Below are positions 1 through 40,914 of a stretch of DNA of 40,914 bases, in pieces. The translations under genes and the position numbers were made by a program. Position 1 is the stretch's first letter. Every line of letters begins with the position of its first letter. Under the pieces are notes generated by a model, which was not told where the DNA came from, ran no database searches, and worked only from the letters and a program-made list of their open reading frames with translations. Origin of the DNA: an uncultured Bacteroidales bacterium (lineage in GTDB: Bacteria; Bacteroidota; Bacteroidia; Bacteroidales; Paludibacteraceae); contig CADBZO010000014.1 in NCBI GenBank assembly GCA_902799185.1, positions 18,772 to 59,685 on the forward strand. Direction: 5' to 3'.

Positions 1-1
1 G

Positions 2-1009
2 TATTACCACCTGCGCGATGGCATCAAATACGACTACCGGAGGATCGGTACGGACGAGTTAGGCTGTGTCGGTTTCTCGGGGCGGTACCCGGATAACCTG
101 ATCGAAGAGATAGGCAACTACGAAGCCGTAGCGAGCGTGCTGGCACACAGCCTGGATTTTGACATCATCCACAGTCACGACTGGCTGACTTATCCGGCGG
201 GGGTGTTCGCCAAACAGATCAGCGGCAAGCCGTTGGTCATCCATGTACACGCCACGGACTTTGACCGCAGCCGCGGCAATGTGAACCCGACGGTCTATGC
301 CATCGAGAAACGCGGCATGGACGAGGCGGACCATATCATCTGCGTGAGCAACCTGACGAGACGTACCGTGATCGAGAAATACGGTATCGACCCGCGCAAG
401 GTGAGCACGGTACACAACGCGGTAGAGCCTCTGGCGCATCCGGAGGAGTTCACCAAGCCGGAGAGGAAAGACAAACTCGTTACCTTCCTTGGCCGTATCA
501 CGATGCAGAAAGGTCCGGAGTACTTCGTGGAGGCCGCAGCGCGCGTGCTGAGCAAGACGAACGGCGTGCGGTTCGTGATGGCCGGAAGCGGCGACAAGAT
601 GGCCGAGATGATCGACCTGGTAGCCAAACGCGGTATCGCGGACAAGTTCCACTTCCCGGGCTTCATGCGCGGCAAGCAGGTACAGGAGATGTTAGCGATG
701 AGCGATGTGTATATCATGCCGAGTGTGAGCGAGCCGTTCGGTATCAGCCCTCTGGAGGCGATGCAGGTAGGCTGTCCGTCCATCATCAGCCATCAGTCCG
801 GCTGCGCCGAGATCCTGCAGCACGCCATCAAGACCGACTACTGGGACATCGACGCGATGGCCGACGCCATCTACGCGATTGTCAAGTATCCGGCGATGTA
901 CAAGAGCCTGCACGAGTTAGGCATGGCGGAGGTCAACAACATCAAGTGGTCCGACGCAGGACTGAAAGTGCGCAAGATTTACGACGGAGTCATTAACCAC
1001 ACACTATAA
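2..1009 (+). CDS. GT4-family glycosyltransferase (glycogen/starch synthase-like), 5' end outside window
   Basis: The frame is open to the left edge, so the N-terminus is missing and the ATG at 137 is internal. The visible part has the linker and C-terminal Rossmann domain of a GT-B enzyme: GRITMQKGPEYFVEAA begins the second domain, and the EPFGISPLEAMQ stretch carries the E-x7-E nucleotide-sugar motif of retaining GT4 enzymes. An IHSHDW segment lies in the first domain. Retaining GT4 enzymes transfer a sugar from a nucleotide donor. With a GH57 protein 77 bp downstream and glgP further on, a role in cytoplasmic alpha-glucan (glycogen) synthesis is likely, but donor and acceptor cannot be read from the sequence. 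No promoter is visible between this gene and the GH57 gene. Family assignment is strong; the glycogen role is inference. Confidence 0.87.
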   Translation, partial: YYHLRDGIKYDYRRIGTDELGCVGFSGRYPDNLIEEIGNYEAVASVLAHSLDFDIIHSHDWLTYPAGVFAKQISGKPLVIHVHATDFDRSRGNVNPTVYAIEKRGMDEADHIICVSNLTRRTVIEKYGIDPRKVSTVHNAVEPLAHPEEFTKPERKDKLVTFLGRITMQKGPEYFVEAAARVLSKTNGVRFVMAGSGDKMAEMIDLVAKRGIADKFHFPGFMRGKQVQEMLAMSDVYIMPSVSEPFGISPLEAMQVGCPSIISHQSGCAEILQHAIKTDYWDIDAMADAIYAIVKYPAMYKSLHELGMAEVNNIKWSDAGLKVRKIYDGVINHTL

Positions 1010-1043
1010 CCCCACCCCAACCCTCCCCACAAGGGAGGGAGAT
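1010..1043. repeat. GC-rich palindromic repeat, copy P1
   Basis: It starts right after the glycosyltransferase stop codon. A C-rich lead is followed by a perfect 7-bp stem, CCCTCCC (1021-1027) and GGGAGGG (1033-1039), with loop CACAA. The same stem and loop recur inside the reading frame of gene F at 37943-37961. There is no T-run after it, so it is a repeat and not a standard terminator. Confidence 0.8.
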
Positions 1044-1078
1044 GTGAAAAGTTTTTAAGTTTAAAGTTTAAAGTAATT
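1044..1078. repeat. Heptamer array (GTTTAAA-type units)
   Basis: Five consecutive, partly degenerate 7-bp units, including two exact AGTTTAA copies at 1058-1071, fill the gap between palindrome P1 and the GH57 start. It belongs to the set of six 7-bp-period intergenic arrays in the window, each with its own unit sequence. Confidence 0.6.
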
Positions 1079-1086
1079 TAGTTATT

Positions 1087-2352
1087 ATGAAAAATATATG
1101 TTTCTGCTTCCAGATGCACAGTCCGTACCGTCTGAAGCGTTATCGTTTCTTTGAAATCGGCCATGACCATTACTACTACGACGACATGGCTACCGAGGAA
1201 CATGTAAACTGGCTTGTACAGACGTCTTATCTGCCGCTGTGCAACACCCTCAAAGACATGATCAACCTGAGCAAGGGTAAGTTCCACTGCGCACTGAGCG
1301 TGAGCGGCACGATGATCGAGATGTTCGAGCAGTTCAACCCGGAGATGATTGACGTGCTGAAAGAGCTGGCCGCTACCAAGTGCGTCGAGTTTCTGGCTAC
1401 ACCGTACAGCTACTCACTGGCTTCGGAGTACAACGAGAGCGAGATGAAAGAGCAATTCAAGAAACAAGGCGAGCTGTTAGAGACGATCTTCGGCGTGAAG
1501 GCCCAGACCGTATGGAACACCGAACTGCTGTACACCGACGAAACGGCTTACAACCTGAACAAGATGGGTTACAAAGTCATCCTGGCCGAAGGTGCGAAGC
1601 ACGTAATCAGCTGGAAGAGCCCGAACCACGTGTATCAGTCCGCCGGCGCGCCGAAGATGAAAGTGCTGCTGCGCAACACCGGTCTGAGCGATGAGTTGAG
1701 TTTCCATTTCTCCGATCCGGGCTGGAGCAATTTCCCGATTGACGCCGAGAAGTACGCAAACCAGTTACAGGCACTGCCGGAAGGCGAGGACATCATCAAT
1801 ATCTGGGTAGGCGCGGAGACGTTCGGCATCCGCCAGAACGCCGGAAGCGGTATCTTCGATTTCCTGAAGGCATTGCCGTACTACGCATTGGAGCGTGAGA
1901 TGGGCTTCATGACGCCTGCCGAGGCCGCCAAGAAGATGGCTGCCAATGACGTGCTGTCGAGTCCGTATCCGCTGACCTGGAGCGGCGAGGCGAAGGATCT
2001 GAGCGTCTATGCCGGCAACGACCTGCAGCAAGAGGCTATCAACAAGCTGTACGCCGTAGCGGAGCGTGTTCACCTGTGCCAGGACAAGGCGCTGAAGACC
2101 AACTGGCTGCGTCTGCAGGACGTGAACTATCTGCACTACATGAATCATATCGACCAGGGCGAGACGCAGTACGAGTCGGCTTACGACGCGTTCATCAACT
2201 ACATGAACGTGCTGTCCGACTTCCTGCAGACCGTAGAGGAGCAATACCCGACAACCATCGAGAACGAGGAGTTGAACGAGTTGCTCAAGACGATCCGTAA
2301 CCAGGAAGAGGAGATTCAGGCTCTCCAAGCCAAGCTGAAGAAGAAGAAATAA
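1087..2352 (+). CDS. GH57 alpha-amylase-like protein, acid/base Asp apparently lost
   Basis: A 421-residue cytoplasmic protein without signal peptide. GH57 landmarks are present: motif 1 as HSP at residues 11-13, and the nucleophile motif WNTELLY with Glu about 146. In motif 4, alpha-amylases read M-D-Y-E-T-F-G-E-H, with Asp as acid/base. Here the segment is WVGAETFGIRQ, so the aligned Asp is Gly. GH57 alpha-amylase-like homologues lacking one or both catalytic residues are known, so activity is doubtful and a binding or regulatory role is possible. The last ~40 residues are Glu/Lys/Gln-rich and look like a coiled coil ending in a poly-Lys tail. It follows the GT4 gene with no visible promoter, consistent with one glycogen-related unit. 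The ATG at 1087 gives the family-typical N-terminus (CFCFQMHSPYR). Confidence 0.86.
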   Translation: MKNICFCFQMHSPYRLKRYRFFEIGHDHYYYDDMATEEHVNWLVQTSYLPLCNTLKDMINLSKGKFHCALSVSGTMIEMFEQFNPEMIDVLKELAATKCVEFLATPYSYSLASEYNESEMKEQFKKQGELLETIFGVKAQTVWNTELLYTDETAYNLNKMGYKVILAEGAKHVISWKSPNHVYQSAGAPKMKVLLRNTGLSDELSFHFSDPGWSNFPIDAEKYANQLQALPEGEDIINIWVGAETFGIRQNAGSGIFDFLKALPYYALEREMGFMTPAEAAKKMAANDVLSSPYPLTWSGEAKDLSVYAGNDLQQEAINKLYAVAERVHLCQDKALKTNWLRLQDVNYLHYMNHIDQGETQYESAYDAFINYMNVLSDFLQTVEEQYPTTIENEELNELLKTIRNQEEEIQALQAKLKKKK

Positions 2353-2441
2353 GAACCCCACCCCGATTTGTTCTACGACCGTCCACTGGACGCTCGATTG
2401 GGCAAAGCCCTTCACCCACACAAGGGGAGGGGGAGGAGGAT
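2353..2441. repeat. Palindromic repeat, interrupted copy P2, supplying a Shine-Dalgarno-like run
   Basis: The segment begins with the same AACCCCACCCC lead as P1 and ends with CACACAAGGGGAGGGGGAGG, but about 50 bp lie between the two halves. The insert has its own small hairpins: GTCCACTGGAC, and GGGC with GCCC around AAA. The purine-rich right arm (GGAGGAGG at 2432-2439) lies about 10 nt before the TTG start of the porin gene, so a repeat arm appears to serve as ribosome binding site. Confidence 0.6.
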
Positions 2442-2449
2442 ACGCTATT

Positions 2450-4399
2450 TTGTACAAACGATTATTCATAGTATTAGTGCTGTTGGCAGCGACCCTTTCG
2501 GTCGCTGCCAAACAGCCCCGTACACGGACGGTGGTGAAGACCTGGCAGTTGCCGGGTTTCACCGCTGTGGCGGATACAGTTGCGTTCCGTGACACGGCCG
2601 TGCTGAACTATCACGACGTAGATGTCCAGCAGCGGTACTCGATGAGCAGCGCGATGAACGGCAACGTGCTGGTTTCTCCCATCGAGAGCCGTATCATCAA
2701 TGACCGGTTGCAGACGATAGACGATCCTTTTGCCGTCTGCTGGTCGCCGTATGTGGTGACAGCCCGGCAGCAGCGGTTCTTCAACACCACGACGCCGTAT
2801 TCGGACGTAGCGTACAAGAAAGGTTTCACCAACGGTCACGAGGAGAACGACGTACACGTACTGTTCACCGGCAATATCAACCGGCGTCTGAACTTAGGCG
2901 TAGAGATGGACTATCTCAACTCCGCCGGCCATTTCTCCAACACGGCGGGCAAGCTCTTCCGCGGATCGGTATGGGGCAGCTACACCGGCGCGCACTACAG
3001 CATGCACAGCGCGTTCGGCTGGAGCAAGTTGCGGTCGTTCGATAACGGAGGAGTACAGGACGTAGCGGAGTTAGGCGGCAAGCTGAAGTCCGAAGACATA
3101 CCTGTGAGGCTGAACGCGATGACGGGCTACCGGTACCTGAGCGGATTCCTGCACAACCAATACGCCATCACCAAAGAGCGCGAGTATATCGACTCGGTGG
3201 AGGTGGTGGAAGAGGGAAGACGCGTGAAGAAAGATACGGTGAAGACAGAGTATATCCCGCTGATCACGTTCTCCCATCTGTTCGAGACCAATAACTCCAA
3301 CAGACGCTATATCGAGAAAGAGGCAGACCAGGGTTTCTATCCCAACAACTACTACGACACCATCCAGACAGGCGACACGACAGACGTGCTGACGATACGG
3401 AACAGTCTGGCGGTGACGTTCTGCGAGGCGTACAACACGAAGCTGAAGTTCGGCGCGACAGTGTTCGCCATGAACGAGTGCCAGCGGTTCCTGTACGACT
3501 CCGTGCCGTACGACCCGGACAGTATCTTCGACTACCGGTGGAAGAACAACACGTTTGTAGGCGGCGCCATCCACAAGCACAGCGGCGCCAACGTGCTTTA
3601 CACGGTAGAGGGCCAAGTGTGCGTGTTAGGATACAAGATCGGCGAGTTTGACGTACACGGGAAGATAGAGACAAAGTTCCGCCTCGGTCAAGACACCTTA
3701 TATATAGGCGCGCGTGCATACGCCAAGAGCGTGACACCGAGCCCTTACTTACAGCGGTTCCGCTCCAACCACCTGCAGTGGGACAATGATTTCGGGTTCA
3801 CGTACCGTTTCTTGGGCGGCGCCACAGTCTCCTACCCCACGAAGTGGTTCAAGCCGCGGATTGATTTCAGTTTCGAGAACCAGACACACCCTATCTATGT
3901 GTCCGCGTCGGACTGGAAGCCGCAGCAGTACGGAGGCAGCGTACAGATCATCACCGGCGATGTAGGAGCCGACCTGACGACGCCGTGGATCAACCTGGAG
4001 AACCGCGTAGTGATCCAACACAGCACCAACGAGAGTGTGTTGCCGGTACCGCTCGTGATCCTGCAACACCGGCTGTATTACCACGGGTCGTGGTTCCGCC
4101 ACGCGATGGATGCCCAGATAGGTGTCGATCTGCGTTATTTCACACGCTATCAGGCACCTGTCCTCTGCCCGGCAACAGGCATGTTCGCCACCCAGCAGGA
4201 TACAAAAATCGGCAACTACCCCTGGATAAACGTCTATGCAGGGTTCTACGTACGGTCCATCCGTCTGCGCTTCTTTGCGCATTACCAACACCTAAACCAT
4301 CTGTTTATGAACAAGAGTACGGACTACCAAGTCATGCCGGGCTATCCAAGCAACAGGGATGTGTTCCGCGCAGGTCTGGCATGGCACTTTTATAATTGA
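2450..4399 (+). CDS. Putative outer-membrane porin (Porin_10-like)
   Basis: A 649-residue exported protein. The start is TTG at 2450. It is chosen because it gives a clean signal peptide (MYKRLFIVLVLLAATLSVAA) and lies about 10 nt behind a GGAGGAGG run; the next ATG would remove the signal. The mature part is rich in alternating aromatic/polar segments typical of a large beta-barrel (repeated FxxGxxYxxxL patterns, aromatic girdle residues). It ends in a terminal-strand-like stretch, RAGLAWHFYN, with an aromatic near the C-terminus, as in barrels inserted by BamA. The overall pattern matches Bacteroidales proteins annotated 'putative porin' (Porin_10). The substrate cannot be read. The stop overlaps the first unit of the heptamer array before clpC. 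Confidence 0.8.
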   Translation: MYKRLFIVLVLLAATLSVAAKQPRTRTVVKTWQLPGFTAVADTVAFRDTAVLNYHDVDVQQRYSMSSAMNGNVLVSPIESRIINDRLQTIDDPFAVCWSPYVVTARQQRFFNTTTPYSDVAYKKGFTNGHEENDVHVLFTGNINRRLNLGVEMDYLNSAGHFSNTAGKLFRGSVWGSYTGAHYSMHSAFGWSKLRSFDNGGVQDVAELGGKLKSEDIPVRLNAMTGYRYLSGFLHNQYAITKEREYIDSVEVVEEGRRVKKDTVKTEYIPLITFSHLFETNNSNRRYIEKEADQGFYPNNYYDTIQTGDTTDVLTIRNSLAVTFCEAYNTKLKFGATVFAMNECQRFLYDSVPYDPDSIFDYRWKNNTFVGGAIHKHSGANVLYTVEGQVCVLGYKIGEFDVHGKIETKFRLGQDTLYIGARAYAKSVTPSPYLQRFRSNHLQWDNDFGFTYRFLGGATVSYPTKWFKPRIDFSFENQTHPIYVSASDWKPQQYGGSVQIITGDVGADLTTPWINLENRVVIQHSTNESVLPVPLVILQHRLYYHGSWFRHAMDAQIGVDLRYFTRYQAPVLCPATGMFATQQDTKIGNYPWINVYAGFYVRSIRLRFFAHYQHLNHLFMNKSTDYQVMPGYPSNRDVFRAGLAWHFYN

Positions 4400-4453
4400 A
4401 AGGTGAAAGGTGAAAAGTGAAAGTTGAAAGGTGAAAAGTGAAAGGTGAAAATA
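4398..4453. repeat. Heptamer array (GAAAGGT units) between porin and clpC
   Basis: Eight consecutive 7-bp units in register: GAAAGGT, or one-base variants such as GAAAAGT and GAAAGTT, with a final GAAAATA. The first unit overlaps the porin stop TGA and the last ends 1 nt before the clpC ATG, so the array is the whole intergenic region. Confidence 0.9.
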
Positions 4454-4454
4454 T

Positions 4455-6737
4455 ATGATAGTAACACTGAATTTGAACAGGATCATCGTGTACGCCCAGG
4501 AAGAGGCGGAGCGGTTGCACAGCAGCAAGGTGGACACCGCGCATTTCATGCTGGCTATTCTCAGGCTGGTGGAGTGCTCGGCATACAATCTGCTTCTGCG
4601 CGCCAACTTCAGCCCCGAGGACGGCAAATCGTATTTCGAACAACAGCTCCAATATCTGGCTGACGAGAGCGGTCGTTTCCAGGGTCGTACGAGTCATGCC
4701 GACCGGATACTCCGTATCGCGGAGGGTATCAGCCGTGAGTACAAAGCCGAGGCGGTGAACACCGCCCACCTGCTGTTAGCCATCATGCGCGAGCAGGTAA
4801 ACCCCGTAGCTTCGTATCTGGAAGAGGCCTGGGGTATCAGTTATGACCAGTTAGTAGAACTCTACGGTCAGCCGCATTACACCGCCGAGGTGCCCCAGAG
4901 CGGCAACGCCCAGTCGGACGATCTGAACGAAGGTCCGTGGCAGCCCGAGCACCCGAAGCAGAAAGGCAAGAAGAACGGTACGGCATCACTGGACAAGTAC
5001 GGCCGTGACCTGACCAAGTTAGCCGAAGAGGGCAAACTGGATCCGGTAGTAGGGCGCGAGGTAGAGATCGAGCGCGTGGTACAGATCCTGAGCCGGAGGA
5101 AGAAGAACAACCCTATTCTGATCGGCGAGCCGGGCGTAGGCAAGTCCTCCATCGTGGAGGGGCTGGCTCTGCGTATCAAGGCTGATGAGGCAGGTGCTTT
5201 GAAAGGCAAACGGATCGTGACACTGGACATCGCTTCGATGGTAGCCGGTACGACCTACCGCGGCCAGTTTGAGGAGCGGATGAAGAACGTGATTACCGAG
5301 TTGCGTGAGCACCCGGAGGTGATTCTTTTCATTGACGAGATACACACCATCATCGGCGCGGGCAATGCGTCGGGTTCGCTGGATGCCGCGAATATCCTCA
5401 AGCCGGCATTGGCGCGAGGCGAGGTACAGTGTATCGGCGCCACGACGACGGCGGAGTATGCCAAGTCGATAGAGAAAGACGGAGCGCTGGAGCGCCGGTT
5501 CCAGAAAGTACAGGTCCGCCCGACGACAGGCGACGAGACCTTCGACATCCTGACCCATCTGAGCGAGCATTACGCCCATTACCACCACGTCATCTACACG
5601 CGTGAGGTACTGAAAGCGTGCGTGGGTCTGAGCGAGCGCTATCTGACCGACCGTGCTTTCCCGGACAAGGCGATAGACGTGATGGACGAGGTAGGCGCGC
5701 GCAGCCATGCCAAACAGCAGGGTACGGAGGACGAGAGTTCGCCGGCGTACACCATCACCACAGAAGACGTAGCCGGGGTAGTGAGCATGATGAGCGGCGT
5801 ACCGGTACAACGGGTAGCTACCGCGGAGAACGAGCGTCTCTTGACTATGGCGGAGAAACTGAAAAGGAAGATTATCGGTCAGGACAAGGCGGTAGATACC
5901 GTGGTGAAAGCTATCCAGCGGAGCCGTCTGGGTCTGAGAGACCCGAAACGGCCGATCGGTACGTTCTTCTTCTTGGGCCAGACAGGCGTGGGCAAGACGT
6001 ACCTGACGCAGTGCCTGGCGGAAGAGATGTTCGGCAGCAAGGAGGCGATGATCCGTTTCGACATGTCGGAGTATATGGAGAAACACACGGTGAGCCTGTT
6101 AGTAGGCGCGCCTCCGGGATACGTAGCCCACGAGGACGGCGGCAAACTGACCGAGGCGGTACGGAGAAAACCCTACTCCATCGTGCTCTTTGACGAGATA
6201 GAGAAAGCCCATCCGGATATCTTCAATATCCTGCTGCAGGTGCTGGACGAAGGCCGTCTGACCGACCGCCAGGGACATATCGTTGATTTCAGGAACACGA
6301 TCATCGTGCTGACGAGCAACGTAGGCACCCGGCAGTTGCAGGAGTTCGGCGGCGGCGTAGGTTTCAGCGCAGGCGAACTGAGTCAGAAAGAGACGAACAA
6401 GATGCTGCTCAAAGCGTTGCAGAAGCAGTTCCCGCCGGAGTTTGTGAACCGTATTGACAACGTGGTGACGTTCGAGCCGCTGAGCCGTGAGACTATCGGC
6501 CAGATCGTCCGCATAGAGATCAGCATGCTGCAGCAACGGCTCAAGACGCAGGGCCACCAGTTGAGCGTGACGCCGGAGGCTATCGGCCAGATCGTGGAGA
6601 AGAGTTTCGACACCAAGAACGGCGCCCGTCCGGTGAAACGCGCGGTACAGACCTATCTGGAGGATCCGCTGACGGATATCCTGCTGCGCAGACCCAATCA
6701 GAAAAAAATAACCATAAAACAAATACAACAAGTATGA
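4455..6737 (+). CDS. clpC: ClpC/ClpA-type AAA+ unfoldase, no middle domain
   Basis: A 760-residue Hsp100 ATPase that would feed unfolded proteins to ClpP. Two Clp_N repeats occupy about residues 1-145 (VDTAHFMLAIL and VNTAHLLLAIM). D1 has Walker A GEPGVGKS (~224), Walker B FIDEIHT and pore loop TYRG. D2 has Walker A GQTGVGKT (~508), Walker B VLFDEIEKAHPD and pore loop GYVAHEDGG, where GYVGYEEGG is usual. A VGF tripeptide after TSNVGTRQLQ matches the ClpP-docking loop. The coiled-coil middle domain and UVR motif of ClpC are missing: D1 (DEVGARSH) runs after about ten residues into TITTEDVAGVVS. By sequence D2 is ClpC-like, but the architecture is that of ClpA. Adaptor handling through the M-domain should therefore differ. 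trxA overlaps its stop by 4 bp. Confidence 0.93.
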   Translation: MIVTLNLNRIIVYAQEEAERLHSSKVDTAHFMLAILRLVECSAYNLLLRANFSPEDGKSYFEQQLQYLADESGRFQGRTSHADRILRIAEGISREYKAEAVNTAHLLLAIMREQVNPVASYLEEAWGISYDQLVELYGQPHYTAEVPQSGNAQSDDLNEGPWQPEHPKQKGKKNGTASLDKYGRDLTKLAEEGKLDPVVGREVEIERVVQILSRRKKNNPILIGEPGVGKSSIVEGLALRIKADEAGALKGKRIVTLDIASMVAGTTYRGQFEERMKNVITELREHPEVILFIDEIHTIIGAGNASGSLDAANILKPALARGEVQCIGATTTAEYAKSIEKDGALERRFQKVQVRPTTGDETFDILTHLSEHYAHYHHVIYTREVLKACVGLSERYLTDRAFPDKAIDVMDEVGARSHAKQQGTEDESSPAYTITTEDVAGVVSMMSGVPVQRVATAENERLLTMAEKLKRKIIGQDKAVDTVVKAIQRSRLGLRDPKRPIGTFFFLGQTGVGKTYLTQCLAEEMFGSKEAMIRFDMSEYMEKHTVSLLVGAPPGYVAHEDGGKLTEAVRRKPYSIVLFDEIEKAHPDIFNILLQVLDEGRLTDRQGHIVDFRNTIIVLTSNVGTRQLQEFGGGVGFSAGELSQKETNKMLLKALQKQFPPEFVNRIDNVVTFEPLSRETIGQIVRIEISMLQQRLKTQGHQLSVTPEAIGQIVEKSFDTKNGARPVKRAVQTYLEDPLTDILLRRPNQKKITIKQIQQV

Positions 6738-7048
6738 CAGTAGAAATTACAGACGCTAACATCAAGGATGTGATTGCGTCAGGCAAACCGGTAGTAGTAG
6801 ATTTCTGGGCTGCATGGTGCGGTCCGTGCAAGATGATGCTGCCGATCTTAGAGGAGTTATCCACCGAGTACGAAGGCAAAGTGGTTGTCGGCAAACTGAA
6901 CGTGGATGACAATCCCGACACGTGCGAAGAGTACGGTATCATGAATATCCCGACGATGCTGTTCTTCCGTAACGGCGAGCTGGTCAACCGTCACGTAGGA
7001 GCCTGCCGCAAACAGGATCTGGCACAACTTTTTGACTCACTTTTGTAA
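6734..7048 (+). CDS. trxA: Thioredoxin
   Basis: A 104-residue single-domain thioredoxin. It has the redox motif WCGPC in FWAAWCGPCKMM (~residues 27-38) and the cis-proline in NIPTML, and the length is normal. No signal peptide, so it is cytoplasmic and would reduce disulfides in target proteins. Its ATG overlaps the clpC stop (ATGA), which indicates translational coupling with the unfoldase, a plausible proteostasis pairing. The reading frame ends about 40 bp before the promoter of the tRNA-rpoD unit. No terminator is evident in that gap. Confidence 0.95.
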   Translation: MTVEITDANIKDVIASGKPVVVDFWAAWCGPCKMMLPILEELSTEYEGKVVVGKLNVDDNPDTCEEYGIMNIPTMLFFRNGELVNRHVGACRKQDLAQLFDSLL

Positions 7049-7085
7049 AAAAAGAGGGTCTAAAGCGCAAAAAAGTACGATTTTT

Positions 7086-7117
7086 CTTGCATAATTCAAA
7101 AAAAAGCAGTACCTTTG
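7086..7117 (+). promoter_or_regulatory. Bacteroidota promoter for tRNA-Arg/rpoD
   Basis: CTTG at 7086-7089, 20-bp spacer, TACCTTTG at 7110-7117. This fits the phylum's -33/-7 consensus (TTTG, 19-21 bp, TAnnTTTG). The spacer ends in the A8-GCAG block shared by several promoters here. Transcription would begin near 7123. Confidence 0.85.
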
Positions 7118-7128
7118 CGCCCCAAATT

Positions 7129-7252
7129 GCCTAAAAAGGCATCTTTTGCGTGCGAACGAACGTCTGAAGTGCCCTTCTAGGCGGAGCGGACAGTAAGGTG
7201 AAGGGCATATTCCCCTTCCGGCGGAAGCCGCTCCTCCCGTTCCGTCGGGAGG
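7129..7252 (+). other. Structured leader upstream of tRNA-Arg and rpoD
   Basis: Between the promoter and the tRNA lie ~140 nt without a gene but with ordered complementarity. GCCT/AGGC pairs at 7129-7140. TGCCCTTC (7170-7177) pairs with GAAGGGCA (7200-7207). CTTCC/GGAAG closes a 3-nt loop at 7215-7227. CCTCCC (7233-7238) pairs with GGGAGG (7247-7252). The composition is more GC-rich than other gaps. It could be a processed leader, a small RNA or an operon leader; no known RNA family was recognised. Confidence 0.45.
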
Positions 7253-7261
7253 ACGCTCCGG

Positions 7262-7335
7262 GGTTCAGTAGCTCAGTTGGATAGAGCAACAGCCTTCTAA
7301 GCTGTGGGTCGGGGGTTCGAATCCCCCCTGAATCA
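7262..7335 (+). tRNA. tRNA-Arg (anticodon UCU)
   Basis: A 74-nt cloverleaf. The acceptor stem is GGTTCAG with CTGAATC (7328-7334, one G-U) and discriminator A7335. The D-arm carries TAGCTCAGTTGGATAGAGCA. The anticodon stem is ACAGC/GCTGT around loop CTTCTAA, so the anticodon is UCU, reading AGA/AGG. The T-arm is GGGGG-TTCGAAT-CCCCC. CCA is not fully encoded. The rpoD ATG follows after 4 nt, so 3' processing of this tRNA would also define the 5' end of the rpoD mRNA. Confidence 0.96.
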
Positions 7336-7339
7336 CACT

Positions 7340-8200
7340 ATGCGTCAATTAAAGATTACAAAATCAATCACGAACCGCGAGTCAGCGAGTCTCGACAAGT
7401 ATCTACAAGAGATCGGTCGTGAGGAGTTGATCACCGTGGATCGTGAAGTAGAGTTGGCCGGCCGTATCCGTAACGGCGACCGTGCCGCCTTGGAAGAGTT
7501 GGTACGAAGCAACCTGCGTTTCGTTGTATCCGTAGCCAAGCAATACCAGAACCAGGGTCTGAGTCTGCCGGATCTGATCAACGAAGGCAACTTAGGCCTG
7601 ATCAAAGCCGCCGAGAAATTCGACGAGACCCGTGGTTTCAAATTCATTTCCTATGCCGTATGGTGGATCCGTCAGTCTATCCTGCAGGCATTAGCCGAGC
7701 AGAGCCGTATCGTGCGTCTGCCGCTGAACCAGGTAGGCTCGATGAACAAGATCAACAAGGCTTTCCAGCGTTTCGAGCAGGAGTACGAGCGCAAGCCGAG
7801 TGCCGAGGAGCTGGCCGAGATGCTGGATATCCCGGTAGATAAGATTGCCGAGACGCTGAAGATGTCGGGCCGCCATGTGAGTGTGGATGCGCCGTTTGTA
7901 GAAGGCGAGGACAACAGTCTGATCGACGTGATGGTGAACGAAGATTCTCCCAACGCCGACCGCGGCCTGATCAACGAGTCGCTTTCGACGGAGATCGGCC
8001 GTGCGTTAGCTACGCTCACTCCGCGTGAGGCGGATATCCTGCGTAAGTTCTTCGGCATCGGTACGCCGGAGAAGACGCTGGAGGAGATCGGCGACGAGTT
8101 GCACCTGACCCGTGAGCGTGTGCGCCAGATCAAAGAGAAAGCCATCCGCAAACTCAACTCCGGCCAACGCAGCCATATTCTGATGACGTACCTCGGGTAA
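7340..8200 (+). CDS. rpoD: Primary RNA polymerase sigma factor (sigma-70/SigA type)
   Basis: A 286-residue sigma factor of the short Bacteroidota form, without region 1.1. Region 1.2 is seen in [16 protein letters not shown]. Region 2 has [20 protein letters not shown] and the -10-recognising stretch [14 protein letters not shown]. Region 3 has [16 protein letters not shown]. Region 4 has [14 protein letters not shown] and the helix-turn-helix [19 protein letters not shown], which binds the upstream element. The frame stays open upstream through the tRNA, but the ATG at 7340 gives the family's [11 protein letters not shown] start. It lies only 4 nt after the tRNA 3' end, so after tRNA processing the message would be almost leaderless. 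It should be the factor that reads the TTTG/TAnnTTTG promoters listed here. Confidence 0.95.
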
Positions 8201-8201
8201 A

Positions 8202-8257
8202 GTGAAAGGTGAAAGGTGAAAGGTGAAAGGTGAAAGGTGAAAGGTGAAAAGTGAAAC
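8202..8257. repeat. Heptamer array (GTGAAAG units) after rpoD
   Basis: Eight tandem 7-bp units directly after the rpoD stop: six exact GTGAAAG copies (8202-8243), then GTGAAAA and GTGAAAC, the last merging into the terminator stem. It is the most perfect heptamer array in the window and the only one not placed before a start codon. Confidence 0.93.
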
Positions 8258-8283
8258 GCTTCCTTGACGGGAAGCGTTTTATT
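8254..8283. terminator. Bidirectional intrinsic terminator between rpoD and the RHH gene
   Basis: A ten-pair stem, AAACGCTTCC (8254-8263) with GGAAGCGTTT (8270-8279), around loop TTGACG. T-rich sequence follows on the plus strand and A-rich sequence precedes it, so it can stop both rpoD and the converging minus-strand genes. Confidence 0.85.
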
Positions 8284-8466
8284 TTAATCGAACAAGGTGG
8301 GCTCGTCGCTCTCGATCTTCTTGAGGATAGCGCGCATGAGCGCTTCCCGCACGAGGCGGCTGCGGTTGGTGATATTATACCGCTCGCAGAAACGGTCCAA
8401 TGCCCGCTGCTCACTCTCGTTGAGGAGGATAGAGATTCTATTTTCGCGGTGCGGCTTTTTTGCCAT
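8284..8466 (-). CDS. Small ribbon-helix-helix-type protein
   Basis: A 60-residue protein starting at MAKKPHRENRISILLNES; the frame is open further upstream, but that part overlaps the neighbouring gene in another frame. The pattern of a short beta-strand (RISILLN), helix (ESEQRALDRFCERYN), turn, and helix (NRSRLVREALMRAILKKI) fits a MetJ/Arc RHH fold. Similar small proteins are common in Bacteroidota. RHH proteins usually bind DNA as dimers, but the target is unknown. The ATG lies 1 nt after the stop of the beta-barrel gene, so it is probably translationally coupled to it and may regulate that operon. It ends at the shared terminator. Confidence 0.75.
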   Translation of the reverse strand: MAKKPHRENRISILLNESEQRALDRFCERYNITNRSRLVREALMRAILKKIESDEPTLFD

Positions 8467-8467
8467 A

Positions 8468-9208
8468 TTAGAAATACAAAGCCAATTTAAGTCCCGGCGT
8501 GACAAGGTTGCGTCCGGTCCTGTTGACAAACTCCATACCGTCAATGACCTCCACCACATCCACTTTCGCCTGCTGGAAACGGGCGAAAGCGACGACAGCG
8601 ACGGCTGTCTTGGGATTGAGTTGGCAGCGGTAGCCGAAGTCCATTCCCGCGTACAGGCCTCCTGCGTAATTCTTGCTCAACGCAACACCGTAGCCCAAAG
8701 AGACACCAAAGACAGGCGCATGTTTCCCTTCGACCAGGGGCAAGCGGAGTGCAGCCTGGACAGGTAAGAAATTATATTTCTCCGCGCCAAGGAATACTCC
8801 GTGGTATCCAAGTCCTCCTCCGATGAAGATATGCCGGGACCCGATATGGTGGGTACCGATGATGAGGTCCGCTCCCACTCCGCCGCCGGCGGCTTCGTTA
8901 GGCCGGAGCGCCGCCCCGCCGGATATTTCGAGCAGTGCAGAGACTTTCTTGGCAGTCCTGATCTCCGGTTCTTCTCCGGTTTGGGCCGTTTCCTCCGCTA
9001 CGGGTGCATCGCCCGCCACTATCTCCGCCACGTCAGCGCGCGGGAACTGAAAACGCGCGCCCTCCGTATCGCGCACAATCAGCACTTCCTCGTTTTGCAA
9101 GAGGATTGTTCCTTTCACGCGTGCGCCGGTACGCAGCACAATCGTTTCTGCCTGCGCACCAAGGAGAAAGATGCTCAAAAGGGCAACAATGGAGAGCGTT
9201 TTTTTCAT
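8468..9208 (-). CDS. Exported protein with probable C-terminal outer-membrane beta-barrel
   Basis: 246 residues from the ATG at 9208 (MKKTLSIVALLSIFLLGAQA signal peptide); an ATG three codons upstream is less likely. Residues ~22-70 form a small beta domain (TIVLRTGARVKGTILLQNEEVLIV..FPRADVAEIV), resembling the short beta segment placed before barrels in other Bacteroidota proteins. Residues ~90-246 have Gly-rich alternating strands (GGGVGADLIIG, FGVSLGYGVALS, YAGMDFGYRCQL) and end in LKLALYF with a terminal Phe, the usual signal for barrel insertion. Function is unknown. It has its own promoter 20 bp upstream and forms an operon with the RHH gene downstream. Confidence 0.75.
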   Translation of the reverse strand: MKKTLSIVALLSIFLLGAQAETIVLRTGARVKGTILLQNEEVLIVRDTEGARFQFPRADVAEIVAGDAPVAEETAQTGEEPEIRTAKKVSALLEISGGAALRPNEAAGGGVGADLIIGTHHIGSRHIFIGGGLGYHGVFLGAEKYNFLPVQAALRLPLVEGKHAPVFGVSLGYGVALSKNYAGGLYAGMDFGYRCQLNPKTAVAVVAFARFQQAKVDVVEVIDGMEFVNRTGRNLVTPGLKLALYF

Positions 9209-9227
9209 AAGGGTCACATTTTCGGTG

Positions 9228-9259
9228 CAAAGATACGAAAAAATTCGGACGTAAGCAAA
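9228..9259 (-). promoter_or_regulatory. Promoter of the beta-barrel/RHH operon
   Basis: On the minus strand: TTTG (9259-9256), 20-bp spacer, TATCTTTG (9235-9228). Transcription would start a few bases further, leaving a 5' leader of only ~15 nt before the ATG at 9208. Confidence 0.85.
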
Positions 9260-9302
9260 TTTTTATTGGTGATTTGTCAATTTTGATTTATTATTTGCAA
9301 TA

Positions 9303-10772
9303 TTACGGCCATTCGAAGTCAATCTGCCCTTTATTAGCGTCCGCCCGTACTACTTTGACCATGACCGGATCTCCCAAGGTGTAAACAGCGGGTCTTGAGT
9401 CGTTTTGCGTATTTTTGTTCTCACACACAAGGCGGTAGTTTTCTTCGTCATAGAGCCAATACTCGCCCGGTTCACCGACGCGGGTGATATGTATCAATCC
9501 TTCGCATCGGCTCTCGTCCAGTTGTATAAAAAGCCCGAAATCGGTGACGCCGGAGATGTGTCCGGCGTAGATTTCGCCTATATGGCCGGACATCCAGAGA
9601 GCCTGGAACATCTTGATGGAGTCGCGCTCGGCCTGCACAGCGTCCTGCTCGCAGGCGGAGCAGTGCTCGCATTTCTCCTCCAGTTCCTCGCGGGTGAGGG
9701 AGATTTTCTTACCGGTAAGGATATATTTCTCCACGAGGCGGTGTACCATCAGGTCGGGGTAACGGCGGATGGGCGAGGTGAAATGGGTGTAATGCGTGAA
9801 AGCGAGCCCGTAGTGGCCTATATTATAGGTGGAATAGACCGCTTTGGCCTGCGCGCGGATGGTGAGCAGTTCGATAGCCTGCGGAGAGACGCGGTTGCCC
9901 ATCTTCCGTTGGAAAGTCTTTACGGCTTCCAGTTTCTCCATATCGGGCAGGTCATGGACCCGATAGACGAAGGGTTTGCCGGAGCCGACAGCGCGTGCTA
10001 CGGTACGGTTGGCAAGAAGCATGAACTCCTCTATGAGCTGGTGCGCTTCGTTGTGCCCCTCAAAATAGATCTCCGTGGGGTAGCCTTGCCCGTCAAGACG
10101 GAAATGCATCTCGTCCTGCGCGATGGCCATCGCTCCGTTGGCAATCCTTTCCGCCCGGAACTTCTGCGATAGAGCATGGAGGACCTCTATTGCCTCTGTC
10201 ATCCTGTTGTCCGTCTTCGCCCCGCCTTCGTGTTTGGATGCCGGTTTAGCGGATCCGGGCAGTTGGTCAATCAGTAGTTGTGCCTGGTCGTAGTCGAGCC
10301 GTGCGTCAGAACGAATGACGGTGCGGCATATTTTATATTTAGGTACGCGCGCGTCGGCAAAGACCGGCTGTCCGTCCGTGTCAAGCGGAACCTCGAAGGT
10401 GAAGATAACCGACATACAGAGTTTGTCCTCTCCGGGCCGGAGGGAACAGAGGTCGTTGCAGAGTTCCTCGGGGAGCATAGGCAGTACGCGGTCCACCAGA
10501 TAGACGGAGGTGCCGCGTTTATAGGCATCGTCGTCCACCTTCGTCCCGGGACGGACATAATGGGAGACATCGGCAATGTGGACACCAATCTGATAGGCAG
10601 CCAAGCTGCCTGTTTGGAGGTTTGAGACTTCGTCTTTGTTTGAGGCTTCGCCTTGGTTTATTCTTTCAAAAGAGAGGGCGTCGTCGAAGTCCCTGGCGTC
10701 CGCCGGATCGATGGTAAAAGTAAACACATCGCGCATATCCCTGCGGCGTAATATTTCTGCTTGGTCTATCAT
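9303..10772 (-). CDS. RNB-family 3'-5' exoribonuclease, short form (RNase R/II-like)
   Basis: A 489-residue RNB nuclease. The metal-binding cluster TIDPADARDFDDAL supplies Asp22, 28, 30 and 31. The catalytic-Arg region reads GHYGLAFTHYTHFTSPIRRYPDLMVHR. A C-terminal S1 domain (GEIYAGHISGVTDFGLFIQL) occupies about residues 400-489. RNase R is normally over 700 residues, with a helix-turn-helix and two cold-shock OB domains before RNB. Here the protein begins about 20 residues before the active site. A promoter ~40 bp upstream of the ATG leaves no room for them, so the short form seems genuine. Low-complexity inserts (GEASNKDEVSNLQTG and AKPASKHEGGAKTD) interrupt the RNB core. It should degrade RNA 3' to 5', with altered substrate channelling (inference). 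Confidence 0.88.
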   Translation of the reverse strand: MIDQAEILRRRDMRDVFTFTIDPADARDFDDALSFERINQGEASNKDEVSNLQTGSLAAYQIGVHIADVSHYVRPGTKVDDDAYKRGTSVYLVDRVLPMLPEELCNDLCSLRPGEDKLCMSVIFTFEVPLDTDGQPVFADARVPKYKICRTVIRSDARLDYDQAQLLIDQLPGSAKPASKHEGGAKTDNRMTEAIEVLHALSQKFRAERIANGAMAIAQDEMHFRLDGQGYPTEIYFEGHNEAHQLIEEFMLLANRTVARAVGSGKPFVYRVHDLPDMEKLEAVKTFQRKMGNRVSPQAIELLTIRAQAKAVYSTYNIGHYGLAFTHYTHFTSPIRRYPDLMVHRLVEKYILTGKKISLTREELEEKCEHCSACEQDAVQAERDSIKMFQALWMSGHIGEIYAGHISGVTDFGLFIQLDESRCEGLIHITRVGEPGEYWLYDEENYRLVCENKNTQNDSRPAVYTLGDPVMVKVVRADANKGQIDFEWP

Positions 10773-10812
10773 TGTTTGTTAAATCCGATACACAAAATCG
10801 TAAAATCGGGTA

Positions 10813-10843
10813 CAAAGGTACAAAAAAATTTGCATATTTCAAA
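10813..10843 (-). promoter_or_regulatory. Promoter of the short RNase R gene
   Basis: Minus strand: TTTG (10843-10840), 19-bp spacer, TACCTTTG (10820-10813). The start point would be near 10807, giving a ~35-nt leader. It overlaps the glgP promoter by 15 bp on the opposite strand. Confidence 0.78.
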
Positions 10844-10860
10844 AAAAAGCAGTAACTTTG
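10829..10860 (+). promoter_or_regulatory. Promoter of glgP
   Basis: TTTG (10829-10832), 20-bp spacer containing A8-GCAG, TAACTTTG (10853-10860). Its -33 region lies inside the divergent RNase promoter, so the two probably cannot be occupied together. Confidence 0.85.
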
Positions 10861-10891
10861 TGCGCTTTTTTCTGCCAGACAATCATGTGAC

Positions 10892-10922
10892 TGTACAAAG
10901 GGACAATGTTCTATGTACAAAG
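10892..10922 (+). repeat. 31-bp segment in the glgP leader resembling the secreted-protein tail cassette
   Basis: The segment contains TGTACAAAGGGACAATGT and TATGTACAAAG. It matches 39991-40021, the tail-coding DNA of gene G, at 27 of 31 positions by direct comparison. It is non-coding here, in the 5' leader of glgP. Confidence 0.5.
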
Positions 10923-10960
10923 ATAAAAGAAATCAATAAAACAAAATATAATTATTACCT

Positions 10961-13516
10961 ATGAAAGTAAAAGTAAGTAATGTCAATCAGCCGGCTTGGA
11001 AGGAGTGCAACATCCATGCCACTCTTCCGGCAGAGCTGAGCAAACTGCAAGAGATTGCATACAACGTATGGTGGAGCTGGAACGCAGGCGCCAAGGACCT
11101 GTTCCGTTACATCGACAACGAGGCATGGCACCGCGCAGACTCGAACCCTGTCGTCCTGCTGAACATCATCAGCTACGACCGCATGGTAGAGTTGACGAAG
11201 GACACCCAGTTCATGAAACAGCTGAATGAGGTGTACGCCGAGTTCCGCGCTTACATGGACGCCCCGAAAGACAAGAAAAAACCGTCGATTGCTTATTTCT
11301 CGATGGAGTACGGTCTGACCCACGTGCTGAAGATCTATTCGGGCGGTCTGGGTATTCTTGCCGGCGACTATATCAAGGAGGCATCGGATTGCAACGTCGA
11401 TATGACCGCCATCGGTTTCCTCTACCGTTATGGTTATTTCACCCAGACGCTTTCTCCGGAAGGGCAGCAGATTGCCAACTACGAGGCTCAGAACTTCTCG
11501 AACCTGCCCATTACCCAGATGAAAGAAGCAGACGGCAGCAACATGGTGGTAGAGGTTCCTTATCCGGGCCGCACCGTGAAGGCTTATCTGTGGAAAGTGG
11601 CAGTAGGCCGCATGAACCTGTACCTGTTAGATACCGACAACGAGCTCAACAGCGAGTGGGACCGTCAGATTACCCACCAGCTCTACGGCGGCGACTGGGA
11701 GAACCGTATCAAACAGGAGATTATGCTCGGTATCGGCGGTATGTTAGCGCTCAAGAAACTGGGCATCAAGAAGGATGTTTACCACTGCAACGAGGGTCAC
11801 GCGGCTCTTATGGGCTTGCAGCGACTGGTCGACCTGGTAGCCGAGGGACTGAGTTTCAACGAGGCGAAGGAAGTAGTACGTGCTTCAGGTCTCTATACCT
11901 GCCATACCCCGGTACCTGCCGGCCACGACTATTTCGAGGAAGGGCTGTTCTACAAATACATGAGCGAGTATGCTCCGAAACTGGGTATCGAGTGGCATGA
12001 CCTGATCGGTATGGGCCGCGTCAATCCGGACGACAACTCGGAGAAATTCTCCATGAGCGTGTTCGCGCTCAACACCTGCCAGGAGGCCAACGGTGTATCG
12101 TGGCTCCACGGAGAGGTATCGAAGAAGATGTTCAGCCCCGTATGGCCCGGATATTTCCCGGAGGAGCTGCATGTGGACTATGTGACCAACGGTGTGCATA
12201 TGCCTACCTGGGCTGCCCACGAGTGGAAAGATATTTACCAGAAATACCTGCCGAAAGGCTGGATGGCAGACCAGTCCAACCTCGACATGTGGAAGCCGTA
12301 CAACGATATTCCCGATGAGATCATCTGGAACACGCGTATGAGCTTGAAGCGCAAGATGATGGACTATATCAAGGAGAAGTTCCGTGAGGACTGGATGAAG
12401 ACGCAGGGAGACCCGGCTCGTATCGTCCGCGCGCTGAACGAGATGAACCCGAACAACCTCATCATCGGTTTCGGACGCCGCTTCGCTACCTACAAACGTG
12501 CCCACCTGCTCTTCACCGACCTGGAGCGTCTGGAGCGTCTGGTGAACAACCCCGATTTCCCGGTACAGTTCCTGTTCACGGGTAAGGCTCACCCGGCAGA
12601 CGGCGGCGGACAGGGTCTGATCAAACGCATCATCGAGATCAGCCGTATGCCGCAGTTCTTAGGCAAAATCATCTTCCTCGAGAACTATGACATGCGTCTT
12701 GCCAAACGCCTCATCAGCGGTGTGGATATCTGGCTCAACACGCCTACCCGTCCTCTGGAGGCTTCCGGTACGTCCGGCGAGAAAGCGCAGATGAACGGCG
12801 TGCTCAACTTCTCCGTCAAGGACGGATGGTGGTACGAAGGTTACGTAGAGAAAGCCGGCTGGTATCTGACCGAGAAACGCACCTATGAGAACCAGGCTCA
12901 CCAGGACCAGCTCGATGCCGCAACAATCTACCAGATCCTCGAGCGCGAGATCATTCCGCTGTACTACGCCAAGAACAGCAAGGGATACAGCCCCGAGTGG
13001 ATCCAGTATATCAAGAACTCCGTGACCAAGATCACGCCGCGTTTCACGATGAAGCGTATGATCGACGACTACTTCAGCAAGTTCTATAACAAACTCGCCA
13101 AACGTCACAGCCTGCTGCTGGCCGACAACTACAAGGTAGCCAAAGAGATCGCCGCATGGAAAGAGAACATGGTGGCTCACTGGGACGAGATTGAGGTAGT
13201 CCGCAAAGAGGAGGTCGATCTGGCCAACCTCAATGTAGGCGACAAATTCAAAGTAGCGGTAGAGCTGGACACCCACGGTCTGAACGACAAGGGTCTGGGC
13301 GTTGAGCTGGTAGCTATCCGTACTTCGACCCATAACAACGACAAACTCTACGAAGTAGAGCCGTTGAGACTGGTGAAGAGCGAAGGCAGCCATCTCTTCT
13401 TCGAGGCCACCTATCAGCTCGACTATGCCGGAGGTATGAAATTCGGTCTGCGTATGTATCCGCAGAACGAGCTCCTGCCCCACCGCATGGATTTCTGCTA
13501 CGTTCGTTGGATCTAA
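10961..13516 (+). CDS. glgP: Alpha-glucan (glycogen) phosphorylase
   Basis: An 851-residue GT35 phosphorylase that would release glucose-1-phosphate from alpha-1,4-glucan. It belongs to the form with an N-terminal DUF3417 region ([20 protein letters not shown], residues ~30-50). The catalytic domain contains [28 protein letters not shown]. The pyridoxal-phosphate lysine is Lys608 in [20 protein letters not shown]; the GEK variant of GMK is usual for this subgroup. Other landmarks include [18 protein letters not shown] and [16 protein letters not shown]. Cytoplasmic, no signal peptide. It has its own promoter and an intrinsic terminator. Together with the GT4 and GH57 genes it points to glycogen turnover in this organism. 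Confidence 0.95.
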
Positions 13517-13523
13517 TTAAAAG

Positions 13524-13556
13524 AGCGGCGTTGCGTAAAAAACAACGCCGCTTTTC
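13524..13556 (+). terminator. Intrinsic terminator after glgP
   Basis: AGCGGCGTTG (13524-13533) pairs perfectly with CAACGCCGCT (13543-13552) around loop CGTAAAAAA, followed by TTTTC. It ends only ~7 bp before the panD ATG, and no separate panD promoter is visible, so readthrough may set panD expression. Confidence 0.85.
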
Positions 13557-13562
13557 TTCATT

Positions 13563-13910
13563 ATGCTACTGAATATACTGAAATCGAAGATCCACCGCGT
13601 ACAGGTGACTGAGGCGGATCTGGATTATATCGGCTCCATCACCATCGACGAGGCGCTGATGGAAGCGGCGGATATATATGCCGGGGAGCGCGTGCAGGTG
13701 GTGGATAACACCAACGGGGCGCGTCTGGAGACCTATGTCATCCCCGGCAAACGGGGATCAGGCTGTATCTGCATCAACGGCGCGGCGGCGCATCTGGTGA
13801 AGGTAGGTGACACAGTGATCATCATGGCATACGCACTGATGACACCCGAGGAGGCGAAGACATTCAAACCCAGTATTGTATTTCCCCAGACGGGGAACAA
13901 ACTAGGATAA
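13563..13910 (+). CDS. panD: Aspartate 1-decarboxylase
   Basis: A 115-residue pyruvoyl enzyme that makes beta-alanine from L-aspartate for pantothenate/CoA. The self-cleavage site Gly24-Ser25 is in DYIGSITID, Ser25 becoming the pyruvoyl group. Lys9 ([10 protein letters not shown]) and Tyr/Asn positions in [14 protein letters not shown] and the [14 protein letters not shown] segment match the family. Length is normal. No other pantothenate gene is in the window. tgt follows 26 bp downstream, probably in the same transcript. The strong glgP terminator lies directly upstream. Confidence 0.96.
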
Positions 13911-13936
13911 CTAGTAAACTGGACAAACTTTAACAC

Positions 13937-15070
13937 ATGGCATTTTTCGAACTACATAGCGAAGCGAAGTCCGTAGATCCGCGCGCCGGTGTCATTCACA
14001 CCGACCACGGCGATATCCTGACGCCTATCTTCATGCCGGTAGGCACCGTAGGCTCCGTCAAAGGCGTACAGCGCAAGGAACTGGAGGAGGATATCAAGGC
14101 GCAGATCATCTTGGGCAACACCTACCATCTGTACCTCCGTCCGGGCACTCATATCCTGCGCCAGGCGGGCGGGCTGCATCGTTTTGAGGGTTGGACAAGA
14201 CCTATACTGACCGACAGCGGAGGGTTTCAGGTATTCTCGCTGACCGACATCCGTAAGATGACGGAGGAGGGCGTACGTTTCTCCTCGCATATCGACGGAC
14301 GCAAGCTGCTGTTCACGCCGGAGAGCGTGATGGACATCGAGCGCGAGATAGGCGCGGACATCATGATGGCGTTCGACGAATGCTGCCCCGGTACTGCGGA
14401 CAGGAAATACGCCAAGGACTCCATGGACCGCACCCACCGGTGGCTCGACCGCTGCATAGCGCGGTTTGACGGCACGGACGACCTGTACGGCTACAAACAG
14501 CACCTCTTCCCCATCGTACAGGGCTGTACCTACACCGACCTGCGCCGGGAGGCCAGCAAGCGGCTGCGTGACCTGGACCGCGACGGATACGCCATCGGCG
14601 GACTGGCCGTAGGCGAACCGACGGAAGTGATGTACGGGATGATAGAGGTATGCAACGACATCCTGCCGGCGGACAAACCGAGGTATCTCATGGGCGTAGG
14701 AACGCCGTGGAATATCCTGGAGGGTATCGAGCGCGGCATAGACATGTTCGACTGTGTGATGCCTACCCGCAACGGACGCAACGGTATGATCTTCACCTGG
14801 CAGGGAGTGATGAACCTGCGCAACAAGAAATGGGAGGACGACTTCACGGAGCTCGACCCCATGGGCTGCTCTTATGTCGATCACGCCTACACACGCGCCT
14901 ACGCGCGGCATCTGATTCACGCGCAGGAGATGCTGGGGTTGGAGATACTGTCTATTCATAACCTGGCGTTCTATCTGGATCTGGTGACACAGGCGCGGCA
15001 ACATATTCTGGCAGGCGACTTCAGCGCCTGGAAAGCCTCCGTCATGCCAAACATTATGAAGAGATTATAA
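13937..15070 (+). CDS. tgt: tRNA-guanine transglycosylase, zinc cysteines replaced
   Basis: A 377-residue enzyme exchanging guanine-34 for preQ1 in tRNAs with GUN anticodons. Catalytic Asp93 is in LTDSGGFQVFSL and nucleophile Asp272 in FDCVMPTRNGRNGM (usually MPTRNARNGH). The C-terminal zinc site is unusual. The family's C-x-C-x2-C ... H ligands align to Gly310, Ser312, Asp315 and His341, with the canonical 26-residue spacing from third ligand to His preserved, but no cysteine at the ligand positions (Cys311 is offset by one). Zinc binding is therefore probably lost or altered. This may be a lineage trait of Bacteroidota enzymes. The substrate-binding part looks intact. It sits between panD and the LptF/G permease. 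Confidence 0.94.
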   Translation: MAFFELHSEAKSVDPRAGVIHTDHGDILTPIFMPVGTVGSVKGVQRKELEEDIKAQIILGNTYHLYLRPGTHILRQAGGLHRFEGWTRPILTDSGGFQVFSLTDIRKMTEEGVRFSSHIDGRKLLFTPESVMDIEREIGADIMMAFDECCPGTADRKYAKDSMDRTHRWLDRCIARFDGTDDLYGYKQHLFPIVQGCTYTDLRREASKRLRDLDRDGYAIGGLAVGEPTEVMYGMIEVCNDILPADKPRYLMGVGTPWNILEGIERGIDMFDCVMPTRNGRNGMIFTWQGVMNLRNKKWEDDFTELDPMGCSYVDHAYTRAYARHLIHAQEMLGLEILSIHNLAFYLDLVTQARQHILAGDFSAWKASVMPNIMKRL

Positions 15071-15105
15071 ATTGTTAATTATTAATTGTTAATTGTTAAT
15101 TATTA
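15071..15105. repeat. Heptamer array (ATTGTTA/ATTATTA units) before the LptF/G gene
   Basis: Five consecutive 7-bp units in the order ATTGTTA, ATTATTA, ATTGTTA, ATTGTTA, ATTATTA, directly after the tgt stop. A sixth, degenerate unit (ATTGGCG) ends on the first base of the GTG start codon. Confidence 0.88.
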
Positions 15106-15111
15106 ATTGGC

Positions 15112-16185
15112 GTGAAACGCCTTGATTGGTATATTGTCCGGAAGTTTTTGGGGACGTTTTTCTTCTCCATCGTTCTGGTGTTGTCCATCGCCATCGTCTT
15201 TGACCTGACGGAGAAGATGGATGACTTCTTCGAGGAGCAGATTCCTCTCAAGGAGATTATTCTGGATTACTACCTCCCCTTCATCCCGTATTACATGAAC
15301 ATGTTCAGTTCGCTGTTCATCTTCATATCGGTCATTTTCTTCACCAGCAAGCTGGCGGGCAACTCGGAGATCATCGCCATGCACGCGGCAGGCATGAGTT
15401 ACCACCGGATGATGCGGCCGTACATGTTCTCCGCCACCCTGCTATTCTTCTTAGGCATCTATCTGGGCGGATGGGTCATCCCCAAGAGTTCGGAGAAGAT
15501 ACTGACGTTCACCGACAAGTATATCGAGCATTTCACGACGGACAACGCCCGTCATATGCAACTGGAAGTGGAGCCGGGCACGGTGCTCTATATCGAGTCC
15601 TTCCACCGGAGAAGCAATATCGGCTACCGTTGTTCGATTGAGCATTTCGAGGGCAAGAGTCTGATGTCCCGCGTCACGGCGGACCGGATTTACTACGACT
15701 CGCTCTATAACTGGCATCTGGATACCTACACGCAGCGCACTTTCACGGGAATGCGTGAGAGTCTGGAGCGCGGAGAGCGGAAGGACATCACGCTGCCTAT
15801 CACACCCGATGAGATCTTCATCTCCGCCCAGCAGGCGCAGCAGATGACCACGCCGGAGCTGAGGCACTATATGGAGCGCCAGCGCGAGCGCGGCAGCGGC
15901 AACGTGAAGGCGTTCGAAGTGGAGTACCACAAGCGCTGGGCGTCGCCCGTCGGCGCGTTTATCATGACGCTCTTGGGCGTGACGATGAGCAGCCGCAAGG
16001 TACGCGGGGGCATGGGCAAGAACCTCGGTATCGGTATTGTGCTGACCGCAGGATATATCCTGTTCTCCACCGTTTCAACGACGTTCTCGGTAAACAATGT
16101 AATGTCTTCTTTTTCCGCAGCTTGGCTGCCGAATTTCGTGTTCCTCGCTATCTCTATTCCGCTTTACATCCGCGCAAGCAAATAA
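15112..16185 (+). CDS. LptF/LptG-family LPS export permease
   Basis: A 357-residue inner-membrane protein with a GTG start; KRLDWYIVRKFLGTFFFSIVLVLSI is the typical N-terminus. About six membrane helices are arranged three and three: near residues 12-30, 50-75 and 100-120, then near 280-300, 305-325 and 335-352. A periplasmic beta-jellyroll domain lies between them. The segment FTSKLAGNSEIIAMHAAGMSYHRMMRP is the family signature before helix 3. With LptB it would form the transporter that extracts lipopolysaccharide and hands it to LptC/A. Whether it is LptF or LptG is not clear. No other lpt gene is in the window. It is last in the panD-tgt unit, and a terminator follows. Confidence 0.92.
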   Translation: MKRLDWYIVRKFLGTFFFSIVLVLSIAIVFDLTEKMDDFFEEQIPLKEIILDYYLPFIPYYMNMFSSLFIFISVIFFTSKLAGNSEIIAMHAAGMSYHRMMRPYMFSATLLFFLGIYLGGWVIPKSSEKILTFTDKYIEHFTTDNARHMQLEVEPGTVLYIESFHRRSNIGYRCSIEHFEGKSLMSRVTADRIYYDSLYNWHLDTYTQRTFTGMRESLERGERKDITLPITPDEIFISAQQAQQMTTPELRHYMERQRERGSGNVKAFEVEYHKRWASPVGAFIMTLLGVTMSSRKVRGGMGKNLGIGIVLTAGYILFSTVSTTFSVNNVMSSFSAAWLPNFVFLAISIPLYIRASK

Positions 16186-16215
16186 GCAACATGCAAAGCG
16201 AAAATAGCAAAATGT

Positions 16216-16244
16216 CAGCAGTCCACAGCGACTGCTGTTATTTT
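16216..16244 (+). terminator. Intrinsic terminator after the LptF/G gene
   Basis: CAGCAGTC (16216-16223) pairs with GACTGCTG (16230-16237) around loop CACAGC, followed by TTATTTTG. Confidence 0.75.
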
Positions 16245-16295
16245 GTCAACTCGATTGGTCATTTTGTGGAAATTTATCATTTTGTGCCCGATTTA

Positions 16296-16327
16296 TTTGC
16301 AGGAGTCAAAAAAAGGCAGTACCTTTG
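16296..16327 (+). promoter_or_regulatory. Promoter of the 98-residue exported mini-protein
   Basis: TTTG (16296-16299), 20-bp spacer ending in A7-GGCAG, TACCTTTG (16320-16327). The leader is ~60 nt. Confidence 0.85.
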
Positions 16328-16394
16328 CACTCGATTTCGAAAGTGATCGGAATCTAAGGTATTAGTATTAGTTTATTTAAAGAAAGGACAAACT

Positions 16395-16691
16395 ATGAAA
16401 AAGATTGGTTTAAAGGTTAGTTTGGTTCTATTGACCGTTTGCAGCCTGATGGCTGGAGTAAGCAACGCGGACGCCGCTAAGAACAAAGATAACTTCACGG
16501 TACGTTTCCGCGAGAACACGCTGGTAGTAGCATCCACGCAGATGGAGGAGGCACGTATCTACTCGATGCAGGGCAAACTGCTGAAGAAAGAGAAAGGTAC
16601 TTTCGCAGAGTTCGAGTTGGACCGCGGAACCTACCGTCTGTTCGCAAAAGTCAACGGAGAAACCGTTTCACGCAGAATTGAGCTGCGGTAA
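16395..16691 (+). CDS. Small exported protein resembling an isolated T9SS-type C-terminal domain
   Basis: 98 residues. A signal peptide (MKKIGLKVSLVLLTVCSLMAG, cleavage near SNADAA) is followed by a ~70-residue beta-rich domain. The pattern ARIYSMQGKLLKKEKG, then FELDRGTYRLFAKVNGETVSRRIEL, resembles the 'v-x-I-Y-x-x-x-G-x-l ... l-x-x-G-x-Y-x-v-x-v' pattern of type A T9SS sorting domains, here without a cargo domain. A DUF3244-like identity is an alternative. It has its own promoter and is the only gene in its unit. It faces gene A tail to tail, with a terminator between. Function is unknown. Confidence 0.65.
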   Translation: MKKIGLKVSLVLLTVCSLMAGVSNADAAKNKDNFTVRFRENTLVVASTQMEEARIYSMQGKLLKKEKGTFAEFELDRGTYRLFAKVNGETVSRRIELR

Positions 16692-16716
16692 CGGAACAAA
16701 AAAAATCAGTAACAAC

Positions 16717-16750
16717 AAAAAGGAAGGGACTCCTGAGTGGGAGTCCCTTC
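16717..16750 (-). terminator. Intrinsic terminator of gene A
   Basis: An 11-bp stem, GAAGGGACTCC (16723-16733) with GGAGTCCCTTC (16740-16750), six-base loop. On the minus strand it is followed by five T (16721-16717) and further T-rich sequence. Gene A's stop is at 16774, and a second small hairpin (TCAGCC/GGCTGA) lies between. Confidence 0.85.
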
Positions 16751-16773
16751 TCGTATCAGCCATGCTTGGCTGA

Positions 16774-19700
16774 TTATTTGATAGCCGTGCCCAGCACGTT
16801 GTAGGCCTTGCCGTCACGGAGGATAAGCAACTGACCGTCACGGAGCACTTTGCGCGCGTCGTTGGACGGAGTAGCCACAGACTCAATACCCTGGGTGAAG
16901 TAGCTCGGATCCTCGTCATAGAGGGTGATATGGTTGGAAGGATTGCCGGAGGCATAGTTGGTGTAGTCTCCCGAACTGCACATCAGCTCCATGAACCGGC
17001 CTACGTACGTCTTACCGTCATCTCCTACGAGACGGAAAGAACCGGTGTAGAACGCTTGGGTGAGGCTATAACCACTCGATATTTCCACCTCGTCATAGCC
17101 GTCAAACTGGAGGCGGACTTCTGACTCTGTACCTTGAACCGTACCGTCACTCAGGTAAATCAAATCGCTCTCGCTATCCAGATTCTGACGAGTCAGGTTA
17201 TAGTTGCCGGAGAGGGCGGCTGCACTATTGGTGTACACCAGGAACCATGCGAACTGGTAGCCGGCATTATCGACTCCGAATTGCAGGATCCAACCGTTCT
17301 TGCCCTCCTGATACCATTTTGTTTTGGGCTCGATATAGTAGGCGTTAAGGCCTATTACATTCAGTTCTACAGCATCTGCAGGAATCTCCGCTGCCTTGGA
17401 CACGAAATCGTTACCGGCAACAGCGTTGGATGCCTCGAAATAGTTGCCGTTAGCGCCTTCGTTGAACGCCTGTACGGTCCAGGACCACGTACCGTCTTTC
17501 GGCATGGTCGTCGTCTTGGTGGTGCCGTTGACGGTCAGCGTGGAGTAGAACTCGCCGTCGCAATAGAGGGTAATCACATAGCGGTCGGCGGCTGTAACGG
17601 CCTCCCACGTGAAGGTCACATTATCGCCGCCTGCTACCTCTGCGTGGAGGTTGGTCGGCTCGTAGTTGTTCACGCCTACGGTGAAGTTAGTAGCCATTTC
17701 CTGACCAAGCGCGTTGTTATATCTATCCACTACCTGCACGATAACGGTGTAGGACTTGCCTTCCACTACATTAACCGTCAGCGGGGAAGCAGGACGGTCT
17801 TTGGTATCGAAGTTGTCGTAAGCGACTGTCTCGCCGGACCAAACGCGAACGTACAGACGCTCACCCTGACCGAACTCAGGATCTACCCAAGTGAGGGTGG
17901 CGGTTTTCTTGTCCTCAGCCACCTCAGCCTTCAAACCGGTTACGTATTTAGCAACGAGTTCAAACGGGATAAGCGCCAGTTGGTCACCCTTCGCATATTT
18001 GCCGTCTTCTCCCTGTACGAGCGCATATACCTGAATCTGATACTTACCCGGAGCCAGACCTAACATGGAGCCTACGTTAATCACGCATTTATTCCATGAA
18101 TCGCCTTTCTGCAAGCCGGCTTCATCGACATTGAGGATCCACTTGGTAGAGCAGTAGTAATGGTTGTCAGAGTCGTCGCCTGCGGGGAAACCGCCGAACT
18201 CGCCGGACTCCATATCCTGATAAGCGAACCGGTCGCACTCTTCGGTAGTAGCGACGGTACCGGCAACCATTGCTTGCGCGTCAGCGTCAAAGAGCGCGAT
18301 AGCGAAAGCGGATGCGTTGTAGGAATACCACATGAACTGCGCCTGGCAGTAGGTCAGCGCATATATATTGGCGTCCGCCAGTTCTTCTTGCGAGGGATCC
18401 ACTTCGCCGGAATGACCGATACCGGCGAGAACAAAGTTATCCAGTGACGCGCTGCCGAAATTGCTGGTACCGCCTGCAAAGCGGAAAGCGATGTACTCTA
18501 CTCCGGCGGGCAGTTCATTCAAGGGGAATACCACATGTTTGTAGTCATCAGTAATAGTCTGCTCAAGCTTCTTCAGGGAGACGAAAGTAGCAGCGTCTGC
18601 GGGGTTGGTCATATAGCCTATTTCCAATACTCCGTAGTCCGCACTAATCACGGAAGTGCAGTAGTCGAACGCCAGTTCGCAGGTGTCGAGTTTGGCGTTG
18701 AAGAGAGGCATTGCAAATACCTGGGCGGAGGTAGCGCCGCCTCCACGGGCGGTGAGATGCTGTTCGCCGGTAGCTATCTGATTGCCGTTGCCGTCATCCT
18801 TTTTCTCCGCTACGATAGTCACAGCGGGGGCTGCGGAGGAAATAGTCCAGCATCCGGGGGCTATGTCGCCGACGGTCTCGCTGCCGGAGGCGTCGCGGGT
18901 GAAAGTCTCAATCCAAGGCACGTTCAGACGGGCGCAAGCGGTTTTGAAGGTAGCTTTTACGGTCTCGCTTACTGCTGTTTCGGAGCAATAGGAGCGTACG
19001 TAGAAATAGTATTTCTGCTCGTCATAGAGACCAGTTACGGTTACAGACTTCTGGTCCGTCACTTTGGCGGCAGTCCAGTCGGGCTGGTCGCCTTCGAATT
19101 CAAGACAGTACTGGTACTGCGAAGCTTCGCCTTGCCACGAAACAGTAGCAGTAGCCTCCGTCACCTTCGATACGGTAACAGCGGTAGGCGCTTTGCAAGT
19201 CTCGCTGACGGGATCGGTATCGCCGCCTGCTATCACGAAAGTGACTTTCGGCTGTTTGTTGACACGTGAAGAGCCACTGTTCGCGTACTTAATCAGGTAA
19301 TCCGAATTCACGGAATAGAAAGAAGAGGCGGAATAGGTTCCTGCCCTCGTGATTTCTACCTGAATAAGCAAGTTTCCGCCCTCATAGGCGTACGGGGTGG
19401 TGAAATTGACGGTCAGCTCCCCGTCTGCTACGGACAGAGTTCCTTCATATACTTCGGTAAGCGCGCTGCCTTCCGACGCGGTCGCATAGGCTCCTGAAGC
19501 ATTCTGGAAATAGGTGAAATCCGTCTTGGTGAGAGATACTTTGAACTCTGCCTTGCCCCAAGACTGGGTTTGGTTGGAGGAGTAGAAGGTCAGCGCCTTG
19601 ATTTCGCTGCCTGCTGTGATGCCTTTAAGTTGGTCTGCCAGATAGATGGCTTGCATCTTTTGTCCCTGAGAATCGGCGTTATCGCCAAAAACAGGGAAAC

Positions 19701-19806
19701 GCCCCTGGGTGGCAGTTCCACCGGGGTTTACAGTGACTGCCTGATCGGCATGGCCGTACGCGCAGAACAAAACTGCCGCGATAATAACAGAAAAGATTTT
19801 TTTCAT
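16774..19806 (-). CDS. Secreted multidomain Fn3/jelly-roll protein (gene A)
   Basis: 1010 residues from the ATG at 19806, which gives signal peptide MKKIFSVIIAAVLFCAYGHA; a longer frame upstream is less likely. In order: an N-terminal beta domain (~25-195) similar to that of gene B (EVYEGTLSVADGELTVNFTTPY); a fibronectin III domain starting at Cys ~203 and ending FKTAC; a jelly-roll/cleaved-adhesin-like domain (~300-460, with PGCWTIS and IAFRFAGGTSNFGSASLDN); a further beta domain; two more Fn3-like domains (TATLTWVDPE, NVTFTWEAVTAADRYVI); and a last beta domain. It ends with the tail VLRDGQLLILRDGKAYNVLG shared with B-G. Probably exported to the surface and involved in adhesion or carbohydrate/protein binding (inference); no catalytic motif was seen. 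It has its own promoter and terminator. Confidence 0.82.
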   Translation of the reverse strand: MKKIFSVIIAAVLFCAYGHADQAVTVNPGGTATQGRFPVFGDNADSQGQKMQAIYLADQLKGITAGSEIKALTFYSSNQTQSWGKAEFKVSLTKTDFTYFQNASGAYATASEGSALTEVYEGTLSVADGELTVNFTTPYAYEGGNLLIQVEITRAGTYSASSFYSVNSDYLIKYANSGSSRVNKQPKVTFVIAGGDTDPVSETCKAPTAVTVSKVTEATATVSWQGEASQYQYCLEFEGDQPDWTAAKVTDQKSVTVTGLYDEQKYYFYVRSYCSETAVSETVKATFKTACARLNVPWIETFTRDASGSETVGDIAPGCWTISSAAPAVTIVAEKKDDGNGNQIATGEQHLTARGGGATSAQVFAMPLFNAKLDTCELAFDYCTSVISADYGVLEIGYMTNPADAATFVSLKKLEQTITDDYKHVVFPLNELPAGVEYIAFRFAGGTSNFGSASLDNFVLAGIGHSGEVDPSQEELADANIYALTYCQAQFMWYSYNASAFAIALFDADAQAMVAGTVATTEECDRFAYQDMESGEFGGFPAGDDSDNHYYCSTKWILNVDEAGLQKGDSWNKCVINVGSMLGLAPGKYQIQVYALVQGEDGKYAKGDQLALIPFELVAKYVTGLKAEVAEDKKTATLTWVDPEFGQGERLYVRVWSGETVAYDNFDTKDRPASPLTVNVVEGKSYTVIVQVVDRYNNALGQEMATNFTVGVNNYEPTNLHAEVAGGDNVTFTWEAVTAADRYVITLYCDGEFYSTLTVNGTTKTTTMPKDGTWSWTVQAFNEGANGNYFEASNAVAGNDFVSKAAEIPADAVELNVIGLNAYYIEPKTKWYQEGKNGWILQFGVDNAGYQFAWFLVYTNSAAALSGNYNLTRQNLDSESDLIYLSDGTVQGTESEVRLQFDGYDEVEISSGYSLTQAFYTGSFRLVGDDGKTYVGRFMELMCSSGDYTNYASGNPSNHITLYDEDPSYFTQGIESVATPSNDARKVLRDGQLLILRDGKAYNVLGTAIK

Positions 19807-19862
19807 TGTAACAAAATATTTTAGTTTGTTTCTTTTGTCTATCAAAAATAACAAAAAGCGTG

Positions 19863-19894
19863 CAAAGTTACTAAAAATTCTTCAATTATGCAAA
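19863..19894 (-). promoter_or_regulatory. Promoter of gene A
   Basis: Minus strand: TTTG (19894-19891), 20-bp spacer, TAACTTTG (19870-19863). The leader is ~50 nt. Confidence 0.85.
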
Positions 19895-20067
19895 TTTTTG
19901 TACGCAATTTAATCAGAAATGCGACATTTAACCAACATATAGGACAAAAATGCACACAATATAACTATTATGCAACATTTATTTGCTCTCAGCCACAGGA
20001 CCATCACGGGACCATCTTCCGAGAACGGCTTAACCACGACTCAAGAACGTCCTTCTTGAAACGCCAA

Positions 20068-20106
20068 ACCCCTCCGTTTTCATTTCCGGAAGGGTTTTTA
20101 ATATAC
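20068..20106. terminator. Possible terminator-like hairpin
   Basis: AAACCCCTCCG pairs, with one mismatch, with CGGAAGGGTTT, and TTT follows on the plus strand. No plus-strand gene ends here, so its role is uncertain; it may be a relic of a repeat. The surrounding 19895-20238 stretch has no convincing gene. Confidence 0.35.
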
Positions 20107-20111
20107 ATAGT

Positions 20112-20138
20112 GGGGTGTAGGGGTATGGGGGAGAGGGG
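20112..20138 (+). other. G-quadruplex-capable G-run cluster
   Basis: Four G-runs of 4, 4, 5 and 4 bases separated by loops TGTA, TAT and AGA within 27 bp. It meets the strict four-tract criterion for an intramolecular G-quadruplex on the plus strand. It lies downstream of the 44-residue ORF and of gene B (both minus strand), so the RNA of that operon carries the C-rich complement. Confidence 0.7.
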
Positions 20139-20183
20139 AGAGATCTTAAAATTTGGCATTTATACACCGGCCGGAGATACAAC

Positions 20184-20208
20184 AGCGGCACGGGGTTGCC
20201 GTGCCGCT
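20184..20208 (-). terminator. Strong hairpin after the gene B / small-ORF operon
   Basis: A perfect 10-bp stem, AGCGGCACGG with CCGTGCCGCT, and loop GGTTG. It lies 31 bp past the small-ORF stop on the minus strand. The following bases (TGTTGTATC) are only weakly T-rich, so termination strength is uncertain. Confidence 0.5.
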
Positions 20209-20238
20209 GAGGGAATAGTTACGCTATTGGCGTGAGGA

Positions 20239-20373
20239 TCAACGTCCATCATCCGGATCGCCAGCAGAAATCGGAGTTCCAAGGTCTAAGGTATAGGATA
20301 CCTGCTGGCAGATGCCATAGGAGGTGCTGACTGTCAGTGTCTCGACAGAGGGGCTATAATAATTCTTCTTCAT
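20239..20373 (-). CDS. 44-residue small protein, MKKxYxxPxxE family
   Basis: A short ORF with ATG at 20373 and TGA at 20239, 23 bp behind gene B and so in the same transcript. It begins MKKNYYSPSVETLTVS, has one Cys (GICQQ), and ends SAGDPDDGR. This layout, MKK-x-Y-x-x-P-x-x-E at the start, a Cys in the middle and an acidic DP-rich end, is recurrent among very small Bacteroidota ORFs that are usually left unannotated. It is not a classical signal peptide. Function is unknown. The conserved-looking start, good spacing and placement make a real gene likely. Confidence 0.6.
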   Translation of the reverse strand: MKKNYYSPSVETLTVSTSYGICQQVSYTLDLGTPISAGDPDDGR

Positions 20374-20396
20374 AACTATATTATCTGTTTTGGTTC

Positions 20397-23300
20397 TTAT
20401 TGTATTTTATGTCCCTGGAGGTTATACTTCACGCCGTTGCGGATGATAACTACCTGGTTGTTCTCCAATACCTTGAGGCTCTGTACCTGCCCGCCTTGAA
20501 TGTTCTCGCAGCCGGTAGCTATCTGCTCGCCCATCACGATGCGCGCCGGCATACCGTGACGGATAGGAGCATTGCTTGGCTCCGTTCCGACAGGCGTGTT
20601 GGTCTGGAAGTAAGCACGGAAGCTCTTGAGGCTGTGACCGTCATAACCTGACCAAGCGATTTGGTTGTTCGCCAGCATGAAGAGTTTGGTCTTATCATCC
20701 AGCTGGAAGGTATCCGGGGCGAAGATACCGACGAACTTCACATCGTCATTCTCACCGACAGCCTTTCCTTCAAAAGCGGCAATCGTCACACTCGTGAAAA
20801 TCGGATTAACGATATTCTCACCCGCCGTCCAGCTGATGAGGTACGGTACGCCGGCTTCGATAGCGTCAGTAGGATAAACGCGGAGCAGCAGTTCGCCGTT
20901 CTCCACATAGCCGTATTTGAACGCCAGCAGTTCGCCTCCCTCCAGCGGAGTACCATCCAGCGTCGGCAGACCGAACGGCAAGCAGACTGTATTGAAGTAG
21001 CCGTCAGCATAGAAGGTACGGTTAATCTGTATATCAAGGGTCTGACCATTGTTAGCCTCCAAAGCATCGGTGTTATCCTCATCGTTTGCCATAACGAGGG
21101 TGTTGGATACACGGATGTTATCCAAGTACAGATTGCCTTCACCAGTGTTGCCAATGAAGCGGAAAGCGATGTTACCGCTACCGGCGGTGAACGGAACAAG
21201 CACTTGGGTGGTAGAAGCAGCCGTCAGTGCCTCGCTTACAGCCACGAAGGAATTCTTATCCTCTGCATCGGTTACATAACCTACCTGAAGCGTACCATTA
21301 GAAGTACTATAGTCGAAGGCAACAGATGCGCCTACGAAAGAAGCTTCCAATTCCGGCAGAACAATTACCGTAGCATTGGTCTTCGGAGCATCTGCACGCA
21401 GCTGTCCGTTAGCTACATATGCGCTATAGTAAGTAGCGGCATAAACATTCCAGCACTCCGGCATATCGTAGTCTGCTACAGCGTCGAAGTCCTCATCGAA
21501 CGGCAGCGCCGCAGCAGCGCACTTGGTAGTGAAGGAAGTCTTAACGGCATCGCTCTGATCCTCGGTGTCGCAATACGAACGTACGTAGAAGTCGTAAGCG
21601 GTTGTCGGAACAAGAGTTGTCAGCGTAGCGGACAGTTCGTCTGTCAGCGTAGCAGCAGTCCAATCCGGGGTCTCGCCGGCGGGTACACATACATACTGGT
21701 ACTGGGTCTCACCCTTGCCGGAGGCCGTCCAAGCGACTGTTGCGCTGTTAGCGGTAATAGCCGAAGCAGCGATAGAAGCAGGCTTGAAGCAAGTCGGGGT
21801 CTTTTTAACCACCACATTATCCACATATCCGGAAGCATAGTTGCTGGTGGAGCTATAGCGGATAGCGAGGTATTTCGCCTCAGCCGGGATAGAAACCAAG
21901 TCGAGTTCGTACGGCTCTGCGCCAAATGCGGTGAGTGTAGGCAGAGTCTCCAGAGCTACAAAAGTAACACCGTCAGCCTTTACATAACCCAACTGGAAGT
22001 TAGCACTACCGCCCTTGTAGTAGAGCGAGAAGGTGAGGGTGCTCAGGTCTGCGGTGAGAGCGGGCAGAACAGCTATCTGCTCAGCGCTACCATAGAAGTA
22101 GAGGAACTTGCCTGTACCTCCGTATGCAGCCGCACCGCTGTAAACATACGGATAGTCGGTAGCAGAAATCTTGCTCCAGCAAGCCGGCATCTCTTCGGAC
22201 TCCTCGGCATCGAAGTTGTTGCTATACGGCAGTTCGTCGGTAGCAGCACAACGGGTAGTGAAGGTGAGCGAGTTAGACCAAGCCTCATCATCGCCGGCAG
22301 CACACTCTACTTGAACCTGTACGTTATACGAAGTCGATGCCTCCAGACCGGTGAGCAGATACGAGGTGCCGGTAACGGCAACGGTATTCCATGTGCTTGC
22401 ACCTACCGCCTGATAGCGCAGTGCCTTGGCATTGCCCGTCCAAGAGATTGTACCGCCGTCGATGGTCGGCGCAGCCGTCGGAGCTGCCAATGCCTCACAA
22501 GGTTTAGCAATAACCTGTACGTCATCCAAATAAGCATAGCTACTTGTAGAGTTGCCAGTGCTACTTACAAAATAGAGGATAACGGTCTCACCTGTGTAGT
22601 CTGACAAGTCTATGGTCTTGACAGTCCAAGAAGTAACTTTGGTGGACAAATCGTTAGGGAGCAAAGTCTTGGTAGCACCACCGTTAGTAGAAATATATAC
22701 ATTTGCATTTATTTTAGTAGAACTTCCATTCTTCCAATTAAACTTGAGAACGGCATCCTCAGACAAGTTGATAGACGGAGTGCTCAACGTGTAACTGTTT
22801 GAAGAACCACGGAGACGGATATAGTAGTTGTATCCTCCACTAACATATTCGCTGTACGGACTCCAACTATATGTTCCGGTAGCGGACCTATCCCAGCAAT
22901 CAGGCAGGACAGAACTGCTGCTAAAGTTCTCCTCAAACGGCATTGCACTTACGCCGCAAGGTGTAGTAAATTCACCTACTGAGCTCCAGTCGCTTACATC
23001 TTCAGAACCGCAGATAGCTTTCACGCGTACATAGTAGGTCGTTGTAGCAGTAAGAGAAGTCAAAGTATAAGAGGCTGCATCTACAGCAATTTCTTCGCTC
23101 CAATCACCACCTTCCGCCTTGTATTGCAGTTTCCAAGCACTCTCGCTTCCGCCTGCCGTCCAAGTAACTACTGCGCTGTTAGCAGTGAGACTTGCCGTAG
23201 CAGCAGCCGGTTTGCCCGGTTTCATACAAGAAGGAGCTTCTTCTACTACGAGATTATCTACATATGCCGATCCGTAGTCTGATGTTCCGTTTGCATAACG

Positions 23301-25397
23301 AATCGTAATGCGTGCATTGTCCGGAGCACCGGCAAAGGCAATCGGTCCAGCTTCAATATAAGAAGCCGACTGATCCAAAGTCTCGACCTCTACAAATGTA
23401 TTAGCATCTGCCGGATCGGTCATATAACCAACAACCAACTTACCATATTGAGAATAGCCGGAAACAGAAGACTTATATCTGAAAGAGAGAACCAAGTCCT
23501 TAATCGGCGTGCTGAACGACGGGAGTGTTGCACTCAATGCGGTAGTAGAACCGCCACCGTAGAACATCAAAGACTTGCCATCGTATGCACTGGAAGTAGT
23601 AACCATCGGATAATAAACTCCGTCAAACGAATCATAGTTCGTTATTCTATCCCAGCAAACAGGATAGCCGTTTGTCTCGTCATCATTGAAGTTATACGGC
23701 CAAGATGTTGCAGTGATAGCGCCACATGCAGTACGGAAAGAAGCAATTTCGCTATATGCACTCTCATCGGTTGCGCCGCATTTAGCTTTTACGCGTACGT
23801 AATACAGAGTGTTTGCGCTCAGGCCTTCCAGCGTGTAAGGTTTTGCGCTTACTGCCTTGTCTGTCCAAGTCTCACCATCGGTGGAGTATTGGAGCGTCCA
23901 TGCAGACTCACCACTATTGGCTGTCCACGTAAGTTTTGCGCTATTGATAGTAATATCAGATGCCGTCGGAGCACTTGGAGCAAGACAAGAAGGAGCCAAA
24001 TCTACGCTAACACCATCAATATATAGTGATCCATAGTCAGACGATCCTCCCGCAAAACGGATGGCAATATAAGAATTATCCGGAGCACCAGCCAAAGCGA
24101 AAGCATTTACATAAGTCCAATCTGTTACTTTAGCCAAAGTTTTCAAAACGTTGAAAGATGCAGCGTTGGTAGGATCAGTCATATAACCAATTTGAGCATC
24201 GCCATAACTAGCATAATCGCTATTCTTATACCAAAACGAAATAGATAATTTGCTCGGCTTTTCAGCAAAAAGAGGTAATATGATCGTTTGAGCAGATGAT
24301 GCGCCTCCACCATAAAAGAACAAATTTTTGCTACCACTACCACTGTGACCAGAACCGCTTTGAACATATGGATATTTAGTAACTGCGCTACTCCAATAAT
24401 CCTCATATTCATAAGCAATTCTATTCCAACAATCAGGAATGTTAGAGACAGAAGAACCGGTTGTTACATCTGCAAAGTCCTCATCGTTCCACGGCAATGT
24501 AGAAACAGCTACGCAAGGAGTTTTAAAAGCGGCAGAAACAGCGGCACTTTGTCCATCTGCGCCACCACAATTTGCACGAACATAGAATTTATAACTTGTC
24601 TGCGGAGTCAATCCATCAACCGTTGCAGAAGCCGAAGTTGCTGTTTTTACAGAAGCCGAAGCCCAATCCGGTTCCTCATCAGCAGGCAAACAAAGGTATT
24701 GCCATTGGGTTTCCGAAGCACCTGCTGTCCAGGTGAACGAAGCGGAATTTGCACTTATTGCTGTGCTTAAAAGGTTGGACGGCTTCTTGCAAGCAGCAGG
24801 AGTCTCATAGGTAAAAGTAGTTTGTGGAAGATTCCATAAAGTAGCATATGGAGTAGTAACATTACCATTATATGCATATGCAGCCGGTTTTTTAGTGGTA
24901 ATATTTGTGTTACCTTTGAATGTTCCGTTTTGGTAATTTGAACTTGTAGTTTTTGTTTGAATATCTAAAAGCAAATTACCACCTCCGTATGTATAAGGAT
25001 TTTGGAACGTGATTGTAACTACACTTCCCCCTGTTACAGTCCCCTCGTAAACTGTTGTTAATTCATCAGTAAACCAAACTTTGCTATCAAAGCCAGTACC
25101 TGAAGTCTCAGCCAAACTGATAGTGAAACTTCCAGACCAAGCATATGAATTACTTTGGTAGAATTTGATAGCAGTAATACTTTTTCCCTCCATTGCGGAC
25201 ATCTCAGAAAGATCTGAAATTGCATAGACGATTTGATTACGTTGCACTGCATCTACATAATTACCATAGAAAGGAGAATACGAGGTTGTATTGTCTCCTT
25301 CCGCGACGGTCAGTTCGTCAGCCCTTACATTACTTCCCCACGGCAGGCAGAATAGCGCCGTGAGCAGGAGAGCTAATAAATAAGTTGATTTTTTCAT
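20397..25397 (-). CDS. Giant secreted Fn3/jelly-roll repeat protein (gene B)
   Basis: 1666 residues; signal peptide MKKSTYLLALLLTALFCLPW. The N-terminal beta domain (~28-200) resembles that of gene A. Five Fn3 + jelly-roll pairs follow: Fn3 begin near 202, 469, 722, 965 and 1201, each opening with a Cys-containing linker (CKKPS, SCLAPS, SCMKPG, PCEALA, TCFKP) and closing F-[KRT]-T-x-C. Each jelly roll has a P-x-CW motif (PDCWNR, PVCWDR, PDCWDR, PACWSK, PECWNV). A C-terminal beta domain (~1445-1630, FNTVCLPFGLPTLDG) precedes the shared tail, VLENNQVVIIRNGVKYNLQG. Surface adhesin or binding protein is the best guess. The 5' part is visibly more AT-rich than the 3' part. No promoter fits in the 36 bp behind the DUF1016 gene, so the two are co-transcribed. 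Confidence 0.85.
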   Translation of the reverse strand: MKKSTYLLALLLTALFCLPWGSNVRADELTVAEGDNTTSYSPFYGNYVDAVQRNQIVYAISDLSEMSAMEGKSITAIKFYQSNSYAWSGSFTISLAETSGTGFDSKVWFTDELTTVYEGTVTGGSVVTITFQNPYTYGGGNLLLDIQTKTTSSNYQNGTFKGNTNITTKKPAAYAYNGNVTTPYATLWNLPQTTFTYETPAACKKPSNLLSTAISANSASFTWTAGASETQWQYLCLPADEEPDWASASVKTATSASATVDGLTPQTSYKFYVRANCGGADGQSAAVSAAFKTPCVAVSTLPWNDEDFADVTTGSSVSNIPDCWNRIAYEYEDYWSSAVTKYPYVQSGSGHSGSGSKNLFFYGGGASSAQTIILPLFAEKPSKLSISFWYKNSDYASYGDAQIGYMTDPTNAASFNVLKTLAKVTDWTYVNAFALAGAPDNSYIAIRFAGGSSDYGSLYIDGVSVDLAPSCLAPSAPTASDITINSAKLTWTANSGESAWTLQYSTDGETWTDKAVSAKPYTLEGLSANTLYYVRVKAKCGATDESAYSEIASFRTACGAITATSWPYNFNDDETNGYPVCWDRITNYDSFDGVYYPMVTTSSAYDGKSLMFYGGGSTTALSATLPSFSTPIKDLVLSFRYKSSVSGYSQYGKLVVGYMTDPADANTFVEVETLDQSASYIEAGPIAFAGAPDNARITIRYANGTSDYGSAYVDNLVVEEAPSCMKPGKPAAATASLTANSAVVTWTAGGSESAWKLQYKAEGGDWSEEIAVDAASYTLTSLTATTTYYVRVKAICGSEDVSDWSSVGEFTTPCGVSAMPFEENFSSSSVLPDCWDRSATGTYSWSPYSEYVSGGYNYYIRLRGSSNSYTLSTPSINLSEDAVLKFNWKNGSSTKINANVYISTNGGATKTLLPNDLSTKVTSWTVKTIDLSDYTGETVILYFVSSTGNSTSSYAYLDDVQVIAKPCEALAAPTAAPTIDGGTISWTGNAKALRYQAVGASTWNTVAVTGTSYLLTGLEASTSYNVQVQVECAAGDDEAWSNSLTFTTRCAATDELPYSNNFDAEESEEMPACWSKISATDYPYVYSGAAAYGGTGKFLYFYGSAEQIAVLPALTADLSTLTFSLYYKGGSANFQLGYVKADGVTFVALETLPTLTAFGAEPYELDLVSIPAEAKYLAIRYSSTSNYASGYVDNVVVKKTPTCFKPASIAASAITANSATVAWTASGKGETQYQYVCVPAGETPDWTAATLTDELSATLTTLVPTTAYDFYVRSYCDTEDQSDAVKTSFTTKCAAAALPFDEDFDAVADYDMPECWNVYAATYYSAYVANGQLRADAPKTNATVIVLPELEASFVGASVAFDYSTSNGTLQVGYVTDAEDKNSFVAVSEALTAASTTQVLVPFTAGSGNIAFRFIGNTGEGNLYLDNIRVSNTLVMANDEDNTDALEANNGQTLDIQINRTFYADGYFNTVCLPFGLPTLDGTPLEGGELLAFKYGYVENGELLLRVYPTDAIEAGVPYLISWTAGENIVNPIFTSVTIAAFEGKAVGENDDVKFVGIFAPDTFQLDDKTKLFMLANNQIAWSGYDGHSLKSFRAYFQTNTPVGTEPSNAPIRHGMPARIVMGEQIATGCENIQGGQVQSLKVLENNQVVIIRNGVKYNLQGHKIQ
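25356..25386 (-). repeat. 31-bp direct repeat, copy 1 (inside gene B signal peptide)
   Basis: Codes for the STYLLALLLTA part of B's signal peptide. It matches 26641-26671 at 28 of 31 positions, same orientation. The two copies bracket the DUF1016 gene. Confidence 0.85.
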
Positions 25398-25433
25398 AAA
25401 ATTGTTTGTTTTAGTTAATATTATTGTTGATTT

Positions 25434-26609
25434 TTATTTTTCGTTTTCGGATATAAATTCTACGAATTCCTCAAGGCTCCGCTGGATAACTCCTCCTATT
25501 TTCAATTGCTCTTCATATTTGGCAATCATGGTCGGACTCATACTGCGGTTTAATGCATAACGCACCACTTCGGGATTCGCGTCCTTACACATCAATATGC
25601 CTATACTTGGATTCTCATTGCTGCGTTTTTCTGTTTGGTCCAATGCCTCCAGATAAAACTCCAACTGTCCCAAATCACGCGGGTCAAACTCTGTCGTTTT
25701 CAGTTCTATCGCCACCAGACATTGCAATGCACGATGATAGAACAACAAATCGCAGCGGTAATTTTTTCCTCCGACTTCCAATATATGCTCTTCGTCCACG
25801 AAAAGGAAATCTTTTCCTAACTCTGTGATAAACTCCCGCATGTGTTGTACTATCCCTTTGCGCAGTCTGGTCTCTTTGTATCGGCTGGGCAGCCCAAGAA
25901 ACTCCAAGATGGCTTTGTCTTTCAGCAGCACCTCTGCTTTCGGATAAGTGCTTTTCAGCATTTCTGACTGAAACTTCTTATCTGCCAAAACGCGGGAATA
26001 GGTATCTGTCTTTATAGCACGTTCAAGTTCCTTATTTTGCAAATGCTCGTATTCCGCATAAAGAATATAAAATAAGCATTGTTCAGGTGTTGAGCATCTA
26101 TTCAATATGATTTGATGATTGGTCCAACCGGTTTTTATTAGCAATGCTGGAATTTGTCTCATTTTGAATGATACAATTTCCTTTTTCCCGATTTGTCTCA
26201 TTTCCGATGAGACGATTTGTGCCGTTTCGAATGGTACAGTTTCAGCCTCCACAAATTGTGCCGATAACGTTGGCATTAATGGCTTATTAAGTTTAAGGCG
26301 TTCTACCAGTCCATTAAACGCAGCGGATGTATAGGTTTCATAGAAATTAACCATTTTGTAGATATTCGCTCTACTCCATCCTTTGAGTGTAGGGTTCTGC
26401 GTGTGGATATATTCCGCCAGTTGTTGCACCACCTTGGCTCCCCATCCTGCCTCTTTTATCTTGTCAGACACAAACGCCCCTACTTCCCATGCAGTGATGA
26501 CAGATGCATGGTTAACGGCTTGCGCTGCTTGTGTGCGATAGGTTTCAATGATTTGCAGTACTCGCGCAAAATCATTGGTGGTATTATATGTCTGAATCTC
26601 TTTCGGCAT
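25434..26609 (-). CDS. DUF1016 (YhcG-like) PD-(D/E)XK nuclease family protein
   Basis: 391 residues from the ATG at 26609; a GTG nine codons upstream (26636) is possible. The N-terminal DUF1016_N helical region is seen in AWEVGAFVSDKIKEAGWGAKVVQQLAEYI and LKGWSRANIYKMVNFYETY. The C-terminal nuclease core has CDLLFYHRALQCLVAIELK, i.e. the Asp ... Glu-x-Lys triad, then GQLEFYLEALD. The middle (~115-150) contains an internal near-repeat (IVSSEMRQI, IVSFKMRQI). Family members are putative nucleases, often strain-variable; no catalytic role here has been shown. It is bracketed by 31-bp direct repeats derived from the downstream gene and shares that gene's promoter, which suggests insertion between promoter and adhesin. 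Confidence 0.85.
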   Translation of the reverse strand: MPKEIQTYNTTNDFARVLQIIETYRTQAAQAVNHASVITAWEVGAFVSDKIKEAGWGAKVVQQLAEYIHTQNPTLKGWSRANIYKMVNFYETYTSAAFNGLVERLKLNKPLMPTLSAQFVEAETVPFETAQIVSSEMRQIGKKEIVSFKMRQIPALLIKTGWTNHQIILNRCSTPEQCLFYILYAEYEHLQNKELERAIKTDTYSRVLADKKFQSEMLKSTYPKAEVLLKDKAILEFLGLPSRYKETRLRKGIVQHMREFITELGKDFLFVDEEHILEVGGKNYRCDLLFYHRALQCLVAIELKTTEFDPRDLGQLEFYLEALDQTEKRSNENPSIGILMCKDANPEVVRYALNRSMSPTMIAKYEEQLKIGGVIQRSLEEFVEFISENEK

Positions 26610-26625
26610 TCCGTATCTCTTTCCC

Positions 26626-26691
26626 TTACTTGCCACCCTCCGCCGTAAGCAGGAGGGTTAATAAATAAGTTCTTATCTCGCTTTCGCTCAT
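26626..26691 (-). pseudogene. Decayed copy of gene B's signal-peptide start
   Basis: A 21-codon open stretch, MSESEIRTYLLTLLLTAEGG, stops just before the DUF1016 start. Its RTYLLTLLLTA matches B's STYLLALLLTA, and the DNA identity covers the 31-bp repeat. It looks like a truncated leftover of B's 5' end and could still be translated as a leader peptide. Confidence 0.55.
26641..26671 (-). repeat. 31-bp direct repeat, copy 2 (upstream of DUF1016 gene)
   Basis: Direct-repeat partner of 25356-25386, with three mismatches. It joins directly to the DUF1016 relic at 26672. Confidence 0.85.
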
Positions 26692-26761
26692 AATACAGGG
26701 TGGAAATCTGCCTGTCCAGTTGGCGTGTACTCCACACTTTATGGTTGGTCCATGAACTTGT
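26672..26761 (-). pseudogene. Fragment of a second DUF1016 gene
   Basis: One frame reads TSSWTNHK then VWSTRQLDRQISTLYYERK. The W-S-x-R-Q-L-D-R-Q-I-S-T-L-Y-Y-E-R stretch is the conserved end of the DUF1016 N-terminal region; WTNHK also resembles WTNHQ of the intact gene. Upstream the frame is closed by a stop, and downstream it runs into the copied signal-peptide DNA. It is too short to function. Confidence 0.6.
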
Positions 26762-26843
26762 TTATTGTGTGTTGGAAATTTCTTATTCTGTCGGATATTT
26801 CCGTTAATGAATAAAGTTATTCCAAAATACAACAAACAGGGCG

Positions 26844-26875
26844 CAAAGATACATATTTTTTTTCAAATATGCAAA
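26844..26875 (-). promoter_or_regulatory. Promoter of the DUF1016 - gene B - small-ORF operon
   Basis: Minus strand: TTTG (26875-26872), 20-bp spacer, TATCTTTG (26851-26844). The transcript would have a ~225-nt leader holding the DUF1016 relic and the copied signal-peptide DNA. It is the only promoter visible for gene B. Confidence 0.83.
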
Positions 26876-26980
26876 TTTTAGGGAAACAAAGTGGAAAAAT
26901 TATATATTTTGCTAATTAAAAGTTACACTTTGTACAAGTAGGAAAAAATTTGTTCGGCTACGCGCCGAGGGTTAAACAAA

Positions 26981-27057
26981 AGTCCGATGAGAGTCCGATA
27001 AACCTCCGATGAAAGTCCGATAAACCTCCGATGAGAGTCCGATATTAGTCCGATAAG
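26981..27057. repeat. 11-bp tandem array (AGTCCGATRAR)
   Basis: Seven contiguous 11-bp units: AGTCCGATGAG, AGTCCGATAAA, CCTCCGATGAA, AGTCCGATAAA, CCTCCGATGAG, AGTCCGATATT, AGTCCGATAAG. The middle four form a 22-bp higher-order period. It lies between the divergent promoters of the gene B operon and gene C. No spacers, so not a CRISPR. Confidence 0.92.
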
Positions 27058-27229
27058 ACACAATAGCGACATCGGCATGTTCGATTTGTCAGTTTGTCAC
27101 AAAATCAGTGCAAAGGTAAGCAAAAGAAAACATACATGCAAATATTTTGACATAAAAAACACCTTTTTTGTGCATTTTCTTACTTTTTGTTCATAAATTG
27201 TACGTTTTTAGCAGAAAACTCCTAAAAAA

Positions 27230-27261
27230 TTTGTATATATCAAAAAAAAGCAGTATCTTTG
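27230..27261 (+). promoter_or_regulatory. Promoter of gene C
   Basis: TTTG (27230-27233), 20-bp spacer with A8-GCAG, TATCTTTG (27254-27261). It leaves a ~190-nt leader containing the branched structure at 27304-27425. Confidence 0.87.
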
Positions 27262-27303
27262 TCGTCGGAATTGGAGATAAAATAAACAAAAACCGACAAA
27301 ACC

Positions 27304-27425
27304 CTTTGAGTGCTTTAGGAGCAATGCTCCTTATCCCAATTGCTACTAAAAACTCCTTGCAAGCAAGCTTACAGATAGTTTTTACTACCAATTTGCACGA
27401 CTCTGCGAGTAAAAAGCACTCAAAG
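27304..27425 (+). promoter_or_regulatory. Branched structured 5' leader of gene C (candidate RNA element)
   Basis: A perfect 13-bp closing stem joins CTTTGAGTGCTTT (27304-27316) and AAAGCACTCAAAG (27413-27425). Three hairpins lie inside: AGGAGC/GCTCCT (27317-27331), TAAAAACT/AGTTTTTA (27347-27384) and ACTC/GAGT (27400-27410). This makes a four-way junction of 122 nt. It lies wholly within the predicted untranslated leader, 35 nt before the ATG. It could be a riboswitch-like or RNA-stability element, or a small inverted-repeat element (MITE). No known family was recognised. Confidence 0.5.
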
Positions 27426-27459
27426 ACATACACATAAAAAACAATAACAATATTAAGGT

Positions 27460-29334
27460 ATGAAAAAGATTTTTACAATTTTGTGCGCGGCGGTGATAGC
27501 CGCAAGCGCCGTGAACGCCGAAGTGCTGCTGACTGAGCACTTTGCACAAACCACTGAGACATTAGCAACGAACGAAAATGCTTTCGGTGATGAAATTGCA
27601 GCTACCGGTTGGACTAACATTAGTGGAGGTGGTAATATTTTTCTAAGTGCCAGTGATTTGACATATGCAGGATATAAGACTAATTCAGATGGTACTCGTT
27701 CGGCTGAACTTCAATCAGGCAAAGTCAAGAAAGTCGCAGTTCCTCTATCCAAATCCGTTAATTCGGGTTCAGTGTATGTTGCAGCAATTGTAGATTTGCA
27801 GGCATATGCATCTACTTCTGCAACTGCAAACACGCGTGATTACTTATGGGCATTAGTGAATGGAACATCTTCTGTATCAACTGCCGGAAACCATTTCGCT
27901 CGTTTACAACTACAAAAGGTGGGAGATGGTAAATTCCAATTCAGTATAGCCAAGAGTACAGAATCTGCTGCGTTTATCCCTTACACAGACACTCTGGAAT
28001 TATCCAAATACTTGGTAGTGACAGAATATCAATTTGTTGATGGAGAGCAAAACGATATAGTTCGCTTGTTTGTAAATCCTACTAAAGGAGATAAACCGAA
28101 GGCAACCGTAGAGTGCTATCAATCATTTATCAATCCCAATACAAGTGCTGATGTTGGAGCAGGAACAAAGGCAGATGCTGCACAATTGAAGAGCCTGTTG
28201 TTGAACGCAAGTTCTACAATGAAATTAGGTGCATTGATTGACGAGCTGAAGGTAGCCACCACGTGGGCTGACCTGTGGGAGAGCGGCGACGCGCCGGTAG
28301 TGGAGACACCGACGATGGTTGTGGAAGATGCAATCAATTTCTATGAGGAAGATTTGTATAATAATATGTATATCTTCACCGTATTCCCCGGCAAGCAGTA
28401 TTCAAAAGAATTAGAAGTGCTGGCAGAGAATCTGACCGAGGATATTACTATTTCGCACAAAAATAGCGAGCTTACACTTAGTACTTCGACAATTGACAAA
28501 GCCGGTGGTAAATTCACGGTAACATTGAATCCTGAAGCGGCAGGAAGCCATGTAGATACGATTGTCTATACAAGCGGTTCGCTGAGTGACACCACTCTTG
28601 TAGCCTGGGGAGTTAATCTGCAATCGTATTCCGATTTGGCATCGCTGAAAGCCGCCTATGCCAATGATGATGAATATGGTTTTTATCATTTCAGAGGCGA
28701 GGCTGTTATCACCCGCGCATACAGCGGTTTTGCATACATCCAAGATGAAACAGCCGCATTGCGTTTGAGCAATGAGTGGAACCAAGATACCGATTTTGCA
28801 TCGTTAGCAGTAGGTGACAAGATTGGCGGTTTCATCGGTTATGCCGGAGAAACAGATGGAGCAGGCGTAAAAGACTTTATCATCGGTCAGGATGTCACAC
28901 CTCTTTCGCAAGGCAATACGGTAGATGCACAAGTAGTGACTTTAGCGGAATTGCAGACCAACGGAGCGGATTATTTGTTAGAGATAGTAACGATAGAGGA
29001 TGCAGAACTTGACCAAACGGCAGAAGTATTCCCCGCAGCGACCAAGGTAAGTTTCACGCAAAACGGCAAGTCTGCCAGTATCCAGGCTATCAACTCTTCT
29101 GCAGATTATATAGGCGAGGCTATTCCCGCCAGGGCGAATATCACCGGTTTCAGTATCAACCAGAGCGGAACGGTGATTGTTCCCCGTGCCAAGAGTGATA
29201 TTGTCTCCAAAGACACTCCTTCTGCCATTGACCATCTGCGTGTAAAAGGCAAGGCGGTGAAGACCGTACGGGACGGACAGATTGTCATTCTCCGGGACGG
29301 AAAAGCCTTCAACGTATTAGGAAGCGAGTTATAG
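27460..29334 (+). CDS. Secreted OB-/Ig-like domain protein with shared tail (gene C)
   Basis: 624 residues; signal peptide MKKIFTILCAAVIAASAVNA. Residues ~22-275 form a beta-rich, jelly-roll-like domain (LLTEHFAQTTETLA..GWTNISGGG). Residues ~290-385 form an Ig-like domain (LEVLAENLTEDITISHKNSE) also found in gene D. Residues ~395-500 resemble a secreted OB-fold (YHFRGEAVITRAYSGFAYIQ, ALRLSNEW), as in DUF5689/YhcR-type proteins. It ends with the shared tail TVRDGQIVILRDGKAFNVLG. The first ~260 codons are AT-rich and the base composition changes sharply near 28250. Gene D follows after a palindrome and a heptamer array, so C and D are probably one transcript. No enzymatic residues were recognised. 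Confidence 0.78.
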   Translation: MKKIFTILCAAVIAASAVNAEVLLTEHFAQTTETLATNENAFGDEIAATGWTNISGGGNIFLSASDLTYAGYKTNSDGTRSAELQSGKVKKVAVPLSKSVNSGSVYVAAIVDLQAYASTSATANTRDYLWALVNGTSSVSTAGNHFARLQLQKVGDGKFQFSIAKSTESAAFIPYTDTLELSKYLVVTEYQFVDGEQNDIVRLFVNPTKGDKPKATVECYQSFINPNTSADVGAGTKADAAQLKSLLLNASSTMKLGALIDELKVATTWADLWESGDAPVVETPTMVVEDAINFYEEDLYNNMYIFTVFPGKQYSKELEVLAENLTEDITISHKNSELTLSTSTIDKAGGKFTVTLNPEAAGSHVDTIVYTSGSLSDTTLVAWGVNLQSYSDLASLKAAYANDDEYGFYHFRGEAVITRAYSGFAYIQDETAALRLSNEWNQDTDFASLAVGDKIGGFIGYAGETDGAGVKDFIIGQDVTPLSQGNTVDAQVVTLAELQTNGADYLLEIVTIEDAELDQTAEVFPAATKVSFTQNGKSASIQAINSSADYIGEAIPARANITGFSINQSGTVIVPRAKSDIVSKDTPSAIDHLRVKGKAVKTVRDGQIVILRDGKAFNVLGSEL

Positions 29335-29371
29335 ACACCCCCCAGACACCCCTCTCAGAGGGGGAGAAGGG
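29335..29371. repeat. Palindromic repeat, copy P3
   Basis: Immediately after gene C's stop: a C-rich lead, then CCCCTC-TCA-GAGGGG, then GGAGAAGGG. Copy P7 after gene F (38042-38077) has nearly the same sequence, and both are followed by ATTTGAx heptamers and a secreted-protein gene. Confidence 0.8.
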
Positions 29372-29399
29372 ATTTGAGATTTGTAATAGGAGATTTATG
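29372..29399. repeat. Heptamer array (ATTTGAG-like) running into the gene D start
   Basis: Four 7-bp units: ATTTGAG, ATTTGTA, ATAGGAG, ATTTATG. The last contains the ATG start codon of gene D, so the array is in phase with translation initiation. Confidence 0.7.
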
Positions 29400-31649
29400 A
29401 TTAAACAGCGTATTTTTATGGCTATGCTGGCAGGTGCACTCGTCATGGGTGCACCTGTATCAGCAGAAGAGACGTCCGGCAATCTGATTCAGAACCCGGG
29501 GTTTGAGAGTTACGAGGACAAGAGCAATGCCCTCTTTGGCGACTACACGGAGTTTGCGTCATGGGTCTGCTCGGGTTTCGGCTGCGTGTCGGAGAAGACG
29601 GATGTGTATGAGGGTGCCGCAGCGATGAAGTTAGGCGGCAGCACCCCCATGACGGTCTATCAGCAGATAACCGGTCTGACGGACGCCGCATACGACGCGG
29701 ACGTGCCGTTCCGGCTGACGGTTCACTACAAGGCGAAGAAGATCGCCTCGGGCGGAAAAGTTTCGCTGGACGCCTATTGGGAGCACGCGACGACAGCCGA
29801 CGGGCTGAAGACCCACGATGCAGCCAAGCTGCAGCGGGTGCTGAGCGACAGCGTGCAGAGCGAGTGGCAGACATTGGTCATAGAGACCACGAGACCGGCG
29901 CAAGCGAAGTCCTTCATGCTGCAGTTCAAAGCCACCGCCAAGAGCTACGTGCTGATCGACTCGCTCGGTTTTGAGGCGCTGCCTACGACAGCTCCGGACG
30001 AGCCGTATATCACGGTAACGCCCAAGAGCCTCTCCTCCGTGAGCTGCGAGAAAGGGCAGAGCGTGACCTTCCCCACCCTCCATATCGAGCAAGGTAACAT
30101 CACCGGCACGACGACGTTTGAGTTGAGTTATACCGACGCGGACCAGTTCCGTCTGTCGCGCAGTTCGATGAGCGCGGACGAGAGCGCGTGTGACCTTATT
30201 ATCACCTACGCGCCCACGAAAGCGGGCACGCACAAGGCCGTGCTGAATATCGACAACACCAGCCACACGTCTCTGTTCCAGTCCATCACGCTCAACGCCA
30301 GCTGCACCGACCCGGACGCCAAGCCTATGATCACCGTGACACCGAGTGTGATACCCACCTTCGAGACGGTAGCGGGCAAGCAGGTGAGCGGTAAGTTCTC
30401 CGTCAAAAGCGAGAACTGCACGGATTTCGTCTATCTGAGTGTGAGCCACGTACAAGGCCAGGCGTTCACCATCGTAGAGAGCATGCTCGCCAAGAACTAC
30501 GAGACGGAAGTGACGGTCTATTTCACGCCGCTGGAGGCTGGTACGTACCAATCGACGGTGACGCTGACGAGCGAAGGGGCGACGCCGGTCGTAGTGACGC
30601 TGAACGGCACGGCATCCGCGAAGAGCGAAGAGACCATCGACTGGCAGACAGCGTTCTCATGGGACACCTCCCATCCGTACGCCCTGTTGGAAGAAGATTT
30701 CGAGAGCGGCAAGCATAACGAGACGCTGGTGTTAACAGACTGGCAGAACGTAGCACCGTTAGAGGCGCGTCCGTGGTGGGGCTACGACGAGAGCCGCGCC
30801 ACACCTCCGCGCGCAGACAACCGTTGCGCCAAAGCCACGGCGTACCAGTACGGCAAGGATTCCACGGACATCTGGGAGGCATGGCTGGTGACGCCGGCGC
30901 TGGACTACAAGAACGCCCGAGGAAGGGTGTTCACGTTCGATGTGATGGCAGAGTACCTGCCGGAAGACGGAAGCAACACCACTTTCGAGGTGTATTTCAT
31001 CGACCCGAGCGACCCCGAGCATATCTATTTCCAGGACCTGAGCGGTTCGTTTGCCATCCCCGCCACGGGTGACGAGAACGAAGAATGGCGCACGTTCCAC
31101 CTGAACCTGAACAACCAGCCGAACATCCCCGACGTGTTCTTCATGGCTTTCCGCTATGCGGGTCCGAACGGCGGCATGGGCGTTGTGACCTATTACATAG
31201 ACAATGTCAGCTGGGGCCGCACCGACCTGCCGACCATCACTCCGAGCGTGACGATGCTCATCGACTCGCTCGCCGTAGTGAACGTATCACGCGAGATAGG
31301 CACTATCACCGTCACCGGCGAGAACCTGACGGAAGACATCTCATTAGAGGTAGGCGGCAACCGCTACACCGATTTCAGCCTGAGCAAGAGCACCCTGCCG
31401 AAGGAAGGAGGCAAAGTGACTGTCACGTTCGAGAGCGACTTAGAGGGCGTACATGACGCGTATGTGCATTTGAGTTCCAAAGGGGCAGCCGACGTGTTCA
31501 TCCCGATGGCGGTGCTGTGCCGTGCGGCGCAAGGCAACCTCTCCCCGACCCTCCCCTCAAGGGAGGGAGTAAAGATACTGCGGGACGGCAAACTCTATAT
31601 TATGTACAAAGGGACGATGTACGACGTGCTGGGTGCGCGAGTTGAGTAA
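29397..31649 (+). CDS. Secreted multi-Ig/jelly-roll protein with shared tail (gene D)
   Basis: 750 residues; signal peptide MIKQRIFMAMLAGALVMGAPVSA. An N-terminal carbohydrate-binding-like jelly roll (~25-200) opens NLIQNPGFESYED. Two or three Ig-like beta domains follow (~200-410; repeated TVTPS and VTLNGTA). Then comes a choice-of-anchor/jelly-roll domain (~425-610; YALLEEDFESGKHNETL, FFMAFRYAGPNGGMGVVTYY) and an Ig-like domain (~615-710) close to that of gene C (ITVTGENLTEDISLEVGG). The C-terminus is the PTLPSREG linker, encoded by palindrome P4, followed by tail ILRDGKLYIMYKGTMYDVLG. Likely a surface-exposed binding protein; no catalytic motif seen. GC-rich throughout, unlike the first part of gene C. 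Confidence 0.8.
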   Translation: MIKQRIFMAMLAGALVMGAPVSAEETSGNLIQNPGFESYEDKSNALFGDYTEFASWVCSGFGCVSEKTDVYEGAAAMKLGGSTPMTVYQQITGLTDAAYDADVPFRLTVHYKAKKIASGGKVSLDAYWEHATTADGLKTHDAAKLQRVLSDSVQSEWQTLVIETTRPAQAKSFMLQFKATAKSYVLIDSLGFEALPTTAPDEPYITVTPKSLSSVSCEKGQSVTFPTLHIEQGNITGTTTFELSYTDADQFRLSRSSMSADESACDLIITYAPTKAGTHKAVLNIDNTSHTSLFQSITLNASCTDPDAKPMITVTPSVIPTFETVAGKQVSGKFSVKSENCTDFVYLSVSHVQGQAFTIVESMLAKNYETEVTVYFTPLEAGTYQSTVTLTSEGATPVVVTLNGTASAKSEETIDWQTAFSWDTSHPYALLEEDFESGKHNETLVLTDWQNVAPLEARPWWGYDESRATPPRADNRCAKATAYQYGKDSTDIWEAWLVTPALDYKNARGRVFTFDVMAEYLPEDGSNTTFEVYFIDPSDPEHIYFQDLSGSFAIPATGDENEEWRTFHLNLNNQPNIPDVFFMAFRYAGPNGGMGVVTYYIDNVSWGRTDLPTITPSVTMLIDSLAVVNVSREIGTITVTGENLTEDISLEVGGNRYTDFSLSKSTLPKEGGKVTVTFESDLEGVHDAYVHLSSKGAADVFIPMAVLCRAAQGNLSPTLPSREGVKILRDGKLYIMYKGTMYDVLGARVE
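31541..31633 (+). repeat. Palindrome-tail DNA cassette, copy in gene D (P4)
   Basis: Stem CCCTCCC (31549-31555) and GGGAGGG (31561-31567), loop CTCAA, in frame as PTLPSREG, continuing directly into tail-coding DNA. Over ~92 bp it differs from the gene G copy (39929-40020) at about ten positions by eye. Confidence 0.8.
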
Positions 31650-31675
31650 AGAGGATTAGATGTTAAAGAAAAATG

Positions 31676-31712
31676 AGCCCCTCCTAACCTCCCCCTACCT
31701 ACAGGAGGAGGA
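31676..31712. repeat. Palindromic repeat, degenerate copy P5
   Basis: GCCCCTCCTAACCTCCCCCT then CCTACAGGAGGAGG, lying ~25 bp after gene D's stop. The stem CCTCC/GGAGG keeps the repeat's layout. The remaining DNA to the gene E promoter (31713-31865) shows nothing I can name. Confidence 0.6.
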
Positions 31713-31865
31713 AGTCCGGATAACATCCGACATAATGAACGCTGATTTTCAGGGCATGGAGGGACCAAATTGAGCATTGAAAGTGTTGTAAATATCGGAA
31801 TTGAGGGTGGAAATGCAAAATCAAATGTACAAAACGTAATTTTATAAGAAATTATATACATTTTA

Positions 31866-31897
31866 TTTGCATGTTTGAGAAAAAAGCAGTACTTTTG
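31866..31897 (+). promoter_or_regulatory. Promoter of the gene E - 100-aa - F - G operon
   Basis: TTTG (31866-31869), 20-bp spacer with AGAAAAAAGCAG, TACTTTTG (31890-31897). No other promoter is seen before the terminator at 40071. Confidence 0.83.
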
Positions 31898-31922
31898 CAG
31901 CGATTTTGATATTTACTTACTC

Positions 31923-31978
31923 ACGTAATTGTGGGAAATTAATCCTTGGAGCGCACGCATCCAAGGATTACGTTTTTT
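31923..31978 (+). promoter_or_regulatory. Attenuator-like structure in the gene E leader
   Basis: An 11-bp hairpin, TAATCCTTGGA (31940-31950) with TCCAAGGATTA (31960-31970), is followed by CG and six T, the form of an intrinsic terminator inside the leader. The upstream ACGTAAT (31923-31929) is complementary to ATTACGT (31967-31973), which includes part of the 3' stem arm, so an alternative pairing that opens the terminator is possible. Confidence 0.55.
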
Positions 31979-32029
31979 CCAATAGGGTAAGGAGAATTAT
32001 AAAAAAGATCATTAAAAGGTATTAGCCAT

Positions 32030-35000
32030 ATGAAAAACGTAGTTAATTATATTCTTTCGGCACAGAAAAAGATATTTGCTCTGGCGTTCCTCGCCGTTTT
32101 TTCGTCGTTCTATACGATGGTTTGGGGAGATACTGACTACTCTCGGGATGGAATTACTGCCACTTATTCGGGAACTGTATTAACTATATCTGCGGGATCC
32201 ACAGGTGTTATGCCCAATTATAAGTATAATGGAACTGTTTCACAAGCGACTCCTTGGAATGCAGCTATAGCAGCTATTACAGAGGTAGTAATAAATGAAG
32301 GTATCACATATATCGGTAAAGATGCCTTTCGGGGAGCGTCCAAATTAGCAAAAATCACTCTCCCCACCTCCCTAGATAGTGTTGGAGAAAATGCATTCTA
32401 TGGATGTTTAAAAATGGCTAATATATACTACAAAGGAACACCTGCACAATGGGCAAGTGTCGGCTTCTATGGTCAAAAAAGTCATCCATTTGGTGCGTCA
32501 ACATCATCTCCTCGTAATTATTACTTTTACGGACTTACCTCCACTAACACTATTATTTTCATAGAGCCTGAAATAACTACTATCAAAAAGTGGACATTCT
32601 ATGGCGCTACCAATTTTGAAAGTGTCTGTATTCCAGGTACTGTATCTTATATCGGCACACATGCATTTGATTGTACAATCAGCACATCTATTTTGGTAAA
32701 CCGAAGTACTGCGCCCGGAACTGGTACAAATGCTATCACTGCATCCTCAAAGGCCTTATACGTTCCTAAGACTAACTCTGGTTACGGTGTTACTCCTTGG
32801 AGCAATCAAACAAAAAAAACATGTTCAACAAGTGGTACAAATACAATTGATGAAACTACTTTAGAGTGGAATCTAAATGAGGAAGGTGTGTTAACCATAA
32901 ATGCTACTGCTGGTACTAAAGCGCTCACTTTTAACTTAGCAGGTGCAGACTACCCTTGGACGGACTTCAGACGTATGGTTTACAAGACTACTATTCAAGG
33001 AGAATTAACCGCATTAGGAAGTCTTTTAAAATGGCATTACGGCATTTCAGAAGTAATATTGGACCAAAATACGATTCCGACCATCAGTAGTACATATATC
33101 GGAGGAACATCTTATGCCTCCCTATTCAACAAACGCGATACATTAACACTCACCATTACGGATCCGGCATCGCGATTAGATGCAAGTTGGAGCAGATTAT
33201 TAGATGAGGCTCCTTGGAATGACGATGCCCACTGGAAAATCGTATATCCAACTACAACGGTTACTTTATCCAAAGGCACTGAGACGAATGGTACATTTAC
33301 TTTATCGTCGTCGTCATTGAACACAACAAGTTCAGCACAAACGGTTAGTGTGACTTGTACCCCAAATGACGGCTATGTTACCTCATCGGTTAGTGCAACT
33401 AACCCTGCTATACTCTTAGATGATATTACATATGCCGGTTCTGACAATGAACGCACAGTAACCTATCCCGCTTATACACATGGCAGTTCGACTATTAGTG
33501 TGGATTTCGAGTGCGCGAAACCAACGATTAGCACAGACTTAAGCACAGAAGAAGTGGAATATGAGCAAAATGCTGTAGCTTCTGCTTTATCGGTGACCGC
33601 AGACGCTAATAGTGGCGACTTGTCTTATCAGTGGCAGAGCAGTTCGGACAATAGTAGCTGGTCGGATATTGACGGTGCTAACGTAGCATCTTTTACACCT
33701 CCTACTACTGAAACAGGAACAAGGTATTATCGTTGTATCGTAACAAACACTACTGATGACTGTGAAGAGTCTGAAACTTCTAACGCTGCACAAATCACCG
33801 TAACCGCTCCATCTTCTTCCGCTTGGAGTTTGCATTACGGTACAGATGGACAAAGTGATTGGACAACCGTTGACTTCTCGCAAGTAGGGTCAACTAACGA
33901 ATGGCAAATAGAGGACATTGTTATTCCCAATAAGCCCAACTGGTATGTGGATAATGCCGCAGGCAATGATGCGAAGAAGAAATTAAGCACTTGGGGTGAC
34001 TTGTATTTTGCAGCATCACAGGGAGATGGCACGCGACCAATGGTCGGAAATGCAGTAGGTGCTGTAGGTACAGTGCGCATCTATGACGATAGCAACTGGA
34101 ATAACCGCTATGCAGGATTTATTCCGAACGGCTATGTACTGAAGATTGGTAGTAATGAATATTCCTTTGCTTCAGAGGATGGTAATGAATATCGCTCAGA
34201 GATCATCGAATATTCCGGCTCCAATGCACGCGATAATGTGAGTGTCGGAATTGTGGATGAGAATGGAGATTTCGTTAGTACCAATAACACCTCAGAAATG
34301 CAGCATATATTCCTTCATGTAGGAAATAATACTACGCTATGGGGTAAAGACGGAGTCACAAATTTTGGTTTATATGATGACACCGAAGGTCATAAGAACT
34401 TTACTTGTTTAATGACCGCTGTTCCCGGAGAAAATTACCTATATGAAGGATGGGTTCCATCTACTTGTACTAATGTTATTTTCTGTCGTTTAAAGAGTTC
34501 TACTTTGGATTGGGGTACAGATAATAATAACGTACATAACTGGACTAATAGTTTAGTCCTTCAAGACAATCAAAATCTTTGGACTGTAACCGGCTGGAAT
34601 GGCGGTGATGGTAATTGGTCCGCATATACACAAAAAGGAAGATTCTGTATTTGGCAAGATAAAACCGTAAAGAACTGGGGTGTTTGTTTCCGTCCGTGCT
34701 ATGAGTTTAACGCCACAGAAAATGCCAATTGGAATAATGCGAACAACTGGAAACCGCAAAGCGTGCCTACCATTGATTTTGATGTCTTCCTCAACAAGCC
34801 GGTCACGGTTAATGTTACTACAGCTCAAGCGAAAAGTGTCGTCATCAACCAAGAAGGAGACAAGACCGGACAATTGGTTGTCGATGCCGGACAGAAACTC
34901 ATTGTAGCAGGAAGTATCCAAAAGACAACTAACGGAGAGACATACTCTGCGACAGAAGCGAATGACATTATCATCCATTCCGATGCGACTAACGGGTTAG

Positions 35001-36220
35001 GCGCGTTGGTAATGGGTACGCACGATGGAACGAACCAAGCCACTGTTAACTTTACCACCTTATCCAACGGAACAAGCGAAGACAACACGTCCATCGCCCA
35101 ATATGTCGGAACACCCTTTAACGATGAGACGAATATCCTACATAACTGGTACAACTCATGGGTCTATGGTATCGACCATACCGGAGGTATCATAGGCTGG
35201 GAGCGCGTTAATGAGGGACAAGGAATGGCACCCTTCAAGGGATACTGCGTCTTCTCTGCCGATGGAACCCATCATAACTACTGGCAGCAGGGCACACTCA
35301 TTGCTTCTGAAAACCAGACCATTAGCGGTCTCAACTGGCAAAGCGGCGGTACAGCGAACCCCAACAACGAGAACCTGCTGGCGAACTCGTGGATGGCGCC
35401 TATCAAGATAAGTACGATGGAGACATCCGACTTCACCAATACGGAAGCGACGATTTATATCTTCAATTCCACCAGCGCGAGCGCCTATACAAGCCTTGCA
35501 AGCAATTATAGTTCCTACACCCCCGGAACAGCCGGAGACGCTATCATCCCAGCTATGCAGTCCTTCTCGGTGTTTACGAATGCTGCAGGCGGTTCCAGCG
35601 TAACTTTGGATTACAACAAAATCGTTTATCAACCCGCCTTAAGCGGAACTGTTCCGGGACCGAATAGTGCACCGCGTCGCGTGGTTGCCGAAGAGGCGAA
35701 CAAGATCCGACTCTTCGTGCATGCAGAGAGCGGATACGGAGACCAGCTGTATATGTGGGAGCGAAGCGACTTCAGCGAAGCGTTTGAAAATGGATGGGAT
35801 GGACACAAACTGTTTGGCGAATCCGTCGCACCGCAGCTCTTTGCTCTTAGTCCGGACGGTGACCTTGCGATTAACTGTATCCCTACTTTCGAAGGCGTAC
35901 AGATGGGCTTCAAAGCCGGAGAACAAGATAATAGTTACACCTTCACCTTCGAGTACAGCGACGAAGCGCAGCCCCTCTACCTGCTGGATATAAACACCAA
36001 CACGTACACGCAGATCACAAGCGATACTTCCTATTCGTTCACCACAACGGATACCGACGTACATAACCGCTTTGTGTTAACCTACAACGCTCCGAGCACA
36101 CCTACTGCGCTCGAAACCACTCCTGCCGTTACCACCGGCAAGAAAGTGATGTATGATAACCATTTATTCATCCTTCATAACGGACGTATCTTCAGCGCCC
36201 AAGGAGCGATGATCCAATAA
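32030..36220 (+). CDS. Giant secreted BspA-like LRR/Ig protein with shared tail (gene E)
   Basis: 1396 residues. The export signal has an extended N-region, with hydrophobic core FALAFLAVFSSFYTMVWG. BspA/LRR_5-type leucine-rich repeats cover ~70-230 (ITEVVINEGITYIGKDAF, KITLPTSLDSVGENAFYGC, CIPGTVSYIGTHAFDC). More beta repeats follow, then an Ig-like domain (~500-590; LSYQWQSSSDNSSW, TRYYRCIVTNTTDDC), a long central region with a beta-solenoid-like stretch (~900-1000; NWNNANNWKPQSVP), a terminal beta domain, and tail VMYDNHLFILHNGRIFSAQG. BspA-type proteins mediate adhesion to host matrix or other bacteria. The first ~900 codons are AT-rich and the last ~400 GC-rich, which suggests mosaic assembly. 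It leads an operon with the 100-residue protein, F and G. Confidence 0.82.
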   Translation: MKNVVNYILSAQKKIFALAFLAVFSSFYTMVWGDTDYSRDGITATYSGTVLTISAGSTGVMPNYKYNGTVSQATPWNAAIAAITEVVINEGITYIGKDAFRGASKLAKITLPTSLDSVGENAFYGCLKMANIYYKGTPAQWASVGFYGQKSHPFGASTSSPRNYYFYGLTSTNTIIFIEPEITTIKKWTFYGATNFESVCIPGTVSYIGTHAFDCTISTSILVNRSTAPGTGTNAITASSKALYVPKTNSGYGVTPWSNQTKKTCSTSGTNTIDETTLEWNLNEEGVLTINATAGTKALTFNLAGADYPWTDFRRMVYKTTIQGELTALGSLLKWHYGISEVILDQNTIPTISSTYIGGTSYASLFNKRDTLTLTITDPASRLDASWSRLLDEAPWNDDAHWKIVYPTTTVTLSKGTETNGTFTLSSSSLNTTSSAQTVSVTCTPNDGYVTSSVSATNPAILLDDITYAGSDNERTVTYPAYTHGSSTISVDFECAKPTISTDLSTEEVEYEQNAVASALSVTADANSGDLSYQWQSSSDNSSWSDIDGANVASFTPPTTETGTRYYRCIVTNTTDDCEESETSNAAQITVTAPSSSAWSLHYGTDGQSDWTTVDFSQVGSTNEWQIEDIVIPNKPNWYVDNAAGNDAKKKLSTWGDLYFAASQGDGTRPMVGNAVGAVGTVRIYDDSNWNNRYAGFIPNGYVLKIGSNEYSFASEDGNEYRSEIIEYSGSNARDNVSVGIVDENGDFVSTNNTSEMQHIFLHVGNNTTLWGKDGVTNFGLYDDTEGHKNFTCLMTAVPGENYLYEGWVPSTCTNVIFCRLKSSTLDWGTDNNNVHNWTNSLVLQDNQNLWTVTGWNGGDGNWSAYTQKGRFCIWQDKTVKNWGVCFRPCYEFNATENANWNNANNWKPQSVPTIDFDVFLNKPVTVNVTTAQAKSVVINQEGDKTGQLVVDAGQKLIVAGSIQKTTNGETYSATEANDIIIHSDATNGLGALVMGTHDGTNQATVNFTTLSNGTSEDNTSIAQYVGTPFNDETNILHNWYNSWVYGIDHTGGIIGWERVNEGQGMAPFKGYCVFSADGTHHNYWQQGTLIASENQTISGLNWQSGGTANPNNENLLANSWMAPIKISTMETSDFTNTEATIYIFNSTSASAYTSLASNYSSYTPGTAGDAIIPAMQSFSVFTNAAGGSSVTLDYNKIVYQPALSGTVPGPNSAPRRVVAEEANKIRLFVHAESGYGDQLYMWERSDFSEAFENGWDGHKLFGESVAPQLFALSPDGDLAINCIPTFEGVQMGFKAGEQDNSYTFTFEYSDEAQPLYLLDINTNTYTQITSDTSYSFTTTDTDVHNRFVLTYNAPSTPTALETTPAVTTGKKVMYDNHLFILHNGRIFSAQGAMIQ

Positions 36221-36232
36221 AAAAGAAGACGT

Positions 36233-36535
36233 ATGAACGAGAATAATACTTATCCGCTGGCCTCCATCCCGACTATCGGGTTCCAATCGACCAGTTCCAT
36301 GCATGGCTCCGGTAGCATGTATGCCTCAGCCCCTACCATCGGAACCGATGGAATGGCATCGACCTCTTCAACCACCGGGACTGTTGCTTCCGGTCCGCGA
36401 CGCATTGCGCCTCCGACACCAACCGGTAACCCTACCCCCGTCGGTGACGCCGCATGGCCATTCCTTTTTATGGCACTCCTATACACCCTCCGGCTTATCA
36501 AAAAGTTTAACATACAAAAAAACAAAAAACAATGA
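36233..36535 (+). CDS. 100-residue Pro/Ser/Thr-rich protein with C-terminal membrane segment
   Basis: No classical signal peptide. The N-terminal half is low-complexity (GFQSTSSMHGSGSMYAS), then SGPRRIAPPTPTGNPTPVGD, then a hydrophobic helix (AAWPFLFMALLYTLRLI) and a basic end (KKFNIQKNKKQ). The order F-x-S-T-S, P-R-R-I, P-x-G-D-A-x-W-P, TM helix, basic tail recurs in small Bacteroidales proteins next to large exported proteins. It may act as a membrane-bound partner of the neighbouring secreted proteins (inference). It starts 12 bp after gene E, and its stop overlaps gene F's ATG (ATGA), so it is translationally coupled. Function is unknown. Confidence 0.75.
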   Translation: MNENNTYPLASIPTIGFQSTSSMHGSGSMYASAPTIGTDGMASTSSTTGTVASGPRRIAPPTPTGNPTPVGDAAWPFLFMALLYTLRLIKKFNIQKNKKQ

Positions 36536-38040
36536 AGAAAGTATTTATGTTATTAGCGCTTTGTGCGCTGACGATGGTGAGCAGTCAAGCTGCTTATCGT
36601 GTGTACTTGTGCGGTATCACCGAGTTGACGGTGGATACCTTCCAGAGTACGACAAAGAACCAATTTACTCTTACTTTTGACCAGAAATGCAAGAATACGG
36701 CGGAGTACGGCAAACCGACCACCTATTACACATCAACCGTGAAATTGGTGCTTAACTCGGACGACCGCACTCTGGAAGGAACGTACACCACCCAAGGCGC
36801 AAGTCCTACCAGCAGCAGTGCAAACGTAAACGACCAGACCATCAACCTCGTTACATCTGAATTCACCTCCGGTTCAACGAGTCGTCTGCTCCGTAAAGAC
36901 AGTATCTCTACTTTCACTATTGAAAAAGTGGACGAGACCCATTACGCTATCACGACAGGTGATTTGTATTTTTCCAAGCGTTTAGACCAGACCACAGACA
37001 CCTGGGAGTACCTTTACAGTTACGACGCGGAACATATATTGGAGCAAGGCATTAGCCAGACACCATTCGTCTTCGGCTACACCGGCGAGTACGTGACCGC
37101 CGTTTATAACTACGACATGACGGTAAACGGCGTGAACGTGACCCGCGACGACAGCGAATATGGCGCCATCCGTTATTTTCTGACGCTGAGTTGCTCGGGT
37201 ACTTGCCGCGAGAACAACGATGTGCGCAACTACGAGGTACAGCTGGCTATCTATCCGTCGGCAGAGAACATCGCCGGCACGTATGCCACCCAAGGCAACA
37301 GCAGCCTGCTGTATGCGCCCAACTGCTATGTCAAGGACTTGAAAATCAGCAAGCAGCGCAACCTGGCGAATGACTCACTGAGCAGCGTGATGATCAAAGA
37401 CAAGGGCAACAAACAGTACAGTTTTTACGGCGGTACACTCATCTGTACCGATCAAGACGCCAACTACAGCGCCGTTTACGGCAAGAAACGTATCGAGGCG
37501 GTACACTACTACCATTTCTCCGACAACGGCGGCGAGGGTATCTCTTTCGGCTACGACGAGGAGAACAAGACGGTAGAGCTGACGCCGAGCAAGGTGAGTG
37601 TAGATGAGACGACCGAAGGCGGCGAGACGACCGGTTACAGTCTGACCGTGAATGCCACCTCCGAGGGAATCAACTATACCGTGCTGCTCGACATAGAGAG
37701 CGCAACGCTCGCCGGCACGCACAGCGCAAACAGCACGCTGAGCACCTGGAGCAAAGTAGAGCGTGGCAGCAGTTCGTCCTATATCAACTCGGGTTCGACG
37801 GTGACCATCAACGCCAAGAGCGGCAACACCTATACCCTCTCCGGCAGTCTGCTATGCGAGAACGGATACACCTATGTCCTCAAAGCCTTTGATTTCAACT
37901 ACGGCAACAGCACCACGACGGGAATAGAGAACCCCTCCCCGGCCCTCCCCACAAGGGAGGGAGTAAAGATACTCCGGGACGGCAAACTCTATCTGATGTA
38001 CAAAGGGACGATGTACAATATACAGGGGAAGAGGATTTGA
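36532..38040 (+). CDS. Secreted three-repeat beta protein with shared tail (gene F)
   Basis: 502 residues; signal peptide MKKVFMLLALCALTMVSSQA. Three ~150-residue repeats follow (about 20-175, 176-335, 336-470), each with an x-[LI]-x-G-T-[YH]-x-T strand-turn (LEGTYTTQG, IAGTYATQG, LAGTHSANS) and a later G-x-L-x-C/G-x-L-x-F strand (GDLYFS, GGTLICTD, GSLLCENG). Gene G has the same repeat family. The C-terminus is NPSPALPTREG, encoded by palindrome P6, plus tail ILRDGKLYLMYKGTMYNIQG. Fold and function are not recognised; a secreted binding protein is likely. It is coupled to the preceding 100-residue gene by a 4-bp overlap. Confidence 0.78.
   Translation: MKKVFMLLALCALTMVSSQAAYRVYLCGITELTVDTFQSTTKNQFTLTFDQKCKNTAEYGKPTTYYTSTVKLVLNSDDRTLEGTYTTQGASPTSSSANVNDQTINLVTSEFTSGSTSRLLRKDSISTFTIEKVDETHYAITTGDLYFSKRLDQTTDTWEYLYSYDAEHILEQGISQTPFVFGYTGEYVTAVYNYDMTVNGVNVTRDDSEYGAIRYFLTLSCSGTCRENNDVRNYEVQLAIYPSAENIAGTYATQGNSSLLYAPNCYVKDLKISKQRNLANDSLSSVMIKDKGNKQYSFYGGTLICTDQDANYSAVYGKKRIEAVHYYHFSDNGGEGISFGYDEENKTVELTPSKVSVDETTEGGETTGYSLTVNATSEGINYTVLLDIESATLAGTHSANSTLSTWSKVERGSSSSYINSGSTVTINAKSGNTYTLSGSLLCENGYTYVLKAFDFNYGNSTTTGIENPSPALPTREGVKILRDGKLYLMYKGTMYNIQGKRI
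37931..38025 (+). repeat. Palindrome-tail DNA cassette, copy in gene F (P6)
   Basis: Stem CCCTCCC (37943-37949) and GGGAGGG (37955-37961), loop CACAA as in intergenic copy P1. It is read in frame and joined to tail DNA closely matching the copies in D and G. Confidence 0.8.
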
Positions 38041-38041
38041 G

Positions 38042-38077
38042 GACACCCCCCAGCCCCCTCTCAGAGGGGGAGAAGGG
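38042..38077. repeat. Palindromic repeat, copy P7
   Basis: Right after gene F's stop; nearly identical to P3 (ACACCCCCCAG lead, CCCCTC-TCA-GAGGGG, GGAGAAGGG). It shares P3's position between two secreted-protein genes. Confidence 0.8.
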
Positions 38078-38126
38078 ATTTGACATTTGACATTTGACAT
38101 TTGAGATTTGAGATTTATAATTGATG
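38078..38126. repeat. Heptamer array (ATTTGAC/ATTTGAG) running into the gene G start
   Basis: Seven 7-bp units: three ATTTGAC, two ATTTGAG, ATTTATA, and ATTGATG, which contains gene G's ATG (38124). Confidence 0.88.
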
Positions 38127-40037
38127 AGACGAATAGTATTAACCTTTATCCTGATGGCAGCGGCGGTTCTGCCGGCTGCAGCGGCTTATGAGCTGACCGC
38201 CACCAAGGTGACGGTGCAGGACCTGACGGTGGACAAGTATAATTTCTTCGTCACCGTAGAGGCCGCGACCTCCACCGGCGAGTACGAGATAGCTTTCGAC
38301 GTATGGCCCGCCACGCGTTCCGCCATCGGTACGTTCTCGGCTGCGGACAAGACGATCGGTTACGTGAGCAGTTATGTCCATAAGACGAAGGCGAACGGCA
38401 ATGCCGTAGATATGTGGTACAGCTGCAACGAGGACGCCGCTATCAGCCTCAGCATCGTCCGCAAGGACGAGAGCACGTGCACGCTGAGCGGTTCTATCCA
38501 GGCTACCCGGAGCGGGATGACATACACCTACAACATCCGGGCTTTCGATTTCGCGTACACCGAAGGCGCCGTAGAGCCGGAGCCGGAGAAAGACCCGTTC
38601 CGTTTCGAGCCGGCGGAAGCAACGAATATCCGGTTCCAGGCGGATGTCATTCATTTCCGGCAACGGGAAGGGTATATCGAGGTGACGCTCAATGAGATGG
38701 CTAACGAGACATACGACTGGGTGGAACTGCGGTTGCTGTCCGACACGATGGCCATGCCCGCCGGCACCTATCCGATTGACGAGAGCGGGACCAAAGGTTC
38801 GCTGACCGCCTCCAAGGGGTATTTAGGCAGCGTCAAAGGCGACGACCCGTGCTACGTAGCCATCCGCGGCAGCAAAGAGGAATGGGGACAGTACACGCCT
38901 TATTACCTGGCGAGCGGCAGTCTGGAGGTAAGCTATAACACCAAGGGCGACAGCATCCGTATCAGCGGCAGCGCGACGTCCCATAACGGCACCACCGTCG
39001 CCATTGACGCCAAGAGCTATAACATGCTCTACGTGCAAGAAGAGACACCCAAAGAGCCCGAACACGTGACGTTAGGCATCGACACCGTAGCTATCACCTA
39101 CCTGTCCAACGAGTCCGACAGCGCGAACAACCGATTCGTTTATGTCTTCAATTTCAGCCGTTCGGACGACTACCCCACCGTACTGACGGACGTGGTGCTG
39201 TCCAAGCCGATGGAGATAGTGGCTGGCTGTTACAGTCTGGCGGACGGCAGTCTGAAAGGATCGCAGCTGGCACAGAACCAGGAAGATTTCAACATGAACC
39301 TCTATACCGGTTCCGCCTATGCGTTCACCGCCGCGTCGCTGACGCTGACGGAAGGGGCTAACGGCGAATGGCAGTACACGATGCATATGGAGGACGCTAT
39401 CGGCAGCACGTATGATTTCTCTTTCAGCCAGACGCCGCATATCACGCTTTACCCGCAGCCGGCGGTAGATCCCAAGGACGCGCCGTACACCGACGAGCAG
39501 CGTGAGAAAGCTGTCGTGACGGCAGTGCTGGACACTCTGGTATGGGACAGCAAGACCGTAGCCAAAGACGGCGTGATAGATATCTACCTGACCCAGCGTC
39601 ATGCCGACGTGAACGGCCTGCGGGCATATCTGCATTTAGGCATGTACAGTCAGGAGGCATACCCGGAGGCGGGTATCTATCCGGTGAACGGCAGCGAAGA
39701 GGCAGGTACGTTCAGCGCTTCCTTGGGCCGCTACGGCAACGTGCTGATACCCTGCTATGCAGCGCTGATGGACAACGATGGATGGACACACGCCATATGG
39801 TATATCACAGGCGGAGAAATCAGCCTGAGTTATGACACGAAAGGCCAGCCTGCGCTTTCCGGCGAATGCAGCACCTATTTCGGCTCGACCATCCGGTTCT
39901 CCTATCAACCAAAAGCACAAGGAAACCCCTCCCCGGTCCTCCCTTCAAGGGAGGGAGTGAAGATCCTGCGGGACGGCAAACTCTATATTATGTACAAAGG
40001 GACGATGTACAATGTACAAGGGGCAAATGTGCACTAA
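38124..40037 (+). CDS. Secreted four-repeat beta protein with shared tail (gene G)
   Basis: 637 residues from the ATG at 38124 (a TTG codon just before it is not needed); signal peptide MRRIVLTFILMAAAVLPAAA. Four ~135-150-residue repeats of the gene F family follow, marked by AIGTFSAAD, PAGTYPIDESGTKGSL, VAGCYSLADGSLKGS and EAGIYPVNGSEEAGTFSAS. In repeats 2 and 4 the pattern continues GxxGxVxxxxPCYxA. The C-terminus is NPSPVLPSREG, encoded by palindrome P8, and tail ILRDGKLYIMYKGTMYNVQG. It is GC-rich, last gene of the E-100aa-F-G operon, and is followed by a terminator. Probably surface-located; function unknown. Confidence 0.78.
   Translation: MRRIVLTFILMAAAVLPAAAAYELTATKVTVQDLTVDKYNFFVTVEAATSTGEYEIAFDVWPATRSAIGTFSAADKTIGYVSSYVHKTKANGNAVDMWYSCNEDAAISLSIVRKDESTCTLSGSIQATRSGMTYTYNIRAFDFAYTEGAVEPEPEKDPFRFEPAEATNIRFQADVIHFRQREGYIEVTLNEMANETYDWVELRLLSDTMAMPAGTYPIDESGTKGSLTASKGYLGSVKGDDPCYVAIRGSKEEWGQYTPYYLASGSLEVSYNTKGDSIRISGSATSHNGTTVAIDAKSYNMLYVQEETPKEPEHVTLGIDTVAITYLSNESDSANNRFVYVFNFSRSDDYPTVLTDVVLSKPMEIVAGCYSLADGSLKGSQLAQNQEDFNMNLYTGSAYAFTAASLTLTEGANGEWQYTMHMEDAIGSTYDFSFSQTPHITLYPQPAVDPKDAPYTDEQREKAVVTAVLDTLVWDSKTVAKDGVIDIYLTQRHADVNGLRAYLHLGMYSQEAYPEAGIYPVNGSEEAGTFSASLGRYGNVLIPCYAALMDNDGWTHAIWYITGGEISLSYDTKGQPALSGECSTYFGSTIRFSYQPKAQGNPSPVLPSREGVKILRDGKLYIMYKGTMYNVQGANVH
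39929..40021 (+). repeat. Palindrome-tail DNA cassette, copy in gene G (P8)
   Basis: Stem TCCTCCC (39937-39943, one G-T) with GGGAGGG (39949-39955), loop TTCAA, in frame, continuing into tail DNA. Its last 31 bp resemble the glgP leader segment at 10892-10922. Confidence 0.8.
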
Positions 40038-40070
40038 AAAGGTCTAAAAGCACTACAAAATAAAGAAAAG

Positions 40071-40103
40071 TGGCATGCGCGCTTGCGTATGTCATTTTTT
40101 TTT
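40071..40103 (+). terminator. Intrinsic terminator of the E-G operon
   Basis: TGGCATGCGC (40071-40080) pairs with GCGTATGTCA (40085-40094), including two G-U pairs, around loop GCTT, followed by eight T. It physically overlaps the typA promoter. Confidence 0.82.
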
Positions 40104-40113
40104 CGTACCTTTG
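40082..40113 (+). promoter_or_regulatory. Promoter of typA embedded in the upstream terminator
   Basis: CTTG (40082-40085), 20-bp spacer containing the terminator's T-run, TACCTTTG (40106-40113). The leader is ~50 nt, ending TTTAAGGT before the ATG. Confidence 0.82.
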
Positions 40114-40168
40114 CACGCTAATTTGGATTAAAATGCGCATATAGGAAAGAAAGATAATTATTTAAGGT

Positions 40169-40914
40169 ATGCAAAATATACGTAACATAGCAATCATTGC
40201 CCACGTCGATCACGGCAAGACAACCCTGGTCGATAAGATGCTGTACACCGCCAACGTGGTGAAACAGCAGCAGTCAGAATTCAGCGAGCAGCCGAAAGAG
40301 CTGATCCTGGACAATAACGACCTGGAGCGGGAGCGCGGAATCACCATCCTCGCTAAAAACGTAGCTATCGAGTACAAGGGAGTGAAGATTAACGTGATAG
40401 ACACTCCGGGGCACGCGGATTTCGGCGGCGAGGTGGAACGCGTACTGAACATGGCGGACGGCGTGCTGCTGCTGGTCGATGCGTTCGAGGGCCCGATGCC
40501 GCAGACCCGTTTTGTGCTACAGAAAGCCTTGGAGTTAGGGCTGAAGCCGATTGTAGTCATCAACAAAGTAGATAAACTGAACTGCCGTCCGGACGAGGTG
40601 CAGGAAGAGGTGTTCGACCTGATGTGCAACCTCAATGCGACGGACGACCAGTTGGATTTCCAGACGCTGTACGGCTCTGCGAAGAACGGCTGGATGTCGA
40701 AAGACTGGAAGAAACCGACAACCGACCTGACGGACCTGATGGACGCCATCATCGAGTATATACCTGCTCCGGAGGACAACCCCGGTACGCCGCAGATGCT
40801 CGTGACAAGTCTGGACTATAACAGCTACGTAGGCCGTATCGCTATCGGAAGGGTTCACCGCGGCGAGTTCAAGGACGGACAGGCAGTCACCCTCGCCAAG
40901 AAAGACGGCACGAT
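40169..40914 (+). CDS. typA: GTP-binding protein TypA/BipA, 3' end outside window
   Basis: 248 codons of a translational GTPase that acts on ribosomes, notably in stress and 50S assembly. G1 is AHVDHGKT (11-18), switch I ERERGITI, G3 DTPGHADF, G4 NKVDKL, G5 GSAKNGW. The segment RNIAIIAHVDHGKTTLVDKM and the PIVVINKVDKLNCRPDEV part are typical of TypA and not EF-G or LepA. Domain II begins at TPQMLVTSLDYNSYVGRIAI before the window ends. It has its own promoter, overlapping the preceding terminator. Confidence 0.95.
   Translation, partial: MQNIRNIAIIAHVDHGKTTLVDKMLYTANVVKQQQSEFSEQPKELILDNNDLERERGITILAKNVAIEYKGVKINVIDTPGHADFGGEVERVLNMADGVLLLVDAFEGPMPQTRFVLQKALELGLKPIVVINKVDKLNCRPDEVQEEVFDLMCNLNATDDQLDFQTLYGSAKNGWMSKDWKKPTTDLTDLMDAIIEYIPAPEDNPGTPQMLVTSLDYNSYVGRIAIGRVHRGEFKDGQAVTLAKKDGT

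Follow-up and report, generated by a model that had tools for sequence, protein, structure and literature searches.

A short C-terminal tail as a putative minimal T9SS sorting domain in one genus of uncultured bacteria from the rumen

The seven tail-bearing genes

The window, a 40,914-nucleotide stretch of DNA from the draft genome of an uncultured Bacteroidales bacterium (G000), contains seven open reading frames that were predicted to share a C-terminal tail, and in all seven the tail is the exact end of the protein. Two lie on the minus strand: gene 16774-19806, encoding an Fn3-containing protein of 1010 aa with its tail (31 aa plus the stop codon) at 16774-16869, and gene 20397-25397, encoding 1666 aa with five Fn3 stretches and a MAM/choice-of-anchor J domain, with its tail at 20397-20492. 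The plus strand carries gene 27460-29334 (624 aa, tail at 29239-29334), gene 29397-31649 (750 aa, choice-of-anchor D-like and J domains, tail at 31554-31649), gene 32030-36220 (1396 aa, BspA-type LRR, tail at 36125-36220), gene 36532-38040 (502 aa, tail at 37945-38040) and gene 38124-40037 (637 aa, tail at 39942-40037).

The residue pattern originally proposed for the tail broadly holds, but is slightly looser than claimed, with L at the conserved I position in gene 36532-38040 and I at the [LV] site in gene 27460-29334; three to four residues follow the last G, where two to four had been given. Left out in turn and searched with a profile of the remaining six, each tail was found C-terminally with 10.2-60.8 bits, compared with 3.6-8.0 bits for the best of 200 shuffles per tail, and a chance origin was rejected on these scores. 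The weakest tails were those of gene 32030-36220 (10.2 bits, i-E 0.02) and gene 20397-25397 (13.8 bits, i-E 0.002). The protein bodies, described as unrelated, are not all so; three pairs are alike: 16774-19806 and 20397-25397 (31% identity over 491 aa), 27460-29334 and 29397-31649 (41% over 58 aa), and 36532-38040 and 38124-40037 (28% over 132 aa, a similarity absent at E 1e-3 in a larger comparison). Gene 16774-19806 is 92% identical to its ortholog in RUG12032 (L174), with the tail retained; the tail of gene 20397-25397 is also retained there, the best body alignment being 41% over 1297 columns.

None of the seven proteins matched the type A sorting domain models TIGR04183 / PF18962 at E<=1, nor, in the NCBIfam scan at the same threshold, the model of the T9SS type B sorting domain (TIGR04131). 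No known tail family was found for them in Pfam and NCBIfam (E<=1). The tail is, as predicted, shorter than and different from a full type A domain, measuring 25-31 residues against about 70.

Distribution across the genome and the lineage

All seven genes have the tail, but it is not specific to the cluster: a profile search of the draft genome identified 84 proteins that end in it. Within the fetched regions the search at E<=0.5 gave 90 distinct matches (91 rows, with one gene repeated in an overlapping locus), of which 84 were kept; those dropped were one cut by a contig end (C47) and five partial matches, one of 12 columns near the frame end (C32:23169) and four, spanning 9-16 columns, located more than 13 residues from the frame end. 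C-terminal position is part of the selection rule for the 84, to which these four, the only mid-protein matches among the 90, are the exceptions; they cover 9-16 of 31 model columns, in a part common to a dispersed DNA repeat. Short frames also gave many short partial matches; these resemble that repeat and lie outside the fetched regions. The profile alignment of distinct rows comprises 58 of 61 representative tails.

A simple rule assigns a signal-peptide-like start to 72 of the 80 tail proteins with complete 5' frames, compared with 0/6 housekeeping proteins of the window, which speaks against a set of cytoplasmic proteins; two of the remaining eight have masked N-termini. The tail's K (83/83), last G (84/84) and Y or F (84/84) are invariant, and its last element is a motif-B-like YNxxG. 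AlphaFold2 predicts three strands for the tail alone (pLDDT 89.5), and a structure model of the C-terminal 300 aa of the first of the seven proteins is of low confidence (pLDDT 46.5, with the tail below 50). A PorU-site-like pattern, [GAST][IVL][ED][NEDSTHQ], occurs in the 30 aa that precede the tail in 45/84 proteins; two upstream control bands gave 6/84 and 5/84. Of these 45 motifs, 37 sit 12-15 aa before the invariant K. In proteins with such a putative cleavage site, the distance from the GI(E)-like motif to the protein end is about 38 residues.

The tail is nearly confined to one genus of uncultured rumen bacteria. Across 200 sampled family genomes, where counts at the upper end are lower bounds (at least 40 tails, at least 27 type A CTDs), the tail is present in 35/35 genomes of the genus, 27 of which have at least 40 matches, and in 32/165 other family genomes with 1-13 copies each; 8/293 other genomes of the order have it. 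In 31/35 genus genomes the tail is commoner than the full type A domain, with just 3-12 copies of the latter beside at least 30 tails, and by our own count 14/165 other family genomes have 12 or fewer type A domains. Comparison between genera shows the exchange of tail and CTD, as do four transitional genomes (G392, G402, G453 and G476); within the genus, tail candidates and CTD number are not significantly correlated (rank correlation, rho -0.29, p 0.09).

The T9SS genes are retained. SprA, the translocon, occurs in 35/35 genus genomes, as co-occurrence with secretion machinery would have it, and PorU in the source genome scores 1039.7 bits against a cut-off of 420. A PorV gene of this genome lies at C19:13897-14949. 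The PorV family has two copies in 14/14 genus genomes tested and two to three in seven others, so that additional PorV-family genes for the short tail were not found in these genomes. No SprA match was obtained in three tail-bearing family genomes of other genera (G323, G372 and G415), which likely reflects draft-assembly gaps because G323 retains two PorV-family genes. At the order level SprA is present in all 10 tail-bearing genomes, a co-occurrence without power since the T9SS is present in 277/295 overall. The tail is located at the extreme C-terminus of proteins with signal-peptide-like starts in a genome that encodes a T9SS.

Exchange with the type A domain

As a type A CTD, the tail would be expected to be necessary and sufficient for T9SS export. 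Against a genus model of the type A domain, 45/58 tails score at least 2 bits, compared with 6.2% of shuffles; reversed tails, a second control, reach this score in 13/58 cases, above the shuffles. All 45 alignments fall on the N-terminal half of the CTD and mostly end at the motif-B stretch, and an HH-suite comparison of tail and type A CTD gives E 2e-4 and probability 47 over 12 columns. Descent of the tail from the N-terminal half of the CTD is likely.

In 12/16 ortholog pairs a full type A domain in the sister genome stands in the place of the tail in the source genome. Reciprocal best hits with tails removed end in a full type A CTD in 8/9 cases in G392 and 4/7 in G453, and the 12 pairs represent nine distinct source proteins; the comparison covered those ORFs of the fetched regions that had been classed as full or short (53 of G392, 45 of G453) and would miss orthologs with neither ending. 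Two window genes are included, 27460-29334 (G392 L269:334-3174, 27% over 616 columns) and 29397-31649 (G392 L269:3178-5529, 38% over 686 columns). A tail that is a fixed part of the body fold was rejected on this swap. When the 12 pairs were aligned singly, the tail YxxxG fell, on our reading, on motif B in six; in three the alignment lay elsewhere or was out of register, and in three the tail matched the D-E end best. The tail has no recognisable D-E end, only the B-like end being recognisable, although the latter three pairs leave doubt. In three of four pairs where both orthologs are short, the tail is more conserved than the body (20/25, 20/24 and 17/24 vs 59%, 38% and 34%); the fourth is reversed (6/23 vs 46%).

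DNA of the tail and linker is common to genes with unrelated bodies, which suggests that the two may have been copied between genes as a cassette. A palindromic CCCTCCCC..AAGGGAGGG element is located at the body/tail junction of genes 29397-31649 (31549-31568) and 36532-38040 (37943-37961), and a similar imperfect element, outside the palindrome search pattern, at that of gene 38124-40037 (39937-39955). A TGTACAATGTACAA repeat lies on the plus strand within the tail codons of the latter gene (MYNVQ part, 40006-40019).

Interpretation and comparison with known sorting signals

The tail probably (at roughly 78%) took the place of the type A domain as a minimal T9SS sorting domain. The original view that it serves for sorting or anchoring, and may be a condensed T9SS signal, is supported at the sequence level by the C-terminal position, signal-peptide-like starts, T9SS genes and ortholog swap, and the swap favours a condensed T9SS signal over a separate one. 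For recognition, export and cleavage we infer a route in which the proteins would leave the cytoplasm by Sec through the N-terminal signal peptide and fold in the periplasm, exposing the ~25-residue three-stranded C-terminal unit after a short linker. The T9SS, most likely PorV/SprA, would recognise the tail by its YNxxG turn and its basic residue at the C-terminus, and after passage through SprA, PorU would cut at the (G/A/S)-I-E-like site, usually 12-15 residues before the tail, with the body then released or attached to surface glycan. The tail-plus-linker DNA cassette seems to have spread between genes by recombination. A stronger version, that the signal is the CTD half thought dispensable (up to motif B, without D-E), serves as the main export label of the genus and travels as a mobile cassette with dispersed repeats often at its junctions, is tentative.

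In this genus a ~70-residue T9SS label appears to have been replaced by one of ~25 residues, protein after protein, and standard models miss it in the seven window proteins. If so, cargo prediction based on TIGR04183, by which one rumen T9SS study listed cargo (PMC5831590), would miss most exported proteins of these bacteria; the source genome has 84 tail proteins but nine places that score above the TIGR04183 cut-off. As an address label for the T9SS the tail would be one of the smallest, and a natural dissection of the CTD part read by the machine, the replacement could be traced gene by gene in G392, G402, G453 and G476, and it might be handy as a surface-display or secretion tag.

A T9SS-independent sorting, retention or processing signal, with bodies that changed pathway upon loss of the type A CTD, would account for a tail sequence that differs from that CTD and for the three tail-bearing genomes without detected SprA. 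It would also fit the missing D-E end, which counts against a T9SS signal because the P. gingivalis work summarised in PMC10202324 treats that end as required and, for HBP35, sufficient. Such a change of route is improbable, however, as dozens of cargo per genome would have switched while 35/35 genus genomes keep SprA, 31 of them with only 3-12 type A domains, and the tail both resembles the type A CTD locally, more than shuffles do, and is preceded by a PorU-site-like motif. That the tail is a functionless, decaying remnant of the type A CTD, whose first half it resembles, is very improbable given the K, G and Y/F invariant over 84 proteins, its conservation above that of the body in 3/4 short pairs and the sharing of tails between different genes at the DNA level; one synonymous and one nonsynonymous change in 25 tail codons relative to RUG12032 are too few to discriminate.

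The tail resembles the type A CTD (TIGR04183 / PF18962) in its C-terminal location, signal peptide on the same protein, cargo bodies and local profile similarity around motif B; it differs from the ~70-residue, seven-stranded sandwich with motifs B, D and E in order in its 25-31 residues and three predicted strands. Another C-terminal signal for the T9SS in Bacteroidota is the type B sorting domain. CTDs are in part species-specific (PMC11285876). Short T9SS signals have been published for Prevotella intermedia (Ye et al. 2025, PMC11969387), where 43-55 residues run from the cleavage site through motifs B, D and E; they have three predicted strands, with D being GxY-I and E basic and C-terminal, and were modelled by the authors as binding PorV like long CTDs (PMC11969387). 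The tail could be such a signal merely diverged, with nothing new in kind, which we consider unlikely. The two share three predicted strands (PMC11969387), a similar cleavage-like GI(E) site and not greatly different lengths from that site to the end (about 38 vs 43-55), and 3/12 ortholog pairs align to the D-E end. In contrast, YNxxG is the last element here, without the GxY-I...K end, whereas motif B of P. intermedia precedes D and E; according to the authors, most P. intermedia CTDs were recovered by a model derived from those of P. gingivalis and T. forsythia (PMC11969387), whereas the seven window proteins miss TIGR04183 at E<=1; and across 28 CTD-bearing loci of Hoylesella loescheii, several of which end, by our reading, in a short B-D-E form, the tail profile reached a best E of 1.3, with its top two matches on motif B. 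Both the tail and the P. intermedia signal are short T9SS signals, putatively so for the tail, that occur beside long ones in the same genome on dozens of cargo, as a three-stranded predicted unit with a cleavage-like GI site. The tail is shorter, a ~25-residue core that ends at the B-like YNxxG, and, unlike in P. intermedia, the short form outnumbers the long one in most of the genus genomes sampled.

Tail-ended proteins of the window and the genome

One 31-residue tail closes seven genes of the window (G000:C14:18772-59685, in the 2.43 Mb draft genome G000) on inspection of the ORFs, and held-out profiles place every tail at the C-terminus with scores above all shuffles, confirming the original prediction of a shared ending. 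The bodies had been described as unrelated, which is true of most, with Fn3, MAM / choice-of-anchor J, choice-of-anchor D-like and BspA LRR domains among them, but three body pairs have some similarity. A gene for a YhcG / DUF1016 PDDEXK nuclease (window 25434-26609, minus strand) lies amid the tail-protein cluster.

The seven-tail profile gave 147 matches in G000 at E<=10 (69 below 1e-3), and 84 proteins were accepted as tail-ended once the matched regions had been fetched; six further distinct matches were left out for contig-end truncation or partial-column matching. The tail retains its K (83/83), last G (84/84) and Y or F (84/84), with the first G present in 76/84 and I in 75/84. A simple hydrophobicity rule finds signal-peptide-like starts in 72 of the 80 tail proteins with a complete 5' frame, in agreement with the predicted secretion, and in none of six window housekeeping proteins; two of the eight misses are masked at the N-terminus, and in most of the remainder a hydrophobic stretch is visible but escaped the rule.

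Many short-frame matches of the profile in G000 resemble a dispersed repeat (ATGTACAAAGGGACAATGTACAATGTACAA), which is present at window 10892-10920 (plus strand) and 40006-40019 and in four further loci (L091, L057, L068 and L052). The repeat is found outside tail genes, and it also codes part of the linker (DNVQCT) or of the tail (MYKGTMYNVQ) in about 15 tail genes.

Distribution and the T9SS machinery

Judged by its Tgt protein, G000 is closest among named records to the MAG RUG12032 (98%), followed by further uncultured Bacteroidales and Paludibacteraceae MAGs, many with ruminant-sample names. In an even sample of the order, the tail was found at E<=1e-3 in 10/295 genomes, two belonging to the genus of G000, one elsewhere in the family and seven to other families. 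The family sample contains it in 67/200 genomes: all 35 of the genus, each with at least nine matches (at least 40 in 27 genomes), and 32/165 of the remainder, with 1-13 matches apiece. All 57 loci brought in by these searches carry the tail within 8 residues of the stop. Around tgt in 80 named relatives, loci L174-L217 contain 33 ORFs that are tail-ended within 4 residues, spread over 23 of these 44 loci; the 36 loci L218-L253, which come mainly from Prevotellaceae and Bacteroidaceae records, contain none.

The expected co-occurrence with the T9SS holds throughout the genus, where the translocon SprA is present in 35/35 genomes, but not in G323, G372 and G415, three genomes from other genera that carry the tail and lack a SprA match in a search of 200 family genomes that found it in 193. 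In G323, where nine tails occur beside 21 type A domains and a pair of PorV-family genes, the missing SprA is probably an assembly gap. SprA of G000 occupies two overlapping frames (G000:C8:90734-93346 and 93300-98015, minus strand), reflecting either an assembly error or a real frameshift; it is a single frame in G245 and many relatives. Two PorV-family genes were found in each of 14/14 genus genomes tested, and PorU of G000 adjoins one of them.

Full type A domains (E<=1e-4) number just 3-12 in 31/35 genus genomes, and 21 to at least 27 in the four transitional genomes G392, G402, G453 and G476. In other genera of the family many genomes have at least 27, and 14/165 have 12 or fewer. Within the genus, at least 21 full domains occur in 4/7 genomes below 50 tail candidates versus 0/28 at or above that number, a split picked afterwards; the rank correlation does not reach significance (rho -0.29, p 0.09). 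Of 17 places of type A proteins in G000, 15 were examined, and none overlaps with the 84 tail proteins; one is PorU. The open frame G000:C1:125134-129816 (minus strand, locus L112) has a C-terminal type-A-like match below the cut-off and a start that resembles a Ham1/RdgB-type pyrophosphatase, which suggests either that the frame is fused or that another gene starts earlier.

Exchange with and likeness to type A domains

Bodies of G000 tail proteins, with tails removed, were compared with the fetched and classified ORFs of two genomes, 44 full and 9 short in G392 and 29 full and 16 short in G453. Among nine reciprocal best pairs with G392, eight partners carry a full type A CTD and one a tail; of seven with G453, four are full and three short. 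The 12 swapped pairs represent nine distinct G000 proteins, including a 2207-aa frame (40% identity over 2044 columns) and two adjacent window genes whose G392 partners are also neighbours: 27460-29334, at only 27% identity, and 29397-31649, at 38%. The tail therefore occupies the position of a T9SS address label. Replacement would most simply have run from type A to tail, since most genomes of other genera hold more type A domains than tails.

Against a genus CTD model of 84 full domains (73 from G392 and G453, 11 from G000), 45/58 tails score at least 2 bits, compared with 6.2% of shuffles and 13/58 reversed tails; all 45 match the N-terminal half, and most end with the YDxxGRxV stretch (motif B). 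HH-suite aligns tail and CTD over 12 columns (E 2e-4, probability only 47%). Without the motif-B part, 45/58 remainders reach at least 0 bits versus 26.5% of shuffles, landing just before motif B (30), on the C-terminal half (12) or between (3). When the 12 ortholog pairs were aligned singly, YxxxG fell on motif B in six, elsewhere or out of register in three and on the D-E end in three. Given these model scores and mixed single alignments, a B-like end is well supported and the ancestry of the first hairpin is not. AlphaFold2 predicts three strands for the isolated tail (pLDDT 89.5), and the same strands at low confidence in a 300-aa context.

Linker, spread and published short signals

In the 30 residues that precede the tail, 45/84 proteins have a [GAST][IVL][ED][NEDSTHQ] site (6/84 and 5/84 in control bands), which in 37 of them falls 12-15 residues ahead of K. 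Tail or linker DNA is common to 251 gene pairs (E<=1e-4), 213 of which, involving 65 genes, lack body similarity at E<=1e-3; two window genes, for example, share 93% over 87 bases. Some matches will arise from protein-level conservation alone, which can hardly account for those of 90-93% spanning the linker, and the simple reading is that tail and linker would have been copied by recombination. At least two TGTACA occur in the last 240 bases of 15/84 tail genes and a CCCTC..GAGGG palindrome pattern in 5/84; both are found at tail junctions, TGTACA also outside tail genes, and these repeats may be recombination sites or merely tolerated inserts.

The original prediction had considered a condensed T9SS signal, a reading that the comparative evidence supports. 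No report of the tail was found among the titles and abstract openings listed in searches of open-licence papers. It is not the first short T9SS signal, because short CTDs of Prevotella intermedia are already published: PMC11969387 describes cleavage of short and long CTDs, C-terminal glycosylation and PorV models, and calls P. intermedia the only species reported with both. G000 may contain two short forms, as the protein at G000:C22:9490-10431 (L113) ends in about 48 residues that look like a short B-D-E CTD of the P. intermedia kind. In HBP35 the last 22 residues (D and E) suffice, according to PMC10202324; in the tail, the B-like turn and the immediately adjoining terminal basic residue might merge two CTD needs. 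The linker site resembles the PT/GI cleavage consensus described for P. intermedia in PMC11969387. Compared with the P. intermedia short CTD, the genus tail differs in length, ends at a B-like motif and predominates in most of the genomes sampled from its genus.
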